Origin: Branchiostoma lanceolatum
Taxonomy: Eukaryota; Chordata; Leptocardii; Amphioxiformes; Branchiostomatidae
DNA length: 64,000 bases
NCBI RefSeq assembly: GCF_035083965.1
Contig: NC_089735.1
Span: 6,722,001 to 6,786,000 of the forward strand
Direction: 5' to 3'
The notes under the pieces: model-generated
What the model was told of the DNA's origin: nothing
Seen by the model: only the letters and a program-made list of their open reading frames with translations
Databases searched by the model: none
Shown here: piece after piece, positions 1 through 64,000 of the stretch
How the letters are laid out: every line of letters starts with the position of its first letter
Position numbering within the stretch: position 1 is the first letter of the stretch
Made by a program: the position numbers and the translations under genes

Positions 1-1647
1 GACTCTATGTCTTGAGTTGCAGGAAAAATATACTGTATGGTCCTGTATTAGTAGGCATAGGCTAAATAGACTGAATTTGCCGGGGGAGTTAGCTAGCGCC
101 TAAAGCAGTTACAACTCATTTGCTACCCCAAACATGTGGATCTAACAATTTGACCAGACCCCTTATTTCTGCCTTGCTGACCCGGTGTTTATGTGGGACT
201 GCATATAAAACCGTACATTTGTCTTTTGTATTTCATAGCGGGCTCCTTTGTTCCACCGGTTTCCGATCAACCCATGCCTGTTCTGTTGACTTCTACGTCG
301 TGACTAGCTGATAGAGAGCTTCTTAGTCATGTTATGGAAATACAGTACTACACATGTAGTATAATTTACGAATGTCCTTCTTGTCGTGTAATGGGGGCTC
401 TATCAGGGAAAGTCCAAAATAGTATTCACGCTCGTTTATAGTACAGAAGGATATGTAAAATATCAAAACTACAGTCCAACTCAGACTAGCAGTAGTAATC
501 AGTAATAATTGGGACAGTCAAACCCTTGATCCTTGATACTAACCGCAGTTGACCGGCACAAGACGCTGGCTAGGACGACGCATGGCCACAGACAGCGCGA
601 TGCCGACTGGAAGGACAGCATGACGGCGGAGTGACGCCACGACTCCCACGGCGTTGTGTCCCACAAGTGTTGGGTACGACACCGATGTCCTAAACAGTCG
701 TGTTTGCTACACACACATACACAGGAGAAACAGAAGCAACAGCTATTGTGAATCTACCGTCTTCCCCAGGGAGACAAGGAAGTCGTCCGCGCCACAATAG
801 GCCGCTATTGTCCGCAGGTTATGACTCAGTGACGTAGTAGAATTTGAATGATGGGCCGCTCCAAGTCACTGCCCTGTTTCATGAACTACTTTCACTCTTA
901 CCCAACTTTCACTTTTAGAACAACATGTTCCCAATTTGCGAATTATAATCGCTGCGTTAGACTATTTTCTTATGAGCGGTGATATTACAGAACGTTATTC
1001 AGCACACCAACAACAACACACGAAAGCTTTGCTCTCCCCTTTGTAGGTGGATTGCTCGGACTATGGTGGTGGTCGGACCGGTCTTGCTAGGTGCATACAG
1101 GAGTGGTGCTCTAAACAAAGGACCGAGGCGTCTACTAAATGTGGGAAATGTGTCATCCTGGTGATAAATAATGTAGAATCGACCTTGTTATCCATATCAG
1201 TGACAAGGTTTGGCATCACGTCTTTTTTAAACGCCGCCCGGTGTCTTTGATCTGTGCAATGTGTATGTGTCATAGGCATGTCATGAAATATATGTTTAAC
1301 TGTTATGTAAACTAAAGTAAAGTAAAGTAAATGTCAACTGAACACATCGGGCGTGGCCTTCACGGGTCAATGGCCGTTGAAGGACTTGAAAAATCTCCTT
1401 GTATCATGTGTAACAATGAGGTTCGGGCCCGCCAGCGCACAGGCAAACCGCTAGGATGTTAAAAAAAGGTCCGGACCAGTTAGACTGGTCAGTTAGTGGC
1501 ACTTGAACCCCACTGTTAGTGTTACACATGTGACAAAATCATAACTTTATATCTACGATATTTGTAAGTATCATATTTAAAGTCTCTTGGGTTATCACGA
1601 AAATTCATCTGTGTTCAACTTGGTAGTTTATATTTGTGATGGTCAAA
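1..1647. other. intergenic, no gene recognised
   Basis: No reading frame here has a recognisable domain, and the short frames present are those expected by chance. At about 1312-1331 there is a short AAAGT-type repeat following a stretch ending in GTTATGTAAACT; such a short tandem tail is typical of the 3' end of a truncated non-LTR retrotransposon, but no coding part is visible upstream, so that is only a suggestion. Confidence 0.5.
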
Positions 1648-1944
1648 CTTTGACCCCGTTCACACTCATTTTTTTCAATCGCGATTGAAGTATAATCGCG
1701 ATTGAATCGATCCGATCGCGATTGATTTTTTCAGTGTGAACGCTCCCAATCGCGATTGGAACGATCCAAAACGATCCAATCGCGATTGGATTGTAACTAC
1801 CTCCGGAGGTAGTTTGATTGGATTAATCGCGATCGGATCCAATCCAATCCTATCAAATTTTGAGTGTGAACACAACTACGATTCATTCCTTCGCGATCGG
1901 CGGAGATTTCGGCTGGCTCCGGGGGTGGGAGGTCATACATGCGG

Positions 1945-3821
1945 GTACGTCAGGTAGGCCATTGAACACGAATTGGCGAAATTCGAAACACGAATTGCGC
2001 CACGTAGAGGCGCAATTCGTGGCGCGCAAAGCGCCACCGGGGGGCTAAACTCGAGATCTCGAATTCGTCCACGCGGAAGCGTTAGCGCGAAGCTCAATAC
2101 AAAACCGGCACTGACATGGCTCGCATAGGCGCCACCGGGGGGCGAAACTCGAGATCTCGAATACGTCCACCCGGAAGGGGCATCGCGAAGCCCGCAATGT
2201 AACGTTACTGACATCATGAGTTACGTAACTATATGTCCAACCAGTGGTGGCAGCGAAGCGCATATTTGCGAAACACGGCTTGCGATTTAGCCATTCTGTT
2301 AATGTTTAACTTATGATGTATTGCAGTCAGCTAATCGTAATACAAAACACGCACAGACCAAGGAGTAAATGTATTCGTCCAACCAGAGGTGGAGCGAAGT
2401 GCATGTTTACGAATTCTGTTTAATGTTTAACTTATCGAGTATGGGTAACAATTTCAGCCAACAATTGTTGCTTTGTTTATAATCGTTTATGTCAATAACA
2501 TTCTGTTTAATTTGCTGTCACAGGACCTGGTTACGGGGCTGAGAATAATAACAAATTGATACAAATGCATTGTGACAAAATAGTGAAAATAGTGGCAAGA
2601 ATGGGATAGTGTGTGTTCTAAGTACTAGTAACATTCTTTGCTCCAGTTTCAGAATCGATTGTACAGATAATACATTCTTTATTCACGACCATGGCAAATA
2701 TTTCCTGCTGAAGCTACTCTACTCACGGCAGATAGAATAAGTTCAATAAAGCGAACATTACACTAAAGTCGGGGTCTGATAAATCAGACTGAAACTACGT
2801 AGACATTCACCACAACAAACAAACATTCAAACAAAATGGCGACCATGAAAATATGATGCTATCCCAGGAATCATTGCAGTTTGTACGAGCCGACTATTTC
2901 CGAAAACATCCGAGATTTTACGACGAACATGTTTCAAAAGTAATAATTATCAATATCTTGCTAACTTATATACGTGTATTTTATATTCCATTAAAGTTTT
3001 TTTTAACAATGTTTTTCTACAATCGCTTTATTTTTAACTTACCTGACGACCTTTGTCAATTTTGTTAACATTCGGATGTTTTTGGAAATAGTCTGCTTAC
3101 AAACTGCAAAGAATGCTGGGATAGCATCATATTTGCGTGGTAGCCATTTTGGATTTGAATCGACAATCATAGTGCTGACATAGTTTGCAGCAAATTCACA
3201 AATAGACAAAATTGGACTAACGTTTTTTTTTTGGTGCTTGTCTATGTACTTTCAGTGGTAGATTTTTAAAGTTCTCTTGACACTAAGAACACATTCTTGT
3301 GTCTTATCGCACTATTTTTGTCACTATAAATGCGTTAGCGATTTGTCTGCCCCGTAACCAGGTCCTGTGAAAGCAAATAAAACGGAATGTTATTGATATA
3401 ACGGTGATTAACAAACCAACGATTGCTGACTACAATATATTGTAAGTTAATTTTAACAGAATGGCTAAATCGCAAGACGATACTCGGGTCCGTGTTTCGT
3501 AAATATGCGCTTCGCTGCCACCGCTGGTTGGACATATAGTTACGTAACTCATGATGTCAGTAACGTTACATTGCGGGCTTCGTAATGCCCCTTCCGGGTG
3601 GACGTATTCGAGATCTCGAGTTTCGCCCCCCGGTGGCGCTATGCGAGCCATGTCAGTGCCGGTTTTGTATTGCGCTTCGCGCTACCGCTTCCGCGTGGAC
3701 GAATTCGAGATCTCGAGTTTAGCCCCCTGGTGGCGCTTTGCGCGCCACGAATTGCGCCTCTACGTGGCGCAATTCGTGTTTCGAATTTCGCCAATTCGTG
3801 TTCCAGAGCCTACCTCGGTAC
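1945..3821. mobile_element. near-complete palindromic (foldback) element nested in the outer transposon
   Basis: Two arms of roughly 0.9 kb mirror each other. GAACACGAATTGGCG at 1964 is matched by its complement ending at 3803, and weaker matching (GTAC, GGTAGGC) continues outward to about 1945 and 3821. Further matched pairs are ACAGGACCTGGTTACGGGG at 2520 with its complement at 3350-3368, and AATATGATGCTATCCC at about 2849 with its complement at about 3118. Symmetry therefore reaches almost to the centre near 3.0 kb. The outer parts contain GC-rich internal hairpins such as GCGCAATTCGTGGCGCGC. No coding capacity is seen. It is either an insertion into the outer element or its rearranged interior; a target duplication at its edges is not obvious. 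Confidence 0.7.
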
Positions 3822-3916
3822 GTGGGGTCATAGTTCGCATCGCGCGGGAAAACAAACCCAAGCCGCACGTCAGATCGCTCTCTTACAACAACAACAACAA
3901 CTTTTCATCGTCAACA

Positions 3917-4087
3917 ATGCCCAAGAAGAAGAATAAAACTCCGTCAGCAACTTCAGCTGGTGGCAGATGGCGCACTGTGAGGAGACCAGGGTCCTCATCG
4001 CAATCTGGGGAAGAGAGGAGGTGCAGGCCAAACTGGGGAAATGTCACCGAAAGAGGGACATTTACCGCACCAAGTGACAATGTCTAG
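3917..4087 (+). CDS. small basic ORF, possible remnant of a transposon protein
   Basis: A 56-codon frame starts MPKKKNKTPSATSAGG and ends at TAG; it is rich in Lys, Arg and Ser, and it lies inside the outer transposon, just within the right subterminal repeat block. It has no counterpart in the left half, so it belongs to the outer element and not to the palindrome. It may be the first exon of a transposon-encoded protein whose remainder has been lost, but no family can be named and it may not be translated. Treat as a weak call. Confidence 0.25.
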   Translation: MPKKKNKTPSATSAGGRWRTVRRPGSSSQSGEERRCRPNWGNVTERGTFTAPSDNV

Positions 4088-5374
4088 CGGAAAAATAGAC
4101 ACAAAACAAGGACAACAACAACATTTACCAGATGATCGCCGATAGCATGCTTCAATCGTGCTTCAATCGCGATCGGATCACGGCGTACTTGGCGTAATCC
4201 ACTTGGCGAAAAGCAGTGTGAACGCAAAAGTTTCTTTGCGTTCAATCGCGATCGGATCGAACAATCGCGATTATACTTCAATCGCGATTGAAAATAATGA
4301 GTGTGAACGGGGTCTTTGTTCCAACACTAAACATAGATCTACTCACCCAATTTTCGGCAGACATGCTGCAGTTTTCTTCAGGATCGCTTGGGCTGCAGTT
4401 GAGTGGAGTACCAGTATGACAAGAGTTCGGCTACCACACCCCCCCTCCCAAGTTGTGGACAGTTCCTCCTCACACATCCTAGTTGTGGACAAACTTTCTA
4501 ATGATCTACACATTATAAACTAACCAGAAAGATAAAACTATCAGACAGGTACATGATTGATTAACCTCAATGTAAATAAACCTACCTGCTACTAGTGCTA
4601 GATGAAAGTGGTCATGAAAGGTTAAGTAAATGTAAAAGGTAAAGTAGTCATCCTCAATTGAGGTGAAACATGCTTTTTCAAGTAGTAAGTGGTAGTGCAA
4701 TTTGGCTTCAGCTACAGCTCACCTTACCAGCCAAGCATACCGGGGTCACCCCTACTCTTCTCGACAAGCGTGTTGGGTTCTTTTATGTGCAGAGGTTTGG
4801 CTCCCAGAATTTGAACCAGAGTGCACAAAACTCCACACTTTAGTGATGATGATGAGATTCTATAATGCTTTAAGAGTTATCATTACATACTTGTAGTAAA
4901 TTGGTGTTCACTGACATTGCTTAATATGTAACATATATAGGTGCTTGCTGAAACAAAGGTCAGCAAATTGAAAACTTTAAACAAATTCTATACATCTTCT
5001 GTCATGATTCTGTGAGATGTGTTAATGTAACACAGACATTCAATTTGGATCATAGTTGATCTGCATCAACATATTTCCAACACAAAAAGATGAGGCTTAC
5101 GCAAATTTTCGACTGATCAACCCAGCCCATCTTTGTCAAGGAATGAGCAATTCATTGCTTCTGTGACATACGGTTTGCAGATTGAACACTTGACTCAGTG
5201 AGAAGTGGATCATAAGTTGCCAAAAGTCTATGGTGCCCCCCGTGATTGAGGGATGGTTGTAGAGTCCTTATGTAGACGGCTTCTTTAATTCCTCTTGATA
5301 TTTCATAATATAATATGTAAATCATTTTCAAACTCTCTTGTCTCAAAAGAAATGACCGAAATGATGTGTAACAG

Positions 5375-5399
5375 CAAGGAGGTTTATCAAACCTCCTTG
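5375..5399. repeat. tiny hairpin of the CAAGGAGGTTT family with flanking 7 bp direct repeats
   Basis: Perfect 11 bp arms CAAGGAGGTTT / AAACCTCCTTG enclose a 3-base loop. Immediately outside on both sides stands GTAACAG, a perfect 7 bp direct repeat that looks like a target-site duplication. Three related hairpins occur at 10710, 14613 and 54579. Confidence 0.8.
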
Positions 5400-5707
5400 G
5401 TAACAGAGAATACTGGAGACTAAGCTTTGTGTACGCTCCAACTTAAGTGTATAAATATGTAACGTTATGTATGTTAGAGTCTCAAAAGGTGTTCTTTTGT
5501 CCTCTTTGTTCACAATGGCCTTCAAGTCCAAGTTGCCAGAAAACACTAGTCTAAGGACACCACAAGAGAGTTGCTTTCTCTCCCATACATTGGTATCATA
5601 CAGTATGCTTATAGGGCCAAATGTAAACATGATGAAATCATAACAGTCAAGTCAGAGACAGAAGTTGTAATATACATGTAGCCAGATGTATCTGTGGACC
5701 ATGAGAC

Positions 5708-5713
5708 TTTATT
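5708..5713 (-). terminator. candidate polyadenylation signal of the pyrophosphatase gene
   Basis: TTTATT on the plus strand reads AATAAA on the minus strand, about 240 bases beyond the stop codon at 5955. It is the first good AATAAA seen downstream in that direction, but no transcript end confirms it. Confidence 0.4.
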
Positions 5714-5954
5714 ACAGATGTACATCATAAATGTTAGTTATGTTATTGTGTAGCTCAAAGAGGTTATGACACTGGACAAACCAAATATGACTCAACAACA
5801 GCAGAGATGCAGACTTACATTGAGGACAGAGAGTGTGACAGTACAGTTTACTCATTTTTGACCAAAAATACTTTGATCTTAAAAAGCGTCAGCTTCAAAT
5901 CCGCACAAGATGATATCATGCATAGGAGATGTTCTTGTAGGTTCCTGACTTTGT

Positions 5955-8900
5955 TTACAGAACAGACTTGTTCTTCAGGTCGATGAAGTACCATTTGTCA
6001 ACTGTAAATACAAACAACAAACATCATAAAAAGAATGCAAGGATGTAGTGATTATTCTCTCATGTCATCTGCTATCCAAAACACAAAATAAGGGATTCAA
6101 ATTCACAATGTACTAGCCATGTAAACTGTAAGGAACTCACTTGTTGCAGAATCTATTTTTTCGGCTGGTTTTAGCTCTGGACTGGCATCGACAGCAGCCT
6201 GGGCGTCCGCAGCAGACAGCTTTTCTGGACTGCCTTCGACAGACACGTTAGCTCTGTGGAGAAAAACAAGATTGAATTTTTATGGCCTGATAAAACCACG
6301 CCCTTTGTGGCCTTCCAAATGATCAATCCTCTGGACACTTGATGGTAACTACAGGTACCTGTAAGGGGGAATCAGACCCTCCTGATATCTCTAACATCAT
6401 CAAGTAATTTGTTCGTTCATTCAGACAGTTGTAGTGCCTAGCAAGATTCCTTGCTGTTTCAGAAATGTTTTTACTGGGGGGGTTTGCTATGCCTTCCCCT
6501 TTAAGGTGCGCGTGGCACCTCCTCGAACACGGGACCCCTCCCCCATTTTACGTCCCATTTTACAGCCCCCAACTGAGGTGTCCTGACCCAGGATTGAACC
6601 AAGGTCTTCTAGTAAGCAACTAATTGAAACCAGGAGCTCAACTGTGAGGCTGCTACCAGTTGAGCTACAGGGACATTCATATTATCAATTGATACTAGCA
6701 TTTAATTGTTTCAGAGTTTGACTTGAGCTTATGCTCTGCTTTTCTGTTCAGTTACCAATCATACTCACATCGCAAGGCCTTTGGTGTCCTGGACAGTTTT
6801 GTTGATAAGTGCCTTCCAGTGTGTGTGTGTCTCTTCTATGATTTTATGGGCAAAGTCCTGAAATAGTATTAAGACATCATCATAAAAGGAATAATTTCAG
6901 TAAGGGGGCATTACTAGTAGATATGAACAAGACCAGCTATACATTATGAGTCATGACTGATACTGCTCTGACAAGAATGTTTCTATTGACACACATACCA
7001 CAAGGATGTTTCTATTGACACACCTATCACAATAATGTTTCTATTGACACACCTATCACAAGTGTTTCCATATAACATGTGTCACTACACACATTAGTCA
7101 TTCATTCATTCATTTCATTCATTCATTCATGCTTTATTAAAGGTATAAAACATAAAACATTAAAAGAATACTAACTTCATTAATTATAACCATTAACCTA
7201 CATGCCCTGCTATGGACAGTGGACAGTAAAAGACAAGATTACATACCCTGTCCTTGGCCTCATCGTTGAAAGCAAAGGTATTTGGTGGCTTTCCGTCCGG
7301 CATCTTGTAGATCTTGAACCACTCAACTGTAGCCTGAAGGGATAAATAATGTAAACTTAGCACAAAAAGGTTAGAAACTTGATTTCAGTTCATGTATCTG
7401 TTGATCCTTTGTCAATTCCATTGTTAAATATCATTGCAAAGCCTATTTATTACCCTTTACAACAGTACCTCACTTGTTACTATCATGTATTTATGGATCG
7501 AGCAGCAGAGCTGGGAGAGCGTCACAGAACAAAAGTGCAAAAGTACAAGTCTACCATACTTACTGTCAGCAGTCCTGGGAACTTCTTCTCTACATCTTGT
7601 ATGTCTGGAACAGAAGACAGTGGGAATCACTATCATTGTAAACGACTTAACTACATCATTTGTGGCAACAGATGGCCGAGTGGCTATGCTAGAGGACGTA
7701 AGATAAAGAGGTCAAGGGTTCGATTCCTGGCATTGCTAGCTAGATGATGTGTCCTTGGGAGAGGCACTTTGCACAACTTTCTCACTCCACCCAGGTGTAG
7801 AAATAGGTACCTGACTTTGGCTGGAGAGGTACTAATAAAAACCAAACATAATATCAATGTCTGCACAAGCGCTTTCTAAAATTCCACTCTTGACACTGTC
7901 CAATGATGGTAGACCTTACAAAGGACTTTACATTTTTTGGCCTTGTCTTGTCAATAAACCTCTTATCTAAATCCGCTGGTTATGAGTGCTTTATAACTTG
8001 ACAAAGTTCCTTACCATCCATTTCTTTAGCCATTGGGTCCTCCACATCAACTGCTATCAGCTTCCAGTCTGTCTCACCTAGCAACACAAACAAAGAACTT
8101 TAGAGTAATCCACCAAAATACATGTACTGTACTACATTTAGTGAACATTGATAAGGCCATACCAATATAATTTCCTGGTTCCCTGAATTATTTGTTTTCT
8201 GATGATACAATAAACAACTTCAATATGTGATCTATAACAATCCACTGACAAAGCCACGAAAATGAACATCATACTACTACTAGTATGTAGTAGGAAAATC
8301 AGGTCTGGACATGTAAAGTTATGCAACAGTGTCATATTCATGTACATCAGAAACAGATCAAACCTTCATCTATGAGTGCCAGAGTGCCCAGGACTTTGAC
8401 CTGTACAACCTCTCCTCTTCTCTTGACCTGTGCAGGGATACATCTTACAGTTCAACAGTGTGGAACAATAGGCAACAAATTCAACCATTATTTTTAACAG
8501 TTGTTGATACATGTATAACGTTATAAATCTATTTTAGCCTCTTTTTAAAAAAAAAATTATCAATGGACCTTCTGCTTTAGGGGCATTAACATCAATAAGT
8601 AAAACAAAAGAACTTACCCTATGACCTATTTCACAGACATCTATGGGATCATTGTCTCCCATACACTGAGTGGACTCATCCTTACAGTTTGGGTCTTCCC
8701 ATGTCTGAAGGATGAAAATTGGAAGGAAAAAACAGACTTTCACAGCCATATCAATGTTTGCAGTGCTTGCTACAGCACTCATATATTGTTAGATTGTATG
8801 ATGTATGCAGTGAGCAGTCTGGTTGACAAATGTGTGTAATACTTTGTTTTATGAGTGCTTGCTACAGTACTCATATAATGTTAGATTGTATGATGTATGC

Positions 8901-11900
8901 AGTGAGCGGTCTGTTTGACAAATGTGTGTAATACTTTGTTTTATGAGTGCTGTGTGTGGGTAGCCTGAGTACCATCTTCCATAGTGACCTCTGGCTCAAT
9001 GCTTTTTGCTTGCTATCCGTGGTTTGTGGGTTGTGTGTGCGTAGTATTGTAAATCTTGAAATATTTGTGGTAATTTCAAGTTCGTAGTTTTTGCAGTCTA
9101 TTGCATAATAATTACACTCAACAATAGGTGCCGGGATTTCCAACTGTTACTATTGTTGTTTTCAACAGTGAACTCGAAGGTAACGTGACCTCTTTATTTT
9201 CACTGTGCTGTGAAGTCTTGGCCACAAGCAGTTAATGTATTATACTGAACGTGCGCAGTGTATAAATGATGTACATTGTGTACGTGTTGTAATTCTATCC
9301 ATCTAAAATCTTGAGTGTTCCTTGAAGTGAGTGTGCGTGAAGACAGCTTTCAAAAGAGCTACTACTAGTATTTCTAACTACCTCCTTACAGTACTGCATA
9401 TTCATGGCGCCAATACCATTTTGAGAGACACTTCACACGAAGTGTACCCACCTGGGGTAAGGCTCCGTAGTTCCAGATGTAGCCTTTATGTGGAAAGCAG
9501 TTAGCCACGTAACGCAGCTTACCCTTCTTAACATCTTGCTTGATGGGGTTCAGTTTTTCCTTGGTGGCAATCTGAAACGAAAAAATATGTTCATGGTAAG
9601 TTGCTTTTTGACTTTACAAAGTCCCACAGGAGACCCTTTGAACAAAAGTCAAGAGCTTCTTCTAAGAAAATGCATAAATTCATTTCTAAAAGGCCTGTCA
9701 GGACCAGCAGACTTTATGCTTTTGGTCTATATGCATCAAACTGTATTAGAGTTCATGCATACAAATGGTAACATAAACAGAATTTACTTGACAGTGTCGC
9801 TGATTCTCAATACATGTATTGCAAAATGATGACATAAAGAGATATAGCTATAAAGCATTTTTGAAATGCTAAGAAGAGTCATACCTCCATCTTGGCATTA
9901 GTCCATCTTGGCACCTCTACGACCATGTTGAAGGTCTTGTTCTGTAAGTTATGAAATGGAATGCATTCAATTGTTATAGTGAAAGTGATTTCAAACCAGT
10001 TTAGCTCACTGAAGAGCCAATCTTTCACCGGTCATGACAGAGAAGACATATGATATGTACAATATTTACAGGTTCATTGTTTGTACCTGGGAAATTCTCC
10101 TGGCTCTTTTCGACAAGTAAAACGAACAATGGACCTCAGCTTAAGGGATGCATTCCTTTCCATGGGTGTTGTCGCATGTTGGGTGAGCGACAGCACCCAG
10201 AATTCAAACTCCCAACCTCTTGGTCCAGAGGCAGGGTCACTGACCACTGGACGACGCATGCTACAGTTTGTTACAGCATATACTATCACAATCTAAGAAA
10301 AAAAACCTGCTACATAAATAGCACTTGGTCATGATGGTCATGACCACATTTAAATATAGCACAGTGCTACATCAAGTTCATCTAGTATTGTCTCTTAAAG
10401 GTCATAGGAAGAACAGTCTAGAAAAGCTTTGCCATCATGAGACATAACCTTGAATGAATGTCTTTTTTATAATTCATGAACCACATCAAGTCGAGATAAT
10501 ACCTGGGGGTTACTAAAAGCCTGTCAGCAGACCAGAGTTAGAAGCAAATGCTTTAAGCCTTCATTCTATAAGCATCACATTGTTAAGCACACTTAGAGTT
10601 AGAGTCAATGTCATTTTTCAAAGGCACAGGGCCATTAAATTCACATTGTCAACATAAGTTGCAGTGTATTACTATCAGATGGTCAAAATAAAGTTGGTAC
10701 TACATGTAGCAATGAGGTTTTATAAACCTCATTGGTACTAGCAATGCTATTTGCAGGCAAAAACTGAAATTGCAGATAAAACAATTTACTCCAAATGGCA
10801 AGAGCATCTCATCGACTTACCTCAGAATTTGCGAACAGCGGGATGTCGTGAAATGGGGAGACTGGCCCTTGTGGTCCCTCTGTGGACACAGAAAATCATG
10901 ATCTGACTTATAATATCCATCCTGTTCATACATCATGTTTAGCCAAACACTACAGCTCAAGTGATACTCTTTTTCATATTCTATTTTTAACGTATCTAAA
11001 GGTCCAGGACAGAAATAATAAGGTCATTCATATGATGGAATACAAGCAAATAGTAATATAACTATGACATGGTGTGGAGGTTAGCAATCCAGCTTCTTGA
11101 CCACAAGTTTGGGATTCCAATCCCATACTACTGGTAAGGGTATTTGTCTTTGTATTTATGTTACTATTATTTGTATTTACTATCATTTTGTATTAGGGTA
11201 GCAGTAGACTGGGTGCCAGACCACCGCGCTCCTGGCGCTAATCCTTCTGCCGGAGAAGCAACTCGCTCCGCCGCCACAGACAGTACATGGCCCACTAATT
11301 AGCTCTCGCGCGGGGCGCGATAGAAATCAGGGTTTGGCTGCCAAGCAATCCCGGGTGCCAACTCTATCCCTACTACTACTTCCCCGCCCAAAAGGGCTTA
11401 TCATCACATCGCGCGAAAGGTCTGGTATCCAGGCTAGGGTAGCAGGCCTTGTGAATCTGTATCAGTCCTTAGCAACCAGGAAAATTTGCAACCTCCTTCA
11501 AATCATTGGGGGACGAATCAAGTTCAGAGACCAACCAAACATTGGGACAATGAAATGCCTGCTCTACTATGTAACAGCTTATGAGGAAGTAACAATTGAG
11601 TCATGAGAACCACTCAGACCTGAAGTACACATATATAACGTTTTAACTCTGAAAATAACATGTGATTATCATCAGTTATGCTCACATGTCAAAGTATGTT
11701 ATGAAAAATGTTGTACTGGGGGTGGATCACATTACAAATTTCACAAAATTTCAATGCTCTCTAGTATACTGTAAATTACATTTAACACCACAATGAACTG
11801 AATCCCTTCCAAAAATAGCGCAGGCCAATTACAAATTACCTAAACTTGGCTTAAGACTGTTTTTTTCACAATTATCAATAGAATTATAATAGCCATTGCT

Positions 11901-12967
11901 TTTTACCTAACATAAATTGGCAGTTCATGAAAGACATACATGTACATTACATAATGTTACACTCTGTATGTAATTAAAGGGTGGAGTTGGAATTTCTGAT
12001 TCTCAGTCCAGAAAACAAACACAATTGAAGTAAATTGGACATAACTGACTTAAGCATTTTAAACTACAAGGACATCTGATTTGTCCTCCAAAAACAAATG
12101 ACCTTCTCTCGTACCTGTAAGAACCCCATGACAGTTTCACAACTATGACTTTCACTTTCCATTACTCCCATCAAAACTCCTGAGGGACTATCAAGTATTT
12201 CTAGGAATGCACATACTTCTATCCTCTTTCCTGAACACGAAAGGATTTTAGTTTAAACACTAAAACAGAGGAGATTTACCTTACACTTATTAAAATGCTT
12301 CCTCCTTTCAAATAGACGTCATATGTAAATAACCCTTTTTTTCCAAAACAATTGACGTGGCAAAGTCGACCTTTGGAGCGAGTGTTACTGTCGAGGTGTG
12401 ATTTACTGCTTACTAAAACGGACCGTGCACAAATCAACACACGTGTTGTACGTTAGATTCTACCGAGAGTACATAACAACAACATAGTGTTTATAAATTG
12501 AAACAATATATACGTAAAGACAACATTACAGGTAATACGTTTCCCCCCAAGGCTAGGTAACATAATGTTAGGGTGTGGCGGGATCAAAAGGCTACATAGC
12601 AGCCGACCTCGGGTTGGGCAGTAAGGTGAGTACACCAACTACGTGGACTGAAATATCGCTTTAAAGTCAATACTGAGAGGCGATCAAATGCTATATTTTC
12701 CTCTCTTTAACCTGCCTGCTAACTGTGACTAAGAATTTAAGGTGCACATGCATGTCCGTGTCATAATTTAGCGTTACTATAATACTAACGTTACCCATAC
12801 TTACTGAAGTAAATCCGATAGTCCAGGGTGTTGGGTGAACCTCTCTCGATGGTTTGGTAAGCCATGGTCCCAAGAAGCCGAGACGACAAGCAGAGAGCAG
12901 GGAACTTGAGGGATTTTGAAGGGACCAACAAGTTTAGCAGCACACGCGAGCCACAGCAAGGCAGCAT
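5955..12967 (-). CDS. PPA1/PPA2-like: soluble inorganic pyrophosphatase, 12 coding exons, possible dual cytosolic/mitochondrial start
   Basis: Hydrolyses pyrophosphate to phosphate, using divalent metal ions; this pulls biosynthetic reactions forward. Exons, in transcript order: 12865-12805, 10879-10821, 9941-9885, 9571-9452, 8704-8618, 8427-8364, 8077-8015, 7604-7564, 7333-7247, 6857-6769, 6253-6141 and 6001-5955 (TAA). They have GT-AG borders, agree in phase and total 888 bases (295 residues), close to the animal family length. Family blocks are plain: [31 protein letters not shown], the metal-binding signature DNDPID at residues 116-121, and KMPDGKPPN near the C-terminal third. The conserved-looking start MAYQTIERG is at 12865. 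A second ATG at 12967 is in frame and adds 34 residues with Arg, Lys, Ser and Leu but no acidic residue, like a mitochondrial presequence. The C-terminal Ala/Glu/Ser-rich insert (exon 6253-6141) is lineage-specific or fast evolving. Confidence 0.93.
6480..6690 (-). mobile_element. tRNA-derived SINE, minus orientation, in pyrophosphatase intron
   Basis: Read on the minus strand, TGTAGCTCAACTGGTAGCAG resembles an RNA polymerase III box A and GGTTCAATCC, some 60 bases on, resembles box B; a non-tRNA body rich in GGGGGCTGTAAAATGGG follows. The long gap between boxes and mismatches to any functional tRNA argue for a SINE, not a tRNA gene. Confidence 0.55.
6972..7070. repeat. 29 bp tandem repeat, about three copies
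   Basis: The unit ATGTTTCTATTGACACACC with a short CTATCACAA spacer recurs with a 29-base period inside a pyrophosphatase intron, then decays into GTGTTTCC. No function is apparent. Confidence 0.8.
7103..7131. repeat. CATT microsatellite
   Basis: A run of CATT units with one interruption, in a pyrophosphatase intron. Confidence 0.85.
7664..7870 (+). mobile_element. tRNA-derived SINE, plus orientation
   Basis: GATGGCCGAGTGGCTATGC matches a pol III box A and GGTTCGATTCC a box B, about 40 bases apart, followed by an unrelated tail (TGTGTCCTTGGGAGAGGCAC and CACCCAGGTGTAGAAATAGG). The tRNA-like head cannot fold into a complete cloverleaf with a standard acceptor stem as far as can be judged by eye. 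It lies between pyrophosphatase exons, on the opposite strand. Confidence 0.75.
8762..8953. repeat. 92 bp direct duplication
   Basis: AGTGCTTGCTACAG starts at 8762 and again at 8854, and AGTGCTGTGTG begins a third, broken copy at 8946. The two full units differ at only a few positions, so the duplication is recent. It lies in a pyrophosphatase intron just upstream of the exon at 8704-8618. Confidence 0.85.
10120..10290 (-). mobile_element. tRNA-derived SINE, minus orientation
   Basis: On the minus strand GTCGTCCAGTGGTCAGTGAC looks like a box A region, and GGGAGTTTGAATTCTGGG, some 40 bases later, a degenerate box B, followed by a body (TGCTGTCGCTCACCC). The order and spacing are those of a SINE head. 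It lies in a pyrophosphatase intron. Confidence 0.55.
10710..10734. repeat. tiny hairpin, CAATGAGGTTT variant
   Basis: Perfect 11 bp arms CAATGAGGTTT / AAACCTCATTG around a 3-base loop; same length and plan as the hairpin at 5375 with a compensated G-to-T/C-to-A change in each arm. The flanks (ATGTAG and GTACTAG) only partly match. Confidence 0.75.
11190..11450. mobile_element. short inverted-repeat element with CTGGNNNCCAGACC termini
   Basis: AGACTGGGTGCCAGACC at the left is answered by GGTCTGGTATCCAGGCTAG at the right, giving imperfect terminal inverted repeats of about 25 bases around a GC-rich interior (many GCGCG words), unlike the AT-rich intron around it. The same terminus, GTCTGGCATCCAGGCTAG, recurs at about 30040-30057, which supports a dispersed family. 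Confidence 0.5.
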
Positions 12968-13584
12968 GGACGCCACAGACCACGGCTAGGGGTGAAAGGT
13001 CGAGAGGGGAGATCCGTTTCACATCCGGGGGCCGCTCGCGTCGTCACGTAGGGAGATCCATTTCACATTCATAGGGGGGGCTGCATGCAACTTGTCCGTA
13101 TCGGCGGAGGCAAGCTATTTTGCTCTACCGTAATTCGTAGGGAAAGCTTATCTATCGCCGTAATATCAATGACTCTTAGCGAGATGAACACATTTTTGCG
13201 TGATTGACTTCCTGAATTCAGCGTGATGCGTAGCCGGTCCGATATGCAGCACCTTATGCAGCACCTCAATAATTCATTAAGAATTTTTCTTTAACTCATA
13301 GAAATTCTGTCTAATAAAATGACATTTACTTCAGATTTAGAAAACCAACGAATCTTCTTATTCTAAAACCCGAACCGCACTGTGTTTTATCGCCTCCTTG
13401 GTTTTGCCCAAACTACTAGTAGCTGCCTCAGGGGTCACGTGACACCACACGATAGCGAATAGTACGTAGAGTAGCACTTCTTAGGCGAGCAGGTATGAAT
13501 GGGAAATTTAACCTTATATTCACTTTCGGTGACTTTTATGATCCTCAGTTTGAAAAATGTGGTGACAGAGAAACTCATTTAAAA

Positions 13585-14217
13585 GGGTATGCCTAAACAC
13601 GACCACCGCAAACGACCGCAAACCACCGCAAACGGGTCTAATATGTAGTGTACATGGGCAGGGACCGTATGTCACACACTAAATACATTGTATATGTTGA
13701 AAATATGTATAAATAATAATAAAATACTAAGCAAATCTTAAGTGTCAACCAGTTAAATCAAGTTATTCCGCTCATATCAAGATCGGAAGAATTTTTGGCC
13801 GGATCGTAATTGTATTTGAAGCTGAAAACACTCTGTGTACAAGTCTTTATAATGATACAATTACATTATACTATAATCTATTACCAACAATATCCACTTT
13901 TTATCGATAATTATCGCCTCGTTGTCTGTCAAGCTAGAGAAAAGGTACCAAAGAGTTCTCCACTAGTGAAGAACCCGAACACCGACGATCCAATATGGCG
14001 GCCAAAAATTCTTCCTATCTTGATATGAGCGGAATAACTTGATTAAACTGGTCAACACTAAATTTGCTTCATATTTTTTATTCATTATTGCATATACAAT
14101 GTATTCAGTGCGTGACATAAGGTCCCTGCCCATGTACACTGCATATTAGACCCGTTTGCGGTGGTTTGCGGTGGTTTGCGGTGGTTTGCGGTGGTTTGTG
14201 GTGTTTAGGCATACCGC
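13585..14217. mobile_element. 633 bp inverted-repeat transposon with 8 bp target duplication (hAT-type)
   Basis: ATTTAAAA stands immediately outside both ends (13577-13584 and 14218-14225), a perfect 8 bp direct repeat, as hAT superfamily insertions make. The termini are inverted (GGTATGCCTAAACAC / GTGTTTAGGCATACC), and the arms extend roughly 200 bases inward, including CTCATATCAAGAT with its partner at the far side. Next to each end the motif ACCACCGCAA or its complement is tandemly iterated, 3 to 5 times, in a way suggestive of subterminal binding sites. No transposase frame is present. Confidence 0.85.
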
Positions 14218-14285
14218 ATTTAAAACACCTATTTACACCGGTACCGTTCGCTGTAAACGGTCGCGGAAACCACTGTTTGTTTACA

Positions 14286-14367
14286 CCAAAAATAGTTACT
14301 CAAGCAACTGGATAAAATTTTGAAACAGTCAGAAATTTTATCCAGTTGCTTGAGTAACTATTTTTGG
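14286..14367. mobile_element. 82 bp foldback element, shortened relative of the one at 60062
   Basis: Arms beginning CCAAAAATAGTTACTCAAGC are answered by their complement ending at 14367. The words ACTCAAGCAACTGGATAAAA and TTGAAACAGTCAGA are shared with the 157 bp foldback at 60062-60218, which keeps an additional inner arm; this copy has lost that part. Confidence 0.85.
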
Positions 14368-14612
14368 CGTTAGGTCAGTAGAAAGACATCGCCTATGCAA
14401 GTCTAATGAGTGGAAACAAAATACGCAAAAAGCGTTTTCGCGACAAGGTGATACTTTAATTTCTGGTTAAGACATACGCACAGCAATAGAATTTAATGGA
14501 TGACATAAGGACGTGCATTGATTCCTCCCTAATTTCGAAAAACAAAAGTTCAGGAAACGTTGTTCCCCACCAGAGATAGTCAACCACGGAAAGGGCAATG
14601 TCTTGTTAGAAG

Positions 14613-14643
14613 CAAGGAGGTTATAGGCTATATAACCTCCTTG
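14613..14643. repeat. tiny hairpin of the CAAGGAGGTTA family with flanking 7 bp direct repeats
   Basis: Perfect 13 bp arms CAAGGAGGTTATA / TATAACCTCCTTG around a 5-base loop. TTAGAAG stands immediately on both sides, again a perfect 7 bp direct repeat. Confidence 0.8.
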
Positions 14644-16639
14644 TTAGAAGGAATGGCATTCAAGGAATATTACTAGTTTGTATAAATCTGATTCTGATTT
14701 TGGCTTAGACTTTTCTGCTACATGTATTGGCAAGATAGCTTCTCAAGTTCTAAAATCGCTGACTATGAATCTATTTCCTCTTTGGCTAGTCGCATTGCGT
14801 ACTGACATACATGTACGACTAGACTACGTGTATACATGTGCACGTACATGTGTTGCCGGCAGGCGTACATACGTCTGTGTTCCATTTCTACCATCGAGGT
14901 CACATAGCATAATTGTAAGTTCGTCTGGACATTTCCATAGATTCACACTCTAAATTCAATTGGCGTTTACTGCCTCCGGTTATGATTCAATCAATATGGA
15001 AAATGAAAACTACAAGTAATAATAATTATTTATGCTTCCAGCATGCTCAGACGAGCGTATCTTTGATATCATATATGTGACAACTACTATAATTATAAGT
15101 CAAATAATCAATTTGACAATAGCTTATGATCTACATGTTCAGCATTCTCAAACAGGTGCCCTATGACGACACTTCAACTTGACCTATATCTTAAATACTG
15201 CTGAATAAGGCCACAGCAAGTGAATGTTATGGATAACATCAGCGCGGGCATTGATTTTCGCCTAATTTTGAAATAAAAAACAATATATTTTTTACCCTTC
15301 GCCAATGGTCAACATACTGAAAATGGGACAGTATTTCGTAAACGCCTATCAGTTCTATCGCAAAAGATCGCAAAAACGTCATCGACACAAAAAGGCATTT
15401 GTACGGAAACCTTGTCTCTGCGTCCTTCCTCTACTCTTGATTTGCTATACAAAACCGGATCTATAATGACTTAATGTTGGCACCAGTGTTACTTAATCTT
15501 TTATTGAATACAAGAATAGAAGACTTCAATTTTTCTTCCATGCTTTGTGGTATTCAAGTTTTAAAATGTAGGCATCTTGTTTTTGTGGCCCACCTTGTTT
15601 TTTTTTTTCGCACACGCGCACTAAATTCCAGTCTGCAGAGGATGTCATCCATAAAATTTACATGCTGTGGCCTGAGTGGTTTTGTTTATATTTCTTTATC
15701 AATTGATTCATGAATAACTTAGATTTTTTTAAGTAGCTTTCTATTCAGCATTGCTTTTCAGAGAGGCCCATGAGTCATTTAACGCTAACATTATACATGT
15801 AGAACATGAAAGAAGTTATCATAAAACGTTACCTTACCTTAGCACCTTCGCTCCTCCCGTGCCTTTGAGACATATCGGACCGTCCTTTTCCACCTGTCGC
15901 GGTGTTGTGCGTCTACTCATATACACACCTTAACATAACATTGAATCTATATCACCATCTGAAATCGTTGCGCCTGCTCAATTCAGAAAGTCAACGTCTC
16001 GCGCCACTTCAGAATTCCCTTCATTCTTCATTGTCCAGAGCACGAATGCCGTCGTTGCTAATTTTGAAACATTCTGAGCCTTTTTTGAACGCGTCCGAAG
16101 TGTTGAATGTTTTTCAACGCGTCATATGAAGCCCTTTTTGCAATAATGAATTATTAGGCAAAAGTGAATCAGGACCTACCCATAAATTCCGATGCGGGCC
16201 AAATCCAAGCAGACAGCAGTTTTGATATGATTAGATCGTCCATGCACAGTAATCTTATCGGGTTTGAAAGCGGACTTCTTGGGCCCAAAACTACACATGT
16301 GCTTTTTTGTAGCATTTCGACCAAAAAATTGCAATCAGAGTCTTTTATAATTAGTGACATGCGTCTTCTGTGGTATCCGGGTCGTTGCGAGAACGTCCAG
16401 TGTCCATCAGCTCTCCTTCAGACAACACTGAATGTCCGTCTGTCTGACATTGAAGCTGTCCATCGGGCGACTTGCACAGGGCATGAGACGCACGAGCACT
16501 GTGCTAGCTTACATCGGCTTGTTGCGAAGCACTCTTGTACAGCTGGATTCCGATTGCGCGTGGAATCTCGTTTCCTTTGTGCATTCCATAAGGACTTTTC
16601 CCGTCATTTGTCGAATATTTTCCCGCTACGTCATCTTCA

Positions 16640-17640
16640 TATATGGCTGCATCTGTGGTCCTGGTGTTCATCACAGGTTACTGCATATGTCTTGAGCTGT
16701 GGCCCTGGGTCTTCATCATGGGTCATTGCATATGGCTAAATCTGTGGTCCTGGGTCTTCATCATAGGTTAAGCTGTGGCCCTGGGTCTTCATCATGGGTC
16801 ACTGCATGCGGCTGAAGCTGCGGTCCTGGGTCTTCATCATGGGTCACTGCATATGGCTGAAGCTGTGGCCCTGGGTCTTCATCATAGGTCACTGCATATG
16901 GCTTAAGCTGTGGCCCTGGGTCTTCATCATGGGTCACTGCATACGGCTGAAGCTGCGGTCCTGGGTCTTCATCATAGGTTACTGAATATGGCTTAAGCTG
17001 TGGCCCTGGGTCTTCATCATGGGTCACTGCATGCGGCTGAAGCTGCGGTCCTGGGTGTTCATCATAGGTTACGGCATATGGCTTAAGCTGTGGCCCTGGG
17101 TCTTCATCATGGGTCATTGCATATGGCTAAATCTGTGGTCCTGGGTCTTCATCATAGGTTAAGCTGTGGCCCTGGGTCTTCATCATGGGTCACTGCATGC
17201 GGCTGAAGCTGCGGTCCTGGGTCTTCATCATGGGTCACTGCATATGGCTGAAGCTGTGGCCCTGGGTCTTCATCATAGGTCACTGCATATGGCTTAAGCT
17301 GTGGCCCTGGGTCTTCATCGTGGGTCACTGCATATGGCTGAAGCTGTGGCCCTGGGTCTTCATCATAGGTCACTGCATATGGCTTAAGCTGTGGCCCTGG
17401 GTCTTCATCATGGGTCACTGCATACGGCTGAAGCTGCGGTCCTGGGTCTTCATCATAGGTTACTGAATATGGCTTAAGGTGTGGCCCTGGGTCTTCATCA
17501 TGGGTCACTGCATGCGGCTGAAGCTGCGGTCCTGGGTGTTCATCATAGGTTACGGCATATGGCTTAAGCTGTGGCCCTGGGTCCTCATCATAGGTCACTG
17601 CATATGGTTGAATATTTGACTTTGAATCATCGTCATAGGC
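16640..17640. repeat. 39 bp coding minisatellite, including a duplicated 3' end
   Basis: A 39-base unit (13 codons on the minus strand) is repeated about 25 times. The part from 17152 up is translated as the tail of the LRR gene. The part 16761-17151 is a copy, shifted by about 391 bases, of the last ten units including the same short deletion (CAGCTT joined directly to AACC) that causes the frame shift and TGA. The copies differ at very few sites, so the duplication is recent or is homogenised by unequal exchange. Confidence 0.85.
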
Positions 17641-20553
17641 CACTGCATATGGTTTTATATTGTCAGATCCAGGGTCTTCACCATAGGCCACTGCATATGG
17701 CTGAATGCCGGTAGTGTTGTCTTCTGGGATCTTGTCTCGAGCAGGGTTGGATCGTCCGCCTGTGGCTGAATTTTCGTCCGATCCTTGTAGTTCATCCGGG
17801 GAAGCATAGGCCACAGCGTACGGCTCGATGTTAGCGGCCCCTGTTTCAATGGATGTAACTTCTGCATTTCTTCCCGTTGGTGCGCCGTGATGTGGCAAAT
17901 CTGCGCCACGACGGAGTTTGAGGATGAAAATGACAGTCACTGTTACCAACATGAGGAGGAGGGGCACAACACCAGCGCTGACCATGGCAGTGACATAGGT
18001 GATGTTGACATCCTCGTTGATGAATGGATCTCCCAGAAGAGCAATGACACGGTCCATCTGTGTCGTATGCTCAGAGACTGGCATGACGTGCGGCATTTCT
18101 GTATAACCCTCAGTGAGGATGGTCTCGTTGTACGTGTGGGTGGAGAGGATTTGAAGACCTGTTGATGACATCCTCCTTGTAGTTGTCGCCAAAGATTTTT
18201 CGCTGAATGTTTTGGACTCGATCCCTTGTTGTGGCTTCTCCGTGTTGGTTTGGCAGAGATCTTTTCTCATGGCAGTTAGGTGAGTTCCAGAGAGCTTAGG
18301 AGGAGATGCACACAGCAGAGCGCCGGGTTCAGAAATGTGCGGCAGGTACGGTAGACTGCAGATGAACCATGTTAGACTTTTGTCACATCGCAGCTTGTTG
18401 TGTAGTATCTGAAGACCAAAGGGCTTGTTTCGACGCATACGCACGACATCGCTGTCGATCGTAGTGATGTGATTCATTTGCAGGTCTGCCTGCCACAAAG
18501 ATCTAGGCTGCAGAAGTGCGGTAACTGGTACGGCAGTTAGGTGGTTTTGAGACAACCGCAAGTGTATCAGCAGGGGTAGGCCACGGAATGCTTGTCGGGA
18601 TATGACGGAAATCGCGTTCTTCTCGAGGAGCAAAACAGTTAGTTTCTCAAGCCCGAGGAAAGTATCCGGTTCTAAGGGAAGATAAAGAAGGGTTCATGAC
18701 TGATGAGAGATGTTGCTTCTTATGTAGGTGGTGTGAATCTTATACAATTAATGATACAGGGAAACTGACGTACAGTGGAAGTTTTGGATACTACTAGTAT
18801 GAAGGAGAGTTGATTTGAAGCCATAAATATATGAAGCCAAAATTGGAGGCTGCATGGGGAGTGCTCAAACTTTGACTTCTTTCTTATGGTTATCCGGTTC
18901 CCTCCAGACCATACAGATACAGTAGATTCCGCTTAACTGCACACCCCATTTGCCAGCGTATATGTGCAATTATCCGGCTGGTGCAATTATGCGAAATTGC
19001 CCAGCTGGACCGGTAGTACACTGTATCATACAGGAGGTGAATAGTTTATAAACCTCGATGTGCTGCATGAACTTGTAAGTACGCATTTATATGTTAGAAA
19101 GCTTTCGTTATACAGGTACAGTGCGGTAAGACCGTAGATTCCACCTCTTGTTATCGCCACGTTTATGTATTAAAACAGTAAATTTCAAATTCTCAGGAAA
19201 GACATCTCAGGACACAGTGAGTGAAATCAGTATGTGAATATAGCGCTGCCGCGAACCCAAAACCGCCGACAACACCCAATGTCATCCTTTTAACGCGAAA
19301 TCAAATCCCCGCGAATTTAAATACATTCACAGTAATAAGACAGTGTACAGGCAGAGACCAATCTTTTTGGAGTACAGCAGTCTGCCAAAACGCAATACCG
19401 CCTTTGGCAGGCGTGCGTCTCTTAATGGTGACGACACGCCCCGTGACCCGCCCAGGACCTCCAATACGATCGCTATCAATGTGATTGTCAATGGAGACCA
19501 CCTTCCTTTGTAAGTGAAAACAATTTTAGACATATTGGCGGTATTGTGCCTATACGTAGGCACTTATCGGCTCATTTGTACCGCGTTTGCCGATTTTTAG
19601 CGCACCTTTTTAGCTAACTTGTCGAGGATTTTTGAAACATTTTGGTGCAGTTATCCGGAATTGGTGACAATGCGCCGTGCAGATATGCGGAGTCACTAAC
19701 AATGCAGTGAATGGGAACCGGTTTGGGATTTTGGGATTCGGTGCAGTTAGATGGAATGTGCATTTATCCGAGGTGCAATTAAGTGGCTTCTACTGTACTT
19801 ACCACGACGTCGACATTTCATTTTATGTTGAATACAAACAACAAATAAAAAAATGTAATATCAATAACTTTTGCCATGTCTTGATACCCCGTGTACAGAA
19901 ACGAGCACTCAAAATCCTTTGCTATGATTTGTACTTTAAAATTCCCTTCTTGCTATAACATTACCCGTTAGCTATTAAGGAATCTTTGAAAAATCATTGT
20001 GGCCTAACCATGATTTGGCGAAGTTTACTCTAATAGTATTTGGCTAAAAGGCATTGATTTCATAATTACTGAGATGTACTAGGCATTTATAGTAGGTTAT
20101 AAACACTGCAAAATGGAACGTCTTTCTGATCTTACCTAGGCTGGAGATGCGGTTGTCAACAAGGTAGAGGTTAATTAACAATGGTAGGCCTCGGAAAGTA
20201 CCTGGCTGTATTGCGGAAACGTTCGACTTTCGGATACTCAAATGCTCAAGACGCACGATTCGAAGGTTCTGAAAAGATTGTTCACGGAGCGTCGATGAAG
20301 AGAGATGCTCGATTATGACTGATTTAGTGTCTCTTGTAAAGTCGGTTGGTATAGAGTCAAGACATATAGGAAATACATAGGTTCCTCCATGTCCAACCCA
20401 GCTACACGGAGAACTCTCGCCATTTGGATCGGGGCAGCGACAAGAAGACACCACTTTACTGAAACAGTTGTCTGGGCATTGGGCAGCTCCGAGTACGAAA
20501 AGTAGCCGACAGGAGACAAGAAGGAACAAAAACCGCGCCTTCCTTCGCTCCAT
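17152..20553 (-). CDS. LRR type-I transmembrane protein with tandem tyrosine-rich cytoplasmic repeats
   Basis: Two exons, 20553-20136 and 18671-17152, join in phase to 645 residues. The start has a basic-hydrophobic signal peptide (residues 1-24), then a cysteine-rich cap (CPDNCFSK), several leucine-rich repeats (residues about 80-230; FRGLPLLINLYLVDNRISSL and a sister copy in exon 2), a C-terminal LRR cap with four Cys (about 231-279), a Thr/Ser-rich stalk, one transmembrane helix (about 370-392) followed by LRRG as a stop-transfer, and a cytoplasmic tail. The tail holds 13 copies of a unit like PYAVTYDEDPGPQ with Tyr replaced by His in several copies. Extracellular ligand binding is inferred from the LRR architecture; the paired Tyr in acidic context could be phosphorylated SH2 docking sites, but they do not fit the ITIM consensus. 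No orthologue can be named. Confidence 0.85.
18920..19795. mobile_element. pogo/Tigger-like (Tc1-mariner) non-autonomous element in LRR intron 1
   Basis: CAGTAGATTCCGCTTAACTG at the left is answered by CAATTAAGTGGCTTCTACTG at the right, imperfect terminal repeats of about 25 bases, with the dinucleotide TA directly outside both ends. CAGTAG termini with a TA target are usual for pogo-type elements. Subterminal words such as GTGCAATTATCCGG and GCAGTTATCCGG recur inside both halves. No DDE-transposase frame is seen. Confidence 0.75.
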
Positions 20554-20875
20554 CTCGATTTACACTATGCTTCTGTGAATTTCATCTTGCGTCTACATGT
20601 CATGATGAGATGCATGAAATTTGACTCCCTGTTTCATTTCCCATCGGGGATACATTGATGCATGTGATGTGATAAATAAGTCTGTTGACCTGTTCTATAT
20701 AAATATATCTACTAATATCAACAAGACATGTGTTTTCGAACTTTGACACACTGTCTGATTTGTATGGTAATTTGCACTGGAATTGACGTATCTTGCGTGG
20801 GAGTGCACGTGCCTCCTCGTTACGTCTGTGAAACGGAGGTATTGTTATTTTCGGTGCCGTGACGTCTGTCTCTTT

Positions 20876-20893
20876 TTCTCTCTCTCTCTCTCT
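20876..20893. repeat. CT microsatellite
   Basis: About nine CT dinucleotides, followed by GTGTTTG. It lies upstream of the LRR gene. Confidence 0.85.
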
Positions 20894-21336
20894 GTGTTTG
20901 TGGACAGCATAACTTGAGAAGCTGTAGATGGATCCTTATGATATTTTTATAGGTGTGTAGTGGTCGTCAAAACGAAGGTTAGGTTCAATAATTGGCCCAC
21001 CAGCGGCTTTCTACGGTACTGCAGCCAAACCGGTTTTGATATTTCGAGTTCTGGACATGCTGTGGTCGTAGTTTTTGAGTGGCAGATAGCTCTTGTTGTT
21101 TGTGTTGGGAATGGATTTTAGATTTCATACAATTTGCCCTGTCTTAATACTATCAACCGGCCATTTTTCGCAATAGTAGTAGGAACGTAGATGTTTCTGG
21201 AGCAGTGCCTTCCTTTGAACCATCTTGTGGTAATCCAAACAGTGAACCTTATACTTGTGTTGCAATGGTGAATCTAACGAAGGACAATCTTCTGGTGAAA
21301 AAAATTTGGGAAATTTTGGGACTAGATACATGTACT

Positions 21337-21448
21337 TATTCTCCAAGCAGAGGCTTCGACCTAGAGGGGTAGTTTTGTCCGGGATTTTTTACGTAAAAAA
21401 TCCCGGACAAAACTACCCCTCTCGATCGAAACCTCTGCTTGGAGAATA
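21337..21448. mobile_element. 112 bp loopless foldback element with 9 bp flanking repeat
   Basis: Arms of 56 bases meet at a central ACGT with no loop; only about three positions mismatch. The outer ends are TATTCTCC and GGAGAATA. ACATGTACT stands directly outside both ends (21328-21336 and 21449-21457). A 9 bp target duplication is typical of Mutator-like elements, but ACATGTAC is itself a common word in this window, so part of the match could be fortuitous. Confidence 0.85.
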
Positions 21449-22564
21449 ACATGTACTAGACTAAATACTAGGCCATCCATACGCTTGCTCTTTGCATACT
21501 TTTTCATCATCTGTGTTTTGTTTTATCCTAGAATTTTCAGCGAGGCTTTGGCAGCTTCGGCAAAAATATACAAAATTTTCCGTCACAACACAGTTGAATT
21601 TCGTATGATACATCCATGACATGGAACTGCAGAGGCAGTATTGTCAAATTCTTCCAAGGTGACTAACTGAAGAACGGAACAACGGATTTCCATCATATTT
21701 AGTGTGTAGGTAGCTTAGACAGAGATGTACATAATGAAGTGCAAAGTATGCAAATTGGAGCCTTATTTATATGATTCAATGAGGAAAATCTACGTTTGCA
21801 GTGTTTTCCATTATAGGACTTAAATACATGTAAGATGTGTAGTTTATTGAGGTTGGAACATTAAAAGATATCAATTATAATTAATGCAAAAGTGCCATAA
21901 TTCTTCCAAGTGGTAAACAATTGGACTGTTAACATTGTGACCTGTGTAAGCCAGTTAAAGGTGTATATGGCCAGGCATAGATTATGTGGAAGTCATTTGC
22001 ATAATCAAGATATTTCATGGAGATATGAGGTCTCGGAACTCTTGTTGTGTCCTGTTCATAGCTGTCGAAAAAATAGCATGCAGCTGACTTTCATGCTAGA
22101 GGTTAGAATACATTAGTCATTATCGTCATTCATCCACGATTAGATGCTGCTTTAGATATTACTTGGTCTCACGTTAACAACTATGGTCACGTCTATGACA
22201 TGGACATATCGATTTAACAAGCAGGGGGTCTACATTCGTCGCACAATATTCTTGCACGATTTTCAGCGAGGCTGCGACAGGATCGAGCGTCGACAATGAT
22301 TTACGACATTTTTTCCGTCAGAGAAAAAGACAGCTGAGTTTTGTAGGACGCATCCACAACTGTCCCAATCTACTATCGTCAACCTGTCATACGACGAGTG
22401 CGACATGCGCAGTAGTCGTATCCGAAGGGCTGTGCCACCAGTTGGGACACGAGTGCGCTGTTGACGGTCGGGGACCAGTGAGCAATGTTGCTTGATGTCA
22501 ATGCATATTATTCACATACATGTTGACAGTACAGACTCAGCTATGCCGCATAAGACGTAATCAA

Positions 22565-22863
22565 GATAATGCAGCATGGGTGTAACCTCGTAAACCTGAC
22601 ACATTGACATCGAATGATTTGGATCCGTCAATGAATTGCCCCAAATCCCACCAATGCATCATATTACACATAAATGTGTCTTACATCAGATATATCTAAT
22701 GTTGTTTGATAATGCAGTATGAGTGTAACCTTGTACTTGGTTAACAAAGTAAAGGTCGAAGGCTGTCATCTTTTCACACTGTCGATGGGACGGACTTCGA
22801 TCTTTATCTTGCTAGCTATCCATACTGGTGAATGACCTTCGGTTACACCCATGCTGCATTATC
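22565..22863. mobile_element. inverted-repeat element(s) with GATAATGCAGCATGGGTG termini
   Basis: GATAATGCAGCATGGGTGTA occurs at 22565, a two-mismatch copy in the same orientation at 22708, and the exact complement ends at 22863. The pair 22708/22863 could bound a 156 bp element, or 22565/22863 a 299 bp one; one of the two direct copies is then a broken neighbour. No coding frame. Confidence 0.6.
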
Positions 22864-23873
22864 ATGGTTTCTTCTCTAGTACAATCGAGTCTGTTAACAC
22901 ATCGATCTGTGAATAATATGCATCGACATCACGCTGATGAAAGATCTATTTTCGTCCTTGTGCAACAATTGACAGAGTTGTTAAGGGAATATAAAGCGAA
23001 TGGTGTCCACAAACGCCGTTAACCTACTCGTTACGTAAATGATATGATACATATACATGAATGTAGGTGGCGCTTCAAAGAGAGGACATGGTGTGACATG
23101 GGCTCCTCGCGCGGCGCCTAAAAATCAATCCTTTTTATCCCAAACAGTGTCTTAAAGGTAGTTCTAGATGTATATGAAATATCTGGGCTTATTTTGGGAA
23201 GTTTTCACTGGCTTTTAGCCTGTTTTTTTTTATGTTTCCACATTCTGCATGTCGGGACTACACACCCTATGAGAGCCTAATCTGCAGCACTACTCCCGGC
23301 CGCGTCCTGAAAAGTAGCTCAAACGAACGTCAAATTGCTAAATTTCCGTGTTTTCAGGAATTGCGATCTCGTGAAAGGCTCGCAAGGGGGTTTGGATTTT
23401 ATAAGCTTATTTGACTTCATTTTCGAAAATTAGACTATTTAGGATTAAAAACGACAGCATCTAAGACAATTTACATACAAACCCATATGGGGTATTAGAC
23501 CCTAAAGGGCAAGTTCCCTTCACAAGTCACCAATAGAAGTGGTCAAGTGTACATGTCCTTTAAATGGTCGCGTTCTGAAGGACTTTCGCATCCAAATTTC
23601 ATTTACATCTGTGAAAAACAAGAAGACTTTGAACAAAAGCAACCTTTTTTCTGTAAATAATTTCCCTTTTTTCTTTTTGAAAACTGTATGTTGTACGCGC
23701 GGATCCGTCAATCAATCAAGTCAGTGCGAAAATATGCTATGTTTTGCAACTGCAGTCAACATGAAAAGTTGAAACGCATCATTTCAGAGAATTTGTACAG
23801 ACAAAATTGTATGTACACCATAAACAAATTTTATGAACACGACTTTGCTTGGTACAACTAGGTATAAAACGTA

Positions 23874-24055
23874 TTGGTGGATAAAAGGGGAGACGAGTGT
23901 CGGATTAGCACTAGCGGGCAACCCAACGACCAGGGAGATTCGATCCCTGGCCGCGTGGAAGGGTATGAGTTTATATGCTTTAGTCTCATATAAAGATCCC
24001 ACTAGGCCGTGGCTCGCCGGGTGTACTTTGGCACGCAATCAGCTTATGTAGCGCA
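23874..24055 (-). mobile_element. tRNA-derived SINE, minus orientation
   Basis: On the minus strand GGCGAGCCACGGCCTAGTGG is a box-A-like head and GGGATCGAATCTCCC a degenerate box B. It shares order and many words (GGCGAG, GCTTTAG, GTGCGTGCC-type 5' flank) with the SINE at 24676, so the two are members of one family. Confidence 0.65.
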
Positions 24056-24675
24056 ACCTACAGTGACGTCAGACTACGTCATCAATCGATCTGTGAACCC
24101 AAGTAACCGTTTGTTTATCAAAGCATCATATCAGCACTACGAATACTGGAATGACTATTGTAATAGTATGTCCCGGTGAAAAAGGTTCTGCGTTGGTAGT
24201 CATCATGCAGAATAAACAAAACAGTTATGGACATTAACAACATAGTCCATACGACGAATGGTTGCCTTTACCCGGAACTGCAGTACCGTGGATAGTCGCT
24301 ATCTTAGGCGCAGAAGGAAAACGAGCACCATACGTTTGCTTATCAGCGCTAAACGTCGCAGTGAAAATCTGTGGTACTACAGCTAGGAAATGGCAAGATA
24401 TAGTTGTTATCTACGCGTGCCTTTAAATTGTTCAGTACTGCATGTAGATGACATTAAACATGTTAAAGTCGTTTCAGTCAGATTTAGTCATACATGTAGT
24501 ATAAAGCATTGACAAACCTCTCAAATTGCCAACGTGATCACGTTTTGATACAGATTTACTCTTAGTATTGCCGTTAAAACCATACACATGCCCTTCTCGC
24601 ATATTCTTCGATTAAGAGGTACTAAACCATCTCTTTTAACCATTACGAGTTTTGGAGAGTCAAATACGACAAATT

Positions 24676-24845
24676 GATGGGGATAAAAACAAGGCGAGTG
24701 TCGGGTTAGCTAAATCCAGTGGGAAACCCACCTAGGTTTCGAACCCGGGGCGAAGGGTGTAAGTTGCATGCTTTAGGCTCACACAACAACCCCACTGAGC
24801 CACGGCTCGCCAGGTGAACAAAGGCACGCAACAAGTTTATAGAGC
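24676..24845 (-). mobile_element. tRNA-derived SINE, minus orientation, same family as 23874
   Basis: On the minus strand GGCGAGCCGTGGCTCAGTGG contains a good box A (TGGCTCAGTGG), followed by TGAGCCTAAAGCATGCAACT and then CCCGGGTTCGAAACC with a good box B. The tRNA-unrelated body reads on to CGACACTCGCCTTG. The inter-box distance is too long for a tRNA gene. Confidence 0.75.
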
Positions 24846-25529
24846 TGGTCTGTCAGGTGACGTCAGGCTACGTATCAGTTACGTCCTACAAAAGAAATAG
24901 GGCATATGGGTCACGTGATCAACAGGTCGGCACCTCAACTCTTTCTACGACAATACTCGAGTTACGTGAAGACAAATGAAAAGCAGTTTGTACCATCGTC
25001 TGTGGTGGTATCTTTTAATATTTTTGGGTCGTCGGCACAAGTTTCCAATGGAAGAAGACAAGGATAGTACAGGCATAAGAAAATATGGGCTACTAATTGA
25101 AATCTACACTTTTTAAAAGGTCATTGTATTGAATACGATCCTCCCTTGCTTTCGGCCAGCTATAATGTGAGCTCCAGAAATAGTTTTTTGGTTGAAGTGT
25201 GTAATGGTAGAGGTAATCTTGTTTCTGGGAGCGGCAGATGTTCGTGATGGTGTAATCTTCAGATCTTCAGAAGTGATGTGTAAGTGTAAGCTTCAGAAAA
25301 CATGTCAAACAGACCATACATGTATTAAATAAAACACGGCCACACCGAGTATGAACAATAATTTATTTACCACTGTCTGTGGTATAATAGAATACTTAAA
25401 TATTGAATCCTATACTTAAGTTGTCTCCATCGCCAGGTTGAAACTCTTGACGTGAGGCTAATTCAGTACGACTTTCTACTATAAACGTACTTGACTAATC
25501 AAAGGACGGTTTGACAGGTGCATAATTGT

Positions 25530-26030
25530 AGCTGACTGTTCAGTAACGCCATCTAGCGGATACAGAATATGTGTGCAAATGCATTTCTTTAGTGCAGCTG
25601 CAGACGGCTACATCAATCATAATAGAGCTTCCCAGACGACCGTAATGTCAAGTTATCTCTTGGTAAAACACGCACGTCTTTTACATGGCCATCCGACAAC
25701 GTCACCTCGCGGTTGTAGAATGTTCATGCCGCTGTCTTTCTGCATGGGTCCAATAATCGTTTTGTCCATCATAGATGAGCTATGATTCCCAACTGACCGC
25801 AATGTCAAGTTCTACACGTTCAGCTGTCCATCTAACGACGTCACCTGGAAGTCACTGAGGTTTCCTCCTTTAACATCAGTATTAATTTCTTTCCTTGTTT
25901 GTAACATCGGGCTCATCAGACATGTTGTGTGATACGTCTGTCTGTCTCTACTATTCCGTTTCATAGCATCACTTCGGATGGCAGATGGGTACCTGCAGCT
26001 GACCGCACAATGACGCCACCTTGCGATTTT
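25530..26030. repeat. degenerate long-period tandem repeat (weak)
   Basis: The phrase (C)AGCTGACnGnnnAGTAACGCCA and similar phrases with GACCGnAATGTCAAGTT followed by ACGTCACC recur near 25530, 25632, 25792 and 25996. The spacing is irregular (100-200 bases) and identity is low, so this may be decayed tandem DNA or chance. Confidence 0.3.
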
Positions 26031-29000
26031 ACATATTACCGCATGTGGATTGCAGGCGCATGTCAAACGCTGTAATGATGACTTCGACCTGTCGTTCTCA
26101 TTCAGTTCATGGAAGCACACCCTTCCTTTTACAGCCGGCACGCCTCTCTTGTTTCCTTCCTCCAACAGTCCATGATCTATTCCTGAGTAAAACAAAAGAG
26201 GACATGAAATATCATTGTTGATTGATTGCTTGACAGACAGTTTACGAAGGAAAATTAAGTGATTAGCGAGGGACAAACCAACGATTTGCTTTCGAGTAAT
26301 TTTGATAACAAATGAGTTGATTAGAGTCCCGTTGTTGCCAGTGCCTACCCTACGTGTGCCCCAGGAAATCCTGGTAAGCCCAGCTGGTTCAACAGTCTCC
26401 CATCCCCACAACAGCTGCCGCTCTCCGAGTCAATGACTCGGGCTGGGAGTAAACATGTTTGTTTCGGTGGCAGAGCAGCAGAAACTTGTACCCTTGCCGT
26501 GGCTGGAATCTTTTAAGGCAATGATATACTAGTCTAGAAGTGTGTCGTTCTAGGTCATAAACAAGTCGGGCAAAGTAGACTGCTAACTAAGGGAGTATGA
26601 TACACGTAAACAGCAGAAATCTGTGCGTTTTAGAAATTAGAATCTAAAAAAGTTTTAGAAATAGGCAAAATAAAGTAACTAAAGGAGGTAGACAAACGTA
26701 AACAAAACTGATTTGTATACAAGACAAGAATCACTGCATACAGAAATATACCAAACTAGAAGTATACTATTCTTAGCCATTTACAAGCTATAAGCATTCA
26801 CAAAGCAAAGCTAAGGGATGTTCAACAGCAAAAAAGACTGACCAAAGGAGGAAAATACACATGTACAGTACATGTAAACGACATTCAATGATTCATGCAA
26901 CGTTACAGTCCTGCATGTAACTTCCATGTAAATGTATAGAATTCACAGATGAACACTGTGAGACATTTCGGCAACTCCCCAACTCCTACCCCGCACCGTT
27001 TGCAGTCAGTAAGCCGTGAAACATGTGGCAGTTTTCGAGCCGCCGGTGTATGAATGACGCATGTCACGTCCTACGTGAATAAACAACTCCGGGAACAGGT
27101 GGTCCTGGGATAATGGCGGGCGGATTAAGCCGGGGGAGGGTCTCAGAGATTCATCTCCAAACGAAAGTACCCTCATTTAGTAGGGAGAGATTTTCTTTCG
27201 TTCATTTTTTCACGAAACTTACATAGATAGAATTGAAGGAAAGAGTGATACTGAAACGTAAACATACCTATCTACACTGTATCTATTCTGTGTTTCATAC
27301 TTTTGACTTCGTTTGTATGTGTTTCCTAATTTAAGGATTTTGACTGTGAAAACATGAACATTCACTTTGAATTTCATCACATCAAGACGTTTTGCACTCG
27401 ATCGTTCGTATGGTACCATTACCCTAACATACCAAAGCGCTTGAAAATATTTAGCTACTTTGTCTTTGCACTACTAGTAACGTTGCATAGCTGAGTAACA
27501 ACGCAATCATTAAGTGACTGGGCATTCCAAGATGGGGACTTTTATTTCCTTCAGCTGTTATATTTTCTCTAATTCGAATTCTAATCCTGTATATTTTCTC
27601 CGTATCCCCTCTTTCATGATCGTTCATTTCCTCAGTTTTGTTACCCTGGTATCCAAACCTATTATAGCTCCCGAGTTTCCTCTCCGCAAATTATACGATC
27701 GAGGCTACCATATCAACACACCAGGCAGAAGCCCAGGGAAACATCTGTGCACTCAGTCGGTGACAGGAAACATCCTGACTTGCAAAACGAAGTCGGGGAT
27801 CGGGGAATTTTTGACGAGCCTGAGGCGAACCTTTGACTTCCCCCGTGACCCAACGGTTGGGTAGTCTAGAGGCCTGGTACCGCACTTGTTATCATAGAGG
27901 CGGCTTGGTTTATGGACCTATGCCATCGTGGAGAGTTGTTAGAGACACTAAGAAAATTATCATCATTACATCGTCATTGTCAAAATTGAACCATGTTTAT
28001 CTTCAGACTTATCCTGATTTTTTTTCTGTCACATCGGCCACATGGCAAGGTAAGTCTATGGTGTCTAATGTGGAAATGCTGCCCCTAATTTCTTTCTACC
28101 TTGCCTTCATGTCCAAACGAATACAAGATAGCTATGAAAGATGAAAGTTTGCAGTGGTGCTGAAGACTCAATACAGCACTCCCACCAGGACCCGCGCACT
28201 CCACGGCTGTTACTCCTTCTTACAAGTTCCTACAAGTCTGTACTAATTTACTGTACTACTCAGGAGGAAGCTGTGCCCACCCAGTCTTATTGAAACTGCA
28301 CACTGGAGGTTATCTCACCACCACCTCCGGCAACATGTCAACACCAAGTGTGTGGCACTTCCTCACTGATACATACTAGTACCTACCAGCCCCTATAGCG
28401 ACTGGTTGGGAAGGGGTGGGGGTATTTAGTTGGGCGGTGCATGCAATTTTACCTCATTCATGAGTTCATTGCAGATTATGGCATTTCCCTCCTTTAAAAT
28501 TTTCTAACAATGGTTCCACTTTCCCTTTGACTCATTAAATGCACACGTGCAGAAAAGTAGTGTGATGCATACTTTAGTATTCCGTCTTGAACTCTATAAG
28601 CTCCTTAATTAAATACAAGACAGAGCTATAATGTCAATATATTGCTTCGACCGTATCAAGAAACCATACGGTGCGATGTCCCTACCTTGCTGTCTTCTTG
28701 AGCAGTTTCTTGAATAAATACTACTGATATTGAGTAACGAACGTCCAACCACATGTCCCCTCATGGTTAACCCTGACATGTGCCCCCAGAGACCTTACCC
28801 AAGGCCACCGACCCCACAGAACGCCGCCCTGGTTTCACCCATCGCAACAGATGAGCCTTTCAAGCAGTCGACAGAGATTAGGAGGTCATGAGGAGAAATT
28901 CTTCAGCACGGTACAGTAAATACCGAGTCGGCGGGGCAGGCGCCAGTGTTGTGGGGTGTTGATGCGCTAGTGCGATGACAGATGATCCACACTTTAATAT

Positions 29001-29167
29001 ACATGGCAGAAAAGTAACTCTTATTGGTAAAGGGCAATGCTCTTCATTGTGAATTTCCTGTAACAAAACGTACTTCAAAATGTAGTACTTACTCTCCAAA
29101 AATGGATGAGGTCATGGATACAAAATTCAACCTTTCGTCATCACTACTCTAAAGACAATGCCGACTT

Positions 29168-29281
29168 AGAGTGAGTGAGAATGAGTGAATGAGTGTGAGT
29201 GAGTGAGTGAGTGAGTGAGAGTGAGCGAATGAGTGAGGTGAGTGTGAATGAGTGAGGTGAGTGAGTGACTGAGAGTGAGTT
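29168..29281. repeat. GAGT microsatellite
   Basis: Over 100 bases of GAGT units with scattered changes (GAAT, GAGA, GAGG). Confidence 0.9.
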
Positions 29282-30182
29282 TAAATCGAGCGATTTAATA
29301 TGTACTTAATGTTATCTATTTGTCGTAGGAAAATATGATATTGAAGTGTGATGAACTCTATGTGAGGTTATATGAGGACAGACCCCATGTGATGTCCACG
29401 TGTGACCGACGGCCCAACAGCCACAGACATGACAGACGAGAAATAGATGCTTCACACGCTGATGCCACAACAAGTACGTCCAAACTGTCCACATGCTTTG
29501 AGTGCATCTGAAGGGACACACATTGTCGGTGTAAAGCCACGGGGGTAAGGGGTGGCTGCAGGCGAGAGCAATTTTTGCTTCATAATTGTCTAAATTTTGT
29601 CTCATCGCACACTTGGAACAAGGCATACCTATGTGTGTATTCATCTGAAGAAATTTAGAAATTACAAATTTTATAGAGAACTGTACGAAAGCAAATGGAA
29701 AAAAAGTAACGTTACTTGTCAGATGCTACAAAAAAGCTGGAGGACATTTTGAGAATCACTTGAAAGTTATTGACCTATAAAGGTATTTCGGTGTATTTGG
29801 ATGCCCATAGACTATTTCCAGACACATGTTCGCCTGGTGCTGCGATATTTGTGTTTATTAATTGTCCCCTTGTGAGTTATCGGTGATTGTTTCCAGGCCT
29901 AGGGCCTACTACAGGCCAATTCTCCGTCAATTGGGCCATCATGCCGCGATGGAAATTCTACAAGTACAACAGGCGCTACAAGCCCCCTGCGTTATACTCT
30001 GAGAACGATAGATATTATGGAGATATTATAGAGATCAGGGGTCTGGCATCCAGGCTAGTGACTACAGGAATGTGGGTCTTGATGTTCAACTCTCATGACT
30101 GTATGTGCTTGAATACTTGGAAAACGATCACAGTACGAAAGTGCTTCTACGGCAAATTATGCACAATAAATACAATAGTCAA

Positions 30183-30289
30183 TAGCCTGAGTGACATCCT
30201 GGTTTAGTTACAGGCTATCCCGTCACCAACAAAAGTTGGTTGGTAAAGGGACAGCCTGTACCTAACTTAATTGGATGACGCTCAGGCTA
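30183..30289. mobile_element. 107 bp miniature inverted-repeat element
   Basis: TAGCCTGAGTGACATCC at the left is answered by GGATGACGCTCAGGCTA at the right, and a second inner inverted pair (ACAGGCT...AGCCTGT) lies within. No coding capacity. It is 0.3 kb downstream of the ATOH8 exon. Confidence 0.8.
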
Positions 30290-30620
30290 ATGCACAGTTC
30301 CTCAATCAACAAGTGACTGCGTGTTTTAATAAATCTGGAAGAATAATGAAAATAATGAAATGAGAGATATACAATAATAGACTTTCCCGGTGGGGGAGCA
30401 TGGCGGTGCTCTACTCCCCTGAGTGGTCTGTGTGTATAGACGTGGTGTTTGTGCGTCTGGGCGTGAATTTTTGGTGAAGAAAGAGTTTTTTTTCGTTACA
30501 ACCGTCAACGTATTCCGCCAAGTATTGAAAGCTAGAGAGTGAAAAAAAACTGGTTTAGAATCAATATTTTTAAAGATTTTCCCCCCAGTTTTCCCCCTTT
30601 AAGTCGTCATAAAACCTTAC

Positions 30621-31298
30621 TTTTCTCCTAGATCTTGAGCGCCCTTCCATCTGTAGTGTCCTGGTGCACTGGTCCACACACTGGGCGAACTCCAGGCTGG
30701 CCCTGTGTCTGCTGTAGTCCTGGCCGTTCAGACAGGCCAAGGCTGTGATATAACTACAGGCCACACGTAAGATCGCTAGCTTGGAGAGTTTCTGGTTGTA
30801 GGAGTAGGAAGGGACCGCTCGCCGTAGACTTTCGAACGCCGCACTGATGGTATGCACCCGGCTACGTTCTCTGGCGTTTGCTACGATTCTCTTGTCCCTG
30901 GTGAGAGTTTTGTAAGGCCTGCCTCTCTGTCTGGACGAGGGGGAAGTCGGCATAGACCAGGGCACGGGAGAGGGAGGATACGCGTCCGCCGAAGAGAAGG
31001 AGAACCTCTCGGTAGGCCCCTCCAGTCGAGACACCAGCGCGAAGTGTTGATCTGTTCTGTCAGCTGTTGCGTGCTCGCCTTGAAGCGTGGCGCTGTCGAC
31101 AGGCGCGACTTGCAGACGGGCATCTTCCTCCGAGTCGGATTCCTTCGGTCGCTTGGTCAGCTTCCGGGGTTCCCGAGCCTTTCTCTTGTTTCTCCGAGGT
31201 GGTCTGGCTTCTCTTTCGGGCTCAGGCGCCTCCCCGACCCGGGATACGTTCCCGTCGGGTTCGGCAGGCAGCTCGCAGGTGTAGCTCGGGCTTGCCAT
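30621..31298 (-). CDS. ATOH8: ATOH8/net-type bHLH transcription factor, first coding exon
   Basis: A nuclear basic helix-loop-helix factor. From the ATG at 31298 the frame runs 226 codons to AGAAAA/GTAAGG, a strong donor at 30620; reading on through the donor gives a stop at 30570, but the vertebrate protein also ends shortly after this basic stretch, so a short final exon is likely. The bHLH (residues about 134-190) has the basic segment RIVANARERSRVHTISAAF and helix 2 QKLSKLAILRVACSYI; this and the block after it (SLEFAQCVDQCTRTLQMEGR) are hallmarks of ATOH8, not of other Atonal proteins. The first 120 residues are a low-complexity region, with a basic patch (PPRRNKRKAREPRKLTKRPK) that may be a nuclear signal. 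An in-frame extension beyond ATG to 31382 starts with TTG and is not preferred. The last exon was not found. Confidence 0.92.
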
Positions 31299-33409
31299 CC
31301 CGCCCGCTATGTGCGAATGAGGGCTGGTCGTCAGCGAGCCTTCGCTGGCGAGGACCTCCCAACTCCAGATGTGAATGTTCAAGAATTTATATTTAAATTA
31401 CTAATCGTACCCAGATGGCTATCTACAAAAGCTGCCGCCGGCTGGCACAGAACCGACAGCTTGGGTCAGTTGCCATGTCAGAAATTCCAACTTCCATCTC
31501 ACAACAGTGGCAGACCTGGTGGACTGGGATGATTGGAGTACCTGAACAGCACCGGGACCAGGTGGGAGGGATAAGGTTACAGCCACCGCCGTCCCTTGTG
31601 TTCCCGTTCTGCCTTCTGACAGAAAATCCCGGCACTTACTCGCTGTGCAGTCATCCATTTATGATAAAAAGCCAACCTGCCAGTTTACCAAGGGAGACTA
31701 TTAGCAACCAGGGCACCACCTGTGCACAGAGTTAACAATGGGGATGTGTTCCGCGGGACTGCCGCAAAACAGTAGGGGTGGGACGATCGCGACAGGTGCA
31801 TCTCCTCGTAAAACCGGGCACGCCCAAATGGCTCCTTCACTCAACGGAAAAGTTTTGCTTCAACTGAAGATGTTTGATGAAAATCTGAGGGGTTCCTGGG
31901 GATTTCTGTCGGGAAGGGAAAGTGTGCGTGTTCGGAGAAAGTCCCTGGCCTCCCCGCCAGATGTGCTCCGGCCCGGCCCGCCGCAGCAGTGTTTATTGTA
32001 ACCCGAGTCAGACCGCTATTTAGCCTCGCACACTCTGGGCCGAATTCCAGATGCAGAACCCCCCAGACAAGTATGAGGGACTGTGCACGGGGGTTAGTAG
32101 TCAACAGGAAGCCAGCACAGGTTGATAGAGGGGTTATCGAATCATACATGATGATGATACGTTCAATGATAAGGGAATAGCGAAGGTCTCGAAAATTGTA
32201 TGTTAACTGCAGGGGAAATGAAGATGTACTAAATAAACGGAAAATAAGATACGGTGTTCAACCAAAATTGAAGAACAAAGAAATATGCAAGTCACAAGAA
32301 TGCCACATCCACGGACAATTGTATTGACTGCCAAACAGTGTACTACAAGAAGTATTTATGTGTTTAAGTTCGAGGCACGCCCACCTATATCGGCCTACAC
32401 AAATAAAAAAAATGACCTCTCTAATAATCACTAAAATGGTCGTAAGTGTCGAGATTTGATTTAATCAATGTTATCTAGAACAACTGCGCATCAAGATATT
32501 GGTTTTAATCGAAAATAATATTATTTTCAGAACACAAATGTACCTTTTACAACAGCATTGTTGTGACACAATGTCAATGAGCCAAATTTAAATGTGCACA
32601 TTTAAAAACAGATACGACAAAAAGTAATGTTTCCTGACTGATCTATTCAACCTTGCGTTTTGAATTGAACCCATTAACATTTTTATGGGACCATATCTCA
32701 TTGCTCAATTTCGTGAATAACATATTGTCTAGCTGTTTGTTAGCGTAATTGTTCAGCTATTATGCAATTAAGAACGGAGAATTTCTGAAAAAATTCAGTG
32801 GTTTCGCTTTACTGTCTTCTCGTTGTTATTTTTGTGACTAGTGGGTTTTACGTTCGACGAAAGTTCCTCCCAATCCTGTGCCACATGGCACCCCTCCCTA
32901 CACAGCTGTGTCAACAGTTTGTTCAACGTTCAAACAGGAAAGTGCTTCCACCACCAAGACGGGTTATTCTCGCACAAATAAGGTACGGAGCCGGGCACAC
33001 AAAGGTGCAAGGCGCACTTGAGGTGTTAAGAGACAGCTGTGCATCATGTTTTTCTGGGCAAAAATCAGTTTTCTGGTCTGCGATTTTACTTACTGTCAAA
33101 GGTGAAACAACAGTAACATCAGAACGAAGGGGAAAACCGTGCAGAGGTGCTGTAAATAGCGGTATGTCTGAAACAATGAAAATGAAACAAAGTCGATTTC
33201 AAATTCTGTGTAGTTGATTAAATTTGTAACATTTGTTTGATATCATGTCCGTGTGTATGCACCGATAAGGAAAGAAATACACTTTCATGTAGTTATTACC
33301 TGTGTCGGTTTTCAGGACGTCAAAACTTTGAATTCACTCACTTTGTAAACGGTTGAAGCAACCCGTGTCTTCCTAAACCAGAGTAGACGACGATACCATA
33401 TATTCCATG

Positions 33410-33475
33410 TTATTTGCCGTACATTGTACCTGATGCAATTGTTGTACAATAAACTTGACTTGACTTGACTATGTA
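33410..33475 (+). mobile_element. 3' tail of a truncated non-LTR retrotransposon (probable)
   Basis: TTGTACAATAAACTTGACTT followed by further TTGAC units is the sort of polyadenylation signal plus short tandem tail on which many LINE-type elements end. The preceding 200 bases may be its 3' untranslated region. No reverse transcriptase part is left. Confidence 0.45.
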
Positions 33476-34008
33476 ATGGCCATTGTGATTCAGGAGCAGC
33501 AAAATGATGAAGGAAAAACGTCTCGGAGCTATTAAGCGAAAAAAAAAATCAAAGAAAAGCTTGTCGCAAAATCAGGTTTCTTCAGTTATTTGAATTTCAA
33601 CTGCTAGTATCATCGTCTTGAAAGTGACGGATAGTGTGAGGATCCGCGATTCCTACGGTCCAAGTATGCTTTATTCAACAGCGACATCAAGCGGCGAAGG
33701 AAAAAACTGCAGCAAGCGTAGTACAGCGCATAACGAATGACTACAATGAAAGGCCACTTGTTACATCTGTCAGGCATCACAGATACAAGAGAAGTAGAAA
33801 AGGAACGAGAACCAAACATCCTGACATTGCTGAAGCTAACCACACAAGATGCCGCACCAAATCAAGCTGCTAGGGGCCACAATCAAATTAAACTTTTCAG
33901 TTTTTTTCTTTTTGGCAAGTCTTTTTGGCAAGTCCTTCCAATAAGGTTAAAACCTCCATGGTCCTTCCCACACAACAAAAATAAAAATTCACCAACAATT
34001 TCTTGATT

Positions 34009-34318
34009 TACTCACTCGGTCACACACTCACTCACTCACTCACTCACCCAAAATAAAAATTCACCAACAACTTCTTGATTTACTCACTCACTCACTCACT
34101 CACTCACTCACTCACTCACTCACTCACTCACTCACTCACTCACACAAAATAAAGATTCACCCACAACTTCTTGATTAACTCACTCACTCAGACAGCAAAA
34201 CACACAAAGCATAAAAAGATGTTTTTTATCAATGAAATTCAATGTGCGCTCTGTCCCAGCAAGGCTTCACTCACTCACTCATTCACTTTCTCTCTCTCTC
34301 TCACACACACACACACTG
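34009..34318. repeat. CTCA microsatellite with higher-order unit, then CT/CA tract
   Basis: Runs of CTCA alternate three times with a spacer containing AAAATAAAAATTCACC and ACAACTTCTTGATT, giving an irregular larger repeat. After a gap, CT and CA dinucleotide tracts follow at about 34284-34316. It lies just past the probable end of CCDC6. Confidence 0.85.
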
Positions 34319-34374
34319 ACAGACCGAAAACAAACATAATTCACCCCTCCGATGAAGAACATGACACAAGACTC

Positions 34375-37300
34375 TTCAGCATCAAAGTGCTTTATTTGCA
34401 ACAGGCTTATTCGCCAAACAAAACAGCATAAACCAAGCTCCTCTCTGTACATTACGTAGGTCATCAACAAGTCTCACTTTGAAATAACTCTTCATTTACT
34501 TTGAAATGACTTTTCATTCAACCCTTTGGAAGCATACTCTCTCACACACCAATATGATATTTACTACAACTAGCAACATTAATATTTCATTACCTCTTTC
34601 TGCATCTATTGAAACACCACATAATTTTCACTGTACATAATGTTCTTTCTGGTTTGCCTTCTCAGCATATTTTGTCATCTCGCACTCAATCCTTGACTAC
34701 GTCCCCATGAAGATTACATCACAGCTAACCTCAATAAATTCAAGTTGTTCTAATTAGTTGTGTTATTTATCTATAATGATACAGTTCATTCTTTATAGCC
34801 ACAGTTTTCAATAAATGCTACTTAATCACCAACTGGCCGCATTTCGCAAAGCATAGTCAGTAATTGTTCCAACTTTCAATGATGGATGTCATTAGATATG
34901 TTTGCCTATCATTTTACAGGTTAACACATACAAATGAACACTACTTTGTTGATACATTTACCAGGTCAAATCTAACAAGTTTGGCTAAAGTCTCCATTCA
35001 GTTGGAACTATTGAAGAAGCTACAACATGAAATCTATGTGTAACTACAACTGTAGTCACTAATGCTGATTCTAGTCTGAACAACTTCACAGAAAGAAGAC
35101 AAGTTCTATAAAGATTTTTAGCAGAGCCATCACTGCATATACTAGTCAAGGAATTTAAGTCAATTCTGACGTTATAGCATCCACTGTTACACAAATAAAG
35201 TTCCCATTTCAAATATCGGCATGGCATATATCAATCTGACGACTTACTAAATATGTCACTCCATTGTTACATGATAGTCGTAATGTTCTAACCTTTGTAC
35301 CTGTTTGTGTACATTATCTTTTAGTCACAGGGTTTAAATCAGATCAAAAGTAAAACATACAATCAATGTTTAAATGTTTACTTCCTCCACATATTTAGCT
35401 TACGTCTTCAGCAATATTGCCTTTTTTTCATCTCTAAGCAAAAGAAATACACACTGGTAGAGATTATCCAAACAAGACATTACAATGTCTCCACAACGGC
35501 TTTCTTTAACCAAAGGTATTCTACAAAGGCTTTAAACTTTTATGTTTCCATGTGGTATTGTCTTTATACATTGACATTTCTGTAGTCCCTTGTATTTTGC
35601 TACAATTACTAATTACTCAGTTTCCAGGTTCCCATAACAATTGACTTAGTAAAACCATACTCAATAGTTAGAGTGTTTTACTGCTTTGTGTTAAGAGGTT
35701 TCCGTAGTGCATATATGTGACAGTTCTAAAGTCACTGTCAAAGTTGTATTTACTAATGTAGCCTGTCAAATAACTTGTAGTACGGTAGTTGTTAGCATGT
35801 ATACATTACTTATTACAGTGTGGCGCAGTGCAAGGCAGTTGTTGAGTTGGTTTTATATTCTGCCAATCATCTAAATATACAATTCACTACATGTATACAG
35901 GGCTTTTTTATTGAGCTAAACAAGCTTCATTGCATCAGCCATGCATCTACATTTGTATTTCGATGACTCAGTGTGACAATTTCAGTTTTGCGATGTACCC
36001 AGATACAAGCAACACTTTTCAAGGCTCCTTCAGCACTAAGTGGGTTGAGAATGCCAGCTAGCTTCTGGAACACATCACTCATATTTTACATCTGTGAATA
36101 TTGACACATTTTTCTAAGCAAATAACAAAAAGTCAGTACATGTTGTCCTGAACTACCAACTTCCATGGCAAAAACTGTGAAGAAAAAAGAGTTGACACTT
36201 CAAAACTTAAAAAGAAAATACAGATAACAAATCTCTTTTGACATTCATGTCCCTCTGATAGCTTGTTTTGCTAAGAAAAATCAGTACTGGGATAAACTTT
36301 CTTGAGGGAAAATCAACTCCAATTTGTAAATAAAGGATTTAAACTTGGAATGAAATTTCAAATGCAGAAGAGTCAAATGTATTTTTGACTTAAAGAAAGC
36401 TGCACAGTTTTTTTGCTTCCAGTATAACACCATGCAATACATTATACATAATGTTCCCATATCTTTACACGTATCTTATTGAATACACTTTGTCAATCAA
36501 CAATCTACTACAATTACAATTTATTGTACTTCATAGGCTTCACAATCGATACACCTCTTTTCATAAATTTCCGGTCAAAATTGATAGAAAATAACAGAGA
36601 TGATCAAAGTAAATCAAAGTTGTGGATACAAGGATTTCCAAAGGTTCAGGGTTGCAAACAAGGGTCTAAATTCAGTAAACCTTGTCATCAAAAGATAAAG
36701 TAGAATGAAAATTCAGTGTATAGTGGTACTCATCTGACCAGAAAAGTAATTTTCAGAAGAAACTTGAAGATGATTGGCACCCAAAATTTGGGAGAGATAT
36801 ACTAATTTAACACCAAATCAACCCTCTTAGAACCATGGGAACATTCCTAGATACACACTTTATAAGGTGATCAGCACACATTGTCAAGTATTTAACTCCA
36901 AACATCAAGCCAAAGATCTTTTGTAAGTCATAACAGCTTTTAACAAAGGCGACAATATTCTACCAGAATGTGAAAGCAACAAATGAAAAATCTAGAAATG
37001 ATAACAAAAAGATAGAACTTTGTGGCTTCTTAGTGGAAAGTTATAAAGAAAACAGCAGCAGTGGCCTCAGTCCAACTCAGCACCAAGTCACTATATAAAC
37101 TTTAAATCAATACCACATAGGAATAGCTCTCACATTTCTTTCCGATAGCATTTACAAAGGATAGTCAGCAAAGAAAATAATAACTCTTCTCTCCAATCAA
37201 CTGGCTACAAATTTACGCTATCTCTGATATTGAACACGATGTGTCCCTCTGTATAACCCATTCAACTTCTCTAATTGAATCTAACTTAACATTTACATAC

Positions 37301-37477
37301 CCAAAGCATTGTCAAGGGTATCCTATAGACACCACAGTGAAGCACTGATAGCAACGTCACATTCGGTTTTCATTTTCATTGCGGAAGGCAACAGTTATAC
37401 ATCGCTATGCTGAACATTAATTTACATTTGTACAAACCACAGTGGCCAGTTGTAGTGCATATGGCTGGAGCGAGCCA
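34375..37477 (-). other. CCDC6: long 3' untranslated region of CCDC6 (inferred)
   Basis: Three kilobases of AT-rich sequence without repeats, foldbacks or credible exons follow the CCDC6 stop codon. AATAAA on the minus strand (TTTATT at 34391-34396) would end the transcript close to 34375, next to the microsatellite. The freedom from mobile elements, contrasting with neighbouring regions, supports a transcribed, constrained 3' UTR; no transcript data confirm it. Confidence 0.5.
34391..34396 (-). terminator. CCDC6: candidate polyadenylation signal of CCDC6
   Basis: Minus-strand AATAAA in the context GCAAATAAAGCAC. Earlier AT-rich matches in the 3' UTR cannot be excluded as alternative ends. 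Confidence 0.45.
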
Positions 37478-40400
37478 CTATGTAGAGGGGGAGGCAGGCT
37501 TGGCGAATCCCTTGTCAGGGCTACTAATGGAAGAGGGCCTGCTGGCTGGCCGCTGGAAAACAGGCAAAATCACATTAAGTCCTTGACTTGAGGATCTCAG
37601 CTTCTAAATCTTTATATGAGCGTTTAAGGATGGCTTCTACATATGCATGGTTACAAAGAATACATAGATGGTATTTATACATGCCTGTGGTTTGGTTTGT
37701 CTTCAAGTCAATCAAGCTTTCAGTCTAAAACACGATGAATAAAACTCAACACATTAATGATAGAAAAAACAGAAATTATACAACTAAATTTGAAAAATAG
37801 ATAGAAAACTTGAGCATGCACTAGTTAATACATGTACATAGATCTTCTGCAATCAGGGAGAGCACTTCAGATTGCACCATCAAAGGCTGAGAAAAAATAT
37901 TGTGTAGTGCTTACAAGGTCCCTTAACTTCTCATCAGTTCAAGTTGAATTTAAACCGTTCTGATAGCAACTAATACCATAACCGTTTGAATGTAACTAAC
38001 ATGACTGATACTTTCTGGGCTCTACATTCTCTCTATACACATGACCTACGACCTTTAGCAGAAAGGGAACAGACAGACTTACCAGAGGTGGTGACATGCT
38101 GGTGAAGTGCATGCTGGGAGTAGACTGGAAACTACAGCTGGAGGAAGAGCAGCGGCTGAGTGGCGAGGGAGGGCCAAACGGAGAGTGGCTGAAAGTCGCA
38201 CCTAAGGGGGCCAAGGTTAAAAAATATCATCAACAATCCCAGTAATCAAAGTATTGTCAACTGCCTGGACTAATAAGGGCAATATGTTGTGATGATGTTG
38301 CCGCATACTGACTGGTAGACTGAAACCTGCTCGATCTAATTTCACACCCTTGAATCTTGGCTGTCGCTGCATGTGCTGTGACATAGTTCATGTATGATTT
38401 ACATACAGTTCTACATGCACCTATTGCTGGGATCCCAAAATTGAGCAGACTCTGCTATTTCAAATAACTCTAATACAGTAACTACACATATTTTTCATGC
38501 ACAAGTTGGGGTTCAATGCTGCAGTCCTTGTGCATGTCATATCATGTGACATGGACATACATGTCTGTAATGTCTTCAGATGACTACATTTGTATGTTTA
38601 CAAAAACTCCATATAGTATTACATGTAGCTGCGCAAGATGCTTAGTTTGTCCAGAGTAGAACAAGCAAGTTGTAAAAAGACATGAAAAATGTACAACAGT
38701 TTGTGATCTGTGGACAGTTTCTCTAATTTTTCATTGACAAAATGATTAGATAAATCACAATTTTTTTCAGGAAACATTAAAGTAACATTGAAAGTAAACA
38801 AAAATTCCTTTATTCTTGTTTACACAACAAATATTACCTCTGAACATAACTTAAACTGACTACAAAAGGAATAGTTTATGTTGCCACAATTTTTGGGTTA
38901 AAAAGTCATAAAATTTTTGAAAATTAGACAAAAAAGATAACCAGGGATCTTTTTCCTGTGATTTTACCAGTAGCAAGATAGCAGTGTTTCCATTGATCAA
39001 ATCAACATATCTAAGATATGCTTGGCTTCGACAGCATGAATTTTGTTGAAGAAAAACGTCTTGTTTGGAACAAAAGTGTCCACATATCACAAGTGTGAAG
39101 ACAAACGTGAGAGGTTTCCTACTTTGTCCTTCATTCCCACCTGGTGACATGGAGCGACTAGAGGAGGGGGAGTAGGGGATGGGGCTGGATACTGTACGTG
39201 GTCGGATCCCTCCATGGGACGCCATCTCATTGAAGGCCCTGAAAACATAGAAAAGATTTACAACATGGAGTGACTAGAAATGGGAGAGTAGGGGGTGGGG
39301 CTGGATACTGTACGTGGTTGGATCCCTTCATGGGACGCCATCTCATTAAAGGCCCTGAAAATACACCAAAAATATAAGTTACAACATGGAGCAACTAGAA
39401 ATGGGAGAGTAGGGGGTGGGGCTGGACACCGCATGTGGTCGGATCCCATCCATGGGACGCCATCTCATTAAATCTAAAGGCCCTGAAAACACACAAAATC
39501 CATGGATAGTTTTCTGTGGTTGGTAAATAATTGAAGGATAAAGTTCTTAGTAACATCTGACAGCCTTGTTTTGGGATGATTTTCTGTCAGAAAAATAAGC
39601 AGACAGAAAAGATTGTGATTTAGCATGTACCCTTCCAAATATCTGCTTCCTCACATGTACTTAATCTTACATTTCCTTACACCCAGACTTACCCTCTTCA
39701 AAAACAAAGAAAGAACCCAATGTTACTGAAACATAAGCTCCTACATGTGAAGGTACATGTAAGAAGAACCAAACATAGTGACTATGTTTGGTTGCAAATT
39801 GTTATAATTCTTTATCATGAATGGGTTCTAACTAAGCATATTTTCGTAATTTGCATGAGTTTGTTTCTGTTGACTATTTTTGTGTTATACTTTTTTTTTA
39901 TTACAACGTCTGTGCTATGCATGTCTATATTTGTTTTATGTTGGCAGAATAAAAAGAACGTGGAAAAAAAAAGATTCGGACCTCTCCTCGTCCATCTCCA
40001 GACTGGACTCGCTCTCCGACAGCTGTCTGCTCAGCGCCTCTCTTCTCTCCATCTCGCGCAGGAGCTTCCGCTGCAGCCTCACGTTCTCCTCCTTAATCTG
40101 CTTCTCCTCTGCAACGTAGTGCGCCATCTTCTCCGCATCTGTAGGACAGATGAGCCACACTCTCAACATGTTCAACAACCCACTACACACTTATGAATTA
40201 GAGTTGGAGTGGACCAAACCTATTAGCACAGACTTTGCTGGCTAGCCCTTAGAAGTATTTTCTGGCTAGTTGTGCAGCCTTTGATGTGAAACAGAATAAA
40301 ACTGAGGCAGGTATGGCCAAAGGTAGCTGGTGTAACAAGTAAGTATAAGCTGAGGCAACAGTAAATGCCCATATGTGTGAACAACATATTCACTAACGTC

Positions 40401-43400
40401 ACACAGACATGTGTTGAAGTAATCCATTCTAACTAATGCTATGGTCACATTTCAAACTGGGCCTGGAATGCGGGAATCAAAACTAAAAGTGTCAAGAAAT
40501 ATACACAAATTATGCTAATGATAATTTTTTACCGTTTTGTTGTCTTCTATACCATACTTTTTGTTCTAGCAAACTGCCCCACCAGGTAAAGGTTTGGAAA
40601 TGTGACCATAGCATAAGCTTGAGCAACTATCTATTTTGCTTCCTGCATGACATGTACAAAATGTACATGCAAATTTTGTCATCCCAATATCTTTCTTGTC
40701 TTTCCAGACTGCAGTGACTTGCCTGATCAAACTTGTAATTGTGCATGTGTGTGTAAAAAGTCATTTCAGACTAGAGAGCTAGAGCTACATTTGTCTTCTA
40801 AAACCTTGTAATGGAGCCCTTGTCTGTTAGTACTCACGCTCTTGCTGTGCCAGCTCCAGTTGTCTCCTGAGCTTGGACACCTCGTTGCGCAGGTACTGTA
40901 CGTGCATGGTCAGGTTCTGTGCAGTGTCGCCCTCCGTCAGTTCCCGTGGGGAGGGGGGCGCAGACACCGGCTGGTCCAGCCTCTCCTGAAGCAGCCTGGT
41001 GAATTTGTCACATCAAAATATTCAACTGTTATATTTTGTTTTCAAGATTCATAATATTCACAAAATGTATTCTTTTAGCTTGGCAAATCGTAAGTAGTTG
41101 GAAATTGTTTCTGTAACCTGCAATTTTGCATGTTGCAGGTGGGTATTATATGGTCTGAAGCCTTGTTTATTCATAAGAAGGTCAAATTGGTCTGCAGGCC
41201 ACTTTTCATTGAGGTGATGAGGGAAGAGGTGCACTATGATCAGGATTTGATTTACTTATTTGGCTGTAAAAATGTCAAGATTTCACCCTATCCATCCAAA
41301 AATTAGGACCTCACGACAGGAAATTGATGAAAATGCATTTTTTAGACTTAAAATGACAGATTTAACAACGAAAAATTAATACATTGACTCTCAAACAATG
41401 AGAGGGATGGAGAAAAATTCAAAGCTGGAGACAACCTTGACATTGATACTGACCTTTTCTCTGCCTCCAGTCTGTCCATGCGTTTCCACAGCCGGTTGAC
41501 CAGGGCCTCCTGCTCCTGCTCCAGGGTGTTCTCTAGCTCCACCTTCTCACGACGCAGCTGGGAAGGGCAAAGGTCTTGTTACTGACTTTTTCTTTCTTTC
41601 CCCATTAACTTTTCTACATTGAGCAAGAGCATGTCTTCAAAGCTCTGTTCTGTTAATCATCCTTTTATTAACAACATTTCTTCAAATATACAATTAAAAA
41701 CTAAACAAGTGAACAACTCGACATGGACAACCTGGCCATTGTGACCACTCTTTAGTGGTCACTCAGATAATTTTCCCCACTGACACAAGCATTAAGAATC
41801 CTGTCTATGGTGACGACCTGTCCACATAGACCAGATTTTATTGGTCCCTTTCTTGGGCAGTTTTGACTGTAAAAGAAGCTGTCACCTTCAACAGTCACAG
41901 TCAACACATATTCCCCCTTTATGTTTACATCGACAATCCTATTCCTTGTGTTGATTGCATGCAGCAAAGTTGTTCCTGGGTCTAACCTGTTCCAAGTTGT
42001 TTTGCTTCTGGTGGATCTCGTTCTCGAGCTTCTCGATCTTCCTCATGAGTTTGTTAACCTGGAACTCCTGCTCCTGCTCCAGGGTCTGCTCCAGTTGGAC
42101 CTTCTCCTCTCGCAGCTAAACATAAACATAAACAACAAATATAAACAATCTTACTTGTGAGTTTGTTAACCTGGAACTCCTGCTCCTGGGTCTGCTCCAG
42201 TTGGACCTTCTCCTCTCGCAGCTAAACATAAACATAAACAACAAATATACACAATCTTCCTCATGAGTTTGTTAACCTGGAACTCCTGCTCCTGCTCCAG
42301 GGTCTGCTCCAGTTGGACCTTCTCCTCACGCAGCTAAACATAAACAAAAACAACAAATATAAACAATCTTACTCATGAGTTTGTTAACCTGGAACTCCTG
42401 CTCCTGCTCCAGGGTCTGCTCCAGTTGGACCTTCTCCTCTCGCAGCTAAACATAAACAAAAACAACAAATATAAACAATCTTACTCATGAGTTTGTTAAC
42501 CTGGAACTCCTGCTCCTGCTCCAGGGTCTGCTCCAGTTGGACCTTCTCCTCACAGCTGAACATAAACATAAACAAAAACAAAACAGGGCTCAAAATACAA
42601 AGTGCATGATTTATGCAATGCACTTTTGTGCATCCAAAATTGGAGCTGTGTACCTACATGTTGATCATGGGGTGCACTGGTGAATCAGTCCTAGATTTTT
42701 GTGTAAGGTTGTACATTGTATACTGCTCTACAGCATACAATGTCATGTATTCTTGACATTCAAGTGAAAGAGAAGAAAAGCTTTGTAGTATTACTTATTT
42801 AGCATTTGAAGTTCACAAAAACATTTGGCTTCATTAATTATTTCATGTTGTGCATCCAAAGTTTTTCTGTGCACCTATATTTTTAGGTTAGATTCACCTA
42901 TTTCCAAAAATGAATTTTTAACATATAAACACAAACAATGCTCCTCAAGAGTTGTTGATCTAGAACTCCTGCTCAAGTGAAGTTTTAATGGAGGTTTAGT
43001 AAGAAGTAAAAAGATTTTCTAAAAAAAATAGAACAGGATTGACAATTGTCAAACCTATAACTAGATTTTCTAAATTCACACAGTGTCTGCCCACATTCAA
43101 AGAGAACCGGTGTTCTAACTTGTGTGACACTTCCAGCCCACAGGAAGAGAAGAATCATGCTTGCTGTCCCAACACTTCCTGCCCTGGAGACAACCTACAT
43201 CCTCTACATTCCACAGTCACACACAGGAAAACCACCAATCCCACAAACCAGCTCTGGAGGAAATCTCACAGCTGGGAAATCAACCACAAGACTATGTCAA
43301 TCAACTCTTAACATACGTTGGCTTTGACTTTGTATAACACAACTGCAGAGAAAAATGGGACTGTTGCACTTGTTGGCTATTGGAACTGTTTCTGAATATT

Positions 43401-46400
43401 CTGGAATGTGATCTTTTGGAATATGAATAAAGCTTAAACTATCTTCTTGTTTAAGGTGCATTGATGCTGTTAAATTTGTATTAGGCCCAATTTATACAGA
43501 GTTTTTCCAGATATCTAAAAAAATCCGCCGACATCTGAGCCTTAGATATCTGGACGCATTTATACACACCGACAGGAGGTACCGCAGGACTCACGCAGTG
43601 CACTGATTGCACTCGTGACCTTTGACATACAGCGCGCGTTTCAAAATGGCGGGAGAACCGCCTGTGTTTTTCGTCATAATGAATCAGATGGTATTCTTTC
43701 TTTATCTGACTCGCGTGTGGCTAAACATGAGGCAGCAAGCAAGGGTTGAGCGTAAGAGGCGTTTGAGGTACCGGGGAAGACGACAGCGACCGGTCAGAAT
43801 CAACGCTGCGTTCCTACTCGCTGCCCTTGTTGTGGCGGAGGGGGAGGGCCGATCCACCGAACGATCTGGCATCACGAAAGAAGTCCGTCGTCCGTTTGGG
43901 AACAAATGGTCCTTGATGCTAAGAAGGTTTCCCGCTTTATCGCCCGCCAAATATGTAAACTAGCGTGAACCCCAACCTCCAGATGTCTACTACGCGACAC
44001 ATTCTGTTTAGACGTCCGGCTGGAGCAGTCGGGGACTCCCGCTGAGTTGTCGGGCGAACGCTTCAGAGTGGTCGGCTGAAATTTTTCCGACATCTAAAAA
44101 AACCCTCATTAAGACCATGAAATTCCTGTCTAGACACAGAAAAAAGCTGTCGCCTGGCAGATATCTGCAGTCCAGATATCTAGAAAAGCTTGTGTAAATT
44201 GGCCCTTAGTTCCAGAATAGAACGATCCTGACTGTCCTTCACAATTAACAGCCCAATCAATGACAGCATGGTATTAGCGGTTGAACCAATGAGAGAGTAG
44301 CTGCATTGCCATTGAATATTTCTATTGTCATGTTTTTATTTTGCATTTCTACATTTTGGCAGATGCAGGCAGGATTATAAAGGATTGGTCTGTAAGGGAA
44401 AGGGTTGATGATAAAACAGACAACAGGGAAGAACAGATGACTAGACCATGATGTTAAGGGTATTGGGTACACACACAGTACTCTGCTCAAGATAAAGATT
44501 ACATCATTCTAATAGACATAACTTTGCAACTGTACAAACAAGACAACTGAGTTTTACACATTCCTGTTCACAAGCATTTAGACAACTCTTTCTACTGAAA
44601 CTATGACGTAAGCTTTTAGATAAAGTCTACTAAATGATTCTGCCAGGTCACGTACATGTTTATCTGCCACCATGTCTACAGTGATCTCCAAATACAACAT
44701 CCCCCAAGCATACCGGTAATGCACTCTTGTCTATTTACCTGCATACCTGGGGATGCTGCACTAGACATCTTTCAAACACAATGCTTTTCAAAGTGGCAGA
44801 TATACATGAACAATTTATGTAACCCAGGGGTTTTTCTAGAAACATTAAACAAGAGGGAGAACACACAGGCGAGGGAGCGAATTCTATGTATTTTAGGGAA
44901 GAATCAATCACTGAAAGAAGCCTGTATGCTAGAAATTAAGCTTAAATCTGAATTTGACAAGGGGGCGCTGGGCTGAAACAAGAGGGCGCAGTGCCCCTCT
45001 TTCCCGATTTAGATGAACCCCTGAATTGTAACCTGAGGGATGAATGTTGATGCTGATTATACTGTACCTTCATGAGCTTGCGTGACAGGTCGTTGGTGAG
45101 GAACTCTTCCTCCTGCTCGTAGTTCATGGCCAGTTTCTCCTTCTCCTTCTTCAGAGACTGGATCTTCTTCAGCAGTGTGTTACTGATGAACTCCTCCTCC
45201 TGCTCTGCACGGGCTTGCTGTGAGAGGAACAGAGGATGTTGTCAGCTATGATATAATAATCAGGTTTACTGATAAGGGATATATCATGACTCCTCGTGTA
45301 TCATGATTTTCTTGGGAGAGAAAACAATAATTGACATCTGAATTCTGTTAAGGGAAATGGTATAATGGACTATACCACATTACTTTCAGGAAGGGGGTAA
45401 CAGTCTGTAATGCTGCAGTACCTGAAAATATTGCTAGGGAGCCCAAAATTGTAGAATCCCTTCTGCACTTTGATCTTTTTTACTCTTAGTAACATAAGGG
45501 TACACACTTAACAATCATTGCCTCTCTAGTTAACCTTCTCCCTGCTGCCAAATCCCATAATGAACACAAATCTGGTATTAAATCTCCTTTAGCAGGGAGA
45601 AGGTTAATTGTGTCATTTTCTGTTTTTTCTCCCATCTACTATCTGCTATCTACAATCACCTGACGTAGGCCTTGGCAGTAACCTAATGTCTATAATCTAA
45701 TTCTGCATCCCATAAGCCTTATCTACATGTATGTGCACAGTTCTGGGCCCTGTTCAGAAGTTCATTCATTGCGTCCAAAAGGAACCACTTCATTAAGGAT
45801 GTTTCCATTCTACCATGGCTGTTCATGAATAAGAATTAAAACTCAAGAATTTTAAAAAGAATTTGCACCACTATTGCAATTAGAAAGAATAAAAGTTGCC
45901 AGATAGTCCAACATTAGATATATCAAATCAAGATACATCATGGGAATGACTCCACGGTTTGAAGACTTTATGTACTGGCTAATATTCTTTCCTCATACAC
46001 TGTATTCTGTATGCAGATGAAACAGTAATGTTTTGTCAGTTATACCAAGCTTGACAATGACATTACGTTACCTGTATCACAAGATGCTGTGCATGGATTT
46101 TGAATATATTCTAAATATTTGTACATTAAAATATGATAATGAAATAGTAACTAGGATATTGTGTGAAAATATTTTGATATACTCCCCTTTAATTAAGTTT
46201 GGCTTTTTCTGCACTAAGACTCCAAAACCACCATAAAATGGAGGTAAAGTGCCCCCCCCCCATCTTAAGTGGCATATTGATTTTTGTACAAGAGGGATGA
46301 GACTTCCCACAGGAAGTGACTGTGAGAGCCATATAATGGCCTGGTGGTGATAATATGGACGGGTGGCCTGGACACTAATGAGTTTTACCAATGTACTAAA

Positions 46401-49400
46401 AATCTAAGTGTATGCTTTGTTGAAAACCTTATTAGTTATACCAGTTGTTTTGAAGGAGTGAGACTTTTATTTCAGAAATTAGATAAACATCTATATATGC
46501 ACGAATGTCATCAGTAAAATTAAGTATGAATGGCCTTATCCAGAACATGACCTGAGGGCTCAGTCTTCTCAAGGTCACTAACCCACAGGTCAAGCTCCCA
46601 GTGGGATACAGAAGATCTAGAGTTGGACCTGGGCATACAAAATCACTCAGGTTCATTAAGGAGGTTACATACTTGGGTTCATGTAGAGACTAAAAATGTC
46701 AAACCTCTAGATCTAGGTTCATTATGTTATATATTATATGTACATTTATCAAGTCAGAGAAAGTGCTTGCAAAGATTAGTATTATGAGTACAGTACTGCT
46801 TAAAAACAAAAAGTAGAGACACCAACATATCAAATTAGACTTAGAGTTAAGCAACATGCAAATTCAGAGGCAACTGAAATCTCACAAACTATAAGTTTGG
46901 TTTTCTTAAAATCTATGTTGTTCTTATCGCAAGATCTAACAGCTTGGAAATGGTATATCTATTATTGACCAAAATGTATTGATTTTCATGTGAATTATTG
47001 ATATTTTGACACTCTAGCCTACAAAATTTGATTTTCCTTTGGAGAAAACAATTTCAAACTCAAACTTTAGTCAAAGCAATACAATATCTGGACCATGCCT
47101 GGAAATCTATTTTTCACCTTCAATCTCAAATAATGTTAGCATTTTTTACACTGTAGACATAGTACACTACACTTTCAATTTCAAATTCTTTGCAGTTACT
47201 TTTCAAATGATATACGACATATACTGTATACGTAGTTACGACTTAGTATTGAGGTACATGTACATTCAAGTAATAGCACAGATGGCTGAATCGCCTACTG
47301 TACATGTATATTATGAATCTACAACTACATGTACATGACTCAGAACCCAGACAGAGAACGCTAATGTTCTCCCCTAATTATAATTTCAGATGACAAATAT
47401 GACAAATAAAGGGGCTTTCTAATCCCAACATAGATAAATCAGGGGATTTCACCCTCCCCACAGTAAATTACACAAAACCCAGGTTTATATCTCGCCATCT
47501 GCTAGTGTCCAGACATCCCAATAACTGCCACCGGAAAGGAAGGGAAATGAAAGCATCTAATCCTGCAAGAGACCAATAACTCAGGGTATAAGGCTTTGGG
47601 GCATACTACGATGTAGCTCACGATTTCTATCACTTGACGCTGATGTATTTTAGCTGACAAACCCATTTTATTGAATTGGGAAGTACACATCACTGAAGAG
47701 GGTGTGTTATGGGGGGGAATATGATATTGCTGTGCACATTGCAATAGAGGATTCAAGAAATTTTTTGTAAGCCTGCCAAAAATCCACAGTGAAAGACATC
47801 CCTGAGTCAGCAGTTCTGTTTTGAAACACTAGTATCCTTCTCTTTACTATCATTTCTGCCCTGCTACTTCTTTATTTAACGCTGTGCGGCTGTTCTGGAA
47901 TGTTGTTCCTCTTATCAAAGCCACAGTTGAACTCTTGATTATTTTAACAGTTTGTTTAACAAAGGACTGAGGCATGGGTGAGGTAAACATCTATTTCTGG
48001 CCATGACTCAACTCTGTTTTGGGAGGGTCTCAGTGATCAGCTGTTTGTGGGTGGTACAGAGCAGGGCTAATGAATGTAGAACCATGTTGGTATAGTAATC
48101 CATACAGTTGTAGTGTCTCCTGTATGGTATATTACATGACTACAGCAATTTTTATCTATTTATTTAGCTAATATAACAGCAATACACATTAGGTCCTCAT
48201 GTTTATACTTAAAGCAATTGTTTCTAAAGATTGGCATGAAAAGCTACACAAAACCAGAAGTACAAATTACAACAAGAAAACATTTCTCCATCACAACACA
48301 TACACATGTCCATGATGAAAAATGCTATTGACTTTATATAAAGGTTATGACTCAATAAAACATGACAGATGCCACCCACTGCAAGGTCAAGTTGAAATAT
48401 TCCAACCGCCCTTTACTGGCTGAGCTGTAATACAATAACCAATGTCACAATTTGGGAGGGGAGGGGCAGCTTCAAATGTTCTGGAGTAAATGACTCTCTG
48501 ATTTGATAAAATGTGAGGATCAAGTGGACATATTTCAGACAAGCATATATGAGCATGTCTAAATATGTAAAGACTATAAAGTGACATAGAAAATTGGACA
48601 AACAGAGATTTAGATATGGCAACATCAAATGCCAGGGTCCTTGGCGGATGTGACCATAAAAATTATGCATGAAGGAGACAAATTGGTTTAATCAGCCATG
48701 ATCATCCAGGCATGGGAATTTCCTAATTCTGCTGATTTTCCAGATGCGATGGCGTCACCTGTCTGTGACAGATAGATGGAATGGGCTCGGCGGACACCTT
48801 GGAAGGAACCTAATGACTCAAGGAGGAGACAAGAATTCTCCAAGGGGCAGCAAGGAATTGATTATGTCTCTTTTATAATTCAAGCAGGTCCTGCTTTCCT
48901 TCCCTCCATGTTTGAATCAAGACACCAATGCTTCTTAAGTTAAGGGCGGAGACAATTTCATATTCGATAACTGCCATGTTGTTGACATTCCCTCGATATG
49001 ACAAGGGATTATGAGTGCAAACGGCAGCTCTGTAAGCTTCTCTGGGACAAATTGTTATCATTTTGTGTACACCAATCTTAAAATTAAATCTGCCAGCTAC
49101 TTTCTGCCAGTTTTGGATTTGAGCATTCACAATCGCTCTAACATGTAACCCACACTGCTGTGGTTTTGACAGTCATTTCTATTTAATACAAGATGCACTG
49201 ATATTGTATTGGTTAATGCAACTATGAGATGTTTATAATTTTTTAGCCCCTTAACAAACAACAAGACTTGAAAAAATCAGATTGTGATTTAAGACACATC
49301 TTACAAATCTGCCAACCATCTTCCCTCGGGACATTCTTAAAGCTAGCAACTCCCACAACACCACAAAACCAAATCAAGATAATTTGCAGGGTGGCCTTTA

Positions 49401-50089
49401 TAAGAATGCGGTGCCAATGGTGCTGTTGTTGTTGTGAAATCTAAACTTGGCTTTAATCACAAACACTGCGACAGTAGCTGACCATAAAAAAATGACTTCT
49501 ATATTTGCCCGTGTTTCCATGCAGGAGGGACACACATAGGGAAAACCCGACACGGCGAAAGGGTGGCATGTTCGGACTTGTGAAAGGACAACAAAAGTCA
49601 GGCGATGGAAAATGGAGCGAACATGATATCACGTGCCTCCACAAAAACAAATGGCCCGTCTGGGACATTTTATTTTCTTCAAGGGTCACGGGCATGGGGC
49701 CCATATCTCTGCGTTTTCAGACATATCAACTTATCCATATGGAGCCTAGTCCCTTCCTCTGCTATATCTTAGAGCATTTGGAGTCTCCTGGCGTGTCAAT
49801 CGTTAAGAATAACTACCTTCACGACCAAAATAACAATTGTTTTCAGGGTGCCAAGACAAGCCAGACGGGGGCAACTTACGATAGACACACTGGCCTTGCG
49901 GAGCGCCTTGTTCTCCTCCTGTAGCGCCTTGCAGCGCATCCTGAAGGTCTCCAACTCTATCTTGAGAACTCTGTTCTCCTGCTGCAGAGAACTGATGCGG
50001 TTGTGGAGCTCCTCTGTGGGAGAGGTGGCCTTACTCCCTCCCCCATCTGTCGACTCACTCTCGCTCATCTCGCTCGCGCTGTCCGCCAT
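37478..50089 (-). CDS. CCDC6: coiled-coil domain-containing protein 6 (CCDC6), complete, 9 coding exons
   Basis: Exons in transcript order: 50089-49880, 45217-45068, 42115-41987, 41557-41454, 40995-40838, 40138-39982, 39238-39141, 38201-38083 and 37552-37478 (TAG). All have GT-AG borders, phases agree, and they sum to 1200 bases (399 residues; human CCDC6 is longer, mainly in its proline-rich end). The start [16 protein letters not shown] matches the family. Residues about 27-310 are a nearly continuous coiled coil with typical blocks ([59 protein letters not shown]). Then comes [16 protein letters not shown], the Ser/Pro region carrying phosphorylation sites in vertebrates, and a shortened Ser/Pro tail with SPDKGF. 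The vertebrate protein is a cytoplasmic/nuclear scaffold linked to 14-3-3 and PP4 and to DNA-damage signalling; this function is taken over from the family. Exons 3 and 7 are accompanied by extra, defective copies. Confidence 0.96.
39262..39354 (-). pseudogene. duplicate of CCDC6 exon 7, copy 2 (non-functional)
   Basis: Repeats the exon at 39141-39238, including the acceptor TTTTCAG/GGCCTT. The frame reads [19 protein letters not shown] and then SMLx: the donor (CAG/GTGGG) is lost, and the text runs into TAA. It probably cannot be spliced in productively. Confidence 0.85.
39385..39482 (-). pseudogene. duplicate of CCDC6 exon 7, copy 3 (non-functional)
   Basis: A third tandem copy. It carries a 6-base insertion just after the acceptor (AGATTT), a one-base change of register at ATGGATGGGATCC, and like copy 2 it lacks the donor and reads into TAA. 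Copies 2 and 3 share features (for example CCATTTCTAGT) that copy 1 lacks, so they derive from each other or from a common copy. Confidence 0.8.
39767..39793. repeat. isolated 27 base hairpin
   Basis: Perfect 13 bp arms AACCAAACATAGT / ACTATGTTTGGTT around a single G, in a CCDC6 intron. It is not related in sequence to the CAAGGAGG hairpins. Confidence 0.7.
42155..42555 (-). repeat. four partial tandem copies of CCDC6 exon 3 with their acceptor sites
   Basis: Upstream of the complete exon 3 (42115-41987) stand four more copies of its first 67-75 bases together with the end of the preceding intron. Acceptor-side exon edges fall at 42221, 42333, 42445 and 42555, a period near 112 bases. Each copy ends at LeuMet, where the true exon has ATGAGGAAG; three copies have ATGAGTAAG or ACAAGTAAG, which creates a GT donor. 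The most distal copy has a 2-base deletion and an immediate TGA, and copy 42155-42221 lacks part of the EQEQE codons. Inclusion of a 73-base copy would shift the frame. Confidence 0.85.
43484..44205. mobile_element. 722 bp PIF/Harbinger-type element in a CCDC6 intron
   Basis: GGCCCAATTTATACAGAGTT at the left is answered by CTTGTGTAAATTGGCCC at the right, and TTA lies directly outside both ends (43481-43483 and 44206-44208). A 3 bp TTA target fits PIF/Harbinger. AGATATCT occurs near both ends as a repeated internal word. An interior plus-strand frame from ATG 43646 (begins [17 protein letters not shown]) is Arg-rich and could be a remnant of a transposon protein, but it has no identifiable domain. 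Confidence 0.8.
44825..45023. mobile_element. 199 bp small inverted-repeat element
   Basis: CAGGGGTTTTTCTAGA at the left and AGATGAACCCCTG at the right form short terminal inverted repeats, the interior being unrelated to CCDC6. It ends 45 bases from exon 2 (45217-45068). No clear target duplication. Confidence 0.55.
45530..45607. mobile_element. 78 bp miniature foldback element
   Basis: Perfect 17 bp arms TTAACCTTCTCCCTGCT / AGCAGGGAGAAGGTTAA with a 44-base interior, in CCDC6 intron 1. Confidence 0.8.
45608..49879 (-). other. CCDC6 intron 1, remainder
   Basis: No exon on either strand is convincing. A C-homopolymer lies at about 46252-46261. The longest chance frame (49505-49924 plus) overlaps exon 1 antisense and has no domain. 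Confidence 0.5.
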
Positions 50090-53000
50090 CTTGGAAGTGA
50101 AGTAGGGCGAGACGGCGCGGTGCATCCTGGGGGACGAATAAAAAAACTCAGGTGACTTCACCTGAGCCTTGGGCGTGTCAAGGGGGCGTGTCAGTTTAAA
50201 TTGCGCAACATTGTTGCCAGATCTTGCGCAACTTAAGCTTTCTAATACTAGTAATCCGCCACTCCCTAGCGTCAACTCTGAATTAAGAAATCGAGACGGT
50301 ACACTCGTATCTTTTTGACTTGAAGTTAGACTAGCCTCTACCAGGCCCCGCGGATCGCTGGAAAAATGGTAGAAATTGGCCAAAAAGAGTGAATTGTACA
50401 TTGTATGAAGGGAGTCGCTTACGCAGAGAGTTTCCAATCTGCAACCCTAGGCCTCCAAGTGAATCCCTGGCAAATATTCTCCCGGCGTAGTTAGTCAGTG
50501 GTAGACTTAAGTTAGACCTCCCGATGATGATAAGCGAATTGTTTCACGACTCAATCGAACTAATATTTACCACGATCAACATTTCAATACATGTAACGTT
50601 ACTCCGGTACGGAAGGACAATGTCTACGTTCTTTGTATCACGTACTGCAGACGTGGGAAGCATAACAAACGTTACACGAGAAACTGATTGCATTCTGGCA
50701 CATGACCGCATAAATTACGATCTTACCGAGTCGTCTGCATGGTCATGGTGTCGCGGATATCTAGTGACATGATTTCAAAGCTTCTTGTTATAACGTTACT
50801 ACATTGCAATAAGAAGCAACTAAGAAGAAAATACTATACACGGTTAGACTAACATTGATGTGTAAAATGCATTTCACATTCTATTAAATACTTTATCTGT
50901 AAGATGAAAGGAAATGCCAATCTGCCGAGGGAAATCGAACTGGCAATGTAATGGTGACAAAATTTAATTTGATATTCATTTGCTATTCAAACAACGTCAC
51001 GTGTGACGCGGGGTTGCTGGTGTCTGACATTGGAGATTAGTAATCAAGGCAACGTCGTATTTTGTCCAGTAGGGAGCAGGTTCGATATGTCCATGGTAGT
51101 CTAATCTGACAGGTGTTTGAACCTGCGGGGTGATACACCGGTGCACCATGGACAAAAGAGACTGTTCGTGCATTGGGATTCAATTTTTGACTGAATTCTA
51201 ATGTCTCTTTTGGTTGTCAGTTGTTAGGTCGGAATTGAACATAGCAAAACATTCAAAACACATGTACAGTACTAGCCCCCCTTTTCGTTCGTGCGTCCGT
51301 CCATCCATTCATTCATTCTTTCTTTCTATCTTTCTTCTCGAGCTCTCTTTCGTTGCACATGGGGCTATGCAAACTATGCGAGCTTTGACAGACGTAACGT
51401 TACGCACGAAGACGTTATATTAACGTTAACGGCTACATATATAAAGAACGTGCCGTTGCCATGCAAGATGCTCTCTTTATGATGACTTTACTTTAAAGAA
51501 TGTCAATGCTATCTGCCTTCAATCCGACCCGACTCCTTCGATTTCCGAGCTTCATACAATGTAAAGACCACACTTACCTGTCCGAATGGACAGGTGTGTG
51601 CGACAGTTCCAGGAAATCACGTGTGCGTTTGCGCATGCCCGCTCCCGTTTAGAGTAGTAGTTTCACGTTACAACAGGTAAACAACAGGTAGCTAACTAGA
51701 AGGCAGGTCAGAGAGTGTTTCGTTTTCAAGTTCACCGTTGGAAAACGCATCGAGGTACTAGTATCCTCGTTTTGTAGTTTCCTGCCGCCATTTCAATTTT
51801 TCAGTAATGAGTACTACGTAGTGAGTAAAACCGTTGGTCCGTAGGCAAAGAAGAACTGTCGTTCGACCATGTCGTTTGAAAATGCAGCAGCAGAAAGCAA
51901 CAAGCACTTCGTTAACTAGCACTTGCAGCCACACAGTTCAATCGGCTTGTGGCATTCTTAAGAAATGGATATCTATCTTGACTTCCCGGTTTCGTAGTTT
52001 AACAAAGAGGGAACTGCGTCTTTGGAACGTTGTTTTTTAAATGTTGGAAACTTGCCCTTTGAAACTTGACCGTCCGTCACAATAGGTACATTGATTAACG
52101 CCTCTGTACACTACAACTCTTTCTATGTGTCGTATGTAACGTTACGTATGGTTTAGTGGTGGTATGCTACATGTCTACGAACACATGCCCGTAATCGATA
52201 TCAAGTTACAAGGTCTTGAGACGTTTAGCAGGTATTCAGCTCTGGGCGGCTAACGTTACCTTAAGACATCATTTTGGAAAGAAACACAAGGTCACGTACG
52301 TTTTCTCACTTGTCATTGCAACCAATTACACCTCTTATTAACGTGAGAATCTGTTGATCTCCAAGCAGATGTACGGATCTGCCTAGGTTAGGAATCTGTG
52401 TGGTTTAAAAAAATAGCTGACACCACAATCTAAGTCATGAAAAATATTCTAACGTATCTGCTGCAAAATAACATTTTTATTAACATTAATGATTAACATG
52501 TGTCGAAAATGATTTAGAATGGGAATATTTCATTTGTTAGTTTTCGTGCGGGACATTTAAACCAGTAAGGCGTGTACGTGACTTGGAAGTACGACTATTT
52601 GTTGACGCGTAGAAGTTTAAACTTTGACCCTGTGTGGGGAGGAGTCGGTGCTAGCTTCTTAAAATGGTTGCTTCTGACTGTGTGTTTGCCAATGCACCTG
52701 TCGGAATTAATCAGCTACATGTAGGAATTATTGTGTATGACTGAGATTCTGCACCCTACTAGCTTTCCGTTACAGCATTGTAGTCAAATATCCTGCATGG
52801 CTCCTGCCAGCAGATATAGCGTATAGGAGGGAGCATGTTTTTGCCCTTTGACAGTAAACAAAAAGAACGAAAAACAAAGTGACGTCAATCCCAACAGTCG
52901 TGTCAATTCAAACAAAAGGTTTAAAGTGATTGATGAATGACATAACATTAGAGGTTGACCATAAAACTGTCTCATTTGTCTCTTTCGTCGCTTGTAGACC

Positions 53001-53261
53001 ATGAATGTCAAAAACATTGTGAAGTGATCTATCTAACGACAAGCATGCTATCAATGCATTGATATTTAACTTATATTCACGGGAAAAACAACACTTTGCA
53101 GTGCACAAAGTAGTCCAAGGCTGCAAATTATGTTACCTACTAACAATTTTTTCCTGATATAAATTACTCTAAAATGTGAACTTGTCCGTGTTTTCTGGTG
53201 CAAATAATCATTTGCAGTGCTTTAAACATAATGTTTTAAGTGTCATGTTTTTGGTTTGTAG
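50090..53261. promoter_or_regulatory. divergent intergenic region between CCDC6 and the VWA gene
   Basis: The two genes are transcribed away from each other, so both promoters must lie here. GTAACGTTAC or TAACGTTA occurs at 50593, 50791, 51394, 51421, 52136 and 52251. The VWA ATG follows directly on an acceptor (GTTTGTAG/ATG), so its transcript needs an untranslated first exon somewhere in this region, possibly around 51.6-51.9 kb, where sequence composition is richer in CpG. No TATA box was assigned. The short hairpin ACCTGTCCGAATGGACAGGT lies at about 51579. Confidence 0.45.
50147..50166. promoter_or_regulatory. palindrome with paired E-boxes upstream of CCDC6 ATG
   Basis: CTCAGGTGACTTCACCTGAG has 9 bp arms separated by CT and contains CAGGTG and CACCTG, both E-box type words, 58 bases upstream of the CCDC6 start codon. 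It may be in the promoter or 5' UTR. Function is inferred only from motif form. Confidence 0.4.
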
Positions 53262-56200
53262 ATGCCGCTAGACACCGTGTTGTGTCTGGACACGTCCGGG
53301 TCCATGTACGGTGCGGGGATGGACTCCTTGCGGAGGGCGGTGCGCCAGTTCCTGCAAGGAGTACAGGAGACCGCAAGTGAGACCGGCCTTCGCGAGAACG
53401 TCGCAGTGGTGGAGTTTGGGAGCAGAGTCAGGATCGTCCAGTCTTTGACCAACCAGTATTGGCGAGTGCAAGGTGCCGTCGGTACGTTTCAAGTGTTCGT
53501 TTCTCTGTCTGTCAGTCTGTTTGTTTCTTTTTAGATTCAGCCTTTCGCTTAAGCTTTAGAAATAGGCACACAACACATTACAATATCACATTGTGATATA
53601 TCTTTTATCATAACAGGTGTGATGAATGTGCACGAGAGTGACCACCCTAGGTTTTTTTTACTATCCTGACATTTGAGTAAAGTGACAGAAATTCGAAAAA
53701 GTCCGTTTCGCTGAAAGCAATAAAGGCTATCAAAGATCAGAAAATCAGTCTTCCCATTACTGTGGATAGGAGGACGACTATATATAGCAACGCTAATTTT
53801 TGTTTTTAAAGACGTCGCCTTTTCTCCACAGACGGTCTGCAGGCAAACGGCGGAACCCCCATGTTCGAGGGTCTGATGGAGGCTTTGAAGGAAATATTGC
53901 AAAATGGTGAGTTTACTTGGAATTTTGTTTCTTTTATCTTCTGCAGTACGCCTAGAATGTCAATTTACTATGTCAATGTTGTTTCATTTAGATACAAACT
54001 TTGCCAAGTGAGCCTGAATCGCGAGTGCCACACTCCAAATCTGTTTATGTATATCATATTTTGAAGTTGAACGCAACCTTGACCTTCTTATTGCGGTCAT
54101 TGATAGGAGGGGTCATCTCCCTGGCCGGAGGAAGAATCAAGATGACCCCACGGGTCATCCTCATGACGGACGGGAAACCAACGGTGAGCTGTTCATTAAT
54201 AAGAAGTTTATTGCTTGCAAGTTCATGCCCGTGGGCTAATTGCAAATACATGGTAAAGACATAGGGAAAAACATACATGCGTCAGTAAACTGTGTCTGAC
54301 TTTGTTGTAACAATAGGCTACTGGTACTGAATACAATTGTTGGCTATATCTAGACTAGCTGGCCATGGGTTTGACTTCTTTTTTGGAGGCAGTGGAAGAC
54401 GAAAAGTCCCACTTTTTCTAGTATTTGTGGGTTTTGTGCTTTCAAGAGAAAGGTAGCTTTTTGTTCATCCGTGAATGTGTAAAAGTAGGGGTATTTCGTG
54501 GTAACTTGTTTAAATAATTCGGTTCTTTTGTCACTGTTAAATAGACAGCTTGGATATAAAAATGTGTTTCATTAATACCAAGGAGGTTTAATCTCATTAA
54601 ACCTCCTTGCTAATATCAATTATTTTGTATTATAGACTAGTGTTGACATTGTCTTCTTTGGAGCTTTCAAGCCACGATCTTCATGAGTGAGTTCAATTTG
54701 TATAGTTAACAGACCTCGCTCCAACAAAACGCACAAGTCTCTTCGAGTTACCAGCTGTCCATTCAAACCTTCATGAAGTTCAAATGACCAATCACTGAAG
54801 ATACGTGACCTCACAGACGCGTGACGTCGCTGACTGATAACGGCTGCATGTGCGATTACAGTAACCAGCCTTTGAGGAAACTTTTTGTTACGATGGAATA
54901 AAGCTGATTATACCACCATTCCACTAGGGCGGCGGCCTCGCTGCGACCGCGCTACGACCGAGTCACGGCCAGTGTTCTCGTGAACTTTCACTACTCGTCC
55001 CACCACAGAGAATTTTTCAGCGTACTACCAGGTTCTCCTCTGATTCACACCACTACTATTGTACAACTACCAGCATCTAAGTCATTCTACAGTAACAGCT
55101 TTTTTCCACGAACTGCAAAACTCTGGAATTCCCTCCCAGCCCACTGCTTTCCCCCCGAATACAACTTACAAACCTTCAAAAGAAACACACACCGCTGTCT
55201 CTCAACTATGCCACATTAGTTCAATTAGTTCAAAGCCGAGAAGTGGCCTCTTACGGCCTTGTATTGAGCGAGATCGTTAGAAAAAAAAATTCATAGCTAG
55301 AATGCTCAACAAATGTCATGACTAAAAAAAAGCGAATCATTTTACGATTGTGTGTCTTGTTATCTTTGCATGCGTCTTGGTTTTCATGTTGTAAGATATT
55401 CCTATCATGAAGTTATACAAATTCAATTTATGTCGCAGTGAGGTGGCAGCGCAATCGCCGTCCACTGGAAGGGGGGGCATTACTTTGTTAACGGACACAA
55501 CAGGTGACATTTCATACTGATGAAGAAGTTTAATGTTTCATTTAGAACGCAGAGAAGGTGATAGTGGCGGCTGCGAGTTTCAGTCCGAAGGGTTACAGTC
55601 AAGTTGGTCTGCCCTACCCCATCCCCATCGCCTGTGTGGGGTGCGGCTCGGAGGTTGACGTGGTCAGTAAGCTATTCATGATGTCTATGCTAAACTATCA
55701 TATCCTGTAGAATTTAATGGTCCTTAATGGGACAACTGGACTTTTGCACAGTAGGGAGTGATCAGACGTGAACCATTACGAATTATGAAATGGTTGTGCG
55801 TTTTTTGTTTGTTCACATTTTGTATCTTGTATCGTGACATAAAATCATCCTTCGCGTAGATGTGCAAATGTGTATGTAAGTGTCATGTCTTTGTCTACAT
55901 ATTCCATGCAGAAATTAAGATTTGCTTTGATATACATACATTATGATTTGCATTAATATACATACATACGACACTTTAATCGGATGGTCCTGTAGGGTTT
56001 GTTAGCCGTAATCGCCAAGATCACGAACGGGATGTTCGCCATTGGTGACGTCAGCGAACTGTCCAGCTTCTTTCGCAAACAGGTAACACATAAACAACCC
56101 AGGCTATTACACGTTTTCCGTTCTGATTTTTATCATCTTCAAAACGTACGTTTTTGGTGCGGATGCAATGGTGTTTGTTGATAAAAGAGCAAATAAACCT

Positions 56201-59200
56201 TGATCATCAGCTCCTGTGCTCTGATACATTATTCCATCCGTCTCTGCTATAAACAAGAATCTCCTTTTTACAGGTTCTCCTTATCCGATTTGCCCTGCAG
56301 TTCGCCCACGGTAAATATCATTCTATTTTGATCAATTAACAGCTTAATTGTGTTAACAGGAGAAAATTTGGATAGGAGTAGCAAGAAAGAGAAAAAAAGT
56401 TTAAATCATTTGACGATTCTACAGATATGGAGAAGCTCCGGAACCTGATCTTGCTGCGGGAGTTTATGGCTAGGATGGGAGAACAGGTCAGCGAAGAGGA
56501 ACTGGTTAGTACACACTCACTACAAATACTTTGGGCAGCTGTATCTGTATCTCTGTAGCAGGTATAACCGCCCTTCGGCGTAACACACCAGCTTTGCAGG
56601 CACGTGGCGCGGTAGCAGCTGGCTATATTACACTGAACGACCTAGCTGTCACATCCAACCTTTGCACATCTATCTGCAAGCGCTCTTTAAAGTGTTCCAC
56701 TCTACTATAGTTCAAGGAAAATTCGAATTTTTGAACACGTAGGTTGAATGTTTACGTATCTCCGTTTTTTTCCAAACTCTTTGTTCCTTTATTTTAAGTC
56801 TACATCAACATTGTCGGGGCACATCATACGGATAACGAGGTCTCGATGTAGTAGTAGTACATGTGTTTACATGTATTATCATAAAGTGTAGAAGGCGTGA
56901 CTATACGTTAGCACGTACAGCTTGACCAATGTTGAAAGTAGGCCAACAGAAATTCATATACTAGTACAAGTTTACAACACTAAATACACTTGAAGAAACG
57001 CGGGCTTGCTCAATCTGCGAAATCTCCGCCATGTACAGAGCTTTTAGTACTTTTCCTCGTGCTCTACAGATCGGACTGAAGACGCTCCTGTTGGCGATGA
57101 TAGTCGCCGCGTCGGCCGAGGAAGAGAGCCCGTCCCCGCCGCCAGCCCAACTGGCAATTACTGCTCCTCCACCGAGGGTAATAAAATACCCGCTTCTGTT
57201 AATAGTAAATTCTAACAAAATACATAGAGAATTTGTATTTTACCAAACCTATTGGATTCAATCATAATATTATGTACATGTATGGGTAGAAAAAATAGGG
57301 TGACCACTCTCAGTGAGCTGTGACCAGTCAGCACTAGGAAGGCATACCATAGAAATAGTTAACGTAAGAGACTGTCAATCAGCACCAAGGAGAGATACCT
57401 ATCAAGATTTAGTTGAGAAATAGCCAATCAGCACCAAGGAGAGGTAACAAAACAGAAATCTGAATAAGAGATGGTCAATCAGCACCAAGGATGGATACTA
57501 TACCAACAATTAATGTAAGAGTTGGCCAATATGCACCAAGGATGAATACCAAACGATAATTGTGCTTCAACAATACAACAGTCAAGGAGAGTATGATTTC
57601 CGCATGGTTCCTTTGCAACAAGATTAACCTATATATTTTGATGTTTTAGTCATATTCGCCTCCAGTCAGGACACAGCCGGTCAGAGTCAGGTAAATATGA
57701 GACCAGTTTTGCCATTTTGCTAACCTGATTAACGAAATGTGCTGCATCAGCGTATTCTCCAATGAGGTTTCGATCGGGGGGCTAGGAGTGTCAACTGCCA
57801 ACATTATTTCATGTGGTTTCGGACCAACCAAGTTTACCCAATCTCGATCTTCGAAAATCGATCTAGAGTCTTGTAAATGTAAATGTGACAAAATCCCGTC
57901 TACTTCTTATGTCGGCAGGGAGGAAGTGAACCACTGTCTGCACTGCGTGATATCGCTCTTCTTCCCTCTCTGGATCTTCGTCTGGTGCTATCTGGTACGG
58001 GCGACTTCACATGCACGACGCGAACATTCTCATTATGTTTCACATAAAACCACCTTCCTGTGTGTCACTTTATGAAATCGTTGTGTCAAGAATTTACACC
58101 GACTTTGATGTTGTACACGTTGGCAATATTGATAGTAATTTAATAAATCAAAGAGCTCTAAATTTTAAGTTATAGAAACAAACTTTGCAATTTTCTTTTC
58201 TATCCGCAAAAAGATGTCATATGCAGTTTAAGTACGAGGTTCGTTATTTGTTGTTACTCATGTCATCCATGCTGTTTCACAGTGTTGTGCTGACTAAAGA
58301 AGGCAAACGGAAAGACAGAGAAAAGCAAGATGGCCGTGTGTTACAATGTTTGGGGTGATCTTCAGCACCGTGTTGAGGCTTCGTTACAACCACCACTTCC
58401 CTGCAACTTTAAATTTGTTCGTTTTAAAGATTTGGGGTTTGCTTTTGCAATACTTCGTTGGGACAATTTTAAGACTTTTTCTACAATTGTCAAGATCATT
58501 TTTCGTGTGTTGTGCGACTGTAAATATCTTTGACACATTTTTTAAACATTGCTACTTTTTACTTATGTGTGTCTGCTGTATACGCAAGGAGGTTGGTATA
58601 CGCAAGTCCAATTGTAAATATATATTGACTATTACATTGTATCAAAATTCAGCCTGGGTACCACCCTGGTTAGATTCTACCCTCCGGCCACTATCCATCG
58701 AGTGTGTGAACTAACATAGATGGTACTAACCTGGCAAAACATATTGTATACTACGGAAGAGTGTAGTATTTTTTTTAAACTCAAGCAATAAAAAGATAAA
58801 GCAAAAATAAATATTTCCTTTATTTGAGTTCTTTAATGATTGCTGGATAGCTGTGGGCTTTTCATGTAACATCCCTGTGGCCTGTAAATGAATGAAGCAG
58901 TTGAAGATGCTGCAGTGTGACTTGTGCCTGGTAGAAGGCGCTTGAGTATGTTTCCAATGTGAATATCTAACCACTTTGAGGGGAGGGGAGGGGAACAAGC
59001 ATATTGCCTAAGGTTTCCGGCGTAAGCTACGTGTTCGCCCTGTGACTTATGAGAATATATACTGACATTCGAATTCCCTCACACAGCTCGACATTAAATA
59101 TTGCTCTATGACGACATACATTAACAATACCATAGTACTGGCGTCACAATGCCATTGGTGTCATTATTACGTTACGCGATTTCCTGTCTCCGGTAGAACA

Positions 59201-62085
59201 TGTACATGTACACAACATGGAAAACAAGACGACTAAAATTGTATTTGTACACATATTTATGTCTTGTTTTTTTAGACAAGGAGCGGACCGGGGGTCTGCT
59301 GGTCAACCGGTCTTGGTTAACAGCTAATAGCTAATACGAACGAACATGTGCGTGCAGATGACGTACATGTAGTTGTCTGCTAGACAGTGACTGCGCCGTC
59401 ATCCAACCATAAACGGGTTCGCTTGCACATCCGGCGATCACATGTTAGTCACGCGTGCGGTTTATCGCATATAAAACTCGCCAACACCGGTTCCCTCGCC
59501 AGAAATCAGACGGTTTTATGGGCAGCAGACGGTTTGAAGACAAGTTCACCGTCACCGACGTGGTTTTATGACGTAGCTTCTTCATCGATCGTCTGAGAGC
59601 ATTTTGCCCGCCGTTTCCAGGACAATCTGACCGCCTAGTTGCGTACGTGAAACAAGTGCAATTCGACCCGGGCCAGGGTGGATCGTGACGCGCGATTTCT
59701 TTCAAAGTCATTTATTTCTGGTGCTGACTGCAGGAGGCGGATATGCTGCTGGATGTGATGGGCTGTGGGTTGTCTACGGACAGAAATGGCGATCTTTCTC
59801 CAACGGTAGGTTTCTGATGAACGTATGGTCAGACATCTTAATTCGAGTCGTCAATAATATCAATGAGCTATTTCTTTCATCAAAATCAGTGTTGTTGGAC
59901 TACGCACGCTAAAAGACGAATAGTCGTGTCGCATGTCATGGTGGTCTACTATTCAGACTCGATTTGCTAGCATTATGCCAATGTATCATATAACACTGTG
60001 TCATACATTATAAAAGGCTAAAGTGATTCAAGTTGAGGGGACGCTTTTAGGTACTAGGGGCTACTCCAAAAATAATTACTCAAGCAACTGGATAAAATTT
60101 TGAAACAGTCAGACGTTTCAGACAGCATCCACTGTCAGTGAAAGACAGTGGATGCTGTCTGAAACGTCTGACTGTTTCAAAATTTTATCCAGTTGCTTGA
60201 GTAATTATTTTTGGAGTATCTTACTACCTGGATGTCTAACTTTCATCAACGTACTAGGGCTACTGTTTTTGTATGTGTGGGGTTTCATTGCGCTGGGAAT
60301 TACAGTGAGGCTAAATCTCTACCGAATTGAGAATTGTCTGGACAAAATGAAAAACAAAGGAAATTTCAACACGGTTTACCATGTAACATTCCAATACAAC
60401 GCTATTGTGCGGTAGAGCACAGACGTTGTCTTGTGACAATGACATTGTGTAACATGTGTTCCTGTGGTGTAACGGGTCTATTCAAATGTTAATATGTTTG
60501 CTTCACTATGAATGGAATTAGAGGATTCCCCCCCCCTCTGAGGATACAAGTACACGTTTACATGGAAAACACAATTTTAGCTTCTGAATTATAGTTACTA
60601 AGCATAACATTATACTATGATTGATTTTGATAATTTTTCTACACAGGGACTAGAATCAGAAGAAGACCGTGTCTGCATTTTGGCGAAGAAACTTTGGGAC
60701 TACATGGTACTGGGCCAGGAGCTGGTCAAGGTATGTTAAGTCTTGAGAAAAACAACCGCACGTATCATTAAAGTAGCAAGTCTCCACCTGTGATGAAATT
60801 TTCCTTGGTCTATCTGACATGGACTTTGCTTGCTTGTAGAATGTTGTCTCTGAATCTTAAAAAGATTGTCTTAGCGTTGCATATGAATTGTATCAAAGTC
60901 AATCAATGTGATGTAGTAATAATAACAAATTAATCTCCAAGCAGATAGAAAGACAAAATCGTAACGTATCTCATGTCATGATCAAGCTCCCGGTTCAAGA
61001 AGCCTTTATAGAAATTCATATATATCATATGTTACATATCATATATCATAATCATATATGATTGTATGTTAGTAATAAACAAATAGATATTCCCATTTAG
61101 CATGAAAGTTCATCTGTGTTGGTAGAATTCATTAAGAATAATAGACATTCCCATGTTAAGGAGGGAATTGAGATTTTTTGTACTATTGAAACGCTTTGAT
61201 AGAGTGATGCTTTTAGCAGAGGACATGAAAAAACGCGTGTTGACGTGTGCGATTATGTCTATTTCAGAGTGACGTCATCCTGGTGCTTGGTTGCCATGAC
61301 ACCCGGGTGGCTGAGTACGCGGCTCGGCTGTGGTTGGACGGCTGGGCGGAGCACCTGCTGTTCTCCGGTAACCTTGGGCACTTCACCAAAGGTTAGTCTA
61401 ATCAAACCCGTTTTTTTAACGTTGACTGGGTTTCAACGGATCTATAATGATGGTAGATGTTTAGCGTAATTGGGATGCGTGCGCCCCATATTTATTTGCT
61501 TATAAATTACACCCTTAGCTTTTAACAGACATTGTACGATTGTCCATATCACTGAAATGAACATATTTTTGTTGTAACGTATCTTTCAATCGCACCATTC
61601 CTGCGTCCTTCTCTCAGGAGTGTGGGACCGTCCTGAGGCAGAGATCTTCCGCGACATCGCCGTCAACATGGGCGTGCCAGACAACAAGATTCTACGCGAA
61701 ACCATGGCAACCAACACCGGAGAGAACATCAAGTTCTCCCACCAGGTTCTACGTCAACACAGGGTCAAAGCCAATCCTCGTTCAGATGCCTTATATGGAG
61801 AGAAGAACCTACGCGACCTTTGTGAAGCAGTGGCCGGGAGACAAGGAGAACACGCACGTTGTAGTGACGTCACCAAGAATAGCATTCCAGGACTACCCTA
61901 GTGATGACGTCGGTGGTCTAAAGACAACGGTGAACAATCTGGTGGGGGTTCTAGAACGGATCAAGTCGTATCCCAGCAGAGGGTTCCAGATCCCACAGGA
62001 GATCCCGGACGACGTATGGCTAGCCTTCGAGGAGCTGATTGCCATGGGATACGACGGACTAGATTATAAGATGAAACCGTGTTAG
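53262..62085 (+). CDS. VWA-domain plus DUF218-domain protein (one fused gene or two adjacent genes)
   Basis: Exons: 53262-53481, 53832-53906, 54107-54183, 55546-55662, 55996-56082, 56274-56310, 56425-56504, 59734-59805, 60647-60730, 61268-61391 and 61618-62085 (TAG). Phases match at every junction, including the one across the 3.2 kb intron. Residues 1-190 form a von Willebrand A domain with an intact metal site: DTSGS at 10-14, Thr82 in GGTP, Asp120 in MTDGK. After a helical linker (SEEELEADML), residues from about 262 on resemble DUF218/YdcF-like proteins of the SCO4629 type: VLGCHDTRVAEYAA, FSGN, NTGENIKFS, PYMERR, GFQIPQE. The last exon carries one extra base near GGG at 61762-61764; upstream and downstream family blocks are in different frames. 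Two separate genes are possible: an in-frame Met at 59743 and TATAAAA at about 59466 could start the DUF218 part. VWA proteins bind partners through Mg2+; DUF218 function in animals is unknown. Confidence 0.75.
54579..54609. repeat. tiny hairpin of the CAAGGAGGTTT family
   Basis: Perfect 14 bp arms CAAGGAGGTTTAAT / ATTAAACCTCCTTG around CTC. Flanks TTAATAC and CTAATAT share TAATA at the same place, so a decayed 7 bp duplication is possible. It lies in a VWA-gene intron. Confidence 0.75.
54980..55290 (+). mobile_element. 5'-truncated non-LTR retrotransposon, C-terminus of reverse transcriptase ORF
   Basis: The frame up to the TAG at 55219 ends with SNSFFPRTAKLWNSLP followed by FPPEYNLQTFKRN, the conserved end of the CR1/L2/Jockey-like reverse transcriptase polyprotein. 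A short 3' stretch follows (GTGGCCTCTTACGGCC, then an A-run near 55280). Everything upstream of about 54980 is missing. It sits in a VWA-gene intron in the sense direction. Confidence 0.8.
57031..58297 (+). CDS. small single-pass membrane protein, nested in a large intron of the VWA-DUF218 gene
   Basis: Four exons, 57031-57177, 57650-57690, 57919-57994 and 58283-58297 (TAA), join in phase to 92 residues. The N-terminal part has a hydrophobic stretch (LKTLLLAMIVAASA, a possible signal or anchor), then a proline-rich segment with PPPR-SYSPPVRTQPV, and the C-terminal third is one strong hydrophobic helix, NHCLHCVISLFFPLWIFVW, ending CYLCCAD. The Cys cluster at the end may be palmitoylated. The topology suggests a tail-anchored or two-pass membrane protein. 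AATAAA at 58787 could be its polyadenylation signal. The family was not recognised. The gene lies on the same strand as its host and between host exons 56504 and 59734, or simply between two genes if the host is in fact two. Confidence 0.6.
57373..57545. repeat. about 51 bp degenerate tandem repeat
   Basis: CAATCAGCACCAAGGA (with variants) recurs at about 57375, 57425, 57477 and 57529, each followed by GATACC or similar, and the series begins with a weaker copy at 57325. It lies in the first intron of the nested gene. Confidence 0.7.
60062..60218. mobile_element. 157 bp foldback element
   Basis: Arms of about 75 bases are almost perfectly complementary, from TACTCCAAAAATAATTACTC to its complement ending in TTTTTGGAGTA, around a 7-base loop AGTGAAA. 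The inner part carries CAGACAGCATCCACTGTC. The outer part is shared with the shorter element at 14286-14367. It lies in the intron 59806-60646. Confidence 0.9.
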
Positions 62086-64000
62086 TCTTACTTTAAGAGC
62101 AAGGGTAACAACAAGATACTTAACGAATACGGAACTCAGGGTAACTCATAACTTGAAAAGTTACGTAATTGTACATTTTGATGTTCATGCTAGTGTATAT
62201 AACTTATAAATATAGAATGAGATATTTTTGTAGTAGTTGTTAACTTATCAACAAGCTAGCGTAGTGCTAGCGTAACGCATTTGATAGGGAAACGTTTCTT
62301 ATACTCTTTGTTCTAACTATGGTCACATTCACTGTGTTCAATTTATTTCAAGTGACTGAATTGAGAATTGTTGTACTATTTCATGGTTTCATTTGTCCGC
62401 TGGTCGGATATGTATTCTTCTGCTCGGATTGTATACCCCATGTGTAACACTTGGAAAAGTGAAAGAAAGTGACTGTCCAAACAAATATGTGTTGCACAAT
62501 AAACCCAACTCTTGCCTTTCTACAACAAGAACATATAAAAGGGAATAGATAGGTGTTTTAGATATAAAAGTTAGCTACGCATTGATATTGTAAGGCTAGC
62601 TATGTATTGCTATCTATATCATGAACTTCGAAATAAAAGAGCCGATGTAATTAAATGTGTCAACGTTGTGACTTGTTGACTGTAGCTTGCTCTACCAGTT
62701 GTCAGTAAGGCCGCTGTGTCACTGGCCACTATATAAGCCAGTTTTTGAAAACGGAAAATCACAGCCGGAGTTTTGTGTCAAATCAATATTACCAGGTAGT
62801 ACAATATTATGACAGATATCTATGCTTTCTATGCTACTACCGATTGAATGCGTCTGACTTTTCCACATGAACGAAAGGCATATCGCTGTCAAGAAATAGT
62901 GGTTCGTGCTCAGAGTTTGTCTCTCAAGGAGGGAAACAGTGCCAGATTAGACAAATGATTACTAATAAGTTGTCCAAAGGGCACAGCCCCTGTCGCCAGT
63001 GTGTGTTTTGTACCAGCGTCCAGAAGTGAATGTCCTGACAAATATGTGCCTTGCACTGGCTGTAGATAAAGTTGGACGCCTGTTACCACCTGTTGTTGCC
63101 GGGGTGCGACGTGCTGCCACCTTAGCTGACTGATTTTACACGGTATATCCTGTGTTTATAGTCTACCTGTCAACTCAGCTCCAACAACAACATATGGGGC
63201 GTGTCAGAGGGAGAAGGGGAGGGAGAATAACCCGTGGGGGGGGGGGATGACTTCGGAGTCGGGGGTGGGCGTGCGCGGTGGTCTTGGTGCAAAGAACACG
63301 TGAGATAGACCTATGATGCTGCCCTACAAAAGATACTGGCGCGTTTAAGACACAATCAAAGATTGAGTATCATTTTCATCCATGTAAGCTGTCAACGTTA
63401 CTGTAACAGGTGTAACAGTTCTGAGTGTGTAACTAGAAATGCGTCAATGTCCTAGATGTTGTAAGAGTACTACAAGTTTGGTTTGTTCTGAAAGTCCAAA
63501 GCAAATTTAAGAAAGGTGTCAGGTCTCACGGATTTTAATACTTGTGTATTTGTCAGCCAAATATTACATGGATGCACACTACTAAAGTTGACGATACAGT
63601 AGCACAAGCAAACCACTGCTCTATGTATATACGTACAATATTCATCGTATCATAGAAATCAAATCTTATGTGCATGTACTATCCATCAATATCCACATGT
63701 CATTATTGATGCAAACGTACCCCTTTGTTTGATTAGCAATGCGCCACAACTAGTTTTGAAACTTGTTATCATCAACTCTTTTGCAATGGTGATATCATTC
63801 TCCTCTAACCACGTAAACCCCACCAGGTGAAGTAATCTGTCACACCGTTGGGTCAGATTTACTGCGCTCACTCCACATCCATTCCGTTGACGTCACAGGC
63901 AAACAATACGTCACCTAAAAATGCCGTGTTTTGACCACATGATATCCTGAACAACCAAATCGATTCTGTCCGGAGATTGCCAGACACGGCAGAGCACCGG
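62086..64000. other. 3' untranslated region and intergenic DNA
   Basis: The first 400 bases after the stop are probably the 3' UTR. A G-homopolymer of 11 lies at about 63237-63247. No further exon is recognised up to the window end. Confidence 0.5.
62498..62503 (+). terminator. candidate polyadenylation signal of the DUF218 exon set
   Basis: AATAAA in the context GCACAATAAACCC, about 410 bases after the TAG at 62085. A second AATAAA lies at about 62632. Confidence 0.5.

Follow-up and report, generated by a model that had tools for sequence, protein, structure and literature searches.

Hairpins with 7-bp flanking duplications in Branchiostoma lanceolatum: candidate excision scars of a cut-and-paste transposon

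A 64,000-nt stretch of the Branchiostoma lanceolatum genome (GCF_035083965.1, NC_089735.1 positions 6,722,001-6,786,000; hereafter the window) carries short hairpins bounded by 7-bp direct repeats. Are such hairpins mobile units in their own right, or are they the fused ends of a larger transposon? An earlier note had described four of them, with perfect arms, and offered both readings. All four are present where it placed them, as are the exact 7-bp flanks GTAACAG (at 5375) and TTAGAAG (at 14613); its partly matching flank pair is TTAATAC/CTAATAT at 54579 (5/7). The observation is real and larger than was reported there: three related objects, at 33939-33960, 46657-46675 and 58585-58595, had been missed, and the total in the window is seven.

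The copies and their ends

The family objects run CAAGGAGGTT...AACCTCCTTG, from left end to right end. The seven copies are listed below; none is assigned a strand.

Copy 1, 5368..5406, unstranded: 25-bp hairpin at 5375-5399; exact 7-bp repeat GTAACAG on both sides
Copy 2, 10710..10734, unstranded: 25-bp hairpin with arms CAATGAGGTTT; flanks match at 3/7 in register
Copy 3, 14606..14650, unstranded: 31-bp hairpin at 14613-14643; exact 7-bp repeats TTAGAAG
Copy 4 (new), 33932..33967, unstranded: 22-bp imperfect hairpin at 33939-33960; exact 7-bp repeats GTCCTTC
Copy 5 (new), 46650..46682, unstranded: 19-bp remnant at 46657-46675; exact 7-bp repeats GGTTCAT
Copy 6, 54572..54616, unstranded: 31-bp hairpin at 54579-54609; flanks TTAATAC / CTAATAT, 5/7 match
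Copy 7 (new), 58578..58602, unstranded: 11-bp remnant CAAGGAGGTTG at 58585-58595; exact 7-bp repeats GTATACG

In coordinate order the copies measure 25, 25, 31, 22, 19, 31 and 11 bp, and their 7-bp flanks match in register at 7, 3, 7, 7, 7, 5 and 7 positions of 7. Exact repeats are thus found at five of the seven copies, and the sixth copy matches at 5/7 bases. In all copies other than copy 2 the flank match peaks at k = 7; at k = 4-6 and 8-11 no more than 5 bases match (5 of 9, 10 or 11). The register of the TTAGAAG repeat at copy 3 allows a one-base slide. Copy 2 has GTACTAG on its right and GTACTA+CATGTA+G on its left; if a 6-bp insertion in the left repeat is assumed, GTACTAG would stand on both sides. 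Copy 5 was found in a scan requiring exact repeats and has about 10-15 nt of the left end and 4-5 nt of the right. Copy 7 is a single arm in the list of arm matches; its repeats came from the flank scans.

The outer ~10 nt (CAAGGAGGTT) are common to all seven copies, and divergence grows toward the centre. In the perfect hairpins the sequence after CAAGGAGGTT reads T-ATC-A, T-TAT-A (the CAATGAGGTT copy), ATA-GGCTA-TAT or TAAT-CTC-ATTA; in the 22-bp copy just AA separates the two ends (33939-33960). The 19-bp and 11-bp copies are lopsided, with one end much more shortened than the other. Copy 2 (10710) has an identical change in its left and right arms. Six of the seven copies start with CA (46657 starts with TA) and all seven finish with TG. 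Folded as single-stranded DNA together with their flanks, the four perfect hairpins greatly exceed dinucleotide-preserving shuffles in stability (z scores of -6.9 to -10.4); for each of the four, none of 200 shuffles is as good.

Statistics and controls

When one mismatch at most is allowed, the CAAGGAGGTTT arm occurs 14 times in the window, where 1.59 occurrences are expected; none of 100 shuffles reaches 14. Six of these matches are single sites outside the four hairpins. Hairpins were also collected with flanks ignored (arms matching at 8/10 or better each, span 20-45 bp), which gave five: the four perfect hairpins and 33939-33960. Exact 7-bp flanks occur in three of these five, compared with a rate of 0.00045 for exact 7-bp flanks at similar spacings elsewhere in the window (binomial P ~9e-10). 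This 3/5 is the unselected figure; the 5/7 given above is partly selected, because 46657 and 58585 were found via their repeats.

The reverse scan took exact 7-bp direct repeats first and scored the ends afterwards. It covered 1480 exact-repeat segments with lengths of 10-60 bp, five of which reach 15/20 or better against the family ends; the five best are 5375, 14613, 33939, 46657 and 58585; in the end score of the 11-bp copy, overlapping bases were counted for both ends. At the same score, 300 permuted motifs gave a mean of 0.017 and a maximum of 4, and five was reached by none. Five was reached by three of the 300 at 13/20 and by one at 14/20. An earlier permuted-motif null (maximum 3 at score 15) let in near-copies of the motif; the 300-motif null is cleaner.

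Look-alike hairpins from viral and prokaryotic contigs served as an outside control: 3 in viral_contigs, with centres of at most 20 bp, and 30 in genome_contigs, with centres of at most 30 bp. None of these 33, which include a few near-duplicates (e.g. L001 and L003), has in-register flanks matching at more than 3/7; with the edges allowed to move outward as far as 5 bases, flanks matched at 5/7 at best. Several of the 30 look-alikes in genome_contigs precede runs of T and may be terminators.

A maximal-exact-repeat scan for hairpins of any sequence (k = 4-10) found one, the 5375 copy; its maximality rule excludes the 14613 copy. A looser any-sequence scan found three at k = 7, two of them unrelated to the family. 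The copies are very likely real insertion-derived objects with 7-bp target duplications.

Search for a parent element and other repeats in the window

The window yielded no parent transposon in which both ends lie between 7-bp repeats. At 10-60 bp, nothing beyond the copies combined the two family ends with an exact 7-bp repeat. A window scan to 400 bp for one end at 8/11 or better and an exact 7-bp repeat gave no longer element, and a scan to 9 kb for both ends and a repeat of at least 6/7 gave none. A generic inverted-repeat scan with 6-8 bp direct repeats returned no element carrying the family ends. Lone CAAGGAGGTT-like ends (1414, 5756, 7001, 23383, 57760 and others) have no good partner in the window; the end at 7001 sits inside a 29-bp tandem array. 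Domain scans of 16 of the window's 18 stop-to-stop frames of at least 130 aa gave no transposase. The gene content suggests animal DNA: open frames of the window match a helix-loop-helix domain, leucine-rich repeats and DUF2046.

Several candidates were set aside. A sixth inward arm pair, at 56736-56783 (48 bp, 8/10 in each arm), has flanks matching at 2/7 by eye and was dropped as noise; it exceeds the 45-bp span limit of the unselected set. The segments 26876-26928 (53 bp, repeats 6/7, ends 14/20) and 18132-18179 (48 bp, repeats 6/7, ends 13/20) were taken as chance. At 57760 a good left end has a 6-bp repeat 266 bp off, but the right end scores 3/11. Four long pairs at 5-12 kb, from a search up to 20 kb, have repeats of 5-6/7 and are chance-like; one joins two known copies.

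The window also contains other repeats. A 114-bp palindrome at 21336-21449 (57-nt arms 95% complementary, no loop) is flanked by the exact 7-bp direct repeat CATGTAC; this palindromic insertion is different from the hairpin family and longer, with the same duplication length. Two palindromes, at 60062-60218 and 14283-14370, have AATARTTACTCAAGCAACTGGATAAAATTT in common; one of them has perfect arms of 75 nt around a 7-nt loop, and in the other the arms (38 nt, 97%) enclose a 12-nt loop. No exact match to a 30-base stretch of this palindrome repeat occurs in viral_contigs. In a 2.6-kb region at ~1674-4290, whose edges carry AATCGCGATT motifs, the two halves are mirror images in several nested spots; its single frame of at least 130 aa has no Pfam match. 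A 16-bp segment, TGACTTCCTGAATTCA, at 13205-13220 is flanked by exact 7-bp repeats GCGTGAT, which may be due to chance.

Tandem arrays are present at three further places. Part of the 45-bp array at 16641-17705 falls within a minus-strand frame in which a leucine-rich repeat occurs along with a repeated segment resembling PYAVT(Y/H)DEDPGPQLQ. The 112-bp array at 42036-42577 has about five copies, 92% matching. The 51-bp array at 57359-57542, with unit CAGCAC then CAAGGAGAG, resembles the left end of the family, probably by coincidence.

Origin of the copies

The seven objects are held, with moderate confidence, to be excision footprints of a cut-and-paste transposon with ends CAAGGAGGTT and a 7-bp duplication, most likely of the P superfamily (Galileo/1360 type); family and mechanism are both inferred. 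The transposon would have inserted with duplication of the 7 bp now found at the flanks. Its excision would have followed, by a cut with a long stagger like the 17 nt published for the Drosophila P transposase, and the first ~17 nt of each end would have stayed on the flanks as 3' overhangs. Through end joining, in which trimming varied and a few bases of filler or microhomology took part, these overhangs would give the anatomy that the copies have: target duplication, left end, right end, target duplication, with a hairpin of at most ~34 bp and a variable centre. The 19-bp and 11-bp copies would come from asymmetric trimming.

For such scars to form, 10-15 nt of each end must stay in place when the transposase cuts. 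The P transposase of Drosophila cuts in a staggered way, severing the 5' strands 17 nt inside the element (PMC7776569). Donor flanks would consequently keep those 17 nt, and scars of up to ~34 bp would be expected. The copies measure 11-31 bp against 34 bp for full joining (n = 7; exact-repeat scans to 60 bp; weaker candidates of 48 and 53 bp); the two segments at 26876-26928 and 18132-18179, if real, would break the 34-bp bound. According to PMC3878927, overhang sequence remains between the target duplications when excision is followed by end joining; the same paper gives overhangs of 2-3 nt for Tc1/mariner, none for piggyBac, and hairpins on the flanks for hAT.

Several features point to the P superfamily. 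The 7-bp duplications of the copies agree with its 7- or 8-bp target duplication, and the copies have terminal CA...TG inverted repeats; to our knowledge, CA...TG termini are general across the superfamily. 1360 has 7-bp duplications (modal) at GTTNAAC (PMC3276498), Galileo has mostly 7-bp duplications at GTANTAC (PMC4168063, PMC2775673), and Pdre2 of zebrafish has termini CATACC...GGTATG (PMC10983969). Against the assignment, the duplications of the P element (PMC3276498) and of Pdre2 (PMC10983969) are 8 bp long, not 7.

On the five exact duplications, GTANTAC ranks first and GTTNAAC second among 64 palindromic 7-mers with a free centre; the sampled P values are 0.0011 and 0.0048, uncorrected, and GTANTAC was taken from the papers after the flanks had been noticed and was then scored. 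In a seven-site version, for which one flank each of copies 2 and 6 was picked by the analyst, GTANTAC is again first of 64 and matches at 26 of the 42 positions, where 11.1 would be expected (none of 200000 samples). The GT..AC core is not unique to P, because the target of hobo (hAT) has the same edges (GTNCGNAC, 8 bp; PMC3276498). The outer flanking motif of the P group and Galileo (ANA..TNT or AAN..NTT) is absent, and this speaks against the assignment: 2 were observed against 5.85 expected, with P 0.99 for both. This motif was not taken as defining because PMC3276498 calls it a P-group tendency.

Galileo and 1360/Hoppel resemble the family in their 7-bp duplications and in the GTANTAC / GTTNAAC cores that score best of 64 on the five repeats, a likeness of duplications and target sites. 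Unlike those elements, the family has shown no THAP/DDE transposase and no long TIRs here, and the outer motif is missing. Drosophila P-element footprints share with the copies a target duplication, remnants of transposon ends, the lack of a body and a short variable centre; laboratory P-element scars retain terminal-repeat bases at both sides. In contrast to those footprints, the duplication here is 7 bp rather than 8, several native genomic copies occur in another animal, and no parent transposon is seen. A literature search, with subscription papers and repeat databases largely outside its reach, found neither the CAAGGAGGTT family nor natural genome-scale P-type scars.

It is possible, though doubtful, that the copies are ultra-short MITEs, consisting of two fused terminal repeats, mobilised in trans and copied as units of 25-31 bp. 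Like MITEs, including the P-MITEs of Anopheles, they combine an inverted repeat with a target duplication and have no coding capacity; four perfect hairpins with 7-bp target duplications, several copies within 64 kb and the paired change in both arms at 10710 are in keeping with this. However, the copies of one master should share a centre, and here centres and lengths vary beyond the outer ~10 nt; the shared internal sequence by which a master copy is recognised is absent. According to PMC1562414, P elements of D. melanogaster need ends of at least 138 and 216 bp; in Anopheles P-MITEs a central region is present and more of the P-element termini is retained, less than 100 bp at each end, which is still far longer than in the copies. 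Ends that are 3 bp apart would also leave little space for a paired-end complex.

The earlier note had proposed that the hairpins are among the smallest mobile units and were copied as a unit. In one form of this idea, the 25-31 bp hairpins are mobile units for which fold-back copying remakes perfect palindromes at every jump and a transposase acting in trans inserts them with a 7-bp duplication. This is unlikely. If it were true, the hairpins would be among the smallest mobile elements in an animal. The target duplications are real; of the two readings in the earlier note, fused ends of a larger transposon are favoured over a tiny mobile unit because ends are shared while centres and lengths vary.

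Larger family elements may instead have shrunk to their ends by internal deletion after insertion, through abortive gap repair or palindrome-mediated slippage and without transposase-dependent excision. The ends are kept and the middle is gone in all seven copies, with exact target repeats in five, and, judging from its sequence, copy 7 could have arisen from a hairpin by TT-to-TT slippage. Longer intermediates are lacking, however, over the ranges searched in the window: beyond the copies, there is no two-ended segment with an exact 7-bp repeat at 10-60 bp (or with one end at 8/11 or better to 400 bp) and none with both ends and a repeat of at least 6/7 to 9 kb; to 20 kb there are only the four chance-like pairs at 5-6/7. 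Internal deletion is considered distinctly improbable. Chance or unrelated hairpins (from template switching in replication, or functional RNA hairpins) with accidental flank repeats can be practically dismissed: non-family palindromes are also present in the window and permuted motifs sometimes reach five at looser scores, but none of 300 does so at 15/20, none of the 33 look-alikes has such in-register flanks, and the search for an RNA family gave no Rfam match at gathering thresholds.

Excision scars are preferred because a single 25-bp master should yield copies with a shared centre; independent joinings should not, and should trim unevenly. Two features place demands on excision scars. 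The same change in both arms of copy 2 calls for a parent with that variant at its two ends, unless one arm was later corrected from the other. If 64 kb contain seven scars and no parent, there must have been many excision cycles without homologous repair, or the parent is extinct.

If the copies are excision scars, each marks the past departure of a transposon that is now gone, and seven in 64 kb would suggest that scars can outnumber resident copies; this density is biased upwards and unsafe to extrapolate, because it was the hairpins that drew attention to the window. A genome could then be read, with no need of a laboratory assay, for the number of jumps, the outcome of end joining and the stagger length of the transposase. 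Excision scars of this kind would also be a sign that P-type transposition with 7-bp duplications occurs beyond the flies.
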